Below are positions 1-64,000 of a stretch of 64,000 nucleotides of DNA, piece after piece. This stretch comes from Flavobacterium sp. TR2 (GTDB taxonomy: Bacteria > Bacteroidota > Bacteroidia > Flavobacteriales > Flavobacteriaceae). The notes beneath the pieces were generated by a model that saw nothing but the letters and a program-made list of their open reading frames with translations, had not been told where the DNA came from and did no database searches. The translations under genes were made by a program, and so were the position numbers. Every line of letters starts with the position of its first letter. Positions within the stretch are counted from its first letter, which is position 1. The stretch spans positions 124,001-188,000 of the forward strand of contig NZ_CP104307.1 of assembly GCF_025252405.1 (NCBI RefSeq), given 5' to 3'.

Positions 1-197
1 TGCAGGTGGCACTTGAAAATATGATGCAGAACAGAACTTCAATTGTGATTGCACACCGTCTCTCAACAATTCAAAAAGCAGATGTGATTGTGGTAATGCA
101 AAAAGGAAAAATCGTTGAGCAAGGAACCCACGACGAATTGATTGCAAAAAACGGAACGTACAATAAGCTGGTAACGATGCAGTCTTTCGAATCGTAA
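1..197 (+). CDS. ABC exporter ATP-binding subunit, C-terminal end (5' truncated by window)
   Basis: Only the last 65 or so codons lie in the window; the reading frame is open to the left edge. The visible peptide carries the H-loop ([12 protein letters not shown]) followed by the standard tail of an ABC ATPase with [16 protein letters not shown]. This tail is typical of the fused membrane-plus-ATPase half-transporters of the MsbA/multidrug exporter type, which flip lipids or export drugs across the inner membrane as dimers. The family level (ABC exporter ATPase) is secure from the H-loop; the substrate cannot be judged from this piece. It is followed after a short gap by a hairpin terminator. 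Confidence 0.85.
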
Positions 198-206
198 GCT
201 TTTCAC

Positions 207-280
207 ATAAAAATAATCTAACACAGATTAAGGAAATATTAAAACTCAGTTTAATTTCTTTAATCTGTGTTTATTTTTAT
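207..280 (+). terminator. Long-stem hairpin terminator after the ABC exporter
   Basis: ACACAGATTAAGGAAAT at 221-237 pairs with its reverse complement at 254-270 with one mismatch. The stem is extended by A/T-rich flanks (ATAAAAATAA at 207 and TTATTTTTAT at 271), so the 3' side ends in a T-rich tract. It works plausibly as a terminator. Its stem word (ACAGATTAA) also occurs in longer inverted-repeat elements in this window at 1025-1433 and 57908-58108. Confidence 0.7.
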
Positions 281-323
281 AACTTTAGGATAGTTAAAGA
301 TTGAAATTTAATTCTTTCAGAAA

Positions 324-1025
324 ATGTATCTTAACAACCCCAACATAAAACTTCCTGACGATCCCGATACTATTGTTTGGAAGTATCTAGACCTATCTAA
401 ATTTCTTGATTTATTGCTTTCGAAAAAACTTTTCATGTCACGTTCAGACAAGTTTGAAGACCAATACGAAGGAACTTTTAGCGAACCTACGTATGAAGAG
501 ATTAAAAAACTTGCCGTAGACAATCCTGAGTTTTTAAATTATTACAAAACGCATCGCGAAAAAGTAGCGATCAGCAGCTGGCACATCAACGAATATGAAT
601 CTTTTGCCATGTGGCAGATTTTTACCAAAAATAATGAAGGTCTAGCTATTCAATCCACAATTAAAAGACTGCAAAAAGCTGTAAAACCCGAAAACAATTT
701 TGACCAGTACATTGGCGAAGTAAAATACATTGACTACAAAAAAGAATACATTCCGTTTGATGATTTATTCTTTCCATTTTTATTTAAAAGAAAAAGTTTC
801 CAATACGAAAGAGAAGTCCGAATCTTGAGTGACACTTCAAAAAGCGATATCAAATTAAACGACGGGTTAAAAATCAATGTAGACATCAATCAATTGATCG
901 AGAAGATATACATCCATCCGAAATCTGAAAACTGGTACAAAAAACTGGTAATTGAGTTGGTAGAACGCCTAGGTTTTGGTTTCGAAATTGAAAAATCGGA
1001 TCTGGAAAGTGACATATTGATTTGA
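324..1025 (+). CDS. DUF2971 domain protein
   Basis: A 233-residue cytoplasmic protein without signal peptide or membrane segment. The N-terminal stretch WKYLDLSKFLDLLLSKKL then FMSRSDKFEDQYEG matches the conserved start of DUF2971, and an SSWHINEYESFAMWQIF block followed by a YEREVRIL block completes the family signature. The biochemical role of DUF2971 is not established. Members are often accessory and scattered in bacterial genomes. The gene stands alone between the ABC exporter terminator and a convergent lipoprotein gene, and its 3' flank is repeat-rich, which fits an accessory position. Family assignment is from recall of conserved blocks; no function is claimed. Confidence 0.75.
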   Translation: MYLNNPNIKLPDDPDTIVWKYLDLSKFLDLLLSKKLFMSRSDKFEDQYEGTFSEPTYEEIKKLAVDNPEFLNYYKTHREKVAISSWHINEYESFAMWQIFTKNNEGLAIQSTIKRLQKAVKPENNFDQYIGEVKYIDYKKEYIPFDDLFFPFLFKRKSFQYEREVRILSDTSKSDIKLNDGLKINVDINQLIEKIYIHPKSENWYKKLVIELVERLGFGFEIEKSDLESDILI

Positions 1026-1437
1026 AGGTGCTAAGGTTCTGAGGAGCTAAGTTTTTTTTAACCACAGATTTAATTTTTCAGTTACTGATGATGTTCCGCA
1101 GGAACATTTCATTGGTAGAAAAATTAAATAGTTACGGTTATTTTTCGTTCCGTTGGAACGTTTGATTTTGATACATTTTTTTTACAATGCAGCGCATTTA
1201 AACGTTCCGGAACGTAAATTGGCTGGCATGATTTTTTTCTACCGACTAGACATTTCTACGGAATGACGAGTCGGCTTATAAAAATGAAAAACGCTTTTTC
1301 ATTAATGAAAACCATTTAAAAAAGAGAGGCTGTTTCTACTTAATGAAACAGCCTCTCTTTTTATAAAAATCTTTCTCCTCAAAATCTGTGGCGAAAAAAC
1401 TTAGAATCTTAGCCTCCGAGAACCTTAACAACTTAAA
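1025..1437. repeat. Gap holding a long inverted repeat with nested small palindromes
   Basis: This convergent gap has no gene. Its two edges are imperfect inverted copies of each other over about 50 bp. The left arm (1025-1071) reads AAGGTGCTAAGGTTCTGAG, then GAGCTAAG, a T-run and CCACAGATTT. The right arm (1381-1434), read on the minus strand, gives AAGTTGTTAAGGTTCTCGG, then AGGCTAAG, a T-run and GCCACAGATTTT. Between the arms lie three small palindromes: ATGTTCCGCAGGAACAT (1091-1107), CGTTCCGTTGGAACG (1146-1160) and ACGTTCCGGAACGT (1202-1215). A strong terminator follows at 1318-1362. Confidence 0.75.
1318..1362. terminator. Bidirectional terminator between DUF2971 gene and lipoprotein gene
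   Basis: AAAGAGAGGCTGTTTC (1321-1336) pairs perfectly with GAAACAGCCTCTCTTT (1345-1360) around an 8-nt loop. There are A-runs on the left and T-runs on the right, so it can stop transcripts from both convergent genes. Confidence 0.9.
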
Positions 1438-1440
1438 CTC

Positions 1441-2160
1441 TTAGATCGGTTTATAGTTCTTCACTTCCCATTTTTTTGAAGCCAAATCTATATAATTATA
1501 GTGCAACACATCATTTTTATCAAATTGCCCATTTTGGTTGGTATCTTCGATAGTTCTAAAATACAAACGATTTTTAGACTCGATTAAGCTCCAATCTACC
1601 AGCTCTTGAAGGTCTGCAGAAACTTTGGTGAAATTTTCTCCGCTAATGTCACTTAAATATAAAGTTTTGATATCGCTAGTGTCTATTTTACCATCTTTAT
1701 TGGTATCTGAATCCGTCAGCGTGTAAACCATCACATTATTATGCGTTCTGTCGGCAACTGTTTTCAAATAAGTAGCCGTTAAAATCAAAACTGGCTTATC
1801 TGACAAAGGTCGGATAGAATCTGAATCAACTTTTTGGAATTTTAAATTCTGAAGATATCCTGTAATTTCATATTCGCCTAAATTAGAAATCGTAAAACTC
1901 ACATCATTTACGCTTGAAGAACCAAAACGCGCTTTAGAACCCCTTTCATAAACTCTTAAGTCTCCAACTGGATGAATTAAATAATCAGTTCCTTCCAACT
2001 GAATCGGAAGATCTGCAATTTCGATTTGAGTCGAATCGGTTTTAGCAACACTTACTTTGTTTGAAGCGCCGTAACTTACTTTTGGTTTCTGAACTTCTTC
2101 TCGGCAGCTGATTACTGTTCCGACAAGTATTAGGGCGATATATTTAAAATACTTTTTCAT
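1441..2160 (-). CDS. Putative lipoprotein with two EF-hand-like calcium loops
   Basis: A 239-residue protein of unknown function. The N-terminus MKKYFKYIALILVGTVISC is a lipoprotein signal with the lipidated Cys at about residue 19, so the mature protein should sit on the periplasmic or outer face of a membrane. Two calcium-loop-like segments are visible: DTNKDGKIDTSD at about 152-163 and DTNQNGQFDKND at about 206-217. Each has Asp/Asn at alternating positions, a central Gly and a final acidic residue, as in EF-hand or dockerin loops. The spacing (about 54 residues) is longer than in a classical EF-hand pair. No enzyme motif is visible. It is convergent with the DUF2971 gene and downstream of, but 89 bp from, the TonB receptor gene on the same strand. 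Confidence 0.75.
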   Translation of the reverse strand: MKKYFKYIALILVGTVISCREEVQKPKVSYGASNKVSVAKTDSTQIEIADLPIQLEGTDYLIHPVGDLRVYERGSKARFGSSSVNDVSFTISNLGEYEITGYLQNLKFQKVDSDSIRPLSDKPVLILTATYLKTVADRTHNNVMVYTLTDSDTNKDGKIDTSDIKTLYLSDISGENFTKVSADLQELVDWSLIESKNRLYFRTIEDTNQNGQFDKNDVLHYNYIDLASKKWEVKNYKPI

Positions 2161-2249
2161 CTACAATGATTATATACGATTATCAAATATACTATTTTTG
2201 ATTGTATTTTTTGTTTTTATTGAATTTTATAAAGAATCGCAAAACTACA

Positions 2250-4715
2250 TTACAGCCTCGCATTTATCTTAACGTTAAAAACCCTCGAAGTCATATAATT
2301 TGGTATCGCATATTGATTTTTTGAGTACACATCGCGAACCCACGTATTTGTAATGGCGTTTTGATTATTGAAAAGATTAAAAATTTCTAACCCAACAGCC
2401 AATTCTTTAAAGTTTTTCAGCCAGCCTTTTTTTGTATTTTGCGTACTAGCATCTACAAAAACTTTTGCAAAACCAATATCAGCTCTTCTGTAATCATTTA
2501 ATCTGTTTTGGTACAGATACGGATCAGTATATGCTGGCGCACCTCCTGGCAAACCTGTATTGTAAACCAAATTCAAATATACTTTTACGCTTGGAATGTT
2601 TGGCATATAATCTTGAAACAGCATCGCAAATTTCAAACGCTGATCTGTCGGACGAGCAATGTAGCCTTTGTTTTCGTAATTTTCTTCAGTTTTCATATAT
2701 CCAAAACTCACCCAAGATTCAGTTCCCGGCACAAATTCTCCGTTTAATCTAAAATCAAGGCCTTGCGCATAAGCTTTTGCATTGTTGTTGGCAACATAAC
2801 GAATTCGGACATTGTCAATCGAATATACATTTACATCAGAAAGCGATTTATAATAAAGCTCCGTCACCCATTTGAAAGGACGGTTCCACATTTTAAAATC
2901 ATAATCATTTCCTAAAACCACATGAATGGCTTCCTGAGCTTTTACATTCGGATTTACAACTCCGTCCAAATCACGTAATTCTCTGTAAAATGGAGGCTGA
3001 TGATACAATCCGCCCGAAATCCTGAAAACCATATCGCGATCCCAATCTGGTTTTATGGCAAATTGCGCACGTGGACTTACTACAAACTGTGTTTTTCCTT
3101 CTTCTAAAGCTCCCGCAACATTCCAGCCTTGAAAACGCGCTCCCAGATGATACCAAATCTGGCTCGAACCAATTTCCGACTGCTTGTTCCATTGCGCATA
3201 ACCCGAAAATCGATTTATAGTATTGAAATTAGTCGCTCGAATATTTTGATAAGGCAAAAGCGGTCCCGTGTAAGGCGTATAAGGCTGATTATTTTTTGGA
3301 AGAATAACCAAAGGCGGGTTTATAGAAAACCCTGCCGAATCAATCACTTCCCACTCCACTACTCGATCTCGAATTGATTCTCTTGTATATTTTAAGCCAA
3401 ACTCTAACTGGCTTTCTTTCCAGTCTTTAGTTCCTTTCAGTTCAATATTTGCGATTAAGGCATCCAAGTCATTTCGGGCATGGTTTAGTTGAGAACCAAT
3501 TCCGCGGGTAAAATCAATTGCAGAGGCATCTTCAGGATCTTCAGTATTTACATTTCCTAAACGATATTGTGCCAAAATATCAAAATGCTCTTTTTCTGTG
3601 GTATGAAATAAAGACCCAATTAATTTCAGCGTAAGTGTAGGCGATGCTTTATAAGTCGTTTTTAAAGCTCCAAAATAGGTATTGTATTGGTCTTTTTCCT
3701 GTCCGTCGTAATAAACCGCAAGCGCCATTGGCTGATCTGCCGTTCCAAAATTAGTTTGGCGCACCAAAGGTTCATACGAATATTTATTCTGAGAAATATT
3801 TCCTAAAAAGCTCATTTGCCATTTTTCAGAAATATCATAATTCACATTAGTCTGAATATCTCCAAAAGTCGGTTTGTAATTGGTCTCTGTATCTTGACTA
3901 TTGACCAAAAGGCTGTTGTTCCTATAACGGACTCCTGTTACGGCCGACCATTTTTTGTTTTTAGAAACCAAATCGACTGCCGCACTTCCGCCCAAAAAAC
4001 TGGCTTCAAATGCTGCTCCAAATTGAGTTGGCTTGCGATAGGTGATATCTAAAACAGAAGACAATTTATCTCCAAATTTAGCTTGAAATCCGCCCGCAGA
4101 AAATTCAACATTCTGAACCAAATCAGTATTGGTAAAACTAAGTCCTTCCTGCTGTCCAGAACGAATTAAAAATGGGCGATATACTTCTACTTCGTTTACA
4201 TAAACCAAGTTTTCATCATAATTCCCGCCGCGAACCATATATTGCGTGCTCAATTCGTTATTTGAATTAACCCCGGGAAGCGTTTTCAGAATATTTTCGA
4301 TTCCTGCGTTTGCACCTGGAATCTTTTTTATGGTTTCAGTGTCAACAGATGTAATTCCTTGAACTCGTTTTCTATTTCCAGAAGAAACAAAAACTTCTCC
4401 CATTTGCTCTTCAGAATTACTCATGATCGGATTAAAAACATACACTTCATTTGTTTTCAAACTAACGGTCAAACTCATCATTTTTAACGAAACGTGAGTA
4501 AAAATTAGAGAGACTTTTTTGTTTGACGGAATTACAATTTCATAAAAGCCATTAGAGTCAGACTGCACAAAAGCATCTTGTGAAGAAACATTTACTCCCA
4601 TAACAGGATGTTTTTCACTATCTAAAATCAATCCCTTAATACGGGCGTTTTGAGCTAATGCGATACAGCTGAAAAATAAAAAGAGAAAAGCGAATGTAAA
4701 CCTGTTATAACTCAA
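2250..4715 (-). CDS. TonB-dependent outer membrane receptor with carboxypeptidase-regulatory-like domain
   Basis: 821 residues. A Sec signal ends near AQNARI, followed by a carboxypeptidase-regulatory-like beta-sandwich (about 25-105, IKGLILDSEKHPVMGVNVSS) and a plug domain (about 120-225). In the plug, IPGANAGIENILKTLPGVNS and the YMVRGGNYDENLVYVNEVEV segment are typical. The remainder is an aromatic-rich 22-strand beta-barrel ending in VFNVKINARL. It imports an unknown ligand across the outer membrane using TonB energy. No SusD partner is adjacent, so it is not a Sus-type glycan importer. It starts 12 bp after the LytM peptidase gene on the same strand, so the two are probably co-transcribed. 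This receptor/peptidase adjacency is commonly seen in Flavobacteriia by my recollection. Confidence 0.9.
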   Translation of the reverse strand: MSYNRFTFAFLFLFFSCIALAQNARIKGLILDSEKHPVMGVNVSSQDAFVQSDSNGFYEIVIPSNKKVSLIFTHVSLKMMSLTVSLKTNEVYVFNPIMSNSEEQMGEVFVSSGNRKRVQGITSVDTETIKKIPGANAGIENILKTLPGVNSNNELSTQYMVRGGNYDENLVYVNEVEVYRPFLIRSGQQEGLSFTNTDLVQNVEFSAGGFQAKFGDKLSSVLDITYRKPTQFGAAFEASFLGGSAAVDLVSKNKKWSAVTGVRYRNNSLLVNSQDTETNYKPTFGDIQTNVNYDISEKWQMSFLGNISQNKYSYEPLVRQTNFGTADQPMALAVYYDGQEKDQYNTYFGALKTTYKASPTLTLKLIGSLFHTTEKEHFDILAQYRLGNVNTEDPEDASAIDFTRGIGSQLNHARNDLDALIANIELKGTKDWKESQLEFGLKYTRESIRDRVVEWEVIDSAGFSINPPLVILPKNNQPYTPYTGPLLPYQNIRATNFNTINRFSGYAQWNKQSEIGSSQIWYHLGARFQGWNVAGALEEGKTQFVVSPRAQFAIKPDWDRDMVFRISGGLYHQPPFYRELRDLDGVVNPNVKAQEAIHVVLGNDYDFKMWNRPFKWVTELYYKSLSDVNVYSIDNVRIRYVANNNAKAYAQGLDFRLNGEFVPGTESWVSFGYMKTEENYENKGYIARPTDQRLKFAMLFQDYMPNIPSVKVYLNLVYNTGLPGGAPAYTDPYLYQNRLNDYRRADIGFAKVFVDASTQNTKKGWLKNFKELAVGLEIFNLFNNQNAITNTWVRDVYSKNQYAIPNYMTSRVFNVKINARL

Positions 4716-4727
4716 AGATTTCGGGTT

Positions 4728-6419
4728 TTATTTTTGTTGACTTCTAAAAAAACGAGTTTCAAAGATAGTAGTATTTCCTACATTATCAACAACTTCAACT
4801 TTCAAAATATTTTCTCCTTCCGCCAAATACTGATCATCAAAAGTATGAGTAATTCTTCTGAGTTTATTTTCGTATTCAAACAAAACCCAACTTCCGTTCA
4901 AATAGCCGTTGTAAGATTTAATTCCAGACAAAGAATCGTTTATCGTAAAGTCAATTTTCTTTTGATCGCTAATCCATTTTCCTTCTATGGGTTTTGCAAT
5001 TTTAACCACTGGAGCAATCGTATCCAGAACCAATCCGTATGTGCCCAATATTTTGGCTTTTGCCGTAAAAACATCCCCTTTTCTAATGGTACCGTTGTAA
5101 CTTGTTCCTTTTCCAATATAAAGTTTATCTCGTAAAGCTTCTGGATAAGAGGAATCTTTTATGGTAATCGTAAAATTAGAATGCACAGGCACTGTATCAT
5201 CGTGAATATAAATTTTATTATTTCTCACATCAAAATTCATATTAAAATCATCATAAAAAGTTCCAGCTGGAAAGAAAACCGACATATTATCTTTCTCAAA
5301 ATTCGAATCTCTATTATATTTGATAAAATACTGCCCGTTAGCAGGCTCAGCTTCTACAAACGGTGTTGCAGCATCAAACTCAATTGGAACCGTAATCGAA
5401 TTCATATTCCCAAAATAGTCTGAAACCTCAATTTTATAATTCGAAGTTAGATTAGGCTCTGCTTTTACAATACCTCTAAGCGAATCTGTTTTGATAATAC
5501 TCAAAGCAAAAGGCGTTTTCATAAAAAGTTTCTGTACACGTTGTCCCGATTTTTTATATCTAGAATAATCGATCAAAGCATTTACATAACGCATTTCATC
5601 AAAAGAATACGTATTAAACTGATAATTATAATTCTGATTTCCGTTTAAAAAAGTCGAAACATTAAAGACCCCATTTTTGTTATGCGAAACATCATCGGTA
5701 TCAACGGCATTAATCCCGAAACCAATTTTTCCGTTTGCTTTAACTTTAGAAGCCAAGTAAGTTCCGTCTTTTTGAAGCGCCATATTAACCAGCAAAGGCT
5801 GTTTAGATTGATTTACCGTTGCATTATCCAAAGGATAAACATACAAACTAGACAAGGTAGGTTTTTTGGTATCTTTTATATTTTGGTCAAAGCCAAAGAA
5901 AATTGGGTTGATGACAAATTCAGTTTTTGTATCTCTTATTTCAAAATGAAGATGCGGCCCTTCTGATGAACCCGTATTTCCTGAAAGCCCAATTATATCG
6001 CCTTTTGCAACTGGAAGTTCTCCAGGTTTTGGAAACATTTCAATTTCATACGCCTTTTCTTTGTAATGCGTTTTTTTTACATAATCTAAAATTGCACCAG
6101 TTGGCGTCTGCAAATGCCCATAAACAGAAGTATAACCATTTGGATGCGTAATATAAATGCATTTTCCGTTTCCGAAAGTCGAAATTTTAATTCGCGAAAC
6201 ATACCCATCAGCAATTGCGTGTACGCTCAAACCTTCTCTCTGATTGGTTTTTAAATCAAAACCAGCATGAAAATGATTGGGTCTCAACTCCCCAAAATTA
6301 CCGGAAAGCTGCATTGGAATATCTAGTGGAGGACGAAAATAGTCTTTAGGATATTGCGTTTGCGCACAAATAAAATTACAAATCAGAAGGGCAAGGACAG
6401 AAAATCTCATAGGGAACAT
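4728..6419 (-). CDS. Secreted M23 (LytM-type) metallopeptidase
   Basis: 563 residues with an N-terminal signal peptide (MFPMRFSVLALLICNFICAQ). The Met at codon 4 (6410) is an equally good start. The M23 domain occupies about residues 30-175. The zinc ligands are visible as HFHAGFD (HxxxD, His51 and Asp55) and GPHLHFEIRD (HxH, His156 and His158). The family cleaves peptide cross-links in peptidoglycan or acts as a divisome/wall regulator. All key ligands are present, so it is predicted active. The long C-terminal part (about 190-563) is beta-rich and carries an Ig-like segment near DNVGNTTIFETRFFRS at the end. It is the first gene of a likely two-gene unit with the TonB receptor. Confidence 0.88.
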   Translation of the reverse strand: MFPMRFSVLALLICNFICAQTQYPKDYFRPPLDIPMQLSGNFGELRPNHFHAGFDLKTNQREGLSVHAIADGYVSRIKISTFGNGKCIYITHPNGYTSVYGHLQTPTGAILDYVKKTHYKEKAYEIEMFPKPGELPVAKGDIIGLSGNTGSSEGPHLHFEIRDTKTEFVINPIFFGFDQNIKDTKKPTLSSLYVYPLDNATVNQSKQPLLVNMALQKDGTYLASKVKANGKIGFGINAVDTDDVSHNKNGVFNVSTFLNGNQNYNYQFNTYSFDEMRYVNALIDYSRYKKSGQRVQKLFMKTPFALSIIKTDSLRGIVKAEPNLTSNYKIEVSDYFGNMNSITVPIEFDAATPFVEAEPANGQYFIKYNRDSNFEKDNMSVFFPAGTFYDDFNMNFDVRNNKIYIHDDTVPVHSNFTITIKDSSYPEALRDKLYIGKGTSYNGTIRKGDVFTAKAKILGTYGLVLDTIAPVVKIAKPIEGKWISDQKKIDFTINDSLSGIKSYNGYLNGSWVLFEYENKLRRITHTFDDQYLAEGENILKVEVVDNVGNTTIFETRFFRSQQK

Positions 6420-6532
6420 TTTTGCTAAGATAAAAAATTAACAGGGGAAAACCGAAGATAATCGCCATAAAAACACAATAACTTGAATTTCATTTATTTG
6501 CTTATTTTTAATGTAAAAAAATCGATAAAAAA

Positions 6533-6562
6533 TTGCATTAATAAAAAGGAATACTAACTTTG
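6533..6562 (+). promoter_or_regulatory. Bacteroidota-type promoter for the coiled-coil/zapA operon
   Basis: TTG at 6533-6535 and TAACTTTG at 6555-6562 are separated by exactly 19 bp. This matches the Bacteroidota sigma-factor consensus (-33 TTG, -7 TAnnTTTG). The start codon follows 28 bp later. Confidence 0.8.
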
Positions 6563-6590
6563 TATGATTAAGTAATGAATAGGATGTATA

Positions 6591-6881
6591 ATGAGTGTAA
6601 TTGCAGAAATAATTGATACTCTTGAATATAAAGTTGAAAAGCTTTTTGAGAAATCAAAAGCCTTTGAACAAAACAATCAAGTATTACGATTAGAACTAGC
6701 CAAAGCTGCGCAAATTATCCAGAAACAATCTGAGGAAATGGAAGCTTTGAAGAAGCAAAATGAAACACTTAAGATAGCCAATTCGTTGCTCGGCAGCGAC
6801 AATAACAAGAGAGAGACAAAGCTTAAAATAAATTCATTAATTCGCGAAATTGATTACTGCATAGCACAACTATCAGATTAA
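6591..6881 (+). CDS. Small coiled-coil protein upstream of zapA
   Basis: 96 residues, almost entirely predicted alpha-helix with heptad hydrophobic spacing (LEYKVEKLFEKSKAFEQNNQ onward), rich in Glu, Lys and Gln and lacking Cys, Trp or a signal peptide. It starts 28 bp after a strong consensus promoter and ends 4 bp before zapA, so the two are translationally close and certainly co-transcribed. Size, coiled-coil character and partner gene resemble ZapB, the coiled-coil divisome factor that binds ZapA in enterobacteria. No sequence homology is claimed; the analogy rests on context only. Confidence 0.8.
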   Translation: MSVIAEIIDTLEYKVEKLFEKSKAFEQNNQVLRLELAKAAQIIQKQSEEMEALKKQNETLKIANSLLGSDNNKRETKLKINSLIREIDYCIAQLSD

Positions 6882-6885
6882 TAAT

Positions 6886-7179
6886 ATGGACGGAAAGCTT
6901 AGAATTAAAATATCAATTGCCGACCGAGTTTACCCACTTACGGTTGAACCGGCTCAGGAAGAAGGACTTAGAAGTGCTTCTAAAAAAATTGATGCCATGA
7001 TCAAGCAGTTCGAAGAAAATTACGCGGTTCGTGACAAACAAGATGTTCTAGCTATGTGCGCATTGCAATTTGCATCGCAGGTAGAACAAAAACATATTGA
7101 TAATGCAATCGATGGAGAAGAGACTATCGAAAGAATTAAAAGATTGAATACGCTTTTAGATCAATATCTCGAAAATTAA
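6886..7179 (+). CDS. zapA: Cell division protein ZapA
   Basis: 97 residues. The N-terminal KIKISIADRVYPLTVEPAQE segment and the following EEGLRSASKKIDAMIKQFEE match the ZapA family, with a predicted C-terminal helix (about 70-97) for dimer and tetramer formation. ZapA binds and bundles FtsZ at the septum. Length is normal for the family. It lies 4 bp after a coiled-coil gene and is followed by a 6S RNA-like hairpin and rny. The zapA-6S RNA order is the same as the well-known ygfE/ssrS arrangement of gammaproteobacteria. Confidence 0.9.
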   Translation: MDGKLRIKISIADRVYPLTVEPAQEEGLRSASKKIDAMIKQFEENYAVRDKQDVLAMCALQFASQVEQKHIDNAIDGEETIERIKRLNTLLDQYLEN

Positions 7180-7202
7180 ACGTTCTTTACAGAAACTAAG
7201 AT

Positions 7203-7368
7203 ACTGCCTACATTAGTTCACATTTGGTAAACTCAACACTAACAATTTAGAATGAGCAAATCGTCGCTACTATAGTATGCCCTCCTTTTGGCTGGGAAAC
7301 TTGAACAGTGAGTTAGCTCAAAACTTGTCTTTACGAGTTTATACAAGCAATTAATGTAGGCTTTTTTT
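7203..7368 (+). ncRNA. ssrS: Candidate 6S RNA (6S-Flavo type)
   Basis: The gap between zapA and rny holds a long closed structure. GCCTACATTAGTT (7206-7218) pairs with AATTAATGTAGGC (7349-7361) with one mismatch. Further in, TAAACTC (7228-7234) pairs with GAGTTTA (7335-7341), leaving a large, less paired central region of about 100 nt that includes a small TGAG/CTCA hairpin. A T-run follows immediately at 7362-7368. An elongated hairpin with an open centre, about 160 nt long, downstream of zapA and with its own terminator is what is expected for 6S RNA, the RNA that mimics an open promoter and binds RNA polymerase. A distinct Bacteroidota version (6S-Flavo) has been described. No strong promoter was seen inside the zapA end, so the RNA may be processed from the operon transcript. 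Confidence 0.75.
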
Positions 7369-7388
7369 ATATATAAACCCTAACAAAC

Positions 7389-8948
7389 ATGGACATCATA
7401 ACGATCATTATTGGTATTGTAGGTATTGCGGCAGGATTTGCAATAGCTAAAATTATCGAGAAAAGTAATATTTCAAACCTAATTAAAAACGCTAAAAAAG
7501 AAGCAGCCTCTATCTTAAAAGACGCTAATTTAGAAGCTGAAAACATCAAAAAAGACAAAATTCTTCAAGCAAAAGAGCGTTTTATCGAATTAAAATCAGA
7601 GCACGAACAAGTAATTTTAGCACGTGACAAAAAAGTTGCTGAAGTAGAAAAACGCGTCCGCGATAAAGAATCTCAAGTTTCTAACGAACTTTCTAAAGCT
7701 AAAAAAATAAACGAAGATTTTGAAGCTAAAACTGCTGAATACAACAATAAAATTGAAGTTTTAGACAAAAAACAAGCTGAAGTTGATAAACTTCACAAAA
7801 GCCAATTACAGCAATTAGAAGTAATTTCTGGTCTTTCTGCTGAAGAAGCAAAAGAACAATTGGTAGAAGGCTTAAAAGCTGAAGCTAAGACAAAAGCAAT
7901 GTCTCATATTCAAGAAACAATTGAAGAGGCAAAATTGACTGCACAGCAGGAAGCTAAAAAAATCATCATCAACACTATTCAAAGAGTAGGAACAGAAGAA
8001 GCGGTTGAAAACTGCGTTTCTGTTTTCAACATTGAATCTGACGATGTAAAAGGTAGAATTATCGGACGTGAAGGACGTAACATTAGAGCGCTTGAAGCTG
8101 CAACAGGAGTAGAAATCATTGTTGACGATACGCCAGAAGCAATTATCCTTTCTTGTTTCGATCCTGTTCGTAGAGAAATTGCCCGTTTGTCTTTACACAA
8201 ATTAGTAACTGACGGACGTATTCACCCAGCACGTATCGAAGAAGTTGTTGCTAAAACAGCTAAACAAATCGACGACGAAATTATCGAAGTTGGAAAACGT
8301 ACGGTTATCGACTTAGGAATTCACGGTTTGCACCCAGAATTAATTAAAGTTGTTGGTAGAATGAAATACCGTTCTTCTTACGGACAAAACTTATTACAGC
8401 ACTCAAGAGAAGTTTCTAAACTTTGCGGTATCATGGCTGCAGAATTAGGACTAAACGTGAAATTGGCAAAAAGAGCTGGTTTATTACACGATATCGGAAA
8501 AGTGCCAGACACAGAAAGCGACTTGCCACACGCACTTTTAGGTATGCAGTGGGCTGAGAAATACGGAGAGAAAGAAGAAGTATGCAACGCTATTGGAGCG
8601 CACCACGATGAAATTGAAATGAAATCTCTTCTGTCTCCAATTATTCAAGTTTGCGATGCGATTTCTGGAGCTAGACCAGGCGCAAGACGTCAGGTTCTTG
8701 ATTCATACATTCAACGTTTGAAAGACCTTGAAGATGTAGCTTACGGGTTCAGCGGAGTTAAAAATGCTTACGCCATCCAAGCTGGTAGAGAGCTTCGCGT
8801 AATTGTAGAAAGTGAAAAAGTTTCTGATGATAATGCTGCAAACTTATCTTTCGAAATTTCACAAAAAATTCAAACCGAAATGACTTATCCTGGACAGGTA
8901 AAAGTTACAGTTATTAGAGAAACAAGAGCTGTAAATATTGCTAAATAA
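7389..8948 (+). CDS. rny: Ribonuclease Y
   Basis: 519 residues. One N-terminal transmembrane helix (about 1-21) is followed by a long Lys/Glu-rich coiled coil (about 30-200). Next comes a KH RNA-binding domain with [20 protein letters not shown] and an HD hydrolase domain with [13 protein letters not shown]. This is the complete RNase Y architecture and normal length. The enzyme is a membrane-attached endoribonuclease that starts mRNA decay. It reads in the same direction as zapA, immediately after the 6S RNA candidate, and ends at a clear terminator. RNase Y is expected in organisms lacking RNase E, which suits this lineage. Confidence 0.97.
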
Positions 8949-8970
8949 ATCTAAGGAACATCATAAAAAT

Positions 8971-9002
8971 AAAGGGCTGTCAATTGACAGCCCTTTATTT
9001 TT
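8971..9002 (+). terminator. Terminator of rny
   Basis: AAAGGGCTGTCA (8971-8982) pairs with TGACAGCCCTTT (8985-8996) around a 2-nt centre, so the hairpin is nearly loopless and must open a few base pairs. T-rich sequence follows. It also faces the convergent histidine kinase gene. Confidence 0.9.
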
Positions 9003-9022
9003 ATATCTAGCTTATCGCAAGC

Positions 9023-10543
9023 TTACATATCATTAAAAATAATTTTAAAACTCGTCCCCACTCCTACTTCGCTTTCTACTTCAACAGTTCCTTTCATCGC
9101 TTCAATTTGATTTCTTGTAATATACAGACCAATACCTCGCGCTTCTTCATGCTTATGAAAGGTTTTATACATACCAAACAACAAATCTCCATAAACCTTC
9201 AAATCGATTCCGAGACCGTTATCTGTAATTTTAAGCGATTTAAAACCTTCTGGTTCGATTGCAAAATCAAAAGTTATGATTGGATCTCGATCTGGATGTG
9301 CGTACTTAATTGCATTTGTTGTAAAATTCAGCAAAACACTTTCCATATACGCCGGATTAAAATTAATCGTTAAATACTTCGGGACGTTGTTTACAATAGT
9401 GACATTACGCTGTTTATCGTAACCTTTGATGGTCGAAATAGTTTTTTCGATATACTCACAGAGCTTAAGCGGTACTACAGCAATATTAATATTACTCTGC
9501 GTTTTTACGATTTGAGTCAGATTTGAAATGGTATCATTTAAATCGTTAGAAACAGCGCGCAAATATTCCAGCATTTCTGATACAGTCTGTTTGCTAACAT
9601 CAGCATCAATAAGATCTAAAATCGATTTTATATTTCCAGCTTGCGTATTTAAATTATGAGAAACAATATGCGAAAAGTTCAGCAAACGGCTATTTTGATC
9701 GCTATACAGTTTCATTGTTTTCATTAGCTCCAGCTCCTTCTCTTTTTGAGCAGAAACATCTGTATGAGTTCCAATAACGCGTAAAGGCTTTCCGTTTTCA
9801 TCACGTTTAATAACCTTTCCCCGATCCAAAATCCATTTGTAATTGCCACTTGAAGTCATTACCCGATGATAATTCTCGTAGTATGGAATCTTATTATCAA
9901 AATGTTCGTGAATATCTGAATAGTATTTTGGAAGATCGTCTGGATGAACGATTTTATCCCAGCGTTCGGGGTCATCAAAAATATCAGTAGATTCCAGTTC
10001 CAAAATTTTAAGGGACAATGAAGAGTAAAAAACACTATTGGTAACCATATCCCAATCCCAAATTCCAGCCGTGGAAGCATCAAGAGCAAACTGAAAACGT
10101 TCTTCAGAAATCCGAAGCTTTTCTTCTTTATCTTTTAATTCGGTTATATCCGAAACATGACCATAAAAAATCACATTTCCATTTGCTGCAGATTCGGTTT
10201 TAGCCACAATTTTAAACCAGCGAATCCCTTTTTTAGGAAGAGCTGCTCTAAATTCAATTTCCCAAGGCTTTATTTCCTTTCTTGCCTTGACCAAAGACTG
10301 AAAAAAAAATTCACGATCCTGCGTTAAAATTCGATCGTAAACTATAACCTTTATATCATTATTAAAATCCGCTGCAGAAAGTTCAAATATCTCATCTGCC
10401 GATTTACTTACAAGTGGAAAAGTGTAATTATTATCAGCGTCAATAACAAACTGAAAAAGCAGGTCGGGCATTTCGGCCAACAATTTTTTGTAAAAATTAT
10501 TTACCTCTAAGCAATCTTCATTTCCATACAAATCAAAAACCAT
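9023..10543 (-). CDS. PAS-domain sensor histidine kinase, soluble
   Basis: 506 residues, no signal peptide or membrane helix, so the input is probably cytoplasmic. Two PAS domains with PAC motifs are visible: about 20-137 (ending FYGHVSDITELKDKE) and about 147-268 (ending RVIGTHTDVSAQKEK). The phospho-acceptor helix is NFSHIVSHNLNTQAGN with His296. The ATPase domain has an N-box (NFTTNAIKYAHPD), a G1 box (DNGLGID) and a G2 box (GIGLYITRNQIEAMKG). All catalytic features are present. No response regulator lies beside it, so it is an orphan kinase here. The signal is unknown. Confidence 0.92.
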   Translation of the reverse strand: MVFDLYGNEDCLEVNNFYKKLLAEMPDLLFQFVIDADNNYTFPLVSKSADEIFELSAADFNNDIKVIVYDRILTQDREFFFQSLVKARKEIKPWEIEFRAALPKKGIRWFKIVAKTESAANGNVIFYGHVSDITELKDKEEKLRISEERFQFALDASTAGIWDWDMVTNSVFYSSLSLKILELESTDIFDDPERWDKIVHPDDLPKYYSDIHEHFDNKIPYYENYHRVMTSSGNYKWILDRGKVIKRDENGKPLRVIGTHTDVSAQKEKELELMKTMKLYSDQNSRLLNFSHIVSHNLNTQAGNIKSILDLIDADVSKQTVSEMLEYLRAVSNDLNDTISNLTQIVKTQSNINIAVVPLKLCEYIEKTISTIKGYDKQRNVTIVNNVPKYLTINFNPAYMESVLLNFTTNAIKYAHPDRDPIITFDFAIEPEGFKSLKITDNGLGIDLKVYGDLLFGMYKTFHKHEEARGIGLYITRNQIEAMKGTVEVESEVGVGTSFKIIFNDM

Positions 10544-10691
10544 ATACTACCTTTTAATGTAAATAAAATACTCTAGCACTCCCCTTGAAAAAGAAAGAAA
10601 AATCATGGATTTTTACTCTTTTGCTTTTATTACAACAAGATTTTAACACAATATATAAATTTTTACAATATTATATGCATAATCGAGTAAA

Positions 10692-11588
10692 TTATTTTCT
10701 CGGATGAAAACTATGCATTACTTCCTTCAAAAAGCTCCGATCTAAATGCACATAAATTTCTGTTGTTGTAATAGACTCATGTCCAAGCATTAATTGAATT
10801 GATCTTAAATCTGCTCCGTTTTCTAGTAAATGTGTAGCAAAAGAATGACGCAATGTATGGGGACTTATGCTTTTTTGCAGTCCCATTTTTTGAGCAAGGT
10901 CTTTTATGATAGTAAAAACCATTGCACGAGTCAGCTGATTTCCGCGGCGATTTAAAAACAAAGTATCTTCGGCTCCTTTTTTAATATTGAGATTACAGCG
11001 AACAGCATTTCTATAAATATCAATGTACTTTTGAGTTAACGGTCCTATTGGCACAAATCTTTCCTTGTTTCCTTTACCAGTAATTTTGACAAAACCTTCA
11101 TCAAAAAAAAGATCCGAAATTTTCAGTGTAATCAATTCTGAAACACGTAATCCGCAACCGTACAAAGTTTCGAGCATGGCTCTGTTTCGCTCGCCTTCAT
11201 TGGTGCTTAAATCTATTATTTCTATTAAAGCATCTATTTCCTGAAGCGATAAAGTATCGGGCAATTTACGGCCTGTTTTTGGCGCTTCAATTAATTCTAA
11301 AGGATTATCGTTTCTATAATCTTCAAAAACCAGATAATTAAAAAAACTTTTAAGTCCAGAAATAATCCGTGCCTGTGACCTCGGATTTACCTCTTTAGCG
11401 ACCGTGTAAATAAACTGCTGTAAAGTTTCATCGGAAATTTTTATTGGCGAAACATCAATCTGATTGGTTTCTAAAAAAAGGCACAAACGTTCTATATCAA
11501 AGCCGTAGTTTTCTATTGTATTCTTAGACAATCCCCTTTCAATCCTCAAATACGACTGATAATCTTTTATATATCTGCTCCAATTCAT
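10692..11588 (-). CDS. xerD: Tyrosine recombinase XerD
   Basis: 298 residues, the usual XerC/XerD length. The N-terminal SAM-like core-binding domain starts with YQSYLRIERGLSKNTIENY. The catalytic domain has the Arg of LYGCGLRVSELI, the HTLRHSFATHLLENGADLRS box with His and Arg, the GHESITTTEIYVH box and its nucleophilic Tyr. XerC/XerD resolve chromosome dimers at dif with FtsK. The LLENGADLRSIQLMLGH pattern favours XerD over XerC. It stands alone rather than in a phage or integron, supporting a housekeeping role. Confidence 0.92.
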   Translation of the reverse strand: MNWSRYIKDYQSYLRIERGLSKNTIENYGFDIERLCLFLETNQIDVSPIKISDETLQQFIYTVAKEVNPRSQARIISGLKSFFNYLVFEDYRNDNPLELIEAPKTGRKLPDTLSLQEIDALIEIIDLSTNEGERNRAMLETLYGCGLRVSELITLKISDLFFDEGFVKITGKGNKERFVPIGPLTQKYIDIYRNAVRCNLNIKKGAEDTLFLNRRGNQLTRAMVFTIIKDLAQKMGLQKSISPHTLRHSFATHLLENGADLRSIQLMLGHESITTTEIYVHLDRSFLKEVMHSFHPRK

Positions 11589-11617
11589 ATTTACAAAGTA
11601 AGTAATTTTTTGGCATA

Positions 11618-11646
11618 AAAAAACCTTCCTGTTTTGAGGAAGGTTC
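11618..11646 (-). terminator. Terminator of the 11667-12248 beta-barrel gene
   Basis: AACCTTCC and GGAAGGTT form a hairpin around an 8-nt loop. Read on the minus strand, a run of seven T follows. It sits between the beta-barrel stop and the xerD start. Confidence 0.85.
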
Positions 11647-11666
11647 TTTAAAAAATTTTTAATTTC

Positions 11667-12248
11667 TTAATTAAATTTATAAGCCGCAGTTATAGCAAAA
11701 ACACTGTTTTTTGGACTATCGTAATATTCATCCCAAGTATCTGCATCATTATCTGCAATATTAGACAAACCTACTGTATAACGAGCACCAACTGAGAAGT
11801 TATCAGTAAAGTTATATCCAAGTCCGAAATTAAATCCTGTATCAACAGATTTGAAACCATCTTTCACATCTCTGCCTTCACTTTTAGCAGAAACTAAAAA
11901 TCCTAATTGTGGTCCAGCCTCAGCAGTAAATTGTTTTGTGATATAAAACTTCGCTAAAACAGGCACATTAATATAATTTAATTTAGTATCAAAATCGTTA
12001 TCACCAATCACCTGAATTCTAGCGCCCTGAGTAGAAAATAAAAGCTCTGGCTGAATAGACAATCTTTCAATAACTTTAATCTCAGCAAAACCTCCTACTT
12101 GAAAACCTACTAAAGAGTTAGCGTCCCAATAATTTCCACCTGCAAAAGTTGTAATATTAAGACCTCCTTTTATTCCAAATCTTGTTTCCTGAGCATTTGA
12201 GAATGCAAAAGCCATAATAGCAATGGCAGATAAAATAATTTTTTTCAT
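11667..12248 (-). CDS. PorT-like small outer membrane beta-barrel protein (paralog 1)
   Basis: 193 residues. The signal peptide MKKIILSAIAIMAFAFSNAQ is followed by TRFGIKGGLNITTF, the typical first strand of the PorT/OmpW-like eight-stranded barrel family of Bacteroidota. Alternating-hydrophobic strands follow (RLSIQPELLFSTQGARI, FTAEAGPQLGFLVSAKSE, FSVGARYTVGLSNIAD), ending in SVFAITAAYKFN with a terminal aromatic strand. Such proteins sit in the outer membrane; their roles are mostly unknown. It is one of three related genes in a 2.3-kb stretch. Confidence 0.85.
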   Translation of the reverse strand: MKKIILSAIAIMAFAFSNAQETRFGIKGGLNITTFAGGNYWDANSLVGFQVGGFAEIKVIERLSIQPELLFSTQGARIQVIGDNDFDTKLNYINVPVLAKFYITKQFTAEAGPQLGFLVSAKSEGRDVKDGFKSVDTGFNFGLGYNFTDNFSVGARYTVGLSNIADNDADTWDEYYDSPKNSVFAITAAYKFN

Positions 12249-12465
12249 TCTAATTTGTTTTGGGTTAAATTAATGGGTCAAATATAAAAATATTCTTCAT
12301 AAAACTACATTAGGAATTTAACAAATAAAATAGTAACTAACACATTGATTGTTAATTTAAGATTAAGCCAGCTTAAAAAAAATAAATTTCGAGCACAAAA
12401 ATTCAATAAAAAAGCCTTTCCCAAAATGAGAAAAGCTTCAAAAAAATTATCAAAACATCTTTTTT

Positions 12466-13086
12466 TTAGAATTTATAACCAACAGATAATGAAATTACAT
12501 TGTTATGAATTTTTGAATCAGAGGAATCAAGAGGATCAGATGATTTAAAAATATTAGACATTCCAAAATTATATCTAACGCCTGCTGATATGTTTTCTGT
12601 AAAATCATATCCTGCACCAACATTTAGTCCGAAATCAACGCTTTTAAAAGAATCTTTAACACTTTCATTTCCAGAATACTTTTCTCCTTCAGAAGAAGTT
12701 TCCTCCCATTTGCTTTTTGCACCTAATAGAAAGCCAATTTGCGGACCAGCTTCTACGCTAAATTTATTAACAATGTAATATTTTGCTAATACAGGAACAT
12801 TCAAATAGCTTGTGTTAATATTTTCTTTATAAGTGTAAGTTTCTCCATTTTCTTTAATTTTTGCACCTTGAGCAGAATATAAAACCTCTGGCTGAATAGA
12901 AAACTTATCTGAAAGCTTTAGCTCGGCAAAACCTCCTGCTTGAAAACCTACTTTAGATGACACATTTTCAATATCACCTGTAAAAGTTGAAAGATTTATT
13001 CCCCCTTTTACTCCAAACTTAACATTTTGCGCATTTGTAAAACTAAACACCATTACCGCAATAGCAACTAAAAATTTTTTTTTCAT
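12466..13086 (-). CDS. PorT-like small outer membrane beta-barrel protein (paralog 2)
   Basis: 206 residues from the ATG at 13086 (MKKKFLVAIAVMVFSFTNAQ), which gives a clean signal peptide; the in-frame Met further upstream would add 11 residues before it. The mature protein begins NVKFGVKGGINLSTF and shares the strand pattern FSIQPEVLYSAQGAKI, FSVEAGPQIGFLLGAKS and ISAGVRYNFGMSNIF with the neighbour at 11667, and ends SVGYKF. It is clearly a paralog. The outer-membrane location is secure; the function is unknown. Confidence 0.85.
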   Translation of the reverse strand: MKKKFLVAIAVMVFSFTNAQNVKFGVKGGINLSTFTGDIENVSSKVGFQAGGFAELKLSDKFSIQPEVLYSAQGAKIKENGETYTYKENINTSYLNVPVLAKYYIVNKFSVEAGPQIGFLLGAKSKWEETSSEGEKYSGNESVKDSFKSVDFGLNVGAGYDFTENISAGVRYNFGMSNIFKSSDPLDSSDSKIHNNVISLSVGYKF

Positions 13087-13391
13087 TGTATAAACTATTA
13101 TTTGATTAATATTTGCCAAAAGTAGGGCTTGGACTACAAAAAAAATTCAGCAATAAGCTTAAAAAACATCAAAATAAGACAAAAATAAAATCGGCATAGA
13201 CATCTTGGAAATCAAAAACTTAAAAGAATATTAGCACAAAATTTTATGCAAAAAAACATTTTGAATGGGAATTTTATTAATTATTTAATCAAAAATATAA
13301 TGCAATAAAATGCTAAATATGTAGTTTTGATTCACAAATAACATTTATATACCACATTTAAAAACCTTTTTAAAATTCTAAAAACCTTTTT

Positions 13392-13952
13392 ATGAAGAAA
13401 ATACTTTTAGCAGCTGTTATGTTCATTGCAACATCAGCGGCAGTAAACGCACAATTTGTACAAATCGGGGTTAAAGCAGGGGTTAATTTTGCAAACCAAA
13501 CTGGAGGTTCTGATTTTGATGGAATTTCTGTTGACAAAGAAGGAATTACAAGTTACCATGCAGGGCTTGTAGCTGAACTTAAATTATTAGAAAAATTCTC
13601 AATTCAACCAGAGCTTTTATATACTACACAAGGAGCAACTTATAAAAATGCTGTTTCAGAATTTAAAAACGAAATGGGTTATATCGCTATTCCTGTAATG
13701 GCAAAAATCTATATGACAAAATCTCTAAGTTTAGAACTTGGTCCACAGGCGTCATTCCTTGTTAGCAAGAAAAAAGAATTTGATGTGGCAGATCCAAACA
13801 CATTTGACTTCTCTCTTAATGCAGGTTTAGGATTAAAAGTTGTTGGAGGTCTTTTTGTTCAAGCTCGTTACGGAATAGGTTTGACAGAGATTTCAAAAGA
13901 AGCTGATTTTAAAAACTCTGTATTCCAACTTTCAGCTGGATATATGTTCTAA
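13392..13952 (+). CDS. PorT-like small outer membrane beta-barrel protein (paralog 3)
   Basis: 186 residues with signal peptide MKKILLAAVMFIATSAAVNA, then FVQIGVKAGVNFANQTGG. It repeats the family strand signatures (FSIQPELLYTTQGATY, LSLELGPQASFLVSKKK, LFVQARYGIGLTEIS) and ends in FQLSAGYMF. It is divergent from paralog 2 across a 305-bp AT-rich promoter region (13087-13391) in which I see no further gene. It has its own terminator at 13974-14008. Confidence 0.85.
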   Translation: MKKILLAAVMFIATSAAVNAQFVQIGVKAGVNFANQTGGSDFDGISVDKEGITSYHAGLVAELKLLEKFSIQPELLYTTQGATYKNAVSEFKNEMGYIAIPVMAKIYMTKSLSLELGPQASFLVSKKKEFDVADPNTFDFSLNAGLGLKVVGGLFVQARYGIGLTEISKEADFKNSVFQLSAGYMF

Positions 13953-13973
13953 AAGAATATCACATACTTTTAT

Positions 13974-14008
13974 AAAAACCGCTCTAATTATTAGTGCGGT
14001 TTTTTTAT
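13974..14008 (+). terminator. Terminator of paralog 3
   Basis: AACCGC and GCGGTT pair around an AT-rich loop and are followed by a T-run of seven before the aroQ promoter region. Confidence 0.85.
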
Positions 14009-14077
14009 TTTTACAAAGTTCAATGACTATTGCAAAAATCAATTGCAATGTCAATCTATCAAAATAAAAAAGCACCT

Positions 14078-14491
14078 ATGAAAATCTGCATTATCAACGG
14101 ACCGAATTTGAATCTATTAGGAAAACGCGAACCCGAAGTTTACGGGAGCCAGACTTTTGAAGATTATTTTGAAACGTTGAAACAAAAATTCCCAAACATC
14201 GAACTTTCTTATTATCAAAGCAATATTGAAGGGGAATTGATTGGTAAAATCCAAGAATGCGGTTTTACTTTTGACGGAATTATTCTAAACGCTGGTGCCT
14301 ACACACACACTTCTATAGGATTGGGCGATGCTATGAAAGCGGTTACCACTCCAGTAATTGAAGTTCACATCTCGAATACCTATGCGCGCGAAAGTTTTAG
14401 ACATCAGTCGTATTTATCTGGAAATGCAAAAGGCGTTATTTTAGGTTTCGGACTTAAGAGTTACGAGCTGGCAATCCAGTCTTTCTTATAG
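14078..14491 (+). CDS. aroQ: 3-dehydroquinate dehydratase, type II
   Basis: 137 residues from the ATG at 14078 (MKICIINGPNLNLLGKREPE). An in-frame Met at 14030 would add 16 residues with no counterpart in the family, so the internal start is preferred. The N-terminal GPNLNLLGKREPEVYG loop with the catalytic Tyr, the ILNAGAYTHTSIGLGDA segment and the VHISNTYARESFRHQSYL block carrying the active-site His and Arg are all present. The enzyme converts 3-dehydroquinate to 3-dehydroshikimate in aromatic amino acid synthesis. Type II enzymes are dodecamers of about 140-150 residues, which matches. It is monocistronic here. Confidence 0.96.
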   Translation: MKICIINGPNLNLLGKREPEVYGSQTFEDYFETLKQKFPNIELSYYQSNIEGELIGKIQECGFTFDGIILNAGAYTHTSIGLGDAMKAVTTPVIEVHISNTYARESFRHQSYLSGNAKGVILGFGLKSYELAIQSFL

Positions 14492-14510
14492 CATAAAATC
14501 ATTAAACGAT

Positions 14511-14553
14511 CCCGAAGCTTCGCGAGAAGACTTGCAGGCAAATGAGCTTCGGG
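14511..14553 (+). terminator. Inverted repeat after aroQ
   Basis: CCCGAAGCT (14511-14519) and AGCTTCGGG (14545-14553) are perfect complements around a 25-nt loop, starting 19 bp after aroQ. There is no good T-run after it, so it could be a processing or stability hairpin rather than an intrinsic terminator. Confidence 0.5.
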
Positions 14554-14651
14554 TTCGTTCAGTTAGACAAACTCTTGCTCATTCAATTTAACAAATTATT
14601 AATAAGCTCAGATTTAACTTATTATATTTTTGTAAGATATACTACACTTGT

Positions 14652-17141
14652 ATGAGAAACTATACTTTATTTGCCTTTCTATTCTTTTCGATTTCCAATT
14701 TTGCCCAAATCAGAGGGACTGTAACAGACGACAAAGGAAATCCGCTTCCTTTTGTATCCGTTTTTGAAGAAAACACTTATGCTGGAACCACTACAAATGA
14801 ACAGGGGAAATATCAGCTGAACGTAAAAGAAATTGGAGGAAACATCATCACTTTTCAATATTTAGGCTATAAAACCAAAAAAGTAACTGTTCTTGCCGCC
14901 ACAAGGCAAGTCAATATGGATGTTAGCCTTCAAGAAGAAAGTTTTGCATTAAACGAAGTCATCATTGATCCTAAAAACAATCCTGCAAACGCTATTATAA
15001 AAAGTGCAATAGCAAATAAAAAAGAAAACTCGGACAAGACCGGAAGATATACAGCCGATTTTTATTCGAAAGGAATGTTTAAAGTTAAAGACCTTCCTAA
15101 AAAAATTCTGGGCAAGAAAGTAGAATTGGGCGATGATATGGCTTCAAATCTAGATTCGACAGGAACAGGAATTTTGTATTTATCTGAAACTATCTCTAAA
15201 GTTACTTTTGAAAAGCCAGACAACCTGAAGGAAAAAATTATAGCCTCTAAAATTTCTGGAAACAACCGCGGTTATAGCTACAACACAGCTGCTTTATCGA
15301 CTTATGATTTTTACGACAACACTTTAGATTTTGACGTAAAACTCATCTCTCCTATTGCCGATAATGCATTCAATTACTACAAGTACAAACTGGAAAGCAC
15401 TTTTTATGATGATAATAATCAGCAGATTAATAAAATCAAAGTAATACCAAAACGTGATAAAGAGCCCGTTTTTGAGGGCTACATTTATATTGTCGATGAC
15501 AGTTTTGCGATTTATGCCATTGATTTAGACATCAAAGGTTATCGAATGAAAAATGAATTTACAGAAGTTATGACTCTAAAACAGAGCTTTAGCTACAACA
15601 CAAAAAACAAAATATGGTCCAAAAATGCGCAGACACTTTCTTTTAATGCGGGTATTTTTGGCGTGAAATTTTCTGGCAATTTCAATTATGTATATTCTAA
15701 TTATGAATTTCCAGCTTCTTTTGACAAGAAAACTTTCGGAAAAGAGATTGTTGCTTTTGAACTCAATGCCAATAAGAAGGACGACGCTTTCTGGAATGAA
15801 ATCCGTCCAATTCCGCTAACGATAGAAGAAAGCTCTGATTATGCCAAAAAAGACAGTCTGCAGACTATTAGAAAATCAAAAAAATATACCGATTCTATTG
15901 ACGCAAAAAACAACAAATTTAAGGTTTGGGATGTTTTAATGGGCTATGATTACAAAAACACTTTCAAAAGATACTCTTTTGATTATAAAGGTTTATTGAA
16001 CATTACTTCTTTAAGCTTCAATACCGTACAAGGTTTTAATCTGGATTCAGGTTTCTCTTTTAAAAAATGGGATGAGGAAAAAGGAACAAATACTTCAATA
16101 AGCACTACTTTTAATTATGGCTTTTCAGATGAGCGTTTTCGTGTTATTGGTGAGTTTAGCCATCGGTTCAACAACATCAATTATGCGACTATTTGGGGAT
16201 CTGGAGGGACAAAAGTAGCTCAGTTTAATAGTGCCGAACCTATTTCTAAATTTGTCAATTCTATAAGCTCATTGTTTTTTAAAGACAATTATATGAAGCT
16301 GTACAACTTGGAATTTGCAGAAATCAATTACGGGCAAGATATTGCGAACGGAATAAATCTTACTGGAAAAGTTGGCTACGAACAGCGAAAACCGCTTTTC
16401 AATACAACCGATTATTCTTTCTTTAAAAAAGATGACATCTATTCTTCGAATAATCCTTTGGCTCCAAATGATTTTACAACTCCAGCATTTGACCAGCACC
16501 ATTTGTTTAAAGCTCTTGTGACAACGAGAATCAACTTTGGAAATAAATACATCTCAAGACCTGATGGAAGATTTAATATCAAAAACGACAAATATCCTAC
16601 AGTTTATCTGGCCTTCGAAAAAACATTTGCTGCAAGCGAAAAAAAATACGAATATGAAAGGATTGGCGCTTCTGTCCAATACGATTTCTCTCTTGGAAAC
16701 AAAGGGCTTCTAGGAACCAATTTTAGAGCTGGCAAATTCTTTAATGCAGAGAATATTTCGTTTATCGATTACAGACATTTTAATGGAAACCAAACTCATA
16801 TCGGAACAAGCGATCGCTATTTGAATGTTTTTAATATGATGCCTTATTATTCTAACAGCACCAACGACAGTTATTTTGAAATGCACACCGAATACAATGA
16901 TACTGGATTTATCATGAATAAAATTCCGCTGCTGAATCTTTTAAAATCGACTATGAATATTGGTTTTCACGCTTTAGCCATTCCCGACCGAAAACCTTAT
17001 TCTGAGTTTACTGTTGGTTTAGACAATTTAGGTTTTGGGAAATTCAAACTATTCCGAATCGATTACGTTCACTCATATCAAAGCGGCATTCAGCAAAACG
17101 GCGTCGTGTTTGGATTGAAGATTTTGAATGCGTTAGATTAA
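14652..17141 (+). CDS. DUF5686 family outer membrane protein with carboxypeptidase-regulatory-like domain
   Basis: 829 residues. A signal peptide (MRNYTLFAFLFFSISNFAQ) precedes a carboxypeptidase-regulatory-like domain (about 20-100, IRGTVTDDKGNPLPFVSVFE). The large remainder matches DUF5686. It contains LNEVIIDPKNNPANAIIKSA, a middle beta-rich region around GYIYIVDDSFAIYAIDLDI, and a C-terminal barrel-like section ending GVVFGLKILNALD. The plug/TonB-box pattern of true receptors is absent. Family members are predicted outer-membrane proteins without known substrate. The -7-like TATTTTTG at 14625-14632 lies 19 bp before the start. The gene is followed by an inverted-repeat-flanked terminator. 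Confidence 0.82.
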   Translation: MRNYTLFAFLFFSISNFAQIRGTVTDDKGNPLPFVSVFEENTYAGTTTNEQGKYQLNVKEIGGNIITFQYLGYKTKKVTVLAATRQVNMDVSLQEESFALNEVIIDPKNNPANAIIKSAIANKKENSDKTGRYTADFYSKGMFKVKDLPKKILGKKVELGDDMASNLDSTGTGILYLSETISKVTFEKPDNLKEKIIASKISGNNRGYSYNTAALSTYDFYDNTLDFDVKLISPIADNAFNYYKYKLESTFYDDNNQQINKIKVIPKRDKEPVFEGYIYIVDDSFAIYAIDLDIKGYRMKNEFTEVMTLKQSFSYNTKNKIWSKNAQTLSFNAGIFGVKFSGNFNYVYSNYEFPASFDKKTFGKEIVAFELNANKKDDAFWNEIRPIPLTIEESSDYAKKDSLQTIRKSKKYTDSIDAKNNKFKVWDVLMGYDYKNTFKRYSFDYKGLLNITSLSFNTVQGFNLDSGFSFKKWDEEKGTNTSISTTFNYGFSDERFRVIGEFSHRFNNINYATIWGSGGTKVAQFNSAEPISKFVNSISSLFFKDNYMKLYNLEFAEINYGQDIANGINLTGKVGYEQRKPLFNTTDYSFFKKDDIYSSNNPLAPNDFTTPAFDQHHLFKALVTTRINFGNKYISRPDGRFNIKNDKYPTVYLAFEKTFAASEKKYEYERIGASVQYDFSLGNKGLLGTNFRAGKFFNAENISFIDYRHFNGNQTHIGTSDRYLNVFNMMPYYSNSTNDSYFEMHTEYNDTGFIMNKIPLLNLLKSTMNIGFHALAIPDRKPYSEFTVGLDNLGFGKFKLFRIDYVHSYQSGIQQNGVVFGLKILNALD

Positions 17142-17143
17142 GA

Positions 17144-17342
17144 CAAGGTTCAAAGTCGCAAAGGTTCAGAGGTTCAAAGTCAAAATCCCTAACGCAGCTC
17201 TTGACTTTGCTTAAACTGACAAAAATATATTTTAAAAAAATCCGTTTACTCTTAAAAGAATAAACGGATTTTTTATTTCAATCTTTGACAAAAGTTTCAG
17301 CTAAAAAACCTTTGTCCCTTTGAAGCTTTGAACCTTTGCAGC
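17144..17342. repeat. Heptad-type inverted repeat flanking a terminator
   Basis: Left arm 17144-17180 is a tandem of GGTTCAAAG-like words (CAAGGTTCAAAG, CAAAGGTTCAGAGG, TTCAAAG). The right arm 17308-17340, read on the minus strand, is CAAAGGTTCAAAGCTTCAAAG and on to ACAAAGGTT (words split here). The arms enclose the terminator at 17234-17278. No gene is present. This is the same design as the elements at 1025-1434 and 19691-19766 but with a different word. Confidence 0.7.
17234..17278. terminator. Bidirectional terminator between DUF5686 and CDF genes
   Basis: An A-run followed by ATCCGTTTA pairs with TAAACGGAT and a T-run around a short A-rich loop. It is symmetrical, so it serves both convergent genes. 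Confidence 0.9.
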
Positions 17343-18218
17343 TTAAGAATAATCATCTGGTTCAACATGAATCAATACATGTCCTAATTCGGGATTTTTT
17401 TCTCTGAGTGTATCTTTCAGTTTATGTGCCAAATCATGCCCTTCTTTAACCGAAATTTTTGCTGAAACGATAGCATGCAAATCAACATGGTATTTCATTC
17501 CAGCTTTACGGATAAAACATTTTTCAGTTCCTAAAATACCAGGAACTGTAAGGGCTACAACGCGAATTTCTTCTACTAAGTCTTCATTTAGATTTTCATC
17601 CATGATTTCGCCAAGCGCAGGTCTGAAAATTTTGTAACTATTATAGAGAATAAAAAACGCTGCAAAAAGCGCCGCCCAATCATCAGCAGACTCATAGCCT
17701 TTTCCCATAATCAAGGCAATCGAAATTCCGATAAATGCAGCCACAGAAGTTATAGCATCACTTCTATGATGCCACGCGTCAGCTGCTAGTGAAGTGCTAT
17801 TAGTCTGTTTGCTTCTTTTCATTACCAAACGAAAAGAATATTCTTTCCAAATAATAATGGCTCCTAAAACATATAATGTCCAAGATTTAGGCAAATCGTG
17901 CGAAGTTCCAATATTGGCAATACTTTCGTAACCAATAATTGTGGCAGAAGTGATTAAAAATCCGACAACCAAAAAAGTAATCAGAGGTTCTGCCCGACCA
18001 TGCCCATAAGGATGATTTTCATCGGCTGGTTTGTTTGAATATTTGATTCCAAACAGCACCAAAAAAGATGCGAATATATCTGTTGTCGATTCAATTGCAT
18101 CTGCAATTAAGGCATAAGAATTGCCAAAAAAACCTGCGAGACCTTTTATAAGGGCCAAGCAGGTGTTTCCGGCTATACTAAAAATAGTAGCTTTTATAGC
18201 TTTTTGTTCGTTTGTCAT
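17343..18218 (-). CDS. Cation diffusion facilitator (CDF) family transporter
   Basis: 291 residues with about six membrane helices in the first 200 and a soluble C-terminal domain (about 205-291) of ferredoxin-like type ending HVLIHVEPDDYS. The metal-site motif in helix 2 is YALIADAIESTTDIFAS and in helix 5 ADAWHHRSDAITS (HxxxD). The family exports Zn, Fe, Co, Ni or Mn in exchange for protons across the inner membrane. The HxxxD of helix 5 is usual in zinc-preferring members, but the exact ion is not safe to call. It is downstream of murA on the same strand, 148 bp away across an inverted repeat. Confidence 0.92.
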   Translation of the reverse strand: MTNEQKAIKATIFSIAGNTCLALIKGLAGFFGNSYALIADAIESTTDIFASFLVLFGIKYSNKPADENHPYGHGRAEPLITFLVVGFLITSATIIGYESIANIGTSHDLPKSWTLYVLGAIIIWKEYSFRLVMKRSKQTNSTSLAADAWHHRSDAITSVAAFIGISIALIMGKGYESADDWAALFAAFFILYNSYKIFRPALGEIMDENLNEDLVEEIRVVALTVPGILGTEKCFIRKAGMKYHVDLHAIVSAKISVKEGHDLAHKLKDTLREKNPELGHVLIHVEPDDYS

Positions 18219-18241
18219 TTAAAGACATTTATTTTTTTTCT

Positions 18242-18356
18242 GCCACGAATTACACAAATTACACGAAGACTAACATTCTGTTTTATTTCACTAATATTTA
18301 ATCATGTAATTGAATTTCAAAAATTAAAAATTAGTGCAATTTGTGTAATTCGTGGC
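18242..18356. repeat. GCCACGAATT-type inverted repeat between murA and CDF gene
   Basis: GCCACGAATTACACAAATT at 18242-18260 is matched perfectly (19 of 19) by its reverse complement at 18338-18356. The pairing extends imperfectly inward (ACAC against GTGC and AATTTTTAATTTTTGAA on the right). The 77-bp centre is AT-rich. It would form a long stem in the intercistronic RNA between murA and the transporter gene. Confidence 0.85.
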
Positions 18357-18366
18357 TAACTTTTAT

Positions 18367-19680
18367 TTAAGCTCTCACGATTTTTGCGCCGATTGCTCTC
18401 AAACGCTCATCGATACGCTCATATCCTCGATCGATTTGTTCAATATTCTGGATCGTACTTGTTCCTTTTGCAGAAAGCGCCGCAATCAACAATGAGATTC
18501 CTGCACGAATATCTGGAGATGACATTGTAGTTGCTTTCAATTGAGATTCGAAATTATGCCCCATAACCACAGCTCTGTGCGGATCGCATAACATAATTTT
18601 TGCTCCCATATCGATTAGCTTATCTACGAAGAATAAACGGCTTTCGAACATTTTTTGGTGAATTAAAACATCTCCTTTTGCTTGAGTTGCCACAACCAAA
18701 ACGATGCTTAACAAGTCAGGCGTAAATCCTGGCCAAGGCGCATCGGCAATAGTTAAAATAGAACCGTCAATATCTGTTTTTACTTCATATCCATCTTTAT
18801 GAGCAGGAATATAAATATCATCATTACGTTTTTCAACGGTAATTCCTAGTTTTCTAAAAGTATTTGGAATCAAACCTAAGTTTTCCCAGCTTACATTTTT
18901 GATTGTGATTTCGCTTTTTGTCATAGCCGCAAGACCAATCCAAGAACCAATTTCAATCATATCAGGAAGAATTCTGTGCTCGCATCCTCCAAGGCTTTCA
19001 ACACCTTCTATAGTCAATAAGTTAGACCCAACTCCAGTAATTTTAGCTCCCATAGAGTTTAGCATCTTGCATAATTGCTGTAAGTAAGGTTCGCAAGCAG
19101 CGTTGTAAACTGTAGTCGTTCCTTTTGCTAAAACGGCAGCCATTACAATGTTTGCGGTTCCAGTTACAGAAGCCTCATCAAGAAGCATATCTGTACCTTT
19201 AAGACCTTCTTCAGGAGTTTCTACTCCGTAAAAATGATCTTCTCTATTATATCTGAATTTTGCTCCAAGGTTAATAAACCCTTCAAAGTGTGTATCTAAT
19301 CTACGGCGACCGATTTTATCTCCACCTGGCTTAGGAATATATCCTTTTCCGAAACGAGCCAAAAGCGGACCAACAATCATAATTGAACCACGAAGCGCTC
19401 CTCCTTCTTTTTTGAAAGCTTCAGTTTCTAAATAGCCTACATTAACTTCATCAGCTTGAAAAGTAATTGAACCTGGTTCGTTACGTTGAATTTTAACCCC
19501 TAAATTCCCCAACAAAGTGATTAATTTATTGATGTCTATAATATCAGGAATGTTATTAATTTTCACTTTCTCTCCTGTTAGAAGCACGGCACATAAAATT
19601 TGTAATGCCTCATTTTTTGCTCCTTGCGGAGTGATTTCTCCTTTTAAAGGAGTACCTCCTTCGATTTTAAAAATTCCCAT
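18367..19680 (-). CDS. murA: UDP-N-acetylglucosamine 1-carboxyvinyltransferase (Asp variant)
   Basis: 437 residues, full length for MurA, which transfers enolpyruvate from PEP to UDP-GlcNAc in the first committed step of peptidoglycan synthesis. Lys22 and Asn23 of GAKNEALQILCA, the ALRGSIMIVGPLLARFG region and the late DIRAGISLLIAALSAKG block are visible. The catalytic loop reads KPGGDKIGRR: residue 121 is Asp at the position where most MurA enzymes have the reactive Cys (Cys115 in E. coli). Asp at this site is known from mycobacteria, chlamydiae and Borrelia and makes the enzyme insensitive to fosfomycin while keeping activity. It is preceded by DUF4290 and DUF493 genes on the same strand. 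Confidence 0.96.
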   Translation of the reverse strand: MGIFKIEGGTPLKGEITPQGAKNEALQILCAVLLTGEKVKINNIPDIIDINKLITLLGNLGVKIQRNEPGSITFQADEVNVGYLETEAFKKEGGALRGSIMIVGPLLARFGKGYIPKPGGDKIGRRRLDTHFEGFINLGAKFRYNREDHFYGVETPEEGLKGTDMLLDEASVTGTANIVMAAVLAKGTTTVYNAACEPYLQQLCKMLNSMGAKITGVGSNLLTIEGVESLGGCEHRILPDMIEIGSWIGLAAMTKSEITIKNVSWENLGLIPNTFRKLGITVEKRNDDIYIPAHKDGYEVKTDIDGSILTIADAPWPGFTPDLLSIVLVVATQAKGDVLIHQKMFESRLFFVDKLIDMGAKIMLCDPHRAVVMGHNFESQLKATTMSSPDIRAGISLLIAALSAKGTSTIQNIEQIDRGYERIDERLRAIGAKIVRA

Positions 19681-19690
19681 AGATTTTTGT

Positions 19691-19766
19691 TAAGGTTCTA
19701 AGGTTCTGAGATTCTAAGGTTCTGAGCTAAAATCTTAGCATCTTAGAAACTTAGCATCTTAGCCTC
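19691..19766. repeat. Heptad inverted repeat in front of murA
   Basis: A tandem of imperfect seven-base words on the left (TTAAGGTTCTAAGGTTCTGAG, quoted up to 20: TAAGGTTCTAAGGTTCTGAG; then ATTCTAAGGTTCTGAGC) folds back on a matching array on the right (ATCTTAGCATCTTAG, AAACTTAGCATCTTAGCC). It lies between the DUF4290 stop and the murA start, so any hairpin would be in the RNA directly upstream of murA. Confidence 0.75.
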
Positions 19767-19767
19767 T

Positions 19768-20487
19768 TTATTTTTGATTATTGTTTTTTTGAAAATTCTT
19801 TTTTTGACCGCCTTTGTTATTCTTGTTATTCTGAGTTTTTGGCTGTGCGCCAGAAGCTGTTTTATTAGACATACGCTTATTGGTACGCATTAAGTCTGTT
19901 GTATTCAGCAATTCTTCTGTACTGTGCAGCAAATTGATTTTACCGCCAGATAATTCATATAAATGTTCAAAAATCACATCGTCTTTTACGGTGTCTTTGT
20001 TCCAGCTTAAGAACGATTTTTTCATATGATTGGCAATGACCATTATCAATGCATTTTTCATTTCGCCTTCTTCCCATTTATTGGCAACCTCAATCATATA
20101 TTTAATGTTGTTACCATAAAATCTGTATTTTGGAAAGTTCTGCGGATACTGCAAAGTCTCTGGTTTTAACTGCAAAACATCTCTAGACGGAATCGGATAA
20201 GGCGATTCTACATTCAGCTTGAAATCTGACATAATAAAAAGCTGATCCCAAAGCTTATGCTGAAAATCTGGCACATCTCGCAAATGCGGATTTAGGCTTC
20301 CCATAACCTGAATGATATATTTTGCGGCTTTATTGCGCGTTTCATCATCTTCGATTGCAGTTGCCTGATCAATAAGTTTTTGCAAATGACGACCATATTC
20401 TGGGATAATTAAGCGCTGTCTTTCAGAATTATATTCCAAATTATAGACAACATCTTTTGCGGCTTCTCTTTTATATTTTTCGATCAT
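19768..20487 (-). CDS. DUF4290 domain protein
   Basis: 239 residues, soluble, without signal peptide. The body (about 1-200) matches DUF4290, a Bacteroidota-specific family of unknown function, with VYNLEYNSERQRLIIPEYGR near the start and ESPYPIPSRDVLQLKPE in the middle. The C-terminal 30 or so residues are low-complexity and very rich in Asn, Lys and Gln (for example KTQNNKNNKGGQKKNFQ), which suggests a basic, disordered tail able to contact RNA or other anionic partners. It starts 4 bp after the DUF493 stop and precedes murA, an order I recall from other Flavobacteriia. No function is claimed. Confidence 0.82.
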   Translation of the reverse strand: MIEKYKREAAKDVVYNLEYNSERQRLIIPEYGRHLQKLIDQATAIEDDETRNKAAKYIIQVMGSLNPHLRDVPDFQHKLWDQLFIMSDFKLNVESPYPIPSRDVLQLKPETLQYPQNFPKYRFYGNNIKYMIEVANKWEEGEMKNALIMVIANHMKKSFLSWNKDTVKDDVIFEHLYELSGGKINLLHSTEELLNTTDLMRTNKRMSNKTASGAQPKTQNNKNNKGGQKKNFQKNNNQK

Positions 20488-20491
20488 AAGA

Positions 20492-20788
20492 TTATAATGA
20501 AACTATACCTTCAATTGTAGAAACTTCTTTGTATTTACTGATCACATCATCTGAGCTGTGCATAGTAACATCTACAGAAACACTGGTAAACTTACCCGTT
20601 TTCGATTTTGTTGTTTTAATCACCGCCCCCATTCTATCAAAAGCTTTCTCAACACGCTCGACATTATCTGCCACAGATGGCACAATAAATTTGTACAAGT
20701 ATTCTGCTGGCCAAGTATTTGCATTATCAAGCTCCAATTTCAGTCTTTCGTAAAATTCGGCTGTATTTTTTTCTTTATCGTTCTCCAT
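20492..20788 (-). CDS. DUF493 (YbeD-like) family protein
   Basis: 98 residues with a ferredoxin-like fold signature. WPAEYLYKFIVPSVADN is the first strand and helix, and TTKSKTGKFTSVSVDVTMHS plus SSDDVISKYKEVSTIEGIVSL completes the ACT-like pattern of the YbeD/DUF493 family. These small cytoplasmic proteins resemble regulatory ACT domains; their ligand is unknown. It heads the likely operon DUF493-DUF4290-murA. Upstream is an inverted repeat of the GCCACGAATT type, then a divergent esterase gene. Confidence 0.88.
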   Translation of the reverse strand: MENDKEKNTAEFYERLKLELDNANTWPAEYLYKFIVPSVADNVERVEKAFDRMGAVIKTTKSKTGKFTSVSVDVTMHSSDDVISKYKEVSTIEGIVSL

Positions 20789-20887
20789 TCGTAATTAAAA
20801 ATAAACGCAAATATACGGTTTTTGAATTTAGATTTCTGAGTTTAGATTTTAGATTTTTTGACTCTAAAAATACAAGGTGTTTTTTTT

Positions 20888-21001
20888 CCACGAATTACAC
20901 TTATTAGCGCAAATTATTCAATCTTAAATTCAATTTCACCAATTTTAATTAACTTGGCAAATCAAAAAATAAAAATTAGCGAAAATTCGTGAAATTCGTG
21001 G
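20888..21001. repeat. GCCACGAATT-type inverted repeat between divergent genes
   Basis: CCACGAATTACAC (20888-20900) plus TTATTAGCGCAAATT pairs imperfectly with the segment 20973-21001, whose minus-strand reading starts CCACGAATTTCACGAATTTT and continues CGCTAATTT. This copy lies between the divergent DUF493 and esterase genes. It makes the upstream in-frame Met of the esterase an unlikely start, because that codon sits inside the right arm. Confidence 0.75.
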
Positions 21002-21051
21002 CAAAAAACTTTGTGACTTCACGACTTTTTGCGAGATTAAAACCATTTCAA

Positions 21052-21966
21052 ATGAAAAAATTCCTTTTACTTTTTATCGTTCTTACGCTAAATTCAATTC
21101 AGGCACAAGAAATAAAAACACTCACTTATTTCCAAAATGACACTTTAAAGCTGGATTTAGATTTATATCTGCCAAAGAAAAAAGCAGGCGAGAAAATTCC
21201 GCTGATCATGTTTGCTTTTGGCGGAGGTTTTTCTGGCGGAGAGCGCACAAGTGAGAAAGATTTCGGAAAATTCATGTCGCAAAATGGCTATGCCGTAGCA
21301 AGCATTTCGTATAGTTTATATATGAAAGGAAAAGATTTTGGCTGTAAAGGAACTTTGACAGAAAAAATAAAAGCAATTCAGATAGGCGTAAGCGATATGT
21401 GGCAAGCAACAGCTTTTTTAATTGAGAATGCTGATAAATATAATCTTGACACTTCAAAAATATTTATTTCCGGAATTAGTGCAGGTGCCGAAATCGGCTT
21501 TCATGCTTCTTTTTGGGATTATAAATTGATGAATTTATACAAAAGCAATCTGCCGGAAAACTTCAAATACAAAGGTTTTATTGGAGGTTCGGGAGCCATT
21601 CAAGACATAAATCTGATTACGAAAGAAAAAGCAATTCCGATGTTATTGGCGCATGGAAATAATGACGACACCGTTTCGTACGCAGCAGGCTCGCACCGTT
21701 CTTGCCCAACAAATGCTTCGGGCTGGCTGATTCTTTTTGGCTCTTATGCCGTTTATAATCAAATGGCCGATTTGCATAAAGACATCGAACTCATTACTTT
21801 CTGCGGTGGCGGACATGAATTCTCTGGTTATCTTTTCCACGAAGGTCAGCAATATGTTTTAGATTTTGTGAATGATGTTCTGAAGGACAAAAAATTCCAA
21901 TCGCATCTGATTGTTCCTTCCAATAAAAAGGGAAAAGATTCTGGGAAATATTTGTTTTGTGAGTAA
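21052..21966 (+). CDS. Secreted alpha/beta-hydrolase (esterase-like)
   Basis: 304 residues from the ATG at 21052 (MKKFLLLFIVLTLNSIQAQ), a clear signal peptide; an in-frame Met at 20989 lies inside an inverted repeat and is rejected. The fold signature includes the oxyanion-type loop MFAFGGGFSGGER, the nucleophile elbow ISGISAGAEIG with Ser in GxSxG, the Asp loop LLAHGNNDDTVSY and the catalytic His in GGGHEFSGYLF. This is a periplasmic or exported carboxylesterase-type hydrolase, perhaps acting on acetylated glycans like other secreted Bacteroidota esterases. The substrate is not determinable. It precedes a hypothetical gene by 17 bp. Confidence 0.85.
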   Translation: MKKFLLLFIVLTLNSIQAQEIKTLTYFQNDTLKLDLDLYLPKKKAGEKIPLIMFAFGGGFSGGERTSEKDFGKFMSQNGYAVASISYSLYMKGKDFGCKGTLTEKIKAIQIGVSDMWQATAFLIENADKYNLDTSKIFISGISAGAEIGFHASFWDYKLMNLYKSNLPENFKYKGFIGGSGAIQDINLITKEKAIPMLLAHGNNDDTVSYAAGSHRSCPTNASGWLILFGSYAVYNQMADLHKDIELITFCGGGHEFSGYLFHEGQQYVLDFVNDVLKDKKFQSHLIVPSNKKGKDSGKYLFCE

Positions 21967-21983
21967 TTTTTCAAAGAAGAACA

Positions 21984-22550
21984 ATGAAAATTGATTATAA
22001 AAATTTTGAAATTGAAGTTATTGATGATAAAAATTACATTTTAAATTCAAATAATAATTTCCGTCAATATCAAAAAATTTATTTTGAAGAAAGTAAATTT
22101 CAACCTACCACTAAGCATGCCGTCATTATTAAAGAATATGGAATTGAAATTTCAAGTGTAATAATTTGTGAAACTGAGGGCGCGACAGGAATATATGAAA
22201 ACTCATGCATTATTGAAGATGATAAAATATGGATTCGAGTTTCAAATAAAATTTACTGTTTAAAGATTCCTTCATTAGAAATTATATGGCAAAAAGAGTT
22301 TGATCAATTCACCAACTTTTGTTTTTACAAACTTGAAGAAGATTTCCTTATTCATGGAGAATTAGAAATTTTCAGAATAACAAAAAATGGAGAGATTATT
22401 TGGAGTTTTGGAGGAAGAGATATTTGGGTAAATCCTGAAGGCAGTGAAGAGTTTACTATTAAAAATAATGTTATACTTTTAGTAGATTTTGAATCAAACA
22501 GATATATTCTTGATTTTGATGGAAAATTATTAGAAGATATCCCAAAATAA
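21984..22550 (+). CDS. Conserved hypothetical, beta-propeller-like
   Basis: 188 residues, no signal peptide. The sequence is mostly beta-strand with short repeated units of the kind Ile-x-Cys-Leu-x-Ile-Pro-Ser-Leu-x-Ile-Ile-Trp-x-Lys (IYCLKIPSLEIIWQKEFDQF, then IFRITKNGEIIWSFGGRD, then NRYILDFDGKLLED). These resemble blades of a PQQ/WD-type propeller, but too few are present for a full propeller, so the fold is a guess. I do not recognise a family. It lies 17 bp after the esterase on the same strand and may be co-transcribed. Confidence 0.65.
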   Translation: MKIDYKNFEIEVIDDKNYILNSNNNFRQYQKIYFEESKFQPTTKHAVIIKEYGIEISSVIICETEGATGIYENSCIIEDDKIWIRVSNKIYCLKIPSLEIIWQKEFDQFTNFCFYKLEEDFLIHGELEIFRITKNGEIIWSFGGRDIWVNPEGSEEFTIKNNVILLVDFESNRYILDFDGKLLEDIPK

Positions 22551-22916
22551 TAAAAAAGAAATAGCTACAGATATTAGGCTAAAGCCATAAATCTCAAAAC
22601 AGTTAAACCCATTGGTTAAAACCAACGGCAACTCAAATGAAAACTGCTCCAGCGGAGCAAAATATTTATAGAAAAATAATTTCACCCCATTCAAAAGCTC
22701 CAGCGGAGCGACATATAAATCACGCAAAATATGTCGCTCCGCTGGAGCTTTTGATTTATTGTATTCAATATTTCTATAAATATGTCGTCCCTCACGGGAC
22801 TTTTCACTTTGCTAAAACAAAACCATTTTCCTTCCTCAATCAGCAACTTTTGTTTAGTAAAATATCAAATCTTTCGTTTCTGATAAATATTCTTTTTAAT
22901 TATAAATAAGTTTAGG
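22551..22916. repeat. GCTCC-NNN-GGAGC palindrome array
   Basis: This 366-bp gap has no gene. GCTCCAGCGGAGC occurs at 22646-22658 and 22697-22709, and GCTCCGCTGGAGC, its reverse complement, at 22736-22748. The last two units and their flanks form a perfect 24-bp stem (22693-22716 against 22729-22752) with a 12-nt loop. A related CGTCCCTCACGGGAC lies near 22788. The text CATATTTATAG-like between units recurs (AATATTTATAG, ACATATAAAT). Similar units occur at 43533 and 43583. Confidence 0.85.
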
Positions 22917-22924
22917 TAAATTTG
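22917..22924 (+). promoter_or_regulatory. -7 element for the NadR-like ATPase gene
   Basis: TAAATTTG matches the Bacteroidota TAnnTTTG -7 box. There is no clear TTG 19 bp upstream. The predicted transcript start (about 22930) lies only about a dozen bases before the GTG start codon. Confidence 0.6.
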
Positions 22925-22942
22925 CGCTTTATTTTTAGAATA

Positions 22943-23476
22943 GTGCAAAAAGAAATTATAGTCTTGCTTGGCGGACCTGGTACTGGAAAATCAACACTTA
23001 TTAACGAATTGGTAGCTCGTGGCTTTTGCTGCTACCCTGAAATCTCTAGACAGGTTACCATGAAAGCGCAGCAGGAAGGCATTGAACAGTTGTTTCTGGA
23101 ACAGCCGCTTTTGTTTAGCGAAATGTTATTGGAAGGTCGTATTGAACAATACAAAAATGCTCTTGAAGAACCTGATAATGTGGTTTTTATTGATCGCGGA
23201 ATTCCAGATGTTGTAGCCTATATGGATTACATTGGCGATGAATATCCGGAAAGTTTTATTAAGGCTTGCGAAGACTATAAATATTCTAAAACTTTTATTC
23301 TGCCGCCATGGGAAGAAATTTACCAAAGCGATGCAGAGCGTTACGAAAATTTCGATCAAGCAGTTAAAATTCAAAACCATCTTGTGGAAACCTATAAAAA
23401 ATATGGTTACGAACTGATTGAGGTTCCAAAAGATACGGTTGAAAACAGAATTCTTTATATCTTAGACAAAATTTAG
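22943..23476 (+). CDS. AAA_28 / NadR-like P-loop ATPase
   Basis: 178 residues starting at a GTG at 22943. The alternative TTG at 22922 lies inside the promoter -7 box, so GTG is preferred. The Walker A motif VLLGGPGTGKSTLINELV is at the N-terminus, then FIDRGIPDVVAYM for the Walker B/lid region. This matches the AAA_28 family of small nucleotide kinases or ATPases related to the NadR ribosylnicotinamide kinase domain. Substrate unknown. It is followed by recQ 66 bp later. The short 5' leader implied by the promoter position is discussed as a finding. Confidence 0.85.
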   Translation: MQKEIIVLLGGPGTGKSTLINELVARGFCCYPEISRQVTMKAQQEGIEQLFLEQPLLFSEMLLEGRIEQYKNALEEPDNVVFIDRGIPDVVAYMDYIGDEYPESFIKACEDYKYSKTFILPPWEEIYQSDAERYENFDQAVKIQNHLVETYKKYGYELIEVPKDTVENRILYILDKI

Positions 23477-23542
23477 CAGTATGGTTTAAAGTTGCAAAAA
23501 CTAGAAACTGTTTTCTAAATTTTTAACTTTAAAACTTACGCC

Positions 23543-25438
23543 ATGCTTGGAGCGCAGGATATTCTTCTAAAATACTGGAAACACGACAGTTTTAGACCGC
23601 TGCAAAAAGAAATTATAGATTCTGTTCTTGATGGACAGGACACTTTTGCCGTACTTCCGACTGGTGGCGGAAAATCTATTTGTTTTCAGGTTCCTGCCAT
23701 GATGCGGGAAGGCATCTGCCTAGTTATTTCACCACTGATTGCTTTAATGAAGGATCAAGTGATGAATCTGCAGAAAAGAGATATTAAGGCGATTGCTCTT
23801 ACTGGCGGCATCCATACTGAGGAATTGATTGACCTTCTTGACAATTGCCAATACGGGAATTACAAATTCTTATATCTTTCTCCCGAAAGACTGCAATCGG
23901 ACTGGATTCTGGAGCGCATTAAAAACTTGCCCATCAATTTAATTGCTATTGATGAGGCGCATTGCGTTTCGCAGTGGGGACATGATTTTAGACCTGCCTA
24001 TCTTAAAATTGCAGAACTAAAAAAATACTTTCCTAAAATTCCGTTTTTGGCTTTAACAGCAACGGCTACTCCGAGAGTTATTGAAGATATCAGAACGCAA
24101 TTAGAATTAAAAAATCCAAATCACTTTCAGCAGTCGTTTGAGCGAAAAAATATCGCTTACATGGTTTTTGAAGTCGAAGATAAATTGTACCGCACCGAAC
24201 AGATTCTCAAGAAAAATCCGCAGCCGTCTATTATATATGTGCGAAATCGCAAGGCGTGCTTGAATATGTCTTCGCAATTGCAGTCGCTTGGTTTTACGGC
24301 AACGTATTATCACGGGGGACTTTCGTCAAAAGAAAAAGACAAAAATATGCAGTTGTGGATGTCAGAGCAGGCGCAAGTTATAGTGGCTACAAATGCTTTC
24401 GGAATGGGAATTGACAAAGACAACGTTAAAACCGTAATTCACACGCAGCTTCCAGAAAATCTAGAAAATTACTATCAGGAATCAGGACGCGCAGGACGAA
24501 ATGGCGCTAAAGCTTTTTCGGTTCTTTTGTATAATAATTCAGATTCTATACAGACTGAGCAGCAGTTTTTAAACATTCTTCCAGACAAAAAGTTTCTGAA
24601 AACGATGTACATTAAACTCTGCAATTACTTTCAGATTGCTTACGGAGAAGGTTTAGACGAATCTTTTTCATTCAAACTGAATCATTTCTGCAACAAATAC
24701 GAGTTCCCTACTCTTAAAACGTACAACGCTTTACAGTTTTTGAATCAGCAGGGAATTATCACGATGTCCCAAGAATTCTCAGAGAAAATCAGCATTCAGT
24801 TTTTAATTGAATCTAAAGAAGTGATTCGATACATGAGCTTGAACCCAAGCGACGAAGAAATTATTCTGGCGATTTTAAGAACTTATCCCGGCGTTTATGA
24901 TGTAAAATCTAATTTGAATCTGGGATTAATTGCGAAAAAATCAAACCGATCTGAAGAGCAGGTCATTGCTGTTTTGGAAAAACTAAAAGAAAAAGAAATC
25001 ATTGAATATAAGTCTAAAAATAATGATGCCACTGTACTATTTAATGAAGTTCGAGAAGACGACCTGACAATAAATAGAGTCTCAAAATATTTAGAAAAGC
25101 AAAATGAAGTTAAAAAAGAACAGCTTTTATCTGTTCTTCATTATATAAAGGACACCAAAACCTGCAAAAACAGATTGGTTTTGAATTATTTTGGAGAAGA
25201 AACAACAGAAAACTGCGGCATTTGTTCTTACTGCATTACGCAAAAAGGAAAAATTACCGAAGCCGATTCTATTGCAGACAAGATCCTTTCTTTACTCAGA
25301 ACAGCTTCGTTGACTTCGAGAGAAATTGAAAACCAGATAAAAATGGACGCCAAAGACATTTTATCGGTTCTTCAAGAATTGCTCGAAAACAATCACATCA
25401 TCATACAAGCGAATAATAAATACACTTTAAAATCATAA
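23543..25438 (+). CDS. recQ: ATP-dependent DNA helicase, RecQ family
   Basis: 631 residues. Motif I PTGGGKSICFQ (about 40-49), motif II IDEAHCVSQWGHDFRP (DEAH at 137-140) and motif VI YYQESGRAGRNGAKA are present, so it is a complete superfamily 2 helicase for 3'-5' unwinding in recombination repair. The four-Cys zinc cluster is seen as TCKNRLVLNYFG then ENCGICSYC (about 540-563), followed by a winged-helix-like tail. Compared with E. coli RecQ there are about 150 extra residues between the helicase core and the zinc cluster, and no HRDC domain. The stop codon overlaps the fmt start by one base (TAATG), so the two genes are translationally linked. Confidence 0.93.
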   Translation: MLGAQDILLKYWKHDSFRPLQKEIIDSVLDGQDTFAVLPTGGGKSICFQVPAMMREGICLVISPLIALMKDQVMNLQKRDIKAIALTGGIHTEELIDLLDNCQYGNYKFLYLSPERLQSDWILERIKNLPINLIAIDEAHCVSQWGHDFRPAYLKIAELKKYFPKIPFLALTATATPRVIEDIRTQLELKNPNHFQQSFERKNIAYMVFEVEDKLYRTEQILKKNPQPSIIYVRNRKACLNMSSQLQSLGFTATYYHGGLSSKEKDKNMQLWMSEQAQVIVATNAFGMGIDKDNVKTVIHTQLPENLENYYQESGRAGRNGAKAFSVLLYNNSDSIQTEQQFLNILPDKKFLKTMYIKLCNYFQIAYGEGLDESFSFKLNHFCNKYEFPTLKTYNALQFLNQQGIITMSQEFSEKISIQFLIESKEVIRYMSLNPSDEEIILAILRTYPGVYDVKSNLNLGLIAKKSNRSEEQVIAVLEKLKEKEIIEYKSKNNDATVLFNEVREDDLTINRVSKYLEKQNEVKKEQLLSVLHYIKDTKTCKNRLVLNYFGEETTENCGICSYCITQKGKITEADSIADKILSLLRTASLTSREIENQIKMDAKDILSVLQELLENNHIIIQANNKYTLKS

Positions 25439-26385
25439 TGGAGAAATTGAGAATTATATTTATGGGAACGCCAGAATTTGCGGTTGGCATTTTGGACACC
25501 ATTATTAAAAATAACTATGAAGTTGTTGGCGTAATTACTGCTGCAGATAAACCAGCTGGACGCGGGCAAAAAATAAAATATTCGGCCGTAAAAGAATATG
25601 CGCTTGCCAACAATCTTACTTTATTGCAGCCTACCAATTTGAAAGACGAAAATTTCTTAGCCGAATTAAAGGCGCTAAATGCTAATTTACAAATTGTAGT
25701 TGCTTTTAGAATGCTTCCAAAAGTGGTTTGGGAAATGCCAAGTCTCGGAACTTTCAATCTTCATGCATCATTGCTTCCAAATTATCGCGGAGCAGCTCCT
25801 ATTAACTGGGCAATTATCAACGGAGAAACCAAAACAGGCGTTACAACATTCTTCATTGATGATAAAATTGATACGGGTGCAATGATTTTAAATTCTGCAA
25901 TTGACATTGAGCCAGAGGAAACTGCCGGACAATTGCACGATCGCTTGATGCACCTAGGAAGCACAACCGTAATTGACACTTTAAAGGTTATTGAAAATGG
26001 AAATGTTGAGACTACAATTCAGGAAGATAACGACGATATCAAAACGGCTTACAAACTAAATAAAGAAAACTGTAAAATTGACTGGACAAAATCTGGAGCA
26101 GAAATCAACAATTTAATTCGCGGCTTGAGCCCTTATCCTGCTTCTTGGTGTTATTTAAAAGACCAAAACGAAGAGCTTAATATTAAAATTTATGAGGCAA
26201 AACTAATCTCAGAATCACATCCTTATGAGATTGGAAGGCTAATTAGCAGTAAAAAAGAAATCAAGATTGCAATAAAAGATGGATTTATTCAGTTATTAAG
26301 TCTACAATTTCCAGGAAAAAAGAGAATGCTTGCCTCCGAAATATTAAATGGGGTAAGTTTTTCTGACGTTGCAAAAGTGTATTAA
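25438..26385 (+). CDS. fmt: Methionyl-tRNA formyltransferase
   Basis: 315 residues, normal length. The N-terminal MGTPEFAVGILDTII, the catalytic FNLHASLLPNYRGAAPINWA block (with the Asn and His of the active site) and GVTTFFIDDKIDTGAMI are all present. The C-terminal OB-like domain (about 205-315) binds tRNA. The enzyme formylates initiator Met-tRNA using 10-formyl-tetrahydrofolate. The one-base overlap with recQ shows a common operon. Confidence 0.97.
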   Translation: MEKLRIIFMGTPEFAVGILDTIIKNNYEVVGVITAADKPAGRGQKIKYSAVKEYALANNLTLLQPTNLKDENFLAELKALNANLQIVVAFRMLPKVVWEMPSLGTFNLHASLLPNYRGAAPINWAIINGETKTGVTTFFIDDKIDTGAMILNSAIDIEPEETAGQLHDRLMHLGSTTVIDTLKVIENGNVETTIQEDNDDIKTAYKLNKENCKIDWTKSGAEINNLIRGLSPYPASWCYLKDQNEELNIKIYEAKLISESHPYEIGRLISSKKEIKIAIKDGFIQLLSLQFPGKKRMLASEILNGVSFSDVAKVY

Positions 26386-26491
26386 AGTCAGTAAAACAGG
26401 GGTTTGTACCTATTTTTTATCGACAAACAACACCCTTTATGAACAAAAAAAGCAAGTTATTAACAATTTTTGCTAAAAACAAAGAAAACAC

Positions 26492-26521
26492 TTGCACGCA
26501 ACGGATTTCCTACTAAATTTG
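26492..26521 (+). promoter_or_regulatory. Consensus promoter of the HU gene
   Basis: TTG (26492-26494) and TAAATTTG (26514-26521) are separated by exactly 19 bp, a perfect Bacteroidota promoter. It lies 44 bp upstream of the start codon. Confidence 0.85.
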
Positions 26522-26565
26522 TGTATTAACAATTTTTTTTAACCAACAATTAATAACTAATTATT

Positions 26566-26838
26566 ATGAACAAATCAGAATTAATCGATGCTATCGCTGC
26601 TGATGCAGGAATTACAAAAGCTGCGGCGAAATTAGCTTTAGAGTCTTTTTTAGGTAATGTAGGAACTACTTTGAAAAAAGGAGGAAGAGTTTCATTAGTA
26701 GGTTTCGGATCATGGTCAGTATCTTCAAGAGCTGCTAGAGACGGTAGAAACCCTCAAACAGGAAAAACTATCAAAATCGCAGCTAAGAACGTTGTAAAAT
26801 TTAAAGCTGGTGCTGAATTAGAAGGTGCAGTGAACTAA
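26566..26838 (+). CDS. HU-family DNA-binding protein
   Basis: 90 residues, exactly the canonical HU size. It has MNKSELIDAIAADAGITKAA at the N-terminus, the core GGRVSLVGFGSWSV, and the DNA-binding arm signature RDGRNPQTGKTIKIAA followed by VVKFKAG. HU dimers bend and coat DNA, shaping the nucleoid. It has its own consensus promoter and terminator, as expected for an abundant protein. Confidence 0.97.
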   Translation: MNKSELIDAIAADAGITKAAAKLALESFLGNVGTTLKKGGRVSLVGFGSWSVSSRAARDGRNPQTGKTIKIAAKNVVKFKAGAELEGAVN

Positions 26839-26867
26839 TAAGAAAGTTCTCTAAACTTATAATATAA

Positions 26868-26896
26868 TTAAAACCTTCCTTCTGGAAGGTTTTTTT
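26868..26896 (+). terminator. Terminator of the HU gene
   Basis: AAACCTTCC pairs with GGAAGGTTT around a short loop and is followed by seven T. Confidence 0.9.
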
Positions 26897-26965
26897 ATGC
26901 GGTTTAACGATTTTTTTTGTGATTTTAATTTTTTTATGATTAAATTTAATAAAAATTGTAACCGT

Positions 26966-27526
26966 ATGATTTCAGAAAAATTAAAAAAAGGACACCTGCT
27001 TATTGCCGAGCCTTCAATAATTGGAGATTTATCTTTTAACAGATCGGTAATTTTATTAGCAGACCATAACAAAGAAGGATCAATAGGTTTTATAATTAAC
27101 AAGCCATTAAAATATACTATTAATGACTTGATTCCCGAGATTGATGCTAACTTTAAGATATATAACGGCGGCCCTGTAGAACAAGACAACCTTTATTTTA
27201 TTCACAATATTCCAGATTTAATCCCAAATAGTGTTGAGATTTCAAATGGAATTTATTGGGGAGGCGATTTTGAGTCCACTAAGGATCTAATAAACAACGG
27301 ATCTATAAGCAAAAACAATATTCGTTTTTTCTTAGGGTATACCGGTTGGGAAGAAAATCAGCTTGAGAATGAGATGCAAGGAAACTCTTGGATTATTGCT
27401 GATAATAATTACAAAAATAAAATTATCGGCAAATCTACTACTCACTTTTGGAAAGAGCAGATTATAGAGCTTGGCGGCGATTATCTTATTTGGTCTAATG
27501 CACCCGAAAATCCATATCTGAATTAA
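26966..27526 (+). CDS. YqgE/AlgH family protein
   Basis: 186 residues from the ATG at 26966 (MISEKLKKGHLLIAEPSIIG), which matches the usual family length and start; a longer frame from 26897 adds an unlikely Phe-rich leader that overlaps the HU terminator region. Family marks are FNRSVILLADHNKEGSIGFI then NKPL, YNGGPVEQDNLYFIH, ISNGIYWGGDFESTKDLI and the C-terminal FLGYTGWEENQLENEM. The cytoplasmic function is unresolved; the fold is known from structures. Its 3' end overlaps the convergent aminotransferase gene by 4 bp. Confidence 0.93.
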   Translation: MISEKLKKGHLLIAEPSIIGDLSFNRSVILLADHNKEGSIGFIINKPLKYTINDLIPEIDANFKIYNGGPVEQDNLYFIHNIPDLIPNSVEISNGIYWGGDFESTKDLINNGSISKNNIRFFLGYTGWEENQLENEMQGNSWIIADNNYKNKIIGKSTTHFWKEQIIELGGDYLIWSNAPENPYLN

Positions 27527-28359
27527 TTTTCAGAAATGGATTCATTTAGTTTCTGCACTAGTAAATGAGCCAGATTAGCTGTAAACTCCTTTTTTCGATA
27601 TTTAGTTATCGGCTGTATTCCCATGATTACGTTAGTTAGAAATATTTCGTCTGCTTTTTGAAGGTCAAACGGCGAAATTACTTCTTCTAACACTTCTATC
27701 CCGTCTACTTTTTTAGCCAGCGCTAAAATCTGTTTACGCATAATACCGTTTAAAGCACCTTCTGAAACTGGAGGTGTAATAAGCTTTTTGCCTGTTACCA
27801 TAAAAATATTGCCCTGAAGCGCTTCTACAACATTTTTACTGTCATTCAGCAAAATACAGTTGGCAAGGTCATTTTCATGCGCATAAATGCTTCCTGTAAT
27901 ATTGATCATCTTATTAGTCGTTTTAAGAGACGATAATAATTGTTTTGTAACATAGAAGTCTTTATACAAATCTACTTCGTATTCGTTTGAATTTATGCTG
28001 TAGAATGTATTTTCAAGCGGAGTTGCTTTGATTAAGAATGAGATATCGTTTGTTTTTGGAAGATAGAGTCCGCCATCATTTCTAAAAACGGTAATCCTTG
28101 CTCGTGCAGAATTGGCAATTCCTTGTTCGTTTACCAAAGCAAGAATCTGATCTTCAAAATATTCCATTGTAAAATTCATCGGAATCATCATTCTCACTAC
28201 TCGCATAGAAGCCATTAGCCGAAAATAATGATCCTCAAGAAACAAGATTTTTCCGTTAATAATTTTTACTGTTTCAAAGATACCGTCTCCGTATAAAAAA
28301 GCGCGGTTTTGAGTTAAAATAGTATCTTCTTGCGCTATGTTTCCGTTAAAATTAATCAT
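27523..28359 (-). CDS. Aminotransferase class IV (aminodeoxychorismate lyase-like)
   Basis: 278 residues, soluble. NRAFLYGDGIFETVKIING at the N-terminus and the PLP-binding region SSLKTTNKMINITGSIYA are typical of fold-type IV PLP enzymes. ENDLANCILLNDSKNVVEAL and FLTNVIMGIQPITKYR complete the family signature. The closest roles are 4-amino-4-deoxychorismate lyase (PabC, folate synthesis) or branched-chain/D-amino acid aminotransferase; length and the FETVKI motif slightly favour PabC-like lyase. The specific activity is not settled. It is downstream of the START-like gene with a terminator between. Confidence 0.85.
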   Translation of the reverse strand: MINFNGNIAQEDTILTQNRAFLYGDGIFETVKIINGKILFLEDHYFRLMASMRVVRMMIPMNFTMEYFEDQILALVNEQGIANSARARITVFRNDGGLYLPKTNDISFLIKATPLENTFYSINSNEYEVDLYKDFYVTKQLLSSLKTTNKMINITGSIYAHENDLANCILLNDSKNVVEALQGNIFMVTGKKLITPPVSEGALNGIMRKQILALAKKVDGIEVLEEVISPFDLQKADEIFLTNVIMGIQPITKYRKKEFTANLAHLLVQKLNESISEN

Positions 28360-28388
28360 AAAAAAACCCTGAATTTTGTTCAGGGCAA
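28360..28388 (-). terminator. Terminator of the START-like gene
   Basis: CCCTGAA pairs with TTCAGGG around a 5-nt loop. Read on the minus strand it ends in seven T, directly in front of the aminotransferase start codon. Confidence 0.8.
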
Positions 28389-28413
28389 ATATAAGGTATA
28401 AAATAGACTTTTG

Positions 28414-28806
28414 CTAAACAGATCCGATAAGATGTTTTAGATCTGAGATTTGGTTCTCCCATAATTGTTTAGCTTCGCCAATTTCTTCTTTATCAGCAAA
28501 ATCTACCACCATAAGCGATACATCTTTAGTCAATTCATCAACTAAAATATGGAGTTCGAAAAAATACTCAGTATCCTTACTGCTGTCATCAACCCATTTG
28601 AACTTTACTTTTTCTCCTGATTTTTTTGAAGCCAAACGTGCTCTTTCCTGCGAATCATTCCAGATAAAAGTAAAAAATTCACCTCTTGAATTAACGTTGT
28701 CAGCAAACCATTCTTGTAAACCTGACGGCGTTGATATATATTGATACAATAATTGTGGCGAAGAATTAATCGGAAACTCGATTTCGTAACGTATTTTTGA
28801 ATCCAT
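28414..28806 (-). CDS. START-like (SRPBCC) domain protein
   Basis: 130 residues, soluble, starting RYEIEFPINSSPQLLYQYIS and continuing SGLQEWFADNV and FTFIWNDSQERARLASKK. This is the AHSA1/START-like fold seen across Bacteroidota, a helix-grip pocket for a hydrophobic ligand. No catalytic residues are obvious and no ligand is known. It is monocistronic, divergent from the tRNA-Met gene. Confidence 0.87.
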   Translation of the reverse strand: MDSKIRYEIEFPINSSPQLLYQYISTPSGLQEWFADNVNSRGEFFTFIWNDSQERARLASKKSGEKVKFKWVDDSSKDTEYFFELHILVDELTKDVSLMVVDFADKEEIGEAKQLWENQISDLKHLIGSV

Positions 28807-28893
28807 GTGCTACTTTAATTTTTTTCGAAATATAAGAATATATGTCCAAAAACAATGCATTTTTAAAAATATTTTTTTTTCTTCATTTTATGC

Positions 28894-28923
28894 TTGCGTG
28901 CTTTAATATTATTTCTATCTTTG
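28894..28923 (+). promoter_or_regulatory. Consensus promoter of tRNA-Met
   Basis: TTG (28894-28896), a 19-bp spacer and TATCTTTG (28916-28923) match the Bacteroidota promoter exactly. The tRNA starts 33 bp after the -7 box. Confidence 0.85.
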
Positions 28924-28956
28924 CACCCGCAATCAGGAATTCATGATAGCAGTCCA

Positions 28957-29030
28957 GGCGAGGTAGCTCAGTTGGTTAGAGCGCAGGATTCATAACCCTG
29001 AGGTCACGGGTTCAACTCCCGTCCTCGCTA
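28957..29030 (+). tRNA. tRNA-Met (CAT anticodon)
   Basis: A 74-nt cloverleaf. The acceptor stem GGCGAGG pairs with CCTCGCT (first pair G-U). The D-stem is GCTC/GAGC, the anticodon loop TTCATAA carries CAT, and the T-arm is ACGGG-TTCAACT-CCCGT. No CCA is encoded. The anticodon stem has A31-C39 rather than the three G-C pairs of initiator tRNA, so this is probably the elongator. A CAT tRNA read as Ile2 after lysidine modification cannot be fully excluded from sequence alone. It has its own promoter and terminator. Confidence 0.95.
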
Positions 29031-29039
29031 CAAGAAGAT

Positions 29040-29076
29040 AAAACCCTTAAACAGAAATGTTTAAGGGTTTTTTATT
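29040..29076 (+). terminator. Terminator of tRNA-Met
   Basis: AAAACCCTTAAACA pairs with TGTTTAAGGGTTTT around a short loop and is followed by T. Nearly the same stem is reused at 29928 and 38167. Confidence 0.9.
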
Positions 29077-29107
29077 ATTTTTTAAATAAAAAATCTATCC
29101 TAATTTT

Positions 29108-29518
29108 ATGGAAGGCGAAACAAATTTGAATACTATTTTAGAGAATCTTAATCCTGTTTTGAATGACGGAAAATATGTTTTCACAAAAGTGGATTCTATA
29201 GATCACATTCCTTTTTCAAAAATTTTGTTTTTATTTAAAGAAAAGGAAGGAATTACTGTAGTATTAGAAAAGCGTTTCGCAGAAGAGCTTAATCTTAGTT
29301 TTTCCTACGTTGCTTCTTGGATAACCTTAGAAGTTCATTCTTCTTTGGCCGCGGTAGGTTTGACTGCTGCTTTTTCTCAGGCTTTGGGCAATGCTAATAT
29401 TAGCTGCAATGTCGTTGCCGCCTATTTACACGACCATATATTTGTCGATGAAAGCGATGCTCTAAGGGCAATGGATGTACTGTTGAAGTTAAAACAAGAC
29501 AGCAAAAATTCTTTGTAA
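29108..29518 (+). CDS. ACT-domain protein (DUF2241-like)
   Basis: 136 residues, soluble. MEGETNLNTILENLNPVLND, SWITLEVHSSLAAVGLTAAF, SQALGNANISCNVVAAYLHD and HIFVDESDALRAMDVLLKL follow the ACT_7/DUF2241 pattern, a double ACT-like amino acid-binding fold. The ligand is unknown; similar proteins sit in cytosolic regulatory roles. It is short-spaced (31 bp) after the tRNA-Met terminator. A following 85-residue hypothetical may be in the same unit. Confidence 0.82.
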   Translation: MEGETNLNTILENLNPVLNDGKYVFTKVDSIDHIPFSKILFLFKEKEGITVVLEKRFAEELNLSFSYVASWITLEVHSSLAAVGLTAAFSQALGNANISCNVVAAYLHDHIFVDESDALRAMDVLLKLKQDSKNSL

Positions 29519-29589
29519 TTAAAAAATCAAAAAATAACCGCAATAACTGCCATTAAAATAGTTATTTTGCAAAGGTAATTTGATAACAT

Positions 29590-29847
29590 ATGGACATAGT
29601 AAAATTTAAGATCACATCTAAAACAATCAAAGTAGAAGTACGTAATTCTAATAATTATGTTTTTAATTTCAACACTGCCTTGGATATTGCTAAAGAAGAC
29701 AAAGATGTTTTATTAAAATTGTACAATGCATTAGATTTGCTTTTCAAGAAAGAGCAGGTTACTGAAAACAAAAATTACATTTCTCCGAATCAGACTAATA
29801 TTTTAGATCAAATTTCTGCAGCAGATTTGGAGCAGAAAAATGAATAA
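29590..29847 (+). CDS. Small hypothetical protein
   Basis: 85 residues, no signal peptide, rich in Lys, Asn and Asp, with strands at the start (KFKITSKTIKVEVRNSNNYV) and helices after (TALDIAKEDKDVLLKLYNAL). I recognise no family. It lies 71 bp after the ACT-domain gene on the same strand and ends before a terminator shared with the convergent antiporter gene. Codon use and AT content look like its neighbours. Confidence 0.7.
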   Translation: MDIVKFKITSKTIKVEVRNSNNYVFNFNTALDIAKEDKDVLLKLYNALDLLFKKEQVTENKNYISPNQTNILDQISAADLEQKNE

Positions 29848-29927
29848 TATTTCAAAGAGAATATAATGCTTTAAAAGATAAAGCAGATCATCGGCAATAC
29901 TTTTTATCAGCTTATCGATATAAAAAA

Positions 29928-29966
29928 CAAAACCCTTAAACGCATTTCTGTTTAAGGGTTTTGTTT
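29928..29966. terminator. Bidirectional terminator between hypothetical and antiporter genes
   Basis: AAAACCCTTAAAC pairs with GTTTAAGGGTTTT around CGCATTTCT or so. T-rich tracts lie on both outer sides. It shares its stem with the terminators at 29040 and 38167. Confidence 0.85.
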
Positions 29967-32087
29967 TTATTTAAAAATATTTCGAATGACTTTACCAATC
30001 TCTACAAAATCGTCGTGACTGCTGACGGCTCTTTTCTCTGTAGTGTTTACTTCTGTTTTGGTAAAAGGATAAATGAGAATATAGTTTTTATTGCTCACTC
30101 TGTTATTAAGAAGATCTGGCACATCCTGCATACGCGGAACATAGGAATGCATTCCTTTATCAGCCATCATAAGTATTAATCCGACGTCTTCTCCTAAATC
30201 AAAAGCAATTTCTTGGGCTTCCTGCCAAGAACCAATTGTGTTGAATGTAGCTTCTATTGATGCTTTCTTTACAATTCTATTCAAAATCTGCATGGTTTTG
30301 TCTTTTCCGTAGAAACTCATTTTTGCACCCGAATTGCGCCCTATGTTCCAGATTCTTAACATCGAATGAAAAAAACCAGCATCCATTTCTGCATTTTCAG
30401 GTATGAGCACAGCATATTTTTTGATTGTCGATACAGGCTGGACTGCATGATAAACCATCAGATTTATGTTTTTATTTCGAAGGTAGCCGTTGTACAAATT
30501 GTACACAAAAGAAGCCGAAAAGCCTTTTCTGCCCTGCAATCCTACAATGAGGTCGGTAATTTCTTTTTCTTTAATAACATTACTGATTCCGCTGGCTGTA
30601 TCATTATCATGGCGCGTAATCGGATTCAGTTTGACATCTGCCGCGGAAGCTGCTTTAACAGCTGCTTCCAGAATTTTTTCTGCATTTTTTACCGACGATT
30701 CATTTTCTTCTTCATTAATAACATTTACAGCAAAAATACGATCTGTATTGGTCGATGTTTTTACCATAAGCCCCAGATTTACCATTTTTTCTACGGTATC
30801 TTCATGGTTAAGCGCCAAAAGAATATTTTCTTTTTCTTCACTATTCCCCGATACCTTATTGTCTTTGTCTACATCTGCTATTCGCTGGGCGCTCGCCATA
30901 GAAACGAATGAAGAAACAGTACATGAAACCAGTATCAGAAGTATGCTGCCATTTAAAACATGGTCGTTCAAAAGCCTTATGGGTTCGCCTGCATCATTTT
31001 CTCCAATAATGATATTGTATCCAACCATAACAGAGGCCAAAGTGGCTGCTGCAGAAGCCGAACTCATTCCGAAAATCAGTTTGCCTTCATCATTGGTAAG
31101 TTTAAATGTTTTCTGAGTTAAGATTGCTGCAAAATATTTTCCTCCAATTGAGGCAATCATCATAATTAAAGCCACCCACAAGGTTTCCCAACTTTGTATA
31201 AAAGCGCTAAAATCAATAAGCATTCCAACGCTTATTAAGAAAAAAGGAATAAAAATGGCATTCCCCACAAACTCTACCCTATTCATTAGCGATGAGGTAT
31301 GCGGAATTAATCGGTTTAATGCCAATCCAGCAAAAAATGCTCCGATAATAGATTCTATTCCTGCAAGTTCTGCCAGAAGCGCAGCGAGGTAAATCATAAC
31401 AATAACAAAAAGATACTGCGAAATTTTATCTTCTACTTTCTTAAAAAACCAGCGGGCAATTATTGGAAAAACCAGCAGGACAATTAAAGCAAAAAGAACC
31501 ATCGAAATGGATAACTTCAGCCAAAATGCTGTTCCCACTTCCCCCTGCGACATTCCGACTACAACAGCCAAAACAAGAAGAGAAAGAACATCTGTAATCA
31601 TGGTTCCGCCCACGGTTACATTTACCGCAAGATTTTTAGCAATTCCCAGACTGCTGATCATGGGATATACAATTAAAGTATGCGACGAAAACAGACTGGC
31701 AAAAAGCACCGAAGTCAATAACGAAAAACCTAAAATATAGTAACCGCCAACAAGCCCCAAAACAAAAGGGACAGCAAAAGTATAAAGAGAAAAGGTGATG
31801 CTCTTCCACTTATTTTTTTTGAAATCGGCCATATCAATTTCCAATCCAGCCAAAAACATAATATACAGCAATCCTGTTGTGCCAGTGACCACAACACTGC
31901 TGTCTCTTGAAAGCACTCCAAAACCGTTAGGGCCAACAACAGCTCCTGCAATGATAAGCCCTAACAAATGCGGCACTTTAATTTTATTCAACAAAAGAGG
32001 AATGCACAATATGATGACAATTTCGATAAGAAATTTTAAAAGCGGGTCTTCTATCGGGAGAGTTATATGATGTATACTCAAAAACAT
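29967..32087 (-). CDS. Cation:proton antiporter with C-terminal universal-stress-like domains
   Basis: 706 residues. The first 400 or so carry about twelve membrane helices of the Na/H exchanger (CPA2, Kef-type) family, including GLIIAGAVVGPNGFG, LAGLEIDMADFKKN and AGIESIIGAFFAGLALNRL. The last 270 residues are soluble and resemble two universal-stress-protein folds (one around NILLALNHEDTVEKMVNLGL to DLIVGLQGRKGFSASF, the second around YAVLIPENAEMDAGFFHSML to VGLILMMADKG). The antiporter moves Na or K against protons; the cytosolic USP pair may sense nucleotide. It is preceded by a lipoprotein gene ending 3 bp upstream, so the two form an operon. Confidence 0.9.
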   Translation of the reverse strand: MFLSIHHITLPIEDPLLKFLIEIVIILCIPLLLNKIKVPHLLGLIIAGAVVGPNGFGVLSRDSSVVVTGTTGLLYIMFLAGLEIDMADFKKNKWKSITFSLYTFAVPFVLGLVGGYYILGFSLLTSVLFASLFSSHTLIVYPMISSLGIAKNLAVNVTVGGTMITDVLSLLVLAVVVGMSQGEVGTAFWLKLSISMVLFALIVLLVFPIIARWFFKKVEDKISQYLFVIVMIYLAALLAELAGIESIIGAFFAGLALNRLIPHTSSLMNRVEFVGNAIFIPFFLISVGMLIDFSAFIQSWETLWVALIMMIASIGGKYFAAILTQKTFKLTNDEGKLIFGMSSASAAATLASVMVGYNIIIGENDAGEPIRLLNDHVLNGSILLILVSCTVSSFVSMASAQRIADVDKDNKVSGNSEEKENILLALNHEDTVEKMVNLGLMVKTSTNTDRIFAVNVINEEENESSVKNAEKILEAAVKAASAADVKLNPITRHDNDTASGISNVIKEKEITDLIVGLQGRKGFSASFVYNLYNGYLRNKNINLMVYHAVQPVSTIKKYAVLIPENAEMDAGFFHSMLRIWNIGRNSGAKMSFYGKDKTMQILNRIVKKASIEATFNTIGSWQEAQEIAFDLGEDVGLILMMADKGMHSYVPRMQDVPDLLNNRVSNKNYILIYPFTKTEVNTTEKRAVSSHDDFVEIGKVIRNIFK

Positions 32088-32090
32088 AAA

Positions 32091-32663
32091 TTATTTTTTA
32101 GATGGCGTAAGTTCTACTGAAAATTTTGCGGTACAATTGTCTTGTCCTGTTATTGTCTGCGTCCCTCTAATGACATTCTTTTTAATATCATCCAATACGA
32201 CCTTAATTTTAATATTGCTTTTAGCAGAACTTTCTTTGGCAGAATCAAGCACTATTTTATTGGCCAAGTACTGGCCTCTAAAAACTCTTTTAATCTCTTT
32301 ATTGCTTAATACATTGGCATACATTCCTGTAGAATCTGACGCAAAATCCCAGACTTCTGTGCGCTGGTCTCCAATAACATAATTGGTGCAATTAGATTCT
32401 CTGCAAATCATTTTACTGTTCCATTTAATCTTTAGACTATCTGGCCATACTTGTATTTTAGGCACGGTATCTTTTATCTGGACAGCCAATTGAAGACTGT
32501 CTTTCATCTTCAACAATAATTCATATTCGGCTTCTTTGTCGGCAAATTTCTGTTCGCGTTCCAGAAGCGCGTTTTCTCTTTCTGCAAGTTCTTGCTCTTT
32601 TTTATTAGTGCATGAAATTAAGAGAGGAATAAGGGTTAAAACTAAAAGTCTTTGCAGCGTCAT
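32091..32663 (-). CDS. Putative lipoprotein upstream of the antiporter
   Basis: 190 residues from the ATG at 32663 (MTLQRLLVLTLIPLLISC), which gives a clean lipoprotein signal with Cys at about 18. A frame starting at 32816 adds a poor 51-residue leader and is rejected. After the lipobox comes a charged coiled-coil-like helix (ELAERENALLEREQKFADKE, about 25-55), then a beta-rich domain with KMICRESNCTNYVIGDQRTE and a central Cys pair. No family recognised. It sits 3 bp in front of the antiporter gene, so it may be a partner of that transporter. A -7-like TATTTTTG on the minus strand lies at 32733-32726. Confidence 0.7.
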   Translation of the reverse strand: MTLQRLLVLTLIPLLISCTNKKEQELAERENALLEREQKFADKEAEYELLLKMKDSLQLAVQIKDTVPKIQVWPDSLKIKWNSKMICRESNCTNYVIGDQRTEVWDFASDSTGMYANVLSNKEIKRVFRGQYLANKIVLDSAKESSAKSNIKIKVVLDDIKKNVIRGTQTITGQDNCTAKFSVELTPSKK

Positions 32664-32950
32664 AGGAGTTAAATTTTGTAACCAACAATTTAAGGATAAA
32701 AATTGGTTTAGCACTGCAATACCGCCAAAAATACCAATGTTAAGAAGCATCTGGTTTGCCAATCTGCTTTTAAAAATAAAAAAAGAAGCGTAAGAATTGT
32801 AACATTTATTACACAAAAGCGTCCAATCTTAAATAAATTACGGTTCTTTGTAACTTATTACATTTTTGATTACGATTTACTCAATTTCAGAATACAATAA
32901 TATTGAAACCAATGAGTTTAGACTAGGAAGCTAGTCACGATATTTTCGTT

Positions 32951-33472
32951 ATGGACAATAAAAAATTTATTATAAGTTTAAAAAAAGGTAATGAAGCGGC
33001 TTTTAAGGAAGTTTACTTCAGCTATTATGACAAACTGATAAATATTGCCAAGCGATTCAATTCTTCTGTATTTGCTCCCGAAGATTTTGTACAGGAAACT
33101 TTCATAAGACTTTACAATAAAAGAGAACTGCTTAACGAGGAGGTTTTGTTCGACAAACAGCTGTTTGTTATCTGCAAGAACATTATCATCAATCATGTTA
33201 ACAGAGAAAACAAAATAGTACAGCTTGATCCTTCTCAAGTTGAAATGTTGGATGAGGACACTGACTCAGGAATTTTTGAAGAAAGACAAGAAAAACTTCA
33301 AAATTTCATTAATCAGCTTCCAGAACAGCAGCAAAAAATATTTACTTTACACAAACTGGAAAACCTTAGCTATAAGGAGATTGCAGAATTAACGGATCTT
33401 TCTGAAAAGACCATTGCCAATCATATTTATCTCGCCAGTAAATTTATTCGAAAAAAAATCGAAAACCATTAG
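32951..33472 (+). CDS. ECF-type RNA polymerase sigma factor (FecI-like)
   Basis: 173 residues. Region 2 is KEVYFSYYDKLINIAKRFNS then PEDFVQETFIRLYNKRE; region 4 is LPEQQQKIFTLHKLENLSYK then EIAELTDLSEKTIANHIY, a helix-turn-helix. This is a sigma-70 ECF protein of the FecI/SusR-associated group in Bacteroidota. It begins the locus sigma / small protein / FecR / TonB receptor / DUF4249. In such loci the receptor binds a ligand outside the cell and the FecR protein releases the sigma factor to transcribe the receptor genes. Confidence 0.93.
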   Translation: MDNKKFIISLKKGNEAAFKEVYFSYYDKLINIAKRFNSSVFAPEDFVQETFIRLYNKRELLNEEVLFDKQLFVICKNIIINHVNRENKIVQLDPSQVEMLDEDTDSGIFEERQEKLQNFINQLPEQQQKIFTLHKLENLSYKEIAELTDLSEKTIANHIYLASKFIRKKIENH

Positions 33473-33479
33473 GAACTTT

Positions 33480-33516
33480 TTAGTTCTCGTTTGTTATACT
33501 AAAAAACAAGAACTAA
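33480..33516 (+). other. Hairpin between sigma gene and small ORF
   Basis: TTAGTTCTCGTTT (33480-33492) pairs with AAACAAGAACTAA (33504-33516) with one G-T or mismatch. There is no T-run afterwards. It sits just upstream of the ATG at 33519 and could influence translation of the small protein. Confidence 0.6.
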
Positions 33517-33518
33517 AA

Positions 33519-33728
33519 ATGCATATCGAAGCGTATAAAACTAATGTTAAAACAAAGAAAGAGGCAAGCTTGCTTGTGGCTCATTTACAGTTTATCATTT
33601 CTGATTGTATCATAAATTTTGATCGCCAGGGACGCGAAAACATCCTCAAAATCGAAACCAACCGAGACATTAAAGAAATGGTTTACGGTGTCTTCACCAA
33701 ACAAGGTTTTCATTGTCAAATCATTTAA
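33519..33728 (+). CDS. Small ferredoxin-fold-like protein between sigma and FecR
   Basis: 69 residues from the ATG at 33519. A longer frame from 33414 runs through the end of the sigma gene and the hairpin and is rejected. The pattern MHIEAYKTNVKTKKEASLLV then a central INFDRQGRENILKIET and final FTKQGFHCQII is a beta-alpha-beta-beta-alpha-beta layout like small HMA/ferredoxin-fold proteins, but with only one Cys, so no metal site is visible. A relative lies at 45947. It is conserved in spirit with its neighbour operon order; I do not know its function. Confidence 0.65.
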   Translation: MHIEAYKTNVKTKKEASLLVAHLQFIISDCIINFDRQGRENILKIETNRDIKEMVYGVFTKQGFHCQII

Positions 33729-33739
33729 AATCTAAAAAG

Positions 33740-34582
33740 ATGGATAAAAAGAAATTTGACGAGGAATTTAAAAAGTTATGGGAAGAGTCTCCCCTTTCTC
33801 ATTCTGATAGCGACAAAGAAGCCTCGTGGGAACAATTTCATGCCAAAACTTTTTCTGAGAAGAAAAGAAAGTTTAGGCCTTGGCATCTTTATGCTGCGGC
33901 TTCGGTTTTACTTTTTGCACTTATTGGAACTGGATTTTATTTCAGCAGCGAATCTACCAATGAAAATGCTGTGGTTGCGGAGACTGTAATTGAAAACCTG
34001 ACAGCGAAAATAAAATATGTCGTTTTACCAGACAGTTCAAAAATAGAATTGAGTCCAAACTCTAAAATTTCTTATGGAGCCAATTTTGCTTTAAACAGAA
34101 AAATAGAAATTGAAGGCGAGGCCTATTTTAATGTAAAAAAAGACAAACAGCATCCTTTTCAGGTTTTTTGCGACGAAACAACCACGACTGTTTTAGGAAC
34201 TTCTTTTACGGTTAAAGAATCTGAAAACGAACACGTGACTGTTGAACTTTTTGAGGGAAGCGTTCAGATGAATGTAAAAGGCCAAAGCCAAAAATGGATT
34301 TTGAAACCAGGCGATAAATTCACATACGGAAATCAAACTGTTTCGGTAACAGAGTTTAGCCGATTTGTAGATTTTGACAACGAAACACTATCTGTTATCA
34401 GTCGTTATATTGAGGAAAACTATGGCTACAAAGTCAATATTCCAAAAGAAAATCTCGATCAGAAAATCACTATCCGAATCAATAAAAGAGAAGATTTAAA
34501 AACAATTTTACAATTACTATCCGAAATGTATAACCTAAACTTTGAAATAAATGAAGATTTAAGACAGATCACTTTTCAATAA
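33740..34582 (+). CDS. FecR-type anti-sigma / transmembrane regulator
   Basis: 280 residues from the ATG at 33740 (MDKKKFDEEFKKLWEESPLS); the frame could begin at 33713 but that overlaps the preceding gene. A cytoplasmic N-terminal region (1-60), one membrane helix (about 59-77, WHLYAAASVLLFALIGTGFYF split over that span) and a periplasmic FecR domain are visible. In the periplasmic part, DSSKIELSPNSKISYGANF and EIEGEAYFNVKKDKQHPF are typical. The C-terminal STN-like segment (about 205-280, FDNETLSVISRYIEENYGYK) suits contact with the receptor. It holds the ECF sigma factor until the receptor signals. Confidence 0.93.
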   Translation: MDKKKFDEEFKKLWEESPLSHSDSDKEASWEQFHAKTFSEKKRKFRPWHLYAAASVLLFALIGTGFYFSSESTNENAVVAETVIENLTAKIKYVVLPDSSKIELSPNSKISYGANFALNRKIEIEGEAYFNVKKDKQHPFQVFCDETTTTVLGTSFTVKESENEHVTVELFEGSVQMNVKGQSQKWILKPGDKFTYGNQTVSVTEFSRFVDFDNETLSVISRYIEENYGYKVNIPKENLDQKITIRINKREDLKTILQLLSEMYNLNFEINEDLRQITFQ

Positions 34583-34683
34583 AAAAAACAAAAAAGGATG
34601 CAAGCCGCGAAACTACACATCCTCCTAATGTTCAAGATAACATTAAGTTATCCATTTAATAATATTCAAAAATACAAAATTTC

Positions 34684-37302
34684 ATGAAGCATATAATTTC
34701 AGCGTGCTTTTTTTTATTCAGTTTAAGTATGTCTGCCCAGAGCGTCACGGTAACTGTAGATCAAAATGTAACTTTAAAAGAATTCTTCAAACAGATTGAA
34801 AGTCAAACCGATTTTAAATTTGCTTTTACAGACCAGATCGACACCAGTAAAAAGTATTTTACACAGAAAAATACCTACAAAAATGTCGAAATCAGCAAGC
34901 TTATTACAGAATTAAATCAAACTTCGACTGTACAGTTTTCGATCGTCGGCAACAATATTTTTGTAAAGCAGAAAGTTCAAAACCAGAAGCCAGCCAAAAA
35001 AAAAAGCAAGCTGACCGGCCACGTTTATGATGATGAAAGGCAGCCTGTAATTGGTGCCAATATTTTTATTAAAGAACTGGAAACGGGAGTTGTAACAGAC
35101 GCTAACGGAAAATACAGCATTGATCTGCCAAACGGAACTTATACCGTACAGGTGAGCTATGTTGGTTTTAAAAATGAAGAAAAACGGGTTTCGATTTCAG
35201 ACGACACTAAAACCAACTTCAACATAGATTCTGACAGTCAGCAATTGGGAGAAGTTATTGTAATGAACAGTAAAGCGGTTGACATTAAAACCACTCAAAT
35301 GAGTGTTAACAAGCTTACAATGCAGGAAATCAAAAGAATTCCTGTTGCCATGGGAGAGCCAGATCCGTTAAAATCAATTTTAACTTTGCCGGGAGTTACC
35401 AATGCAGGAGAAGCTTCTTCAGGTTTTAATGTACGCGGAGGTGCTGCCGACCAGAATTTGATTCTTTTGGATGGCGCTCCTGTGTACGCAGACTCTCATA
35501 TGTTTGGATTCTTTTCTATTTTTAATGCTGATATCGTAAACGGTTTAGATTTATACAAAGGAGGAATTCCGTCAAAATTTGGAGGACGTGTTTCTTCTGT
35601 TTTGGATGTTACGCAGCAAACGGGAGATTTTGAAGAATATAAAGTAAACGGAGGAATCGGTCTAATTTCGAGTCGTTTGCTTGTTCAAGGGCCTTTACAA
35701 AAAGAAAAAGGTTCGTTTATCGTTTCTGGACGTGCATCTTACGCACATTTATTTCTAAAACTAAGTGACAATAAAAACTCTGCCATGTTTTACGATTTGA
35801 ATACAAAATTCAATTATCGTTTTAATGCTAAAAACTCGCTGTCTTTTTCTGGTTACTTCGGAAATGATATATTCGACATCAGCGATCGTTTTGCAAGCAC
35901 TTACGGAAGCACCATGGGGATTTTAAGCTGGAAGCATAAATTTTCTGATCGTTTAAACAGCAATTTATCTACTTTCTACAGCGATTACAGATTCAATCTA
36001 GAAATACCTATTGAAAGTTTCAAATGGGACAGCAACATTCAGAGCTACGGCTTGAAATACAATTGGAATTTTCAGCAGTCAGAAAAGTTCAAAATCAATT
36101 ATGGCATCGATGGTTTGTATTACAACTTCAATCCAGGTGTTGTACAGCCGACTGCTCCAGATTCTCAGTTCAATTATATGCAGCTGGATAAAAAATATGC
36201 TTTAGAGGCTTCTGCTTTTGTTGATTTTGAAAATCAGATTACCGAAAAACTGAATTTCCGTTACGGACTTCGCTACAGCACCTTTTATCGTTTGGGAGAC
36301 GAAACGATCAATACTTATGAAAATGGCCAGGCCGTAGTATATAATCCGCTGTATAAAATTTATGAAGAAGGAACGCCAAACGGAAGCATTTCGTACGGAA
36401 AAGGCAAGACCATCAGCAAGTTTAATAATTTTGAGCCTCGAGCGGCTTTGTCTTATGCGTTTAACGACGAAACTTCTATAAAAGCGAGTTACAACCGAAT
36501 GGCGCAGTACATTCATATTTTATCAAACACCCAGTCTCCACTGCCAATGAGCATTTGGACTCCAAGCGGACCATTTACCAAACCTCAGCTTTTGGATCAG
36601 TATGCTATGGGTTATTTCAGAAATTTCAGAGACGGAGATTACTCTTTAGAAACCGAATTATTTTATAAAAATGTTCAAAATCGTATTGATTATATTGACG
36701 GCGCTGATATCTTGGCTAACAACAATATTGAGCAGGTAATTTTAAACGGAAAAGCCAGATCTTACGGAATGGAATTGCTTTTCAGAAAAAACACGGGCGT
36801 TTTCACCGGATGGATTTCGTACACTTTATCTCGCGCTGAGCAAAAAACTCCCGGAAGAACTCCTGAAGAACCAGGAATTGCAAACGGCGATTGGTATTTG
36901 TCTGGATATGACAAATTGCACAATCTGAGCATTGTGGGAAGTTATGAACTGAATCCGAAATGGTCTTTTAATGGGAATTTCACTTTGCAGTCTGGCCAGC
37001 CGGTAACGTATGCGAATGGCTATTATGAAATGGGAGGAATTCATGTTCCAAACTATTCTTTGCGAAATGAAAACAGATTGCCACTTTTCCATCACTTAGA
37101 TGTTGCGGCTACGTACACGCCAAAACCAGACAAAAAGAAAGGCTGGCAGAGCTATTGGGTATTTAGCCTTTACAATATTTACAACAGAAAAAATGCCGCT
37201 TCTATGAGTTTTACGACCAATGAAGATACAGGCGCAAATGAAACCAGAAGACTTTCTATTTTCGGAATTGTTCCTGGGGTTTCTTATAATTTTAAATTTT
37301 AA
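34684..37302 (+). CDS. TonB-dependent receptor with STN signalling domain
   Basis: 872 residues. A signal peptide ends near SMSAQ, followed by an STN (secretin/TonB short N-terminal) domain (about 20-98, VTVTVDQNVTLKEFFKQIE) and a carboxypeptidase-regulatory-like domain (about 108-190, LTGHVYDDERQPVIGANIFI). The plug (about 200-330, SILTLPGVTNAGEASSGFNV) precedes the barrel, which ends in GVSYNFKF. The STN domain is the part that talks to FecR, which fits the upstream sigma/FecR genes. The imported ligand is unknown. It is followed after 4 bp by a DUF4249 lipoprotein, a pairing seen in many Bacteroidota. Confidence 0.94.
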   Translation: MKHIISACFFLFSLSMSAQSVTVTVDQNVTLKEFFKQIESQTDFKFAFTDQIDTSKKYFTQKNTYKNVEISKLITELNQTSTVQFSIVGNNIFVKQKVQNQKPAKKKSKLTGHVYDDERQPVIGANIFIKELETGVVTDANGKYSIDLPNGTYTVQVSYVGFKNEEKRVSISDDTKTNFNIDSDSQQLGEVIVMNSKAVDIKTTQMSVNKLTMQEIKRIPVAMGEPDPLKSILTLPGVTNAGEASSGFNVRGGAADQNLILLDGAPVYADSHMFGFFSIFNADIVNGLDLYKGGIPSKFGGRVSSVLDVTQQTGDFEEYKVNGGIGLISSRLLVQGPLQKEKGSFIVSGRASYAHLFLKLSDNKNSAMFYDLNTKFNYRFNAKNSLSFSGYFGNDIFDISDRFASTYGSTMGILSWKHKFSDRLNSNLSTFYSDYRFNLEIPIESFKWDSNIQSYGLKYNWNFQQSEKFKINYGIDGLYYNFNPGVVQPTAPDSQFNYMQLDKKYALEASAFVDFENQITEKLNFRYGLRYSTFYRLGDETINTYENGQAVVYNPLYKIYEEGTPNGSISYGKGKTISKFNNFEPRAALSYAFNDETSIKASYNRMAQYIHILSNTQSPLPMSIWTPSGPFTKPQLLDQYAMGYFRNFRDGDYSLETELFYKNVQNRIDYIDGADILANNNIEQVILNGKARSYGMELLFRKNTGVFTGWISYTLSRAEQKTPGRTPEEPGIANGDWYLSGYDKLHNLSIVGSYELNPKWSFNGNFTLQSGQPVTYANGYYEMGGIHVPNYSLRNENRLPLFHHLDVAATYTPKPDKKKGWQSYWVFSLYNIYNRKNAASMSFTTNEDTGANETRRLSIFGIVPGVSYNFKF

Positions 37303-37306
37303 TGCT

Positions 37307-38146
37307 ATGAATAAATTGAAAAAATATACGATAATGAATAGAGCGCTGGCATTAATAAGTCTTCTTTTTGTTTTTTCTTTTGCTTCGTGCGAGGATGTGG
37401 TCAATCTGGATCTTAAAACTGGGGAAACCAAATTGGTTATCGATGCCGAAATTCTTTGGAAAAAAGGAACTGACGGAAAAGAACAAACTATAAAAATAAG
37501 TAAAACGGCTCCATATTACAACGGTTCTACACCAAAGGTCTCGGGCGCTCAAGTGAGAGTAGAAAACAGCAACGGCGATGTTTTTACGTTTAACGAAACT
37601 GAAGCAGGAGTGTACAAATGCACCAATTTTGTTCCTGTACTTAACGCAGATTACAAGTTACTTGTTACTGCCGAAGGACAAAGTTTTACTGCTGTCGAAA
37701 AACTTACTTCTGCTACTCCAATCAATAAAATCGAACAGAAAATTGTTCCTGATTTTGGAGGAAAAGATGTTATCGAAGTGACTTTTTATTACAACGATCC
37801 AGCAGATGAGGTTAATTTTTATGTAACCGATTATCAAGGTCCATTCTTGATTTATCCTGAATACGAAATTACAAATGATGAGTTTTATAATGGAAACGAA
37901 ATCAGCACGAGATATTCTCATGAAGATATGAAAGCGGGCAGCACATTAAAAATTACGCACAGAGGCGTTTCTAAAAACTTCTTCAATTACTGGAAATTAA
38001 TTCTAGAAGCTTCAAGTGCCAATCCATTTCTTGTTCCGCCGGGAAATATTAGAGGAAACATTGTAAATACTACTGATGCCAATAATTTTGCTTTTGGCTA
38101 TTTCAGACTTTGCGAAGCCGATCAGATTGAGTATTTGGTGAAATAA
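37307..38146 (+). CDS. DUF4249 family lipoprotein
   Basis: 279 residues from the ATG at 37307 (MNKLKKYTIMNRALALISLL), 4 bp after the receptor stop; a frame starting at 37220 lies inside the receptor gene. The lipobox is FSFASC (Cys near 26). The family sequence follows: EDVVNLDLKTGETKLVIDAE, then SGAQVRVENSNGDVFTFNET and FFNYWKLILEASS. DUF4249 proteins are cell-surface lipoproteins found next to STN-type receptors, probably working as their ligand-capture partner, by analogy with SusD. The role is inferred. Confidence 0.9.
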   Translation: MNKLKKYTIMNRALALISLLFVFSFASCEDVVNLDLKTGETKLVIDAEILWKKGTDGKEQTIKISKTAPYYNGSTPKVSGAQVRVENSNGDVFTFNETEAGVYKCTNFVPVLNADYKLLVTAEGQSFTAVEKLTSATPINKIEQKIVPDFGGKDVIEVTFYYNDPADEVNFYVTDYQGPFLIYPEYEITNDEFYNGNEISTRYSHEDMKAGSTLKITHRGVSKNFFNYWKLILEASSANPFLVPPGNIRGNIVNTTDANNFAFGYFRLCEADQIEYLVK

Positions 38147-38166
38147 ATCTTTTCAATACCAATTAG

Positions 38167-38199
38167 AAAACCCTTAAACAGTACTGTCTAAGGGTTTTT
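38167..38199 (+). terminator. Terminator of the sigma/FecR/receptor locus
   Basis: AAAACCCTTAAACAG and CTGTCTAAGGGTTTTT pair with a small loop and end in T. The stem is nearly the same as at 29040 and 29928. Confidence 0.88.
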
Positions 38200-38221
38200 C
38201 TTTTAAAAAGCATTTTTATTT

Positions 38222-39358
38222 TTATTCCACTTCAAAAACGGCTTGTATTTCAACCGAAGAATTCACGGGTATAGACGAAGCACCGAAAGTGGCTCTGGCG
38301 TGTTTTCCTTTTTCTCCAAATATTTCAACCGTCAAATTGGAAGCTACATTCATTAAATCTGCGTGTTTAGTGTAATCATCTTTGGTATTGAAAATTCCCG
38401 TAAGCTGTACGCATCGTTTCACGCGGTTCAAATCTCCATCAAGAGCTTCATTCAATACCGAAATCACATTAAGCATTGTTGCTTGCGTTGCTTCTTTCAC
38501 TTGCTGGTCATCCAGATTTACGCCTAATTTTCCGGGATTTAAAATCTTTCCGTCTTTTAAAGCGACCTGATTAATAAATATCAAATTTCCTGCACGTACA
38601 TAAGGCTGATAATTTCCTGCTGGTTTTGGCACCTGCGGCAATATGATATTCTTTTCTTTTAAGACATCATTAATTGGCGTTTGCGGCTTTTCTGCGATTT
38701 CTTTTTTCGAAAAAGTTCCTTTTAGCGCCAATGCAACTTTTGCAAAGTTTTTACCCTGCAATTCTGCCAAGTAGCGTTCATCTTTAGTTGGTCTTGGCAC
38801 ATCTTTTAAAGAAGCCATGCTCGTAGTTCCTAAAACCGAATTTCCTTGCGGAATCTTTTTATCTATTTTTTCTGTCCCTCTAATTCCGTTTGAAATCAAA
38901 ACCATTCCGTGCACGGCAAGGCTATTCCAAAAAGACTGTAAAGCCAATTCTTTTCCAGCCCCGCTTCCTGCCGACATGAATACGGTTGCAGGCATTCCTT
39001 CTAATGCATGATTCGTCCATAAATCAACTGTTTTTGAAAGAAATTCACTCATTGGTGTACTAATATTTCCGAAATAAACGGGAGAGCCAAATGCAATTCC
39101 ATCATACGTTTTTAGCTCATCAACTGTAGCAACTGGCACATCTTTAAGTTTTGCATTTGCAGAAGCTTTTACTTGCTTAATTACTGCACGAACATTCGGT
39201 TCGCTTTCTATTCCTTTTGCTATTTCTTTCGCCAGTTCATACGTTCCTCCATTATCAGAATGAATGAGCACTAATACATTTGCCGTTTTATTTTGCGCCG
39301 TAATTACAATACTAGTCAGTGCAAAAATCGCTATTAAAAAAAGCTGCAGTTTTCTCAT
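38222..39358 (-). CDS. Secreted flavodoxin(WrbA-like)-RidA fusion protein
   Basis: 378 residues. A signal peptide (MRKLQLFLIAIFALTSIVIT) is followed by a flavodoxin/WrbA-like domain (about 26-212). Its phosphate-binding-type loop is LIHSDNGGTYELA, and GIAFGSPVYFGNISTPMSEF corresponds to the WrbA segment that faces FMN. A linker with Lys/Glu precedes a full RidA (YjgF/UK114) domain (about 236-378) with AGNLIFINQVALKDGK, and GKHARATFGASSIPVNSSVE. The last block contains the Arg355 that aligns with the catalytic Arg of RidA deaminases. The two domains are normally separate cytosolic proteins; both carried behind a signal peptide is unusual. Divergent from an AraC gene. Activity not claimed beyond the folds. 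Confidence 0.85.
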   Translation of the reverse strand: MRKLQLFLIAIFALTSIVITAQNKTANVLVLIHSDNGGTYELAKEIAKGIESEPNVRAVIKQVKASANAKLKDVPVATVDELKTYDGIAFGSPVYFGNISTPMSEFLSKTVDLWTNHALEGMPATVFMSAGSGAGKELALQSFWNSLAVHGMVLISNGIRGTEKIDKKIPQGNSVLGTTSMASLKDVPRPTKDERYLAELQGKNFAKVALALKGTFSKKEIAEKPQTPINDVLKEKNIILPQVPKPAGNYQPYVRAGNLIFINQVALKDGKILNPGKLGVNLDDQQVKEATQATMLNVISVLNEALDGDLNRVKRCVQLTGIFNTKDDYTKHADLMNVASNLTVEIFGEKGKHARATFGASSIPVNSSVEIQAVFEVE

Positions 39359-39382
39359 GTTACTTTAAATTATATTGATTCA

Positions 39383-39414
39383 CAAAAATAGCAATGGCGT
39401 TTTTATTAACTTTG
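39383..39414. promoter_or_regulatory. Divergent promoter elements for the fusion gene and AraC gene
   Basis: On the plus strand TAACTTTG (39407-39414) is a TAnnTTTG -7 box for the AraC gene, 12 bp before its likely ATG at 39426. On the minus strand TATTTTTG (39390-39383) is the -7 box for the flavodoxin-RidA gene. The two cores are only about 24 bp apart. Confidence 0.6.
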
Positions 39415-39425
39415 CCAAAAAGTAT

Positions 39426-40226
39426 ATGCAAAACGCCAGTTTAAAATGCGGATTATCTGAAAAAAGCGAAGGCCATTATGTCGACGACATAACGACCAAT
39501 GCTTATGTGTGGTATGATACAAATTGGAAACATGATGATTATAAACACAAACATCATCGTTCTCAGCTAACTTTTGTCGAAGAGGGTTATCAATATTTTC
39601 ACATGGACGAAAAAGTATATCTCGTTCCTCAAAATCATGTTATCTGGATACCTTCAGCCAAAGAACACCGCATTACTTCAGAATCTAAAACAGTAAATCT
39701 GATGATTATGCTTTTTAAGTCGATTCCTGAAAAAGATTTTTTTCAAAATGTACACGTATTTTCAGCACCTTCTGTTTTGAAAGAAATGATTTTGTATGCC
39801 TCTAAATGGGACAAAGAATTAATTGACAATGAAGAAAAAACCAGCTTTTTAAATGCGCTTTTAATCAGTCTGCCTTCGTTTTGCAAAGAAAACAATTCCC
39901 TTCAAATTCCAGTTCCCGCAGATAATCGTTTGATTCCGGTTTGCAACGAAATCAACAGAAATTATCAATATGCTTTTGATATCGACGAACTGGCTAAACT
40001 CGCACAAATGTCGGTTCGGAGTTTACAGCGCATTTTTAAGCAGCATACCAATATTACCATTCAGAAATATTTGCAGTTGATTCGTATTCTAAAAAGCATT
40101 GAACTTCTTGACACCAATCAATATACCTTGACCCAAATTGCTTTTATGGTTGGCTACAAAAGTCTTTCGGCTTTTAGCACTTCTTATTTTTCAGTTATTA
40201 AAGAGAAACCTAGAACTCGAAAATGA
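39426..40226 (+). CDS. AraC family transcriptional regulator
   Basis: 266 residues from the ATG at 39426; an in-frame Met at 39375 lies upstream of the -7 box and is therefore unlikely. The N-terminal cupin-like domain is seen in HRSQLTFVEEGYQYFHMDEK and PQNHVIWIPSAKEHRITSE. The C-terminal AraC DNA-binding domain (about 175-266) has two helix-turn-helix units: FDIDELAKLAQMSVRSLQRI and TQIAFMVGYKSLSAFSTSYF. It is divergent from and probably controls the flavodoxin-RidA gene. The signal is unknown. Confidence 0.9.
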   Translation: MQNASLKCGLSEKSEGHYVDDITTNAYVWYDTNWKHDDYKHKHHRSQLTFVEEGYQYFHMDEKVYLVPQNHVIWIPSAKEHRITSESKTVNLMIMLFKSIPEKDFFQNVHVFSAPSVLKEMILYASKWDKELIDNEEKTSFLNALLISLPSFCKENNSLQIPVPADNRLIPVCNEINRNYQYAFDIDELAKLAQMSVRSLQRIFKQHTNITIQKYLQLIRILKSIELLDTNQYTLTQIAFMVGYKSLSAFSTSYFSVIKEKPRTRK

Positions 40227-40235
40227 TTCGTTAGG

Positions 40236-40760
40236 TTACCAATCTTCTTTGTTTATTTGATATACAAAATTCAATTTTGGCTTTTCTCCAAAATAAGCCA
40301 CTTCTTCTTCGGCTATTTTCTTGGCACCTATTCTCGAAATTGCAATTTGCGATCGGATATTCTCTGAACCAATATGGAATTTCACTTTTGAAACATATTG
40401 AAAAAGATAATCCAGCATGGTCTTTTTTACACTTTGATTCACGCCTTTTCCCCAGTGTGAAACCGCGTAAAAAGTATAACCGATAAAAATGCTGTCGTCT
40501 TCTGGGTTGAAATCGTAAAATCTTGTGCTTCCTATAACTTCTCCAGTTTCTTTATCAATAATTTTAAAAGCCCCTTCACTTTTCATGGCTCCTTCAAAAA
40601 AATTCTGAAAGACTTCTTTTTTCCATCGGTCTTTATTTGGGTGCTGTTCCCAAATTTTAGGATCGGAAGCTGCTTTGTACAAAGCTTCAAAATCTTTTTC
40701 TTCTAAAGGAGATAAAATGCAAAAGTCATTTTCTAAAATGGGCTGTAAATTAAAATTCAT
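40236..40760 (-). CDS. GNAT acetyltransferase, RimJ/RimL-like
   Basis: 174 residues, cytosolic. Start LQPILENDFCILSPLEEKDF, the acetyl-CoA region HWGKGVNQSVKKTMLDYLFQ and IGSENIRSQIAISRIGAKKI are those of the RimJ/RimL N-acetyltransferase family. The substrate (protein N-terminus or small amine) is not known. It follows the MgtC gene by 11 bp on the same strand, so co-transcription is likely. Ends convergent with AraC. Confidence 0.87.
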   Translation of the reverse strand: MNFNLQPILENDFCILSPLEEKDFEALYKAASDPKIWEQHPNKDRWKKEVFQNFFEGAMKSEGAFKIIDKETGEVIGSTRFYDFNPEDDSIFIGYTFYAVSHWGKGVNQSVKKTMLDYLFQYVSKVKFHIGSENIRSQIAISRIGAKKIAEEEVAYFGEKPKLNFVYQINKEDW

Positions 40761-40771
40761 AGTTTTTATTG

Positions 40772-41401
40772 TTATAATACCAATTCCTCAAAAACAGGAT
40801 CCTGCAAAAGCGCTGCGTACAGAGAATCTATAGACTTTTTAGAACCGTGTATCTGCCATTCTAAAACTATATGATCCAAATTGCGGTGCTGTGTGATCAG
40901 TTTTGATTTTACGTTGTAAGTTGAAAAAAGCTCTTTGCACCTTACATGACCGCTATCTGAGCGCTTAAAGGTTATCCGGAGCGTTTTATGTTCATTGATG
41001 AAGTCTATTTTATCTTGAAGAAATGTAAGCAGCGTAAGAATTGAAAGAATCATAACAGCCGCACAAGCCGATGCAAAATAATATCCTGCTCCTACTCCCA
41101 TGCTTACTGCAGCAACCGACCATATCGTAGCCGCCGTCGTAATGCCACTGACATTATTATCTGATCTAAAAATTACTCCAGCGCAAAGAAACCCTAAGCC
41201 GGTCACAATGTTAGAGGCTATTCTATCTGGATTTCCAGCTCCACCAATCCACTGGGACATAAATGTAAAGAAACAAGCGCCAACCGAAATCATTATGGTC
41301 GTTCGAAGGCCGGCCGCTTTTCCCCGGTATTCTCTTTCGGCTCCAATTAAAGCTCCCCAAAATGCTGCTAATAGCAATCTTATGACAATTTCTAATTCCA
41401 T
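40772..41401 (-). CDS. MgtC/SapB family membrane protein
   Basis: 209 residues. Four to five membrane helices in the first 140, with LIGAEREYRGKAAGLRTTIM, the hallmark conserved motif of MgtC/SapB, and IVTGLGFLCAGVIFRSDNNV. A cytosolic C-terminal domain (about 145-209) follows. MgtC-type proteins help growth in low magnesium or bind the ATP synthase in some pathogens; the role in free-living Bacteroidota is not known. It shares a transcript with the GNAT gene. Confidence 0.92.
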   Translation of the reverse strand: MELEIVIRLLLAAFWGALIGAEREYRGKAAGLRTTIMISVGACFFTFMSQWIGGAGNPDRIASNIVTGLGFLCAGVIFRSDNNVSGITTAATIWSVAAVSMGVGAGYYFASACAAVMILSILTLLTFLQDKIDFINEHKTLRITFKRSDSGHVRCKELFSTYNVKSKLITQHRNLDHIVLEWQIHGSKKSIDSLYAALLQDPVFEELVL

Positions 41402-41445
41402 TTAAAGTCTTCTAATTTTCTCAAATAAAATTAAGTAAAAAACAT

Positions 41446-41484
41446 AAAAAAACCTCCAAAATCAAAAATGACTTTGAAGGTTTT
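41446..41484 (-). terminator. Terminator of the GH2 gene
   Basis: AAAACCTCCAAAA and TTTTGAAGGTTTT form an imperfect stem around a TC-rich loop. Read on the minus strand it ends in T-runs. Confidence 0.8.
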
Positions 41485-41499
41485 CTGCTTTCTTTTGCT

Positions 41500-43302
41500 T
41501 TACTTGTATTCTTCTTCTTTTTGTTTGTACCAGTCTTTCATGACAAAAAAAGCTTTCTTTTTAATTCCGTTGCTAGAAATTAATCCTTTGCGGTTGAAGA
41601 AATCCTGAATATTGGGCAGCTGTCTTCTTGGTGATCTGAAGTCGACCAAAATCCAAGGAGAAACACCAGCCAAGCCTTCAATGCGATTAAACATTTGCGT
41701 ATTTTGAATGTACAATTCCTCCTGATATTCTTCGTTCCAGCGTTCTTTTTTATCACCATGAAGGCCTTGCAAAGCTTCGCCCCCAAACTCGCTGATAATA
41801 ACAGGTTTGTTGTACGGAATTACCCATTGCATATCCTTGCATGACTCGTTTGTTCCTCTGTACCAGCCCAAATATTGATTAAAACTTACAATATCGACAT
41901 ACTCATTCATATTATCATGAAGCGTATTGATATTATTTGAGCTCGAAGTAACTTCCATCGCCATACTAATCAGACGAGAATTGTCCTGCGTACGCGCGTA
42001 TTTTGCCAGTCTGCTCAAGAAAACATCTCGATCATCGCCATGAGGAGTTTCATTGGCAATGGACCAGATTACGATTCCGCAACGGTTTTTGTCTCGATAA
42101 ATCATGTCGTGCAACTGACGTTCGGCATTAGCGTACGTATCTGGATTTGTCCACGAAATAGTCCAATAAACCGGAACTTCAGACCACACCATTAGTCCCA
42201 TTTTTTCGGCTTCTTTCACCATGTTTTCGTTGTGCGGGTAATGTGCCAGACGAACATAATTGCAACCCAATTCTTTTGCCCAAGTCAATAACGTAATTGC
42301 ATCTTCTTGCGACCATGCCCTTCCCGATCTAAAAGGCGCTTCTTCGTGAATGCTGATACCTCTTAAAAAAACTTTTTTTCCGTTTAGCAGAATTTCTTTG
42401 CCTTTGGTTTCGATCGTTCTAAAACCAATTTGGTCTGCAATATTTTCATCTGCTTTAGAAATGGTTACCTCGTATAATTTTGGCTTTTCGGGCGTCCATA
42501 AAACGGGATTGGCTTTAAACTCAAAATAGGCCATTCCTTTAGCATCGGTCGTAACGCTCTTTTTGATTTTTAATTCTGGAATTGAAACCGAGACAGACTG
42601 ATTTCCAGTTTCACTATTCAATTTTATCCAGCCCGAAATTTTCCCTTTTTCTTTTTTATCCAATTGAACCAGATAATCTTCGATATACGTATTCGGAACT
42701 TGAGCCAGAGTCACATCTCTTGTAATGCCGCCGTAATTCCACCAATCCATATTTACTGTTGGCACATTGTCTTTATGGCGTTTGTTATCGACTTTTACAA
42801 CCACAAAATTATTTCCGTCAACTAATAAATTGGTAACATCAAAATTAAAAGGCGTGTAACCTCCAATGTGTGTTCCTGCCAATTTTCCGTTTACATACAC
42901 TTTTGCATCGTAATTGACCGCTCCAAAGTGAAGGATTCCTTTGGTTTTTGCATCTTTCTTGTAATTAAAGTCTTTCTGAAACCAAACCGTTCCTTCATAA
43001 AAAAACAGTCTTTGATCTTTCGAATTCCAATCAGACGGAATATCCATTACTGCTGAGGTTGCAAAATTGTATTCGCTCAATTCTGTGGTGTTCCATTTTT
43101 TATTTTCGAAAAATCCGTTGTCTTTGAAAGGCTCTAAACGGTAATTAAAATATCCATTTTCCAGCGGATCTACGATGTAGCTCCATTTTCCGTTTAAAGT
43201 AACATTGTTTCGAGATGAAATATTAGACACCAACGGAATTTCCTGTGCTATTGTTTTTCCAATCAGCAGAAACATACAGCACAGCATTATTATTCTTTTC
43301 AT
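41500..43302 (-). CDS. Glycoside hydrolase family 2, secreted
   Basis: 600 residues from the ATG at 43302 (MKRIIMLCCMFLLIGKTIAQ), a clear signal peptide; the frame could begin at 43332. The jelly-roll N-terminal domain, an immunoglobulin-like middle (ISGWIKLNSETGNQSVSVSI) and a TIM barrel follow. Catalytic marks are the acid/base Glu in CGIVIWSIANETPHGDDRD and the nucleophile Glu in NKPVIISEFGGEALQGLH. GH2 includes beta-galactosidase, beta-glucuronidase and beta-mannosidase; the exact substrate cannot be read from the window. It is likely periplasmic and could feed on oligosaccharides released by surface systems. Confidence 0.9.
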   Translation of the reverse strand: MKRIIMLCCMFLLIGKTIAQEIPLVSNISSRNNVTLNGKWSYIVDPLENGYFNYRLEPFKDNGFFENKKWNTTELSEYNFATSAVMDIPSDWNSKDQRLFFYEGTVWFQKDFNYKKDAKTKGILHFGAVNYDAKVYVNGKLAGTHIGGYTPFNFDVTNLLVDGNNFVVVKVDNKRHKDNVPTVNMDWWNYGGITRDVTLAQVPNTYIEDYLVQLDKKEKGKISGWIKLNSETGNQSVSVSIPELKIKKSVTTDAKGMAYFEFKANPVLWTPEKPKLYEVTISKADENIADQIGFRTIETKGKEILLNGKKVFLRGISIHEEAPFRSGRAWSQEDAITLLTWAKELGCNYVRLAHYPHNENMVKEAEKMGLMVWSEVPVYWTISWTNPDTYANAERQLHDMIYRDKNRCGIVIWSIANETPHGDDRDVFLSRLAKYARTQDNSRLISMAMEVTSSSNNINTLHDNMNEYVDIVSFNQYLGWYRGTNESCKDMQWVIPYNKPVIISEFGGEALQGLHGDKKERWNEEYQEELYIQNTQMFNRIEGLAGVSPWILVDFRSPRRQLPNIQDFFNRKGLISSNGIKKKAFFVMKDWYKQKEEEYK

Positions 43303-43532
43303 AATTAAAATCATTTTGGTTGTGAAGGTCATTAGTTAGTAAAATATGAAGTTTATAAAGTTAAAAAGTTTCTCAAATTCACTAGTAAAACAAACATCCC
43401 ATATTACTGAAAAATAACCCATCAAATACTTATCAATTTCATAGTATAAAGCGTAATTTGTCATTTTTTCTTTCTTTCTCAGCATTGCATTAAATAAAAA
43501 AACCACTTCAATTAAGAAATGGCTTGTGTGCC

Positions 43533-43595
43533 GCTCCGCTGGAGCTTTTACATTTTGGTGTTTAATTCGCTATAAATATTTTGCTCCACTGGAGC
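43533..43595. repeat. Two GCTCC-type palindromes
   Basis: GCTCCGCTGGAGC (43533-43545) and GCTCCACTGGAGC (43583-43595). They are the same 13-bp units as those at 22646, 22697 and 22736. The rest of the gap 43303-43622 is AT-rich with no gene seen. Confidence 0.85.
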
Positions 43596-43622
43596 AGTTT
43601 CTTAAAAGCGATTATCTCAATT

Positions 43623-44228
43623 TTAAACTGCTTCTTCTGTCTCTTTTATCAATCCTAAAATTTTACCGTAGGCAATTGCTGCTTTGTGAACTTGAACCGT
43701 CCAGTCTTCTGCGGCGTTATCATCAGCTCCGTCGGAAATATATTTTAAACTCAAAAACGGAATATTTTCTTTCATCGCGATCGTGGCTAGCGCGTAAGCT
43801 TCCATATCGACCACATTGTAGGCATCAGATTTATGTTCCATTTCGAAATTATCGCCTGTTCCGCAGATGCCTTCTTGAAGATTGTCCATTAATAATCCAT
43901 ATTCTAAAACTGGCGGCAAACCAGAAAGTGGCGTTTCGTATAGTGCAAAACCCAAACCGCGAACGTCCATATCTCTTTGAACAAATTTGGTGCAGCAGAT
44001 TACATCGCCTTTTTGAAAAAAGCTGCTTCCCGCCGAACCCAGATTTACGATAACAGCAGGCTTTTTCTTTAGAATGGCTTTTGTCAATTCGTAAGCCGCA
44101 TTTACTTTTCCTATTCCGGTGAATAAGACATTATGGCCTTTAAAAACTTCTGCCGCTTCAGATTCTAAAGCAAAACAGAATAATATATCTTCAATCGCAA
44201 AAGATGCTGTTTGGTTAATTTGTATCAT
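43623..44228 (-). CDS. Nucleosidase (MTA/SAH or futalosine-type)
   Basis: 201 residues, soluble. ILFCFALESEAAEVFKGHNV, FTGIGKVNAAYELTKAILKK, IVNLGSAGSSFFQKGDVICC and VVDMEAYALATIAMKENIPF then SLKYISDGADDNA match the PNP/UDP phosphorylase-like nucleosidases, with the active-site Asp in SDGADD and Glu in DMEAY. Candidates are 5'-methylthioadenosine/S-adenosylhomocysteine nucleosidase or futalosine hydrolase; length fits both. I cannot decide. The nearby -7-like TATTTTTG is on the minus strand at 44257-44250. Confidence 0.82.
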   Translation of the reverse strand: MIQINQTASFAIEDILFCFALESEAAEVFKGHNVLFTGIGKVNAAYELTKAILKKKPAVIVNLGSAGSSFFQKGDVICCTKFVQRDMDVRGLGFALYETPLSGLPPVLEYGLLMDNLQEGICGTGDNFEMEHKSDAYNVVDMEAYALATIAMKENIPFLSLKYISDGADDNAAEDWTVQVHKAAIAYGKILGLIKETEEAV

Positions 44229-44327
44229 ATGTAACTTATTTTCGGTTTACAAAAATACGCTTAAAAATTTACGCTGCTCTAACCTAAATTTAAAATCCAA
44301 AAAAGACGTTAAAGTCTCATTTCTCTA

Positions 44328-44357
44328 TTGGATTTTATGATATAAAAAATACTTTTG
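44328..44357 (+). promoter_or_regulatory. Consensus promoter of the 44399 operon
   Basis: TTG (44328-44330), 19-bp spacer and TACTTTTG (44350-44357), a perfect Bacteroidota match. The start codon follows 41 bp later. Confidence 0.85.
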
Positions 44358-44398
44358 CTAGAACCTCCAAAAAGATTAAAAACAGAAAGGAAAACTGC

Positions 44399-44962
44399 AT
44401 GGATAATGAAAAATTTATTTTCTGCCTAGAAGGCGTTCGAGATATAGACGATCATACCCAAACCAATGTGGTAAAGTGTCTGGAAGAATTGGCTATTGAC
44501 CAAGGCATTTCGAGCATTCATAAAACGTGCGACACCATCGAGGGTTTAGAAGAAAGCTTGAATATCTTGCTGTATGAAGATCATAATTTCAAGGATTATG
44601 AAATTATTTATCTGGCCATGCCCGGTCAGGAAAACAACATCTGCCTCCACGATTATTATTACAGCATTGAAGAAATTGCCGAATTGTTTGAAGGGAAAAT
44701 GAAAGGTAAAATCATTCATTTTGCCAATCTTAAAGTTTTAGACTTAAACGAAGAAGAAGCGCAATACTTTTTGGATATAACTGGCGCAAGAGCTATTTCT
44801 GGTTATGGTTCTACCTACAATAAAATTGCCAGCTGCAGCACTATTGACAAAGCTTTTTTTAGTCTGTATCAGGAAAACGACAATTTGATTGAAGTGGTAG
44901 AAGATCTTTATGCCAAACATTACAATTTGTGCAAACTGCTTGACTTTAGATTATATTATTAA
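44399..44962 (+). CDS. DUF6642-like protein, possibly caspase/CHAT-like fold
   Basis: 187 residues, soluble, no signal. MDNEKFIFCLEGVRDIDDHT at the start, an EIIYLAMPGQENNICLHDYY centre and ALISGYG-type end (ITGARAISGYGSTYNKIASC) are the visible blocks. I recall the family name DUF6642 for proteins of this type, with moderate certainty. The strand order and the ISGYG-like ending resemble caspase-like/CHAT folds but I see no certain His/Cys dyad. It is followed by an AraC gene 2 bp later, so they are one operon, and is preceded by a perfect consensus promoter. Function unknown. Confidence 0.6.
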   Translation: MDNEKFIFCLEGVRDIDDHTQTNVVKCLEELAIDQGISSIHKTCDTIEGLEESLNILLYEDHNFKDYEIIYLAMPGQENNICLHDYYYSIEEIAELFEGKMKGKIIHFANLKVLDLNEEEAQYFLDITGARAISGYGSTYNKIASCSTIDKAFFSLYQENDNLIEVVEDLYAKHYNLCKLLDFRLYY

Positions 44963-44964
44963 AA

Positions 44965-45885
44965 ATGAGAAAGAAGCAGGCAGAGAAAATAAAAACTTAT
45001 GGACCGAAAGGATTTCGAGAGAAATTTTTAGGAGAAGACAATCCTATTCATTTGCTTTTCAAATCAAATTCGGATCATTTTTTCTGTCTTGAAATTGAAG
45101 AGATGATGCAGATGCAGCATCCTGTTCCGCCTTCTAAACATTCTTGCCATACTTTAATTTTTATTTCTTCTGGTCAGCACGTGATGAAATTAGGCTATCA
45201 GGAATTTATCACAACCGATAACGAAATGATTATGGTTCCGGCTGGTCAGATTTTTTCGCTTGATAATGTCAATAATATCCATAAAGGATACATCTGCCAA
45301 TTTCATCCCGACATTTTAATTAGAAAATACGGCAGCCGTGAATTACTGAATGATTTCGATTTTTTGAAAATTTCTGGAAACCCAAAAATCAAAGTGGCTC
45401 CCGAGGATGTTGCCCCAATTGCAAATATCTTAGAACGATTGAAAAAGGAATATTCTGAAACTACAATTGCAGATTTGAATATTGTGCAATCGTATCTGAT
45501 TACGCTATTTTATGAAATGAATAAAAATGCTGTTAAAACGGTTAAAAACATTTCTGCCGCAGAAGCCATTACAGCAAAATTCAAAGAGCTCATTCATGAT
45601 CATATCAAAACCCAGCATCAGGTAAATTATTATTCTTCTTTATTAAATATCACTCCAAACCATCTGAATAAATGCGTTAAGGCCATAACAGGAAAATCAG
45701 CTGTAAAATGGATTGACGAAAACATATTGCTGGAGGCTAAATATCTGCTCTTTCAAACCACGCTTTCTGTCGGTGAAATCGCAGCGCAAGTAGGCTTTGA
45801 AGATCAATCTTACTTTAGCCGTTTCTTTAAAAAAACAGAAGGAATTTCGCCTGTCCAATACCGAAAAATGATTGATAAATCCTAA
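44965..45885 (+). CDS. AraC family transcriptional regulator
   Basis: 306 residues. An N-terminal sensor (about 30-150; CHTLIFISSGQHVMKLGYQE, then MIMVPAGQIFSLDNVNNIHK) is cupin-like. The C-terminal AraC domain has VNYYSSLLNITPNHLNKCVK and SVGEIAAQVGFEDQSYFSRF then FKKTEGISPVQYRKM. It is 2 bp after the DUF6642-like gene. The pair is likely to function together. The signal is unknown. Confidence 0.9.
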   Translation: MRKKQAEKIKTYGPKGFREKFLGEDNPIHLLFKSNSDHFFCLEIEEMMQMQHPVPPSKHSCHTLIFISSGQHVMKLGYQEFITTDNEMIMVPAGQIFSLDNVNNIHKGYICQFHPDILIRKYGSRELLNDFDFLKISGNPKIKVAPEDVAPIANILERLKKEYSETTIADLNIVQSYLITLFYEMNKNAVKTVKNISAAEAITAKFKELIHDHIKTQHQVNYYSSLLNITPNHLNKCVKAITGKSAVKWIDENILLEAKYLLFQTTLSVGEIAAQVGFEDQSYFSRFFKKTEGISPVQYRKMIDKS

Positions 45886-45946
45886 TTATTGATTAGAGAG
45901 TCCTAACAAATATGCAGACGTTTTTCAGAAATTTGCTTCCTCAAAA

Positions 45947-46156
45947 ATGCAAATTATGATTTATGTTTTTAAAACTTCCGTTGATAGCCAAGCCAAATTC
46001 GAATCGGCTTCTGTTCTCCTAAACGAATTACTGCCCGATTCTTTGTGGAATTTTGACCTCGAAGATTGCGACAACATTCTGCGAGTTGACAGTGAATTGA
46101 ATGCTGCGGCTTTACTTCAAAACAATCCTGTTTTTGATTGCATCGAATTAGAATAG
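45947..46156 (+). CDS. Small ferredoxin-fold-like protein (paralog of 33519)
   Basis: 69 residues; the ATG at 45956 would give 66 residues. The pattern VFKTSVDSQAKFESASVLLN then SLWNFDLEDCDNILRVDSE and FDCIELE aligns with the small protein at 33519, sharing KT-x-V, NFD, NIL and F-x-C. It lacks a metal-binding CxxC. It lies 61 bp after AraC and 25 bp before the pentapeptide gene. Function unknown. Confidence 0.6.
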   Translation: MQIMIYVFKTSVDSQAKFESASVLLNELLPDSLWNFDLEDCDNILRVDSELNAAALLQNNPVFDCIELE

Positions 46157-46181
46157 AATCTTACACGCCTTCAAATTTTAT

Positions 46182-46754
46182 ATGGAATCCAAATTATACC
46201 AAAACCAAACTTTTGAATCGATCGATTATTCGGAGCAAAGTTTAGCCAATACCGAATTTGCAAACTGCGAATTCATTAACTGCAATTTTTCTAAAAGTGA
46301 TTTGAGCCATATTGATTTTATGGATTCTACTTTTAAAAACTGCAATCTTTCATTGGCCGTTTTAAGAAACACTGGATTGAAAAACATCAGATTCATTGGC
46401 TGCAAATTAATGGGATTGGATTTTAGTGCCTGCAATAGCTTTTTATTTGCCATGAACTTTGAAGACTGCATTCTGGACTATTCAACATTTATTTATAAAA
46501 AGCTAAAGAAAACTAATTTTACAGATTGTTCTTTAAAGGAAGCTGATTTCTCCAATACCGATTTATCGCTGGCAATTTTTAAAAACTGCGATCTTTCTGG
46601 TGCCACTTTCGTGGAAAGCATTTTAGAAAAAACCGATTTTAGAACTTCTAGAAACTATGCATTTGATCCGTCAGAAAATAGAATTAAAGGGACTAAAGTT
46701 TCGCAAGCAGCACTTGCAGGTCTATTAGGGAAATTTGATTTATTGATCGAGTGA
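46182..46754 (+). CDS. Pentapeptide repeat protein
   Basis: 190 residues of A(D/N)LXX-type repeats throughout (NTEFANCEFINCNFSKSDLS, then FKNCNLSLAVL, TNFTDCSLKEADFSNTDLSL). The repeat builds a right-handed square beta-helix. Many such proteins mimic DNA, some protecting gyrase from quinolones (Qnr, MfpA). The C-terminal ENRIKGTKVSQAALAGLLGK looks like the capping helix of this class, but quinolone protection is only a possibility. It ends 67 bp before a terminator. Confidence 0.85.
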   Translation: MESKLYQNQTFESIDYSEQSLANTEFANCEFINCNFSKSDLSHIDFMDSTFKNCNLSLAVLRNTGLKNIRFIGCKLMGLDFSACNSFLFAMNFEDCILDYSTFIYKKLKKTNFTDCSLKEADFSNTDLSLAIFKNCDLSGATFVESILEKTDFRTSRNYAFDPSENRIKGTKVSQAALAGLLGKFDLLIE

Positions 46755-46821
46755 TTGCTTAAATTTTAGTTCCAGTCTCGTTTTCAAATACCCCCCATGA
46801 CTAAAAACTAAGGCTGAAAAT

Positions 46822-46860
46822 AAAAAGCGGGATTGCAATCTAAACTGCATCCCGCTTTTT
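46822..46860. terminator. Bidirectional terminator between pentapeptide and Sus-type operon
   Basis: AAAAAGCGGGAT pairs with ATCCCGCTTTTT around a loop that also has TGCA complementarity. It ends the two convergent units. Confidence 0.9.
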
Positions 46861-46881
46861 CTATTTAATCAACCACGATTT

Positions 46882-48453
46882 TTATTTTATCCAACGAGGG
46901 TCTCCTACTTTTCTATCAATTAATGTTTGGTTTTTAATTGTAAAATCGCCTGTCGCCGCACTTGTAAATTGAGGATCTAATATAGTTGCAGAAGCATCTG
47001 GTCTATTATTACTTCCTGTAACCTGCAAATTAGGCGAATTAAAATTATTATTGTTTGAAAACCCTGGAGCAGCAGTTGCCGCATTGTTCGTATAAGAAGC
47101 TGATCCAACCACAAGTAATGTATTACGTACTATTGAGGCATTTGAAACAAAACGCACATACAAAATTCTGCTTGCTGCTGGCAATGTAGGCGCATAGATT
47201 GTACATCCATCAATTAAGACATTGCTTGTTAAACCTGTTCCTGTTAAACCTGTTGCTGCGTCCAAACGTATGAAATCACGAGATGAACAAGTATCAAATG
47301 TGCTTTTTGTTAAAGAAACACTTCCAACATAAGCAGTTCTAAAGTCGATGAAATCAGCACCAGAAGCAGTATTTACATTTTTAATAATACTATTATCAAC
47401 AGAGAACGATTTCAATTTCGCCAATGCATTTCCATACATTAATTGAGATGGGAAATCATGAACATAACAACCGCTAATTAAAACATCTCCTAAATTTGTT
47501 GCTGCTGGAGAACTAATTGCAATCGCGCCACCAGTTGTTCCTGCTCCGCTTAAATCAATATCAATTAAAGAGAAATTCACTATTTCTGCTGAATTTGCAG
47601 AATTATTAGCCAAAGTAAAATTAACTTTTAGTTTTGGCTTGTTTTCTGGTCTTAAACCTCTTAGCGTTATTGTTTTATTTATCGCTATTGTACCTGTTTG
47701 AGCTGTGTAATCACCTGGCATGAAAACTAAAACAGATCCAGAAGGCGCATCAGTAATTTTCTGAATGAAGTTATCTCCTTCTTTTACTAATATTCCAGTT
47801 CCAATGTCAATTCCGGTAGTAAAAGTTGCATTCCCCCTTTTCTTTGTTCCATTTAATAAAATTGCAGTATAAGCAGTTTCTGGTGTTAAACCTGTAAGTG
47901 TAGCTACTCCCGCAGTTTTTTCAGCTGCTGTAATGGTGTGGACAATATTTCCAGGCATGGCCGTAATTTGTGTTACAGTACTATTAGGAATCCATCTCAA
48001 TGTAACCTGAGTTGCTTGAATATCTGCATCTTGAACTGGAAACATGATCTGTTCTGATAATGTTGTAGCTGTTATTACTGACCATTTAGAATCTTCTAAG
48101 CCATTAGTTACTGCTTTTACTCTAATAGAATAAACTGTTTCTCCTTCTAATGCTACTTTTACAGGAAGTTCTGAAGGGGCAACATTTACCGTTTTATAAA
48201 TTGTTGTAAAACTAGGATCATCAGCACTAAATTCAACTACATAGTGATCTGCATTTTCACCTGATTTAACCGTCCAATTTAACTCAACTGTGGTTGAGTT
48301 TCTGATAGTGGCTTTAAGTCCAATGGGAGAAAATTCTCTTGTATTTCCTATATCGTCTAATAACGCTTCATTATAACTTTCACAGCTAGAAACTGCCACT
48401 GAAAGAAGTAATACGGTTATTAATCCTTTAAATATTTTTATTGTTTTCATCAT
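46882..48453 (-). CDS. Surface lipoprotein with fibronectin-type and beta-helix domains (DUF4957/DUF5123-like)
   Basis: 523 residues. Lipobox near VAVSSC (Cys about 24) after MMKTIKIFKGLITVLLLSVA. Two Ig/FN3-like domains (about 46-132, IGLKATIRNSTTVELNWTVK, and about 138-215) precede a parallel beta-helix region (about 225-520) with TAQTGTIAINKTITLRGLRP and VLISGCYVHDFPSQLMYGNA. I recall DUF4957/DUF5123 proteins of this type as common in polysaccharide-utilisation loci, often near pectin-degrading enzymes. The third gene of the SusC/SusD operon, in the SusE/F position. Predicted surface glycan binder; no catalytic site identified. Confidence 0.75.
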   Translation of the reverse strand: MMKTIKIFKGLITVLLLSVAVSSCESYNEALLDDIGNTREFSPIGLKATIRNSTTVELNWTVKSGENADHYVVEFSADDPSFTTIYKTVNVAPSELPVKVALEGETVYSIRVKAVTNGLEDSKWSVITATTLSEQIMFPVQDADIQATQVTLRWIPNSTVTQITAMPGNIVHTITAAEKTAGVATLTGLTPETAYTAILLNGTKKRGNATFTTGIDIGTGILVKEGDNFIQKITDAPSGSVLVFMPGDYTAQTGTIAINKTITLRGLRPENKPKLKVNFTLANNSANSAEIVNFSLIDIDLSGAGTTGGAIAISSPAATNLGDVLISGCYVHDFPSQLMYGNALAKLKSFSVDNSIIKNVNTASGADFIDFRTAYVGSVSLTKSTFDTCSSRDFIRLDAATGLTGTGLTSNVLIDGCTIYAPTLPAASRILYVRFVSNASIVRNTLLVVGSASYTNNAATAAPGFSNNNNFNSPNLQVTGSNNRPDASATILDPQFTSAATGDFTIKNQTLIDRKVGDPRWIK

Positions 48454-48490
48454 AATAACTTATAATTTATTATTAGTTTTTTGAAAGATT

Positions 48491-50293
48491 TTAATAACCG
48501 TAATCATTTTTTAACTGACCATTGCTTGCATCAAGAAACACTTGCCATATTGGCCAGAATTGTCTGTTATCAGGGTTCACTCCTGCTTTATACAATGAAG
48601 CTATCTTAGCATCTGCAGCAGTTCCTGTCCATGTCCATGGAGTAGAAGAATACAATACTCCTGGATTTGTAGTTTCTCCACGATTAAGTCCGTAGATATC
48701 TAAACTTACATTATCTGCTTGATATTTATAATACAGAGTTGCCGGCACATCTGCGTATTGTCCAGTACGAGTAGACAATTCTGCCATTTTTTGCTTCGCT
48801 TTATCTAGGTTTGCTTTAAGCAAGTTCCAACGGATAAGTGCTTGTTTGCGCTCCATTTCTCCAGTAAACTCGTATTTATTTTCTTCAACTAAAGCATTAA
48901 ACATTGCGTCTTTACTAGTTAAAGCATTTACATAGTTTTCAACCTTTACAGCTTGATCTGCCGACGAAAATGATCTTCTGCGAATTTCTTTCAAATAAGG
49001 CATCGCTGCACTTGGACCTTCTAATTCGTTTGCAGTTTCTGCTGCAATAAGAAGCACTTCTGCATAACGCATATACATTTTATTAACCCCGTCATCGTTG
49101 GTTGAAGTCACATAACGTTTCATCCATTCGTAACGATATTTACCAAAGTACCATGTATCTAGAGTACCCAATTCTTGTTTTGCAATACCATTTACTGCAT
49201 TACCATATTTGTAAGGTACGCACGTAACATTTCTGCGTGTATCGGCTTGATCATAGTCATAGAAAACAAATGGCAACGGACCTGCTACACCTCCACGGTT
49301 AGCTCCATTCGCTTGAAATTGATCTGCAGCAGCCGTGTGTTTTACAGCAAAAGTGAACAACATTCTACCACGTCCATCAGAAAAAGGCAGTTCCCAAAGC
49401 GATTCTCCTCCAGCAGTAGTAACTTCTTGATTGTATTTTCTCCATAATCCTTCAAAAGTAGATTCTAAATGAGCAGAACCACTTTGAATCACTTCACGAG
49501 ATTCTTTTAGTGCCAATGCATACATATTCGCAACTGAAAGCTCTGGATCGCTGCTTCTTCTTACTCCATCAGGATATTGCTGATAACCACTTGCAGCCAA
49601 AGCCAAACGTGCTCTGAATGCTTTTACGAAAGCCTTATTTACGTGTTCTACCGTATTTGTATAAGCCGTTTCATTTGGCCATGCCACCAATGTCGATGCC
49701 TCACCTAAATCTGCAATTAATTGTTTATAAATAACATCTCTACTAGATTTAGGCAAATATAACGTAGCAGTAGTGATAGGTTCAAAACGAGCAGGAACAT
49801 CGCCAAACGATTTAAGCAAATCAGCATAATAGATCGCTCTTAATGTTAAAGCTTCTCCTAATAGCTGTCCCATTTCTGTTCCTGGTTCAGGATTCCCATA
49901 CTGACGAAGACCTTTAATACAAATATTAGCACGCTCAATACCAGAGTACATCATTGAAAAAGCATTATTAGTTGTATTCATTTCTGTATTGGTTGGCTTC
50001 GCATCATACACACACAAATCTGCTTTATCTCCCGCTGTTTGTGAGGTATTGTACCATTCTGTATCTGTATTTAATCCATAATATGGTAAAAATCTTCCTC
50101 TATAAGAATTAGTCTCTGCAAATGGCACTTTTATTCCATCAATAGCTCCTTTTGCAAGTGCAACTTCAGAAAATATCAAAGATGGTTCTAATGTTGATTT
50201 TGCATCTGTTTCTAAATAGTCATCTTCAAATTGCTGGCAAGAACTAAATAAAGCCGCAATAATCAATCCCGCTATTATTATTTTATTTTTCAT
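48491..50293 (-). CDS. SusD/RagB-family starch-utilisation-type surface lipoprotein
   Basis: 600 residues. Lipoprotein signal MKNKIIIAGLIIAALFSSC, then the SusD family pattern: YSGIERANICIKGLRQYGNP, LTLRAIYYADLLKSFGDVPA (the RWAY-type helix), SSRDVIYKQLIADLGEASTL and MRYAEVLLIAAETANELEGP. SusD binds oligosaccharide over the SusC channel. It begins 17 bp after SusC, in one operon. Confidence 0.95.
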   Translation of the reverse strand: MKNKIIIAGLIIAALFSSCQQFEDDYLETDAKSTLEPSLIFSEVALAKGAIDGIKVPFAETNSYRGRFLPYYGLNTDTEWYNTSQTAGDKADLCVYDAKPTNTEMNTTNNAFSMMYSGIERANICIKGLRQYGNPEPGTEMGQLLGEALTLRAIYYADLLKSFGDVPARFEPITTATLYLPKSSRDVIYKQLIADLGEASTLVAWPNETAYTNTVEHVNKAFVKAFRARLALAASGYQQYPDGVRRSSDPELSVANMYALALKESREVIQSGSAHLESTFEGLWRKYNQEVTTAGGESLWELPFSDGRGRMLFTFAVKHTAAADQFQANGANRGGVAGPLPFVFYDYDQADTRRNVTCVPYKYGNAVNGIAKQELGTLDTWYFGKYRYEWMKRYVTSTNDDGVNKMYMRYAEVLLIAAETANELEGPSAAMPYLKEIRRRSFSSADQAVKVENYVNALTSKDAMFNALVEENKYEFTGEMERKQALIRWNLLKANLDKAKQKMAELSTRTGQYADVPATLYYKYQADNVSLDIYGLNRGETTNPGVLYSSTPWTWTGTAADAKIASLYKAGVNPDNRQFWPIWQVFLDASNGQLKNDYGY

Positions 50294-50310
50294 TTTGTGA
50301 TTGTTTAAAA

Positions 50311-53300
50311 TTAGAAATTAAGATTCATTCCAAAGATCATCTGTCTGCTTCTTGGATAAGGACTTGAATCAACCCCCGGAGTAAGTGGAGTTTTTCTTTT
50401 TGTTGAAACTTCTGGGTCTGATCCCGAATAATTCGTCCAAACAAAAATATTGCTTCCTGTCAAGTAAAATCTCAATTTAGAAACTCCAAGTTTCGATGTA
50501 AACATCTCTGGCATTGAATATCCTAATGTTAAAGTATTTAATCTTAAAAACGATGCGTCTTCAACTGCCCAATCAGTAAATATAGCTTGTCTCATGTACG
50601 GAGACCACATAGTTGTATTTGCATTTAAATTTGCCAATGCTGTTGGATCAGTTACCAATTGACCCGTAGCAGGATCTAAGTTTGTCCATCTTTTTCCATC
50701 TGCCATCGTAGAATTTAAGTTCTTATATTCTCCCGAAGCAGTAGCTGTCGAAAATTCAATTTTATCAGCATTGTATACGTCATTACCAATACTCCAGTTA
50801 AAAGCGGCCATTAAATCAAAGCCATAAGCATTACCGTTAATAACAAAACCTCCTGAACTTTTAGGGTTATAATGACCAATAACTGTTTTATCGCTAATGT
50901 CTACTTTACCATCTCCATTAATATCTTTTAATTTCATATCTCCAGGCTTAAGACTACTTCCATCACCAACTAAAGAAGTAGAAGTATTAACTACCCCGCT
51001 TTTTAAAACATATTTTCCTCCAACATAATCAAAATCTGCAACTTCATATCTTCCATCATTTTTGTAGCCGTACATACTTCCTAACGAAGAACCAACTGCG
51101 ATAAGATAATCGTCTCCAATTTGTGAAGAAGCCCATCCTGTAGCTTGCCCAAAGTCACTCATAATACCCAATGAGTTAACACGATTTTTGTTTACTGCCA
51201 TATTTAATGAAAAATTCAATCCATAATTAGCTTTTTCAATTGCAACAACATTTATAGTAGCCTCGAAACCTTTATTTTGGTTTTGTCCCATGTTACGGTA
51301 TTGAAAATCATATCCAACTCCTGAAACTGGGAAATTAAGCAATAAGTCGTTCGTTAGATTTTTGTAGATATCAAAATTACCACTTAAGCGATTTTTGAAA
51401 AATGCAAAATCTAAACCAATATTCTGAGTAACTGTCGTTTCCCATTTCAAGTCAGGATTAGGCATTGTTTTAGAAGGTGCCCAAACACTGGTAACTCCAT
51501 TAATCCATGTTGTTGGTGTTGACTGAAAAATTTGAATTTGCTGTCCAACAGGGATATTGTTATTACCTGCTTCACCATAACTTGCTCTTAATTTTAAAAG
51601 GCTTAACCAACTTTTATTTTTTAGCCAATTTTCTTCTGACATTTTCCATGCGCCTGCAAAAGCCGGGAAATATCCCCAACGATTCGCCCCTAAAAATTTA
51701 CTAGATCCATCTGCACGAAATGTAGCCGAAAGGATATAACGGTTTTTGTAGTCATAATTTGCACGTCCGAAGAAAGATAATAATCTGTCATCAGGGCTAT
51801 AATAATTATCTACTGCTTGAGGAGTACCCTGCGTAGTAAGTGTTTTTGCTTTTTCAAAATCAAAAAAACTAGGATATCCATGTATTGTACTTGTTACAGT
51901 ATTTGTACTATATGTAATACTTTCCTCCCCAATAAGAGCAGTCAAATGATGATCTTCTCCCATTATTTTTTTGAAGTCATAATTTAGCGTATTAGCATTT
52001 CTAAAGCGTTCCTGTTTACCATCTGACATAATCATTGCAGGCAAACCTTGCAATACAGCTGTTGGCGCATTATTTACGTAATAAGTTGATTGTCCATAAA
52101 AACGATAATCTGTGATATTAGAATTATCTAGACCTAAATCTACTTTTAGTTTTAAATTGTCTACAATCTCCCATCCAAAACTTCCTAACATATTAAAGTT
52201 TTTACGAAACTGTTGAGCATTATTATCTGATATTGCTGTAAAAGGATTTATCAGCACATCTGTTCCGTCTCCAGTAGTATCACCCGATGTTAGGCCTGGT
52301 ACCGGAAGTGGCGCATATCCCACAACAGTACGCATACGAGAATCTGAAGAAGATTTCTCATTTTGCTCATTTACCCCGCCGCCATCAATCTCTGTATCTG
52401 AATAACGCATTGTAAAAGCAACATCAATCTTATCATTTAGTTTACTTTTTAAGGCTAATGCTAAGTTATTTCTTTTGTAGTCTGAACCTACCATGATCGC
52501 TTTTTCATCATAGTGAGCATAATTAAAGTTATAATTAAGCTTTTCTGTTCCTCCTCTAATTCCTAAATCACGGCTCTGTACCTCACCTGTGCGTCCAAAG
52601 ATTTGTTTTTGCCAATCATCACCTTTTAAACCATTGTACATATCATGATCTTCCCAATTTCCAAAATACTTAGTGTATGAATCTGGATTAGTAGGCACTT
52701 TTGTTCCGCTTTGAGAAAGCAAAGCATATTCGTATTGCCATTTTGTATAATCCTCAGGCGACAAAACATCAATATCTTTAGCTATCTTTTTCATACCATA
52801 GAACATATTAAAGCTCACCGACATTTTTCCATCTTTTCCACTTTTTGTAGTAATAAGAATTACTCCATTTGCACCACGTGATCCGTAGATTGCAGTTGAA
52901 GCGGCATCTTTTAAAACAGTCATTGTTTCGATATCAGATGAAGAAATATCATTCATATTGTTGATAGGAAAACCATCCACAATAATCAATGGCGAAGAAT
53001 CTTGAGTAAGAGAACCACCTCCACGAACTCTAATTCTAATATCTGCGTCTGGAGAACCTTCGGCTGCAGTTACCTGTACACCTGCTATACGGCCTGTTAA
53101 AGCTTCGGCAACATTTGCTACCGGCACTTTTTTCAGATCGCTACCCGAAATAGTAGAAACGGCTCCAGTCAAATCAGATTTCTTAGCCGTACCATATCCA
53201 ATTACAACAACTTCATTCAAGTTATTAGCATCTTCAATCATTGTTGCATTTACTTTAGTCTTTCCTTCTGTTGGAACATTAATGCTCTGAAAACCTATAA

Positions 53301-53553
53301 ATGAAAAACTCAATACAGCTTTCGGATTGGTCAGTTTTAATTTATAATGCCCGTCAAAATCGGTAGAAGTTCCGTTCTTAGTTCCTTTTTCTAAGACGTT
53401 TACCCCAGGAAGAGAAAGTCCCGCGGCATCCTTCACGGTTCCCTCTATCGTTGTGCCCTGTGCATATACTTGACTGCCGATCAATAAGCACAGTAAGAAA
53501 ACAAGATTAAAGCAAAAATTTGCTCCTTTGTTTAATAGTTCTTTAAAGTTCAT
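50311..53553 (-). CDS. SusC/RagA-family TonB-linked outer membrane protein
   Basis: 1080 residues from the ATG at 53553 (MNFKELLNKGANFCFNLVFL); the longer frame from 53619 puts 22 residues before a signal peptide and is less likely. After the signal, a carboxypeptidase-regulatory domain (TIEGTVKDAAGLSLPGVNVL), then the SusC plug with VVVIGYGTAKKSDLTGAVST, and a barrel. The C-terminal barrel ends with IFGMNLNF. SusC imports polysaccharide pieces through the outer membrane by TonB. It heads the SusC-SusD-beta-helix operon, under an operator-bearing promoter. Confidence 0.96.
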   Translation of the reverse strand: MNFKELLNKGANFCFNLVFLLCLLIGSQVYAQGTTIEGTVKDAAGLSLPGVNVLEKGTKNGTSTDFDGHYKLKLTNPKAVLSFSFIGFQSINVPTEGKTKVNATMIEDANNLNEVVVIGYGTAKKSDLTGAVSTISGSDLKKVPVANVAEALTGRIAGVQVTAAEGSPDADIRIRVRGGGSLTQDSSPLIIVDGFPINNMNDISSSDIETMTVLKDAASTAIYGSRGANGVILITTKSGKDGKMSVSFNMFYGMKKIAKDIDVLSPEDYTKWQYEYALLSQSGTKVPTNPDSYTKYFGNWEDHDMYNGLKGDDWQKQIFGRTGEVQSRDLGIRGGTEKLNYNFNYAHYDEKAIMVGSDYKRNNLALALKSKLNDKIDVAFTMRYSDTEIDGGGVNEQNEKSSSDSRMRTVVGYAPLPVPGLTSGDTTGDGTDVLINPFTAISDNNAQQFRKNFNMLGSFGWEIVDNLKLKVDLGLDNSNITDYRFYGQSTYYVNNAPTAVLQGLPAMIMSDGKQERFRNANTLNYDFKKIMGEDHHLTALIGEESITYSTNTVTSTIHGYPSFFDFEKAKTLTTQGTPQAVDNYYSPDDRLLSFFGRANYDYKNRYILSATFRADGSSKFLGANRWGYFPAFAGAWKMSEENWLKNKSWLSLLKLRASYGEAGNNNIPVGQQIQIFQSTPTTWINGVTSVWAPSKTMPNPDLKWETTVTQNIGLDFAFFKNRLSGNFDIYKNLTNDLLLNFPVSGVGYDFQYRNMGQNQNKGFEATINVVAIEKANYGLNFSLNMAVNKNRVNSLGIMSDFGQATGWASSQIGDDYLIAVGSSLGSMYGYKNDGRYEVADFDYVGGKYVLKSGVVNTSTSLVGDGSSLKPGDMKLKDINGDGKVDISDKTVIGHYNPKSSGGFVINGNAYGFDLMAAFNWSIGNDVYNADKIEFSTATASGEYKNLNSTMADGKRWTNLDPATGQLVTDPTALANLNANTTMWSPYMRQAIFTDWAVEDASFLRLNTLTLGYSMPEMFTSKLGVSKLRFYLTGSNIFVWTNYSGSDPEVSTKRKTPLTPGVDSSPYPRSRQMIFGMNLNF

Positions 53554-53716
53554 GGTTGATTGTTTAAGTTGATAAAAGTTTTCTTTTGGGTTTAAGTGGT
53601 TTTTTGTGGTTACTTTCAATTCATTATATAGTTAATATTTGTGGTTTTATTTTAACAGTAATTGGTTTACCTCTTCATTAAAGCTTTATTTCTGCTCTAT
53701 TTTTTCTTCAATACTT

Positions 53717-53941
53717 AATCGATTTCGAACAATCAAAAAAAAGTTGTAATCGATTACACAAACATAGATATTTTTTTTAAACGAAAAATAAAATTTCCCA
53801 AAAATTTCATAAATAAAATTACATATCAGAAATTTTAGTGCTTTTTAATGTGACATATACAATTTATTCCACTTTAAAATATTAAAAATATTATTATTAA
53901 TCGTTCATTTGATTCGATTATTACAAAAAAAACAATCGATT
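53717..53941. promoter_or_regulatory. Three AATCGATT palindromes upstream of susC
   Basis: AATCGATT occurs at 53717-53724, 53748-53755 (in the centre of the operator above) and 53934-53941 (in ACAATCGATTACAT). The first two are 31 bp apart. The whole gap 53554-54124 has no gene; apart from these sites it is AT-rich. Repeated operators are common for repressor looping. Confidence 0.6.
53745..53766 (-). promoter_or_regulatory. SusC promoter -7 box and palindromic operator
   Basis: Minus-strand TATGTTTG (53766-53759) fits the TAnnTTTG -7 box. The adjoining 53745-53758 is the perfect 14-bp palindrome TGTAATCGATTACA, so the operator would cover the predicted transcript start. The -33 TTG is not clear. 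LacI-type regulators bind palindromes of this AATCGATT class in other Bacteria; the regulator itself is not in the window. The leader to the SusC ATG is about 200 bp. Confidence 0.65.
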
Positions 53942-54124
53942 ACATGAATATTAATTACGAAATTATCAGGTGTTATTTTTACACTTAAAAAGTTAAAGCT
54001 ATCCTAAAAAAAATCGGGCGATTTCGTTTATATTTTAAAATTTACAATGATTTTACCTATAAATAAAATTTACAAAGCAACCGAAAAAGTAATTTTGACT
54101 ATAAGTTTGCATCTGTACAAGCAC

Positions 54125-54156
54125 AAAAAAGCCCTTAAACAAAAGTTAAGGGCTTA
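54125..54156 (-). terminator. Terminator of the MFS gene
   Basis: AAGCCCTTAA pairs with TTAAGGGCTT around a short loop; on the minus strand the run of T follows. It is a variant of the AACCCTTAAAC stem used elsewhere in the window. Confidence 0.85.
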
Positions 54157-54176
54157 AAAATTTGAATGTTTTAAAT

Positions 54177-55343
54177 TTATATGGGCTGCACTTGAAGCTG
54201 CTTTCGATGTAACCTCATCAATATGAATGTAATAACCATTCCTATCACAGACATTCCAACTCCAATAAGGTTTGGTGAAGAATAACTGAATCCAGCAGCA
54301 AGAGGCAATCCGCCAAGAAAGGCCCCTAAAGCATTTCCAATATTAAAACTTCCTTGCAAAGATGCAGAAGCGATCATCTCTGCGCCTTTTGCCGTACGGA
54401 TCATCAGCATTTGAATTGGAGCTATGACTGAGAACGAAATAGCACCCGTTAAGAAAGTCAGAAATAAGGACATATATTGGTTGAAGGAGAAAAAGTAAAC
54501 CAAAACCAGATCGGTAGACATTACAAGCAACAAAGCCAATGTTGTTGGAGCTGGTGAAAAACGGTCTGCGAGTTTTCCGCCTGCAAAGTTGCCGACCACC
54601 ATTCCTAATCCTGCCAAAATCAAGATAGACGAAACATCTTCTGGCAAAAACTTTGATACATTAATTAAAAGAGGAGCAATATAGCTTATCCAAGCAAACA
54701 GACCTCCAAAACCAATTGCGGTTATACCTATTATTAGCCATGCTTCTGTTTTCTTAAAAAACTGAAGCTGTGTTTTCATATTTACACTTTCGCCCTTTTC
54801 AAGATTTGGCATCCATAAATAAATAGCCAAAAATGTCAATAAGCCAACAAAAGCAATAAGCACAAAAGTATAGCGCCAAATAAAATGGTGCCCGATATAA
54901 GTTCCAATCGGTACGCCTATTAAGTTGGCAATTGTCAAACCGGCAAACATAATCGAGATCGCCTGAGCTTCTTTCCCTTTATCAGCCAAACGGCTTGCGA
55001 CTACCGCTCCCACTCCAAAGAAAGCACCATGCGGCAGTCCGGAAAGAAATCGGGAAGCAAATAAAACATTATAATCGGGAGCAATAATTGACAAAGCATT
55101 AAAAACGGCCAGCATTAGGGCTAAAATTAAGAGCATTTTCTTAGGCGCATAATTTCTTCCTGCTATTACCAGCAAAGGCGCTCCAATAACAACTCCAAGT
55201 GCATAAGACGAAATTAGATATCCGGCAACTGGAATTGAAACTTTCATATCTGAAGCTATATCTGGGAGCAATCCCATCATTACAAATTCTGTAATTCCAA
55301 TAGTTAACCCTCCTAATGAGAGTGCAATAAGACTTTTTTTCAT
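54177..55343 (-). CDS. MFS transporter, DHA1/AraJ-like
   Basis: 388 residues with twelve predicted membrane helices. ALSLGGLTIGITEFVMMGLL at the start, SSYALGVVIGAPLLVIAGRN (motif A region) and FLSGLPHGAFFGVGAVVASR match the DHA1 drug or sugar efflux group similar to AraJ/YdhP. Efflux by proton antiport is expected; the substrate is not known. It is divergent from an AraC gene at 55447, which most likely controls it. Confidence 0.9.
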   Translation of the reverse strand: MKKSLIALSLGGLTIGITEFVMMGLLPDIASDMKVSIPVAGYLISSYALGVVIGAPLLVIAGRNYAPKKMLLILALMLAVFNALSIIAPDYNVLFASRFLSGLPHGAFFGVGAVVASRLADKGKEAQAISIMFAGLTIANLIGVPIGTYIGHHFIWRYTFVLIAFVGLLTFLAIYLWMPNLEKGESVNMKTQLQFFKKTEAWLIIGITAIGFGGLFAWISYIAPLLINVSKFLPEDVSSILILAGLGMVVGNFAGGKLADRFSPAPTTLALLLVMSTDLVLVYFFSFNQYMSLFLTFLTGAISFSVIAPIQMLMIRTAKGAEMIASASLQGSFNIGNALGAFLGGLPLAAGFSYSSPNLIGVGMSVIGMVITFILMRLHRKQLQVQPI

Positions 55344-55380
55344 TTTGATGTGATGTAGAAAGGAATAGATTTCTACGTGG

Positions 55381-55421
55381 CAAAATTAACACCGCTACGC
55401 CAGAAATAAGTTGTAAATTTG
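55381..55421. promoter_or_regulatory. Divergent -7 boxes of MFS and AraC genes
   Basis: CAAAATTA at 55381-55388 is TAATTTTG on the minus strand, in place for the MFS gene. TAAATTTG at 55414-55421 is the -7 box for the AraC gene 26 bp before its ATG. Confidence 0.6.
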
Positions 55422-55446
55422 TGACATAAAATTGTATATTTAAGTT

Positions 55447-56280
55447 ATGCCGAAATTAAACCAGTTCAAAACGCTTGTTCTTGATGAGTTTGAAGAAGAA
55501 AAATTTCATCTTCCTCCGCATACGCATACCTATTACGAAATCATTTATATCAAGAAAGGAAGCGGCATCCATCATTTGAATAATAATCTGCTCCCATACA
55601 AAGCGGGAGATTTATTTGTTATCTCGCCAGATGATGAGCATTATTTTGATATAAAGAAAAGCACGCGATTTATTTTTATCAAATTCACAGATAATTATTT
55701 TAACTCCAAACAGAATTTGACTTGCGATGAGTTTCTGGTAAACACACCCGAAAGTTTCATGCGGGACAAAATCCTTAAAGAAACCGTTTTGAAGTTTGAC
55801 GAACCCTGCAGAACGATTTTAAAAAATACAGTCGAAAATATCGTAACCTACAACCAATATATTGATGTTACCTCTTCGCCTATTGTCTTCTATCAGATTC
55901 TTTCCATTTTTGGCTTAATTAAAGAAACCATTCGCTGCATGAATCTTCAGATGAAATCGGCACATTTTGACAGTGAGCAGATTGCAAACTATATTCATCA
56001 AAACATCTATCAGCCCAAATTGGTTCAGGTTAAAGTGATTGCAGAACATTTTAATATTGCCCACACCTATTTTAGCGCTTATTTTAAAAGGACATTCAGC
56101 ATAAGCTATCGCGAATACATTCATAATTTGAGAATGACTTTAATCGAAAAAAGATTCCACAACAATCAGCTTCCGATTAAACAGATAGCGTACGAATTTG
56201 GTTTTACCGACGAAAGCCATTTGACCAATTATTTTAAAAAACGCAGGAACATGAAACCAACCGATTTTAAGAAACTCTAG
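55447..56280 (+). CDS. AraC family transcriptional regulator
   Basis: 277 residues. N-terminal cupin with KFHLPPHTHTYYEIIYIKKG and YKAGDLFVISPDDEHYFDI, then a C-terminal AraC domain with QVKVIAEHFNIAHTYFSAYF and IKQIAYEFGFTDESHLTNYF then KKRRNMKPTDFKKL. It is divergent from the MFS exporter and probably regulates it. The His-rich cupin could bind a small effector. Effector unknown. Confidence 0.92.
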   Translation: MPKLNQFKTLVLDEFEEEKFHLPPHTHTYYEIIYIKKGSGIHHLNNNLLPYKAGDLFVISPDDEHYFDIKKSTRFIFIKFTDNYFNSKQNLTCDEFLVNTPESFMRDKILKETVLKFDEPCRTILKNTVENIVTYNQYIDVTSSPIVFYQILSIFGLIKETIRCMNLQMKSAHFDSEQIANYIHQNIYQPKLVQVKVIAEHFNIAHTYFSAYFKRTFSISYREYIHNLRMTLIEKRFHNNQLPIKQIAYEFGFTDESHLTNYFKKRRNMKPTDFKKL

Positions 56281-56322
56281 TTAGCGAAATCTTAAAAAGT
56301 TATTTCCTCTAACATTTTTATC

Positions 56323-56330
56323 TAAATTTG
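56323..56330 (+). promoter_or_regulatory. -7 box of the copper island
   Basis: TAAATTTG matches TAnnTTTG and precedes the TTG start of the Cys-rich secreted protein by 20 bp. Confidence 0.55.
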
Positions 56331-56349
56331 TATTTCTAAAACAATTTCT

Positions 56350-56706
56350 TTGAGCAAGAAAATCCATATAATAATGCTTTTTATAACACTTGTTTTCTTT
56401 TTGAATCCGAGTTATGCTCATGCGTGCAATACTGGACATACCAAAGAAATTGCCGCTAAAGAAGAAAACAGCTGTTCTAACAAATGCTGCGAAAAGAAAA
56501 CTTCAAAACAAGAGAAGCATAATTGTGATGGAAAATGCCGCCATTCGGGCTGCAACACCTCAACCTTAAACATTCTTTTAACTTCAAATGATTTTGATTT
56601 ACAAAACGATGTTTTCAATTTCTCTTTAAAAAACACTATTTCATCTTATAGTAATGCCGCTATTTCTTCTGGTTTTACTTCTATTTGGCTAAAGCCTAAA
56701 ATATAA
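56350..56706 (+). CDS. Secreted Cys/His-rich small protein (copper island)
   Basis: 118 residues if the TTG at 56350 is the start; that start gives a positively charged signal peptide (MSKKIHIIMLFITLVFFLNP). The ATG at 56374 removes most of the charge. The mature part has seven Cys (about 26, 42, 46, 47, 59, 63, 68) with NKCCEKK and HNCDGKCRHSGC, plus several His, so it probably binds soft metal, likely copper. The C-terminal half lacks Cys. It begins a run of copper genes; the next gene (DUF3347) starts 99 bp later. No family recognised. Confidence 0.7.
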   Translation: MSKKIHIIMLFITLVFFLNPSYAHACNTGHTKEIAAKEENSCSNKCCEKKTSKQEKHNCDGKCRHSGCNTSTLNILLTSNDFDLQNDVFNFSLKNTISSYSNAAISSGFTSIWLKPKI

Positions 56707-56805
56707 TTATTGTATTTGTGATAGCCCATATTGGGTCTTTTTTGAAATCAAATTTTTTAATTAATTTTAAAGGAAATTAAAATCCTTTACCAAATATAAT
56801 ATACA

Positions 56806-57333
56806 ATGAAAAAATCAATCATAGTTTTAGCAACGGCGCTTACAGTATTATTTAGCGCAAATACTATTCAGGCAAAAAACAATAACTCTGAATTGACAGC
56901 GGTCGAAATTGCAGATTCTCAATTGCAATCGGTTTATGATGCTTACTTTACTGTAAAAGATGCCTTGATTAAAAGCGACAGCAAATTGGCTTCGGCAAAA
57001 GCCAAAGACCTACTGACTGCAATTACTGCGGTAAAAATGGATAAATTAAAAAGCAACGAACATACTGTTTGGATGAAAGTTATGAAAAAACTAACTGCCG
57101 ATGCCAAAAGTATTTCTGCTACAACAGATCTTAAAAAACAGCGCGAGTCTTTCAAATCTTTATCCAAAAGCACTTACGACTTGATAAAAGTTTCAAGTCC
57201 GACAGAACCAATCTACAAACAATATTGCCCAATGGCAGACGCTGATTGGTTAAGCAAAGAAAAAGCAGTTAAAAACCCTTACTATGGTTCTTCTATGCTT
57301 ACTTGCGGAAATGTAGTAGAAACAATCAAATAA
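56806..57333 (+). CDS. DUF3347 domain periplasmic protein
   Basis: 175 residues with signal peptide (MKKSIIVLATALTVLFSANT). The DUF3347 domain spans about 33-170 (LQSVYDAYFTVKDALIKSDS, SKLASAKAKDLLTAI), ending with YKQYCPMADADWLSKEKAVK and SSMLTCGNV. Cys141-Pro-Met143 and Met164/Cys167 form plausible soft-metal sites. DUF3347 domains are found with CusB-type copper/silver exporters and act as periplasmic metal binders. It ends 2 bp before the regulator gene, so they form one unit. Confidence 0.87.
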   Translation: MKKSIIVLATALTVLFSANTIQAKNNNSELTAVEIADSQLQSVYDAYFTVKDALIKSDSKLASAKAKDLLTAITAVKMDKLKSNEHTVWMKVMKKLTADAKSISATTDLKKQRESFKSLSKSTYDLIKVSSPTEPIYKQYCPMADADWLSKEKAVKNPYYGSSMLTCGNVVETIK

Positions 57334-57335
57334 AT

Positions 57336-57896
57336 ATGAAGCTCTACATCAAAAATATGGTGTGCAGCCGATGCAAAATGGTAGTGAAGTCTGAGTTCGA
57401 AAAGCTCGGACTTCAACCTACTGCTGTAGAATTGGGAGAAGTGGAACTAAACGAAGAAATCAGCGATAAGCAGAAAGAGATTCTATTAGAAAATCTTCAA
57501 GCTCTAGGTTTTGATTTAATTGATGACAAAAAAACAAAAACGGTTGAAAAAATAAAAAACCTGATTGTCGATTTGGTCCATCATAAAAACAACGATCTTA
57601 AAATCAACTTGTCCGATTATTTAGCCGAAAATCTGAATCAGGACTATAATTCGCTAAGCAATTTATTTTCTGAAATAGAAAACACTACTATCGAAAAGTA
57701 TTTCATTAGCCAAAAAATCGAAAAAGTAAAAGAATTATTGATTTATAATGAACTTTCGTTAAGCGAAATTGCCGATATGCTCAACTACAGCAATGTGGCC
57801 CATTTAAGCAATCAATTCAAGAAAATCACAGGCTTTACTCCTACGTCTTTCAAACAGTCAAAAGATAATAAACGTATTCAGATTGAGAATTTGTAG
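57336..57896 (+). CDS. HMA-like/AraC fusion regulator
   Basis: 186 residues from the ATG at 57336 (MKLYIKNMVCSRCKMVVKSE); a frame from 57303 overlaps the DUF3347 gene. An N-terminal HMA-type ferredoxin-like domain (about 1-70) holds CSRC (Cys10, Cys13). A C-terminal AraC-type helix-turn-helix region (about 130-180) has LSLSEIADMLNYSNVAHLSN then QFKKITGFTPTSFKQS. The build suggests a copper-sensing regulator in which a metallochaperone-like domain replaces the usual cupin. Its promoter target could be the island itself. Not in the classical CueR/CopY families. Confidence 0.8.
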   Translation: MKLYIKNMVCSRCKMVVKSEFEKLGLQPTAVELGEVELNEEISDKQKEILLENLQALGFDLIDDKKTKTVEKIKNLIVDLVHHKNNDLKINLSDYLAENLNQDYNSLSNLFSEIENTTIEKYFISQKIEKVKELLIYNELSLSEIADMLNYSNVAHLSNQFKKITGFTPTSFKQSKDNKRIQIENL

Positions 57897-57907
57897 TTTT
57901 TTTTATT

Positions 57908-58108
57908 TAACCGCAAAGGCACTAAGGTTTACACAAAGTTCGCAAAGTTTTTTAGCCACAGACTATAAGGATTAAAAGGATTTTAAAATCTGTGTTAATC
58001 TTTTTAATCTGTGGCTAACTTTTTATGCGCAAAGCTTTGAGAACTCTCTACTCCTTAAACAAACAAAACTTAGTGCTCTTTGCGCAATTCTTTGCGCCCT
58101 TTGCGTTA
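57908..58108. repeat. Nested double inverted repeat before copA
   Basis: The gap 57897-58211 (315 bp) has no gene. The outer arms are CGCAAAGG-type: the left (57908-57952) reads TAACCGCAAAGGCACTAAGG, and the right (58069-58108) on the minus strand TTAACGCAAAGGGCGCAAAG. The inner arms are TTAGCCACAGA (57952-57962) and TCTGTGGCTAA (58008-58018), with AAGGATTAAAAGG-like extension. Two element types are thus nested inside each other. Confidence 0.75.
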
Positions 58109-58211
58109 AAAAACAGCATTTAGTAAATCTTACAAATCATTCCCAAAATTCTACAAACCAAACTCAGAGATACTTCGGAAATTTGCATTGTAATACTTAA
58201 AAACCAATACA

Positions 58212-60752
58212 ATGACTCATCAATATATAATTTCAGGAATGTCGTGTGACGGCTGCCGCAAAAAAGTAGAAAAAACTCTGAATGAAGTCGAAGGCGTTCA
58301 TGCAGCAGTTACGCTGAATCCGCCAACGGCTACCATTACCATGGAAAAACATATTCCGACAGAAAAATTCCAAGAAGTTTTAGCTGCCGCGGGAAATTAT
58401 ACTATTGAAATGGATTCTCCTAAAAAACATGGAGAAGCTGCCGTTAAATCTTGCTGCTCAAGCCACAAAAAAGAGCATCATGATCATAATCATCATAAAA
58501 CAGAAGCTAAAAAAGTACACCAGCACAGTGCAAATGGCGTTTATTACTGCCCCATGCATTGTGAAGGAGATAAAACATACGATAAACCAGGGGACTGCCC
58601 AGTCTGCGGAATGGATTTAGTGCCGCAAGTTGCCATAACTGCAACACAATTTACTTGTCCGATGCATCCGGAAATTGTTTCAAACGAGCCAGGCGATTGC
58701 CCGATTTGCGGAATGGATCTAGTCCCAATGCAGGCTTCTGAAAGCGAAGAGAACAAAACCTATTTGGATTTATTGAAGAAAATGAAAATTGCGATTTTGT
58801 TTACGCTTCCAATTTTCATCATTTCAATGTCAGAAATGATTCCAAATAATCCGCTGTACAATATCATGTCAATAGAAAAATGGAATTGGGTTCAGCTTTT
58901 ATTTTCGATTCCCGTTTTGTTTTATGCGGGTTGGATGTTTTTCGTTCGCGCCTACAAATCCATTATCACATGGAACTTGAATATGTTTACATTAATAGGA
59001 ATTGGAACCAGCGTCGCTTTCCTGTTTAGTATTGTCGGAATGTTTTTTCCGGATATATTTCCATCCGAATTCAAATCGCATCACGGAACCATTCATTTGT
59101 ATTTTGAAGCTGCAACTGTCATAATCACTTTAGTTTTGTTAGGGCAATTACTCGAAGCCAAAGCACACGGGCAAACGAATGGAGCCATAAAAGAATTATT
59201 AAAATTAGCTCCAACAGAAGCGACTTTGGTTGAAAACGGAAATGATAGAGTGATTTCGATCCATAACATTAAAAAAGGCGATTTGCTTCGCGTAAAACCA
59301 GGAGAAAAAATTCCGGTTGACGGAAAAATAACAACTGGCGAAAGCAGCATCGACGAATCTATGATTACGGGAGAACCAATTCCGGTAGACAAAAAAACGG
59401 GCGACCCCGTAATTTCCGGAACTATAAACGGAACAAAATCGTTTGTCATGATTGCCGAAAAAGTAGGTTCAGAAACCATGCTTTCGCAGATTATCCAGAT
59501 GGTGAATGATGCCAGCAGATCTCGCGCTCCAATTCAGAAATTAGCCGATCGCGTTTCTAAATATTTTGTGCCAACTGTAGTTATCATTTCAATTGTAACC
59601 TTTTTTGTCTGGGCAAAATTTGGTCCAGAACCTGCTTACGTTTACGGATTAATCAATGCGATTGCCGTTTTAATTATCGCCTGCCCTTGTGCTCTCGGAC
59701 TGGCAACTCCAATGTCGGTTATGGTAGGCGTTGGAAAAGGTGCCCAAAACGGAATCTTGATTAAAAATGCTGAAGCACTCGAAAACATGAACAAAATCGA
59801 TGTTTTGATTACTGATAAAACAGGAACTATTACTGAAGGAAAACCGTCTGTAGAAAAAATATATGCAGTTAATAATGACGAAGATTTTCTGCTTCAAAAC
59901 ATTGCTTCTCTAAATCAGCATAGCGAACATCCTTTGGCGCTGGCCGTAGTCAATTTCGCGAAAGCAAAAAACAGCTCTTTCAAAGAAGTTCAAGGTTTTG
60001 AAACTATTGCGGGAAAAGGCGTTTTAGGAACTATCCAAAATATAAAAGTTGCTTTAGGAAATAAAAAACTAATGGAAGAAATTGGCGCTCCTGTTTCTAA
60101 TGATTTAGAACAAAAAGTAACTGCCGAACAGAATTTAGGAAAAACTATTTCGTACATCGCAATAGAAAATAGCGTTTTAGGTTTTGTAGCCATTACCGAC
60201 GCTATCAAAGAAAATAGTGCAAAAGCCATTAAAGAATTAATTGCCCAAGGCGTTGAGGTTATCATGATGACAGGCGACAATCATAATACTGCAAAAGCAG
60301 TTGCAGATCATTTGCACTTGAGCTCTTTTAAAGCCGATTGTCTTCCAGAAGATAAGTTAAAAGAAATTGAACGACTGCAAGCACAAGGAAAAATTGTAGC
60401 AATGGCTGGAGACGGAATCAACGACGCACCTGCTTTAGCTCAATCCAATATTGGTATCGCAATGGGAACAGGAACTGACGTTGCGATTGAAAGCGCTAAA
60501 ATCACTTTGGTAAAAGGCGATCTTAACGGAATTGTAAAAGCAAAAAACCTTAGCCATGCGGTAATGTCAAACATCAAACAGAATTTATTCTTTGCCTTTA
60601 TCTACAATACGTTGGGTGTGCCAATTGCTGCGGGAATCTTATATCCATTTTTAGGAATTTTGCTTTCACCGATGCTGGCAGCAGTGGCCATGAGTTTGAG
60701 TTCCGTTTCAGTAATCGTCAATGCTTTGCGATTGAGAAATCTAAAATTGTAA
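58212..60752 (+). CDS. copA: Copper-exporting P1B-type ATPase
   Basis: 846 residues. An N-terminal HMA domain carries GMSCDGC (Cys12, Cys15). A His-rich linker (about 82-108, [18 protein letters not shown]) precedes two zinc-ribbon-like heavy-metal-binding domains, [12 protein letters not shown] to CPVCGMDL (113-134) and TCPMHPEI to CPICGMDL (149-168). Eight membrane helices follow with the actuator TGE(388), the CPC motif [11 protein letters not shown] at 491-493, phosphorylation DKTGT at 535-539 and SEHPLA at 571. It exports Cu(I) from the cytosol. The second of two neighbouring metal-binding ribbons is a common addition in Bacteroidota. All motifs are intact. Confidence 0.96.
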
Positions 60753-60770
60753 ATTGGGAGTAATTATTTC

Positions 60771-60899
60771 AACACATAGAGACATAACTTTGCATTGCGC
60801 ATAAAGGCGTTTCACTTGCATCAATACACATAGCTATGTGTGGAAACTAGTTTCTTTATTCTCTTTTTTTAGACAAAAAAATCTATGTCTCTATGTGTT
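60771..60899. repeat. AACACATAGAGACAT inverted repeat between copA and oxidase gene
   Basis: AACACATAGAGACATA (60771-60786) pairs perfectly with TATGTCTCTATGTGTT (60884-60899). In the centre there is a second perfect palindrome, ACACATAGCTATGTGT (60826-60841). The gap 60753-60938 has no gene. Confidence 0.85.
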
Positions 60900-60938
60900 A
60901 AAATTCAATTATGTTCAATTGATTTAAAATTATAATCC

Positions 60939-63182
60939 ATGATTAAAATTAAATATATACTGATTCTTTCTTTAATTGCTTTTCAGCTGAAGGCTCAAAA
61001 AGTCGTGCGTTACGATTTGCACGTTCGCGATACGATTGTCAATTTTTCGGGCAAAGAAAAACGAGCGATTGCGGTAAACGGACAAATTCCGATGCCGACT
61101 CTGACTTTTACCGAAGGCGATATTGCGGAAATTTATGTGCACAACGAATTAAAAAAAGAAACGACTTCGATGCACTGGCACGGACTGTTTCTGCCAAATA
61201 AAGAAGACGGAGTTCCGTACCTGACGCAAATGCCTATTGAACCTGGAACGACTCATAAATATACTTTTCCAATTATTCAGAACGGTACATATTGGTATCA
61301 TAGCCATTCGGGGTTACAAGAACAAATTGGTCTGTACGGACTTTTTATCATCAATAAGAAAAAAGACGATCCGACAATTCGAAAAGGAATTGATGATTTA
61401 CCGACAATTCCCGTTATTTTGAGCGAATGGTCAGATTTGAAACCAGAGAATATTCAGCGAATGCTGCACAACGCCAACGATTGGTTTGCGATTAAAAAAG
61501 GAACGACTCAAAGTTATGCCGAAGCCATTAAGCAAGGACATTTTTCGACTAAAGTGACCAACGAATGGAAACGAATGAACGCAATGGATGTCAGCGATGT
61601 CTATTATGAAAAATTTTTAATCAACGGGAAAAACGAACAGCAGTTTTCAGATCTTAAACCAGGCTCAAAAGTAAGACTGCGAATTGCAAATGGAGGTGCT
61701 TCCAGTTATTTCTGGCTGACTTATGGCGGAGGAAAAATCACAGTCGTAGCCAGCGACGGAAATGACGTGGAACCTGTAGAAGTCGATCGTTTGATTATTG
61801 CCGTTTCTGAAACTTATGATGTTGTGGTTACAATTCCCGAGAACCATAAATCTTTTGCCTTTTTGGCTACGGCTGAAGACAGAACGGGATCTGCATCTTT
61901 GTTTTTAGGAAATGGAGAAAAACAGCCTGTTCATTATCTTTCGAAATTAAAATACTTTGAAGGCATGAAAATGATGAACGACATGATGAAAATGAATGGC
62001 GACATGAATGACATGGGCATGAATATGTCTTTGAATAAAATGGATATGAATGCCGTAATGTATCCAGAAATTTCAGGCGAAGACGAAAATGCAAAACCCG
62101 CAATGGACCATTCGAAGCATAATATGGAAGACATGAAAATGGAAAGCGACAGCACTGAAACTTCCGAAATTGTGACTTTAAACTACGGAATGCTGAAGTC
62201 TCCTTTTAAAACGAACCTTCCAAAAAATGCTCCGGTAAAAGAATTGCGTTTTACGCTTTCCGGAAACATGAATCGCTACGTTTGGAGTCTAGACAATAAA
62301 GTGGTTTCTGAAACCGATAAAATCTTAATTAAGAAAGGAGAAAACGTTCGCATCGTTTTGTACAACGGTTCCATGATGCGCCACCCCATGCACTTGCACG
62401 GTCATGATTTTAGAATTTTGAACGAACATGGCGATTATTCTCCTTTGAAAAATGTGATTGATATTATGCCAATGGAAACCGATACAATCGAATTTCAGGC
62501 AAATGCAGACGGCGACTGGTTTTTTCACTGCCATATTTTGTATCACATGATGGCTGGAATGGGACGAATTTTTACTTACGAAAATTCAGCTCCAAATCCG
62601 TTGATTCATCATCCTGAAATGGCCTTTAAAATGCTGAAAATGGATGACAGAATGTTTCATTTTAGGGCTGAAAATGATTTTGCAACCAACGGAAACGATG
62701 GTGAAGCCATGTTAAGCAACACACGTTGGAGCATCGGAACAGAATGGAGATTGGGTTATAACGACAAACATGGTTATGAAACCGAAACGCATATTGGACG
62801 ATATATTGGAAAAAATCAATGGCTGATGCCTTTTATTGGTTTTGACTGGAGATACCGAAAAATGGGAATAGACGAACAGGAACAAAACCTTTGGGGACAG
62901 AAAAATACCAAAGACAATCGTTCGGTTTTTAGTGCAGGTCTCGAATATACGTTGCCGATGCTCATAAAAGCCCAAGTTGAGGTTTATACAGATGGAAATG
63001 TTCGCTTGCAATTTGAACGAAAAGACATTCCGCTTTCTCAGCGCCTTCGAATGAATCTAATGTGGAACACCGATAAAGAATATATGGCTGGTTTAAAATA
63101 TATCGTTGGTCGAAACTTCGGAATCACAACGCATTATGACAGCGATATGGGAATTGGTTTTGGAGTTAATTTGAATTATTAA
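60939..63182 (+). CDS. Multicopper oxidase fused to a C-terminal CopB-like beta-barrel
   Basis: 747 residues. Signal peptide MIKIKYILILSLIAFQLKAQ. Copper sites: SMHWHGLF (79-82) and TYWYHSHSGLQ (119-125) in the first cupredoxin domain, and RHPMHLHGHDFR (482-488) and FFHCHILYHM (530-536) in the third, so T1 and trinuclear sites are complete. Between (about 343-400) lies a Met-rich stretch, for example MMNDMMKMNGDMNDMG, which binds cuprous ion in CueO/CopA. The last 180 residues (about 565-747) are a beta-barrel-like domain ending GFGVNLNY and resemble the CopB outer-membrane domain. The oxidase would detoxify Cu(I) at the outer membrane. Confidence 0.9.
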   Translation: MIKIKYILILSLIAFQLKAQKVVRYDLHVRDTIVNFSGKEKRAIAVNGQIPMPTLTFTEGDIAEIYVHNELKKETTSMHWHGLFLPNKEDGVPYLTQMPIEPGTTHKYTFPIIQNGTYWYHSHSGLQEQIGLYGLFIINKKKDDPTIRKGIDDLPTIPVILSEWSDLKPENIQRMLHNANDWFAIKKGTTQSYAEAIKQGHFSTKVTNEWKRMNAMDVSDVYYEKFLINGKNEQQFSDLKPGSKVRLRIANGGASSYFWLTYGGGKITVVASDGNDVEPVEVDRLIIAVSETYDVVVTIPENHKSFAFLATAEDRTGSASLFLGNGEKQPVHYLSKLKYFEGMKMMNDMMKMNGDMNDMGMNMSLNKMDMNAVMYPEISGEDENAKPAMDHSKHNMEDMKMESDSTETSEIVTLNYGMLKSPFKTNLPKNAPVKELRFTLSGNMNRYVWSLDNKVVSETDKILIKKGENVRIVLYNGSMMRHPMHLHGHDFRILNEHGDYSPLKNVIDIMPMETDTIEFQANADGDWFFHCHILYHMMAGMGRIFTYENSAPNPLIHHPEMAFKMLKMDDRMFHFRAENDFATNGNDGEAMLSNTRWSIGTEWRLGYNDKHGYETETHIGRYIGKNQWLMPFIGFDWRYRKMGIDEQEQNLWGQKNTKDNRSVFSAGLEYTLPMLIKAQVEVYTDGNVRLQFERKDIPLSQRLRMNLMWNTDKEYMAGLKYIVGRNFGITTHYDSDMGIGFGVNLNY

Positions 63183-63282
63183 ATTATAAAAACATTAACT
63201 TTTTTGTAAGAATCAACTCAATAGAATCTTTATATATTTGGATCACCAATTATAATCTCTAACACAAAAAACATTTAAAAAA

Positions 63283-63444
63283 ATGACAAAAGTAATCACC
63301 GTAGTAACAGTTGCTTTATTTTCAATCGGCGTAATGGCGCAAGAAACCAAACCGGCGACAAAAGATAAAGCTAAAAAAGAATCTTGCTGCAAAAAGACAT
63401 CGACAGATAAAAAAGACAAAAAATCTTGCTGCGTTAAAAAATAA
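63283..63444 (+). CDS. Short secreted Cys-rich peptide
   Basis: A 53-residue protein, ATG at 63283, TAA at 63442-63444. The signal peptide MTKVITVVTVALFSIGVMAQ is followed by a Lys-rich mature part with two SCC motifs, KKESCCKK and KKSCCVKK. It is likely a periplasmic copper-binding buffer. It is separated by 100 bp from the oxidase and followed by a terminator. A TATATTTG -7-like box at 63233-63240 may give it a separate promoter. Confidence 0.75.
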   Translation: MTKVITVVTVALFSIGVMAQETKPATKDKAKKESCCKKTSTDKKDKKSCCVKK

Positions 63445-63462
63445 ATGAAAATCTAATTTCAA

Positions 63463-63496
63463 GAAAAAGGCCTCAAATATTTTGAGGCCTTTCTTT
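63463..63496 (+). terminator. Terminator of the copper island
   Basis: AAAGGCCTCAAA and TTTGAGGCCTTT pair around a very small loop and are followed by T-rich sequence. Confidence 0.9.
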
Positions 63497-63508
63497 ATGC
63501 TTATTTTT

Positions 63509-63608
63509 GCCACGAATTTTGAGAATTAACGCGAATTAATTTGTGTAAATTGAATAACTCATTTAGTTTTCCAACTTTAAATTAGTGCCAATTCGGGAAA
63601 TTCGTGGC
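63509..63608. repeat. GCCACGAATT-type inverted repeat
   Basis: GCCACGAATT at 63509-63518 begins the left arm and AAATTCGTGGC at 63598-63608 ends the right arm. The arms continue inward imperfectly (AATTAACGCGAATTAATTT against AAATTAGTGCCAATTCGGG). This is the third copy of the GCCACGAATT family in the window. Confidence 0.75.
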
Positions 63609-63621
63609 AAAAGATTTAAAA

Positions 63622-64000
63622 CTATTTCACTCGAATACTCCATTCAAAATCCATTTCAGAAACCTGAACGCCTTCTTCATTTGTTCCAATAGATTTCATC
63701 CAGAATGTCTGGCCTTCCCCTGTTTCAATTGTTTTTTTTATGGCATCGGCAATCAAATGTCCGTCTTTGCAGACAAATGTAATTCGGCCTGTTGCTTTTT
63801 TTGTGAAGTTTCCTTTATTGTTGGCTACTAACATCGAAATCTTTTTGCCGCTTTCCTGAATTTGAGAAATCACCAAAGCTCCTGTGGTCAATTCTGCCGC
63901 CATGGCCTGAACAGCAAAATACATCGAGTTAAACGGATTCTGATTAATCCATCTGTGTTTTACTGTAACTGTACAGCTGCTATCATTTATATCTTTTACA
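63622..64000 (-). CDS. DUF4442 (hotdog thioesterase-like) protein, start outside window
   Basis: The frame is open to the right edge, so the 5' end is missing; the Met at 63924 is internal. Reading from the edge, TVKHRWINQNPFNSMYFAVQ is followed by AMAAELTTGALVISQIQE and SMLVANNKGNFTKKATGRI, which fit the DUF4442 hotdog fold (thioesterase-like). The active-site residue pattern is not complete in the visible part. It is convergent with the copper island across an inverted repeat. Confidence 0.78.
   Translation of the reverse strand, partial: VKDINDSSCTVTVKHRWINQNPFNSMYFAVQAMAAELTTGALVISQIQESGKKISMLVANNKGNFTKKATGRITFVCKDGHLIADAIKKTIETGEGQTFWMKSIGTNEEGVQVSEMDFEWSIRVK

Follow-up and report, generated by a model that had tools for sequence, protein, structure and literature searches.

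Dispersed inverted repeats built of inward-facing tandem words in the intergenic gaps of Flavobacterium sp. TR2

Long imperfect inverted repeats occupy nine intergenic gaps of the window, the 64,000-nt stretch of the Flavobacterium sp. TR2 genome analyzed here (NZ_CP104307.1, positions 124,001 to 188,000). Such repeats occur in many copies, face inward, mostly carry ends of the same family, nest within one another, and show long persistence at four gaps; one family, F4, is intergenic. The explanation that we favor, with moderate confidence, is that they are non-autonomous elements dispersed at the level of DNA, most of them fixed by now and shuffled by recombination.

Results

Inverted repeats in nine gaps of the window

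An initial annotation had placed these repeats in gaps at 207, 1025, 17144, 18242, 19691, 20888, 57908, 60771, and 63509, and a shuffle test together with inspection of the arms confirms them in all nine, at or near those positions. The best-stem score of each gap (gene calls were made with a custom script) was compared with 500 dinucleotide shuffles of the same gap. The observed score was never reached in six of the nine gaps (0/500), and was reached by 2/500 shuffles for gaps 207 and 20888 and by 4/500 for gap 17144, such that pairing in every gap is better than that of shuffled AT-rich sequence. At gap 1025 the best stem falls in inner material rather than in the outer arms, and for the outer arms by themselves the score is 44, versus 17.4 on average in shuffles. 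In a 464-kb sample of the TR2 genome with 281 gaps, counted with terminators and REPs included, stem scores of at least 40 occur in 38 gaps versus 7.0 in shuffles, and scores of at least 50 in 21 gaps versus 1.1. Hairpins lie inside the arms at gaps 1025, 17144, and 60771, for example; in gaps 1025 and 57908 the arms are nested, one family within another.

The features are listed in window coordinates, with no strand assigned; F1–F5 denote word families, and G006 and G062 are two of the genomes compared. The gene after the F4 element at 19692 is probably murA and is hence called murA-like.

220..271: F2-type inverted repeat in a tandem gap; arms 220-237 and 254-271, AACACAGATTAAGGAAAT / ATTTCTTTAATCTGTGTT; 2/500 shuffles; almost the same in G006 and G062
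1025..1426: F4 outer arms, 1025-1051 (AAGGTGCTAAGGTTCTGAGGAGCTAAG) and 1400-1426; 0/500 shuffles for the outer arms alone; a TGA stop codon ends on the first A of the left arm
1060..1392: F2 arms nested within the F4 arms, 1060-1071 (AACCACAGATTT) and 1382-1392; G062 likewise has F4 around F2
1094..1263: REP-like (R1) material enclosed by the F2/F4 arms; missing from the orthologous gap of G062, and the G006 gap is unpaired
1319..1362: terminator-like hairpin inside the nested arms; the G062 counterpart is unrelated in sequence by eye
17145..17344: F3 (CAAAG octamer) element in a convergent gap; arms 17145-17179 and 17307-17344; 4/500 shuffles
17235-17274: terminator-like hairpin between these F3 arms
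18242..18356: F1 element in a tandem gap; GCCACGAATTACACAAATTACACGAA / ...GTGTAATTCGTGGC; F1 words in 18/21 species
19692..19767: F4 element of 8-nt words, flanked by a DUF4290 gene and a murA-like gene (EPSP_synthase family); arms 19692-19726 and 19734-19767; F4 words in 21/21 species
20881..21008: F1 element in a divergent gap, from the shuffle test and arms
57910..58115: F3 outer arms, 57910-57951 and 58065-58115, enclosing an F2 element; G006 and G062 have other contents
57952-57975 and 57995-58018: the F2 element inside these F3 arms
60766..60904: F5 element with a second small internal hairpin, AACACATAGAGACATA / CTATGTCTCTATGTGTT; retained in G006 and G062, the two arms there being ...GAAACATAG / CTATGTTTC...
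63505..63612: F1 element beside a terminator-like hairpin in a convergent gap; absent in G006, single arm in G062

Word families and their distribution

Are the arm words unique to these gaps? They recur across the TR2 genome far above reversed-word controls, with 154 matches to GCCACGAATT (4 for the reversed word), 100 to GCCACGAATT(N)CACGAATT (0 in controls), 121 to (CAAAGNNN)x3 searched as the pattern CAAAGNNNCAAAGNNNCAAAG (2 reversed controls), and 39 to (CTAAGNNN)x3 searched as CTAAGNNNCTAAGNNNCTAAG (0 reversed controls). Rather than the one family first proposed, there are several word families of one design, F1–F5 in the window and more elsewhere, in which tandem words at each end point toward the middle; the interior is arbitrary and can contain a terminator or a further element of this kind. 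The end words are 7–9 nt long and include CACGAATT, CACAGATT, CAAAGNNN, CTAAGNNN, ACATAG, and others. The seven-base periodicity that had been proposed does stand out genome-wide, where 5-mers recur at lag 7 360 times versus 54 expected and at lag 14 447 times versus 54 (part of the latter from one 14-nt array), compared with 125 versus 51 at lag 9 and 113 versus 54 at lag 8; the window arms themselves, however, have periods of mainly 8 and 9 nt by eye.

By pattern, F4 is absent from 39 of 61 genus genomes and F1 from 139 of 149 class genomes. Of 296 phylum genomes, 248 lack F3 by pattern; among the 18 of the 296 that belong to the genus, 15 have it. The F4-richest of the 61 genus genomes, G053, holds 262 F4 triple words versus 1 control, and reversed-pattern F4 controls are sometimes well above zero (G054, 69 versus 21; G042, 82 versus 22; G008, 95 versus 20). 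A single query with a 141-bp F1 stretch gave no match in plasmid and phage collections.

Polarity, paired ends, and nesting

Arrays are present in 40 of the 281 sampled TR2 gaps and in 76 of 274 gaps from G053 stretches chosen for F4. With direction labels and word patterns set from examples, 70/85 arrays in the TR2 sample and 118/136 in G053 face inward; in an order test that is independent of left-arm labeling, none of 61 two-sided gaps shows a diverging order. The outer ends are of the same family in 52 of these 61 gaps, and for this reason we reject the idea of independent end arrays. The remaining 9/61 with different families, and the 55 of 116 array-bearing gaps with one recognizable side only, speak against a DNA-element reading. 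Strict two-family arrangements are nested in 4 of 4 cases (two being the same gap in two species), with none interleaved and none side by side, and more nesting is seen by eye at L308, L312, and L320.

F4 at gene ends

F4 attaches to gene ends and is rare in divergent gaps. In the G053 sample, whose 20 stretches were all chosen around F4 matches, none of 71 F4 arrays lies inside a called ORF, and the outer arm end lies at a median of 9 nt from the stop codon (n = 43), with 15 of the 43 at -4 to 5 nt. This end is mostly AAG or GAG and often overlaps the stop codon. The 48 gaps with F4 comprise 15 convergent, 32 tandem, and 1 divergent, against a background in the same stretches of 44 convergent, 159 tandem, and 50 divergent among 253.

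Persistence and exchange at orthologous gaps

Comparison of orthologous gaps, which had been suggested as a check on presence and absence, reveals that four gaps, followed in up to 21 species, mostly retain an element while its family or interior varies, and shows no clean gain. At gap 17144, F4 (CTAAG) words replace F3 in 7 of 19 species, and at gap 20888 word patterns indicate F1 in 7, F3 in 9, both in 1, and neither in 2 of 19; the family differs at the same gap (F3/F4 at one, F1/F3 at the other) even within the pair G006 and G062, whose mean gene identity is 94.7%. In-situ conversion of F3 to F4 words at gap 17144 is rejected, since the interior and its terminator also differ by eye, and whole-gap replacement is therefore more likely. 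No clean insertion with target duplication was seen between G006 and G062 (148 paired gaps, 27 listed, 12 alignments read) or between TR2 and either of them (38 paired gaps, 15 listed, 10 read). That positions are stable rather than scattered weighs against DNA elements.

Mobility and known systems

The suggestion of a mobile family that has spread through the genome holds for the spread of the repeats, and mobility is supported only indirectly, by high copy number, strict polarity, nesting, and ends that mostly agree in family. Among 27 loci of Y1 (HUH) transposase genes, found in 6 of the 8 genomes searched, none is flanked on both sides by F1–F6 arrays, and 2 have a single F array within 900 bp. 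The four TR2 Y1 loci hold no F1–F5 words by pattern, with R3 words at one, and other palindromic repeats adjoin these genes by eye. The other two genomes, G053 and G054, both F4 carriers, gave no Y1 match; because G053 is the F4-richest of 61, Y1 transposases do not explain the elements, and Y1/RAYT mobilization is rejected. A Y1 transposase may have been lost in F4-rich genomes. A GIY-YIG nuclease is likewise rejected as mobilizer of F1–F6: in 23 loci, 12 ORFs were found (the script found no ORF in 11), none of them within an opposed F pair, while 6 of the 12 have a single F array nearby and five ORFs go with R2, another inverted-repeat family. That neither the Y1 nor the GIY-YIG genes examined could be linked is a further point against DNA elements.

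MITEs are non-coding miniature elements with terminal inverted repeats, an arbitrary interior, and nesting. The elements described here share all of these properties and occur in many copies, but no parent transposon was found at the Y1 and GIY-YIG loci examined and no target-site duplication in the gap pairs read.

As described in PMC3733652, REP/BIME with RAYT (Y1) and TIR with TIRYT are short intergenic palindromes in many copies, located downstream of genes that are mostly tandem or convergent, and in being short, intergenic, many-copy, downstream of genes, and mainly between tandem or convergent genes the present elements are similar. REPs as described there, however, are 20-40 bp hairpins with GTAG/CGTC tags, whereas the elements here are longer, with tandem-word arms and free interiors: 23 F1 copies measure 46-228 bp and have GCCACG ends, and F4 ends mostly in AAG or GAG. 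The TAACTGA heptamers of Beggiatoaceae, Cyanobacteria, and Bacteroidetes form patchy intergenic tandem arrays, some overlapping stop codons, which resemble ours in each of these respects; those, as described in PMC4679880, are direct repeats that in the main genome mostly stand just before start codons, unlike the opposed pairs of 7–9-nt words, with F4 at gene ends, seen here. RepRanger predicts 4,118 and 2,411 putative intergenic palindromes in Flavobacterium ginsenosidimutans and F. urumqiense, with default limits of 11 nt for the loop and 32 nt for the palindrome, and long arms around large interiors such as those found here are undescribed in the accessible text (PMC12306157).

Conserved words and host binding sites

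An alternative, which we judge unlikely, is that the opposed words are duplex sites of a putative sequence-specific host protein (nucleoid, gene-end boundary, or transcription roadblock), with arm pairing incidental. Over 20 relatives, the F4 gap upstream of the murA-like gene shows an identity to TR2 of 0.937 in the core (40 columns), 0.673 in the spacers (18 columns), and 0.80 in the rest of the gap; the average difference at 4-fold sites is 0.30 in one flanking gene and 0.42 in the other. F4 cores are more conserved than 4-fold sites, which dead repeats would not need to be, and this agrees with binding sites better than with a DNA-element reading. Moreover, facing F4 spacers match no better than swapped arms (0.453 versus 0.476; 39 units, 20 G053 elements), and the strict inward polarity and long persistence at fixed gaps would suit binding sites as well. 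However, the same-family outer ends, together with F1 arms that agree in deviations and subtype, argue that arms are made or kept as pairs, the patchy occurrence of F4, F3, and F1 would be odd for a core host function, and the proposal comes without a protein candidate. A bolder and still less probable version is that inward arrays constitute genome-wide gene-end marking, in which a putative DNA-binding protein would recognize CWAAG or CACGAATT cores spaced in phase at 8-9 bp and one opposed pair per gap would be maintained by the cell, the family being exchangeable without loss of the site.

Matched arms and self-generation

Improbable to a similar degree is an account in which nothing moves and palindromes grow, and stay matched, through template switching between arms and word slippage. 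Replication template switching between arms is the process of quasipalindrome correction. This would explain why F1 arms share non-consensus bases (9 seen versus 2.2 expected, with 4 of the 9 from two loci of other families; 0/2000 shuffles reach 9), why F3 spacers are common to both arms (0.379 versus 0.103; 14 elements, orthologues included), why G006 and G062 differ, in both arms, by whole 8-nt units in their number of words, and why many word families have one architecture. F4 spacers, in contrast, are unmatched between arms, and a handful of words turn up at numerous sites across one genome as well as in other genera, for which dispersal is needed.

Tests of RNA and terminator readings

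The view that simple termination does not explain all gaps is supported, since T-runs after the stem are rare: T5 within 14 nt was found in 2/27 F4 and 1/26 F1 flanks (3/53 combined), 1/8 F3, and 1/2 F2, and we reject intrinsic terminators because most stems lack a T-run directly after them. None of 21 gaps between DUF4290 and murA-like genes has a T-run after the stem or a TAnnTTTG motif, and the F4 element there is therefore probably read through. The companion proposal of an RNA-structural element went unsupported, with no consistent RNA signature across families. Variants tolerated as G-U on the F4 sense strand are not favored over A-C (15/208 versus 24/185, Fisher P 0.06, in the wrong direction; the count pools G053 loci with others, some non-Flavobacterium), and a first F4 wobble count of 14 G-U versus 54 A-C was dominated by one orthologous gap. 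Neither F2 (9 G-U versus 14 A-C), F3 (15 versus 18), nor unclassified stems (202 versus 224) show a preference, and the F3 excess in convergent gaps (67 versus 38) was counted on the + strand, sense having no definition there. In tandem gaps, F1 stems do lean to G-U (18 versus 6, P 0.02, orthologues included), which also counts against DNA elements. Folding of sense versus antisense does not differ significantly (F4 P 0.11, antisense better; F1 P 0.11, sense better). F1 arm covariation fits DNA as well as RNA, and Rfam at the gathering score found only a tRNA in the window. Rho-binding sites, with YC each 7–9 nt in one arm, were set aside on account of the inverted-repeat layout of the arms.

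It is accordingly very unlikely that the elements act as RNA hairpins in 3' UTRs and operon spacers, whether as terminators, mRNA stabilizers, or processing sites: a position downstream of stop codons and in tandem gaps, scarcity in divergent gaps, stems that beat shuffles, and the F1 lean to G-U are in favor of this reading, but as far as F4 tells, wobble, folding, and unmatched spacers reject hairpins selected for pairing.

Discussion

Returning to dispersed DNA elements, we propose that each gap would hold one or more short (about 45-400 bp) non-coding elements whose ends are terminal inverted repeats of inward tandem 7–9-nt words and whose interior is free. The elements would have spread as DNA, one inserting inside another, by way of a putative mobilizing system that recognizes word arrays. 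Copies would survive where neither a gene nor a promoter is broken, which would explain why they sit between stop codons and translation starts. Now mostly fixed, they would have their interiors and whole gap contents swapped by recombination between alleles or dispersed copies.

At the array frequencies found in TR2 and in the F4-chosen G053 stretches, these elements bear on gene spacing, operon spacers, and terminator annotation in these bacteria. The conserved part of F4 is the phased word rather than the pairing, and the elements, nested in the manner of insertions, stay on at a gap but switch family there. Together, these properties help to separate DNA-level from RNA-level accounts of intergenic palindromes.

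Inverted repeats and word families

The inverted repeats proposed for nine intergenic gaps are real: when each gap was compared with 500 dinucleotide shuffles, no shuffle reached the observed stem score in six gaps, and 2, 2 and 4 of 500 did so in the other three. The best stem in the gap starting at 1025 consists of inner material, and its outer arms alone still score above 500/500 shuffles. In a sample covering 464 kb and 281 gaps, strong stems outnumber those in shuffles several-fold (38 vs 7.0 at score 40 and 21 vs 1.1 at score 50). Short direct repeats are enriched at a lag of 7 (360 vs 54 expected) and also at lags 9, 16, 8 and 18, and the excess at lag 14 (447 vs 54 expected) derives partly from a long 14-nt tandem array (AACTTTCAAATTAG) in a single gap of the TR2 genome (locus L010, ~13497-13905).

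The initial annotation had described one family built from a small set of words. The repeats are indeed abundant and dispersed, but they form several families within a class of elements. A full element carries a run of words on the left and a run of their reverse complements on the right.

Arm words of the families in the window
F1, CACGAATT, repeated in 8- or 9-nt steps
F2, CACAGATT
F3, CAAAGNNN
F4, CTAAGNNN
F5, ACATAG

Further arm words, such as GTTTCAAG, occur outside the window. The genome-wide copies anticipated in the initial annotation were found, with arm words far exceeding reversed-pattern controls in TR2 and in G053, the F4-richest of 61 genus genomes; the F4 control is sizeable in a few relatives (69 vs 21 in G054). 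Counting TR2 itself, F4 is present in 22 of 61 genus genomes, F3 in 48 of 296 phylum genomes and F1 in 10 of 149 class genomes. A scan for four F4 words returned at least 119 stretches, with Flavobacterium accounting for 55 of the 80 matches listed. Inspection by eye of 15 scan loci revealed an F4-like opposed pair in one Gastranaerophilales and one Planctomycetota genome, and several of the other loci to be plain tandem repeats. In TR2, F1 elements are also amplified as head-to-tail arrays (L311, L309 and L316), L311 having, as judged by eye, some six units that each span around 75 bp.

An 18-bp palindrome breaks F1, F3 and F4 words at several positions, as if inserted into them. Among its 22 distinct sites, a flanking duplication of 3-4 bp is seen at 9, of 2 bp at 3 and none at 10.

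Example sites of the 18-bp palindrome
TCCCGATAGCTATCGGGA, at L037:6878, L026:8610, L148:7936 and L071:1482

Position and anatomy

G053 carries 262 F4 triple words, and none of 71 F4 arrays lies within a called ORF. Over 43 cases, the median distance from the outer end of an arm to a stop codon is 9 nt, with 15 cases falling between -4 and 5 nt, and the left end of F4 is mostly AAG or GAG, with A's frequently common to the stop codon. On the start-codon side, 14 of 28 end 12-20 nt before the start and the remainder farther away. Divergent gaps make up 1 of 48 F4 gaps vs 50 of 253 gaps in the sampled G053 stretches, which were picked around F4 matches; in a second pooled set, with loci likewise chosen for F4, the fraction of gaps with F4 is 34/98 for convergent, 73/394 for tandem and 7/108 for divergent gaps.

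Most arrays face inward: 70 of 85 in TR2 and 118 of 136 in G053. None of 61 two-sided gaps shows diverging order, and the two end families are the same in 52 and different in 9; only one side is recognisable in 55 additional gaps. Where two families are both two-sided they are nested (4/4 gaps, two being one gap in two species), with additional nesting seen by eye in F1 copies L308, L312 and L320. The 23 F1 copies whose outer 10-mers are perfect range in length from 46 to 228 bp; 8 of them share a loop word (1.7 expected), two of these overlapping in L312.

RNA or DNA

Do these elements act as RNA, one of the two options, mobile or RNA-structural, originally put forward? Stems functional as RNA would be expected to favour sense-strand G-U variants over A-C. 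In the F4 core of tandem gaps, G occurs in 15 of 208 5'-arm words vs C in 24 of 185 3'-arm words, unclassified tandem stems hold 202 G-U vs 224 A-C, and F2 and F3 tandem stems lack a G-U excess. Folding of 13 F4 and 16 F1 elements gave no significant gain for sense over antisense. F1 tandem stems lean toward G-U (18 vs 6). Facing F4 spacers match no better than those of swapped arms (0.453 vs 0.476); F1 arms co-vary, as do F3 spacers.

Simple termination is insufficient, as initially suspected, since few T-runs lie 3' of stems. In the gap between the DUF4290 and murA-like genes, a sense-strand T-run after the stem or TAnnTTTG, the Bacteroidetes promoter box, was found in 0 of 21 species, and therefore transcription of the murA-like gene probably reads through the F4 element. 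The motif is present in 24 of 41 divergent gaps.

Evolution at orthologous gaps

Presence or absence at orthologous gaps had been suggested as a check on spread. At four gaps, around genes assigned to the DUF5686, cation-efflux, murA-like, DUF4290 and esterase-like families, the element is mostly retained in up to 21 species, and it is its family or interior that varies. F4 words precede the murA-like gene in 21 of 21 gaps and F1 words follow it in 18 of 21. At the convergent gap, 10 of 19 species have F3, 7 have F4, one has both and one has neither, and the family change is accompanied by a changed interior, terminator included. At the divergent gap, 7 of 19 species have F1, 9 have F3, one has both and two lack either family. 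These states appear by eye to be scattered over the gene tree, and G006 and G062, which at 94.7% mean gene identity are the most similar pair, do not have the same state at the divergent gap. Most of the orthologous divergent gaps inspected also carry, by eye, a single-sided TTTAGATTTTAGATTT-like array without a partner beside one flanking gene (E); the TR2 copy lies near 20826-20850 of the window.

At gap 1025, TR2 and G062 share F4-around-F2 nesting with different terminators, and REP-like material is present in TR2 and absent from G062. The TR2 F1 elements L081 and L090 are absent from both G006 and G062, where the flanks are altered, and at gap 63509 G006 is without F1 and G062 has a single arm. 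In the gap before the murA-like gene, identity is 0.937 in the core, 0.673 in the spacers and 0.80 in the rest. Conservation of the phased cores is compatible with a host binding role for the word arrays, a reading we consider rather unlikely.

Mobiliser candidates and overall model

Within the loci and genomes covered, Y1 transposases were rejected as a mobiliser: F arrays stand on both sides at 0 of 27 Y1 loci, and no Y1 match occurs in G053 or G054. The four Y1 matches in TR2 (L046, L047, L048 and L049) have other palindromic repeats alongside, as seen by eye, and repeats of the R3 type, a palindromic family distinct from the F families, also occur at 22646-22754 of the window. GIY-YIG genes are associated with a different inverted-repeat family. 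Repeats of the TTTGTCATTTCGACGAAGGAGAAATC type, or parts of them, surround a GIY-YIG ORF of 104-123 aa at 5 of 12 ORF-bearing loci among 23 examined (L300, in the convergent gap of G065, L296, L281, L278 and L294), and ORF-less copies lie in the divergent gap of G087, G082 and G015. Together these may represent a palindromic element associated with a nuclease, some copies of which have lost their interior.

The F repeats are a real and abundant class of dispersed elements that end in tandem words and comprise several families. The model that fits best, to which we assign about an even chance, is that of a DNA-level dispersed repeat that is now largely fixed and has been reshuffled by recombination.
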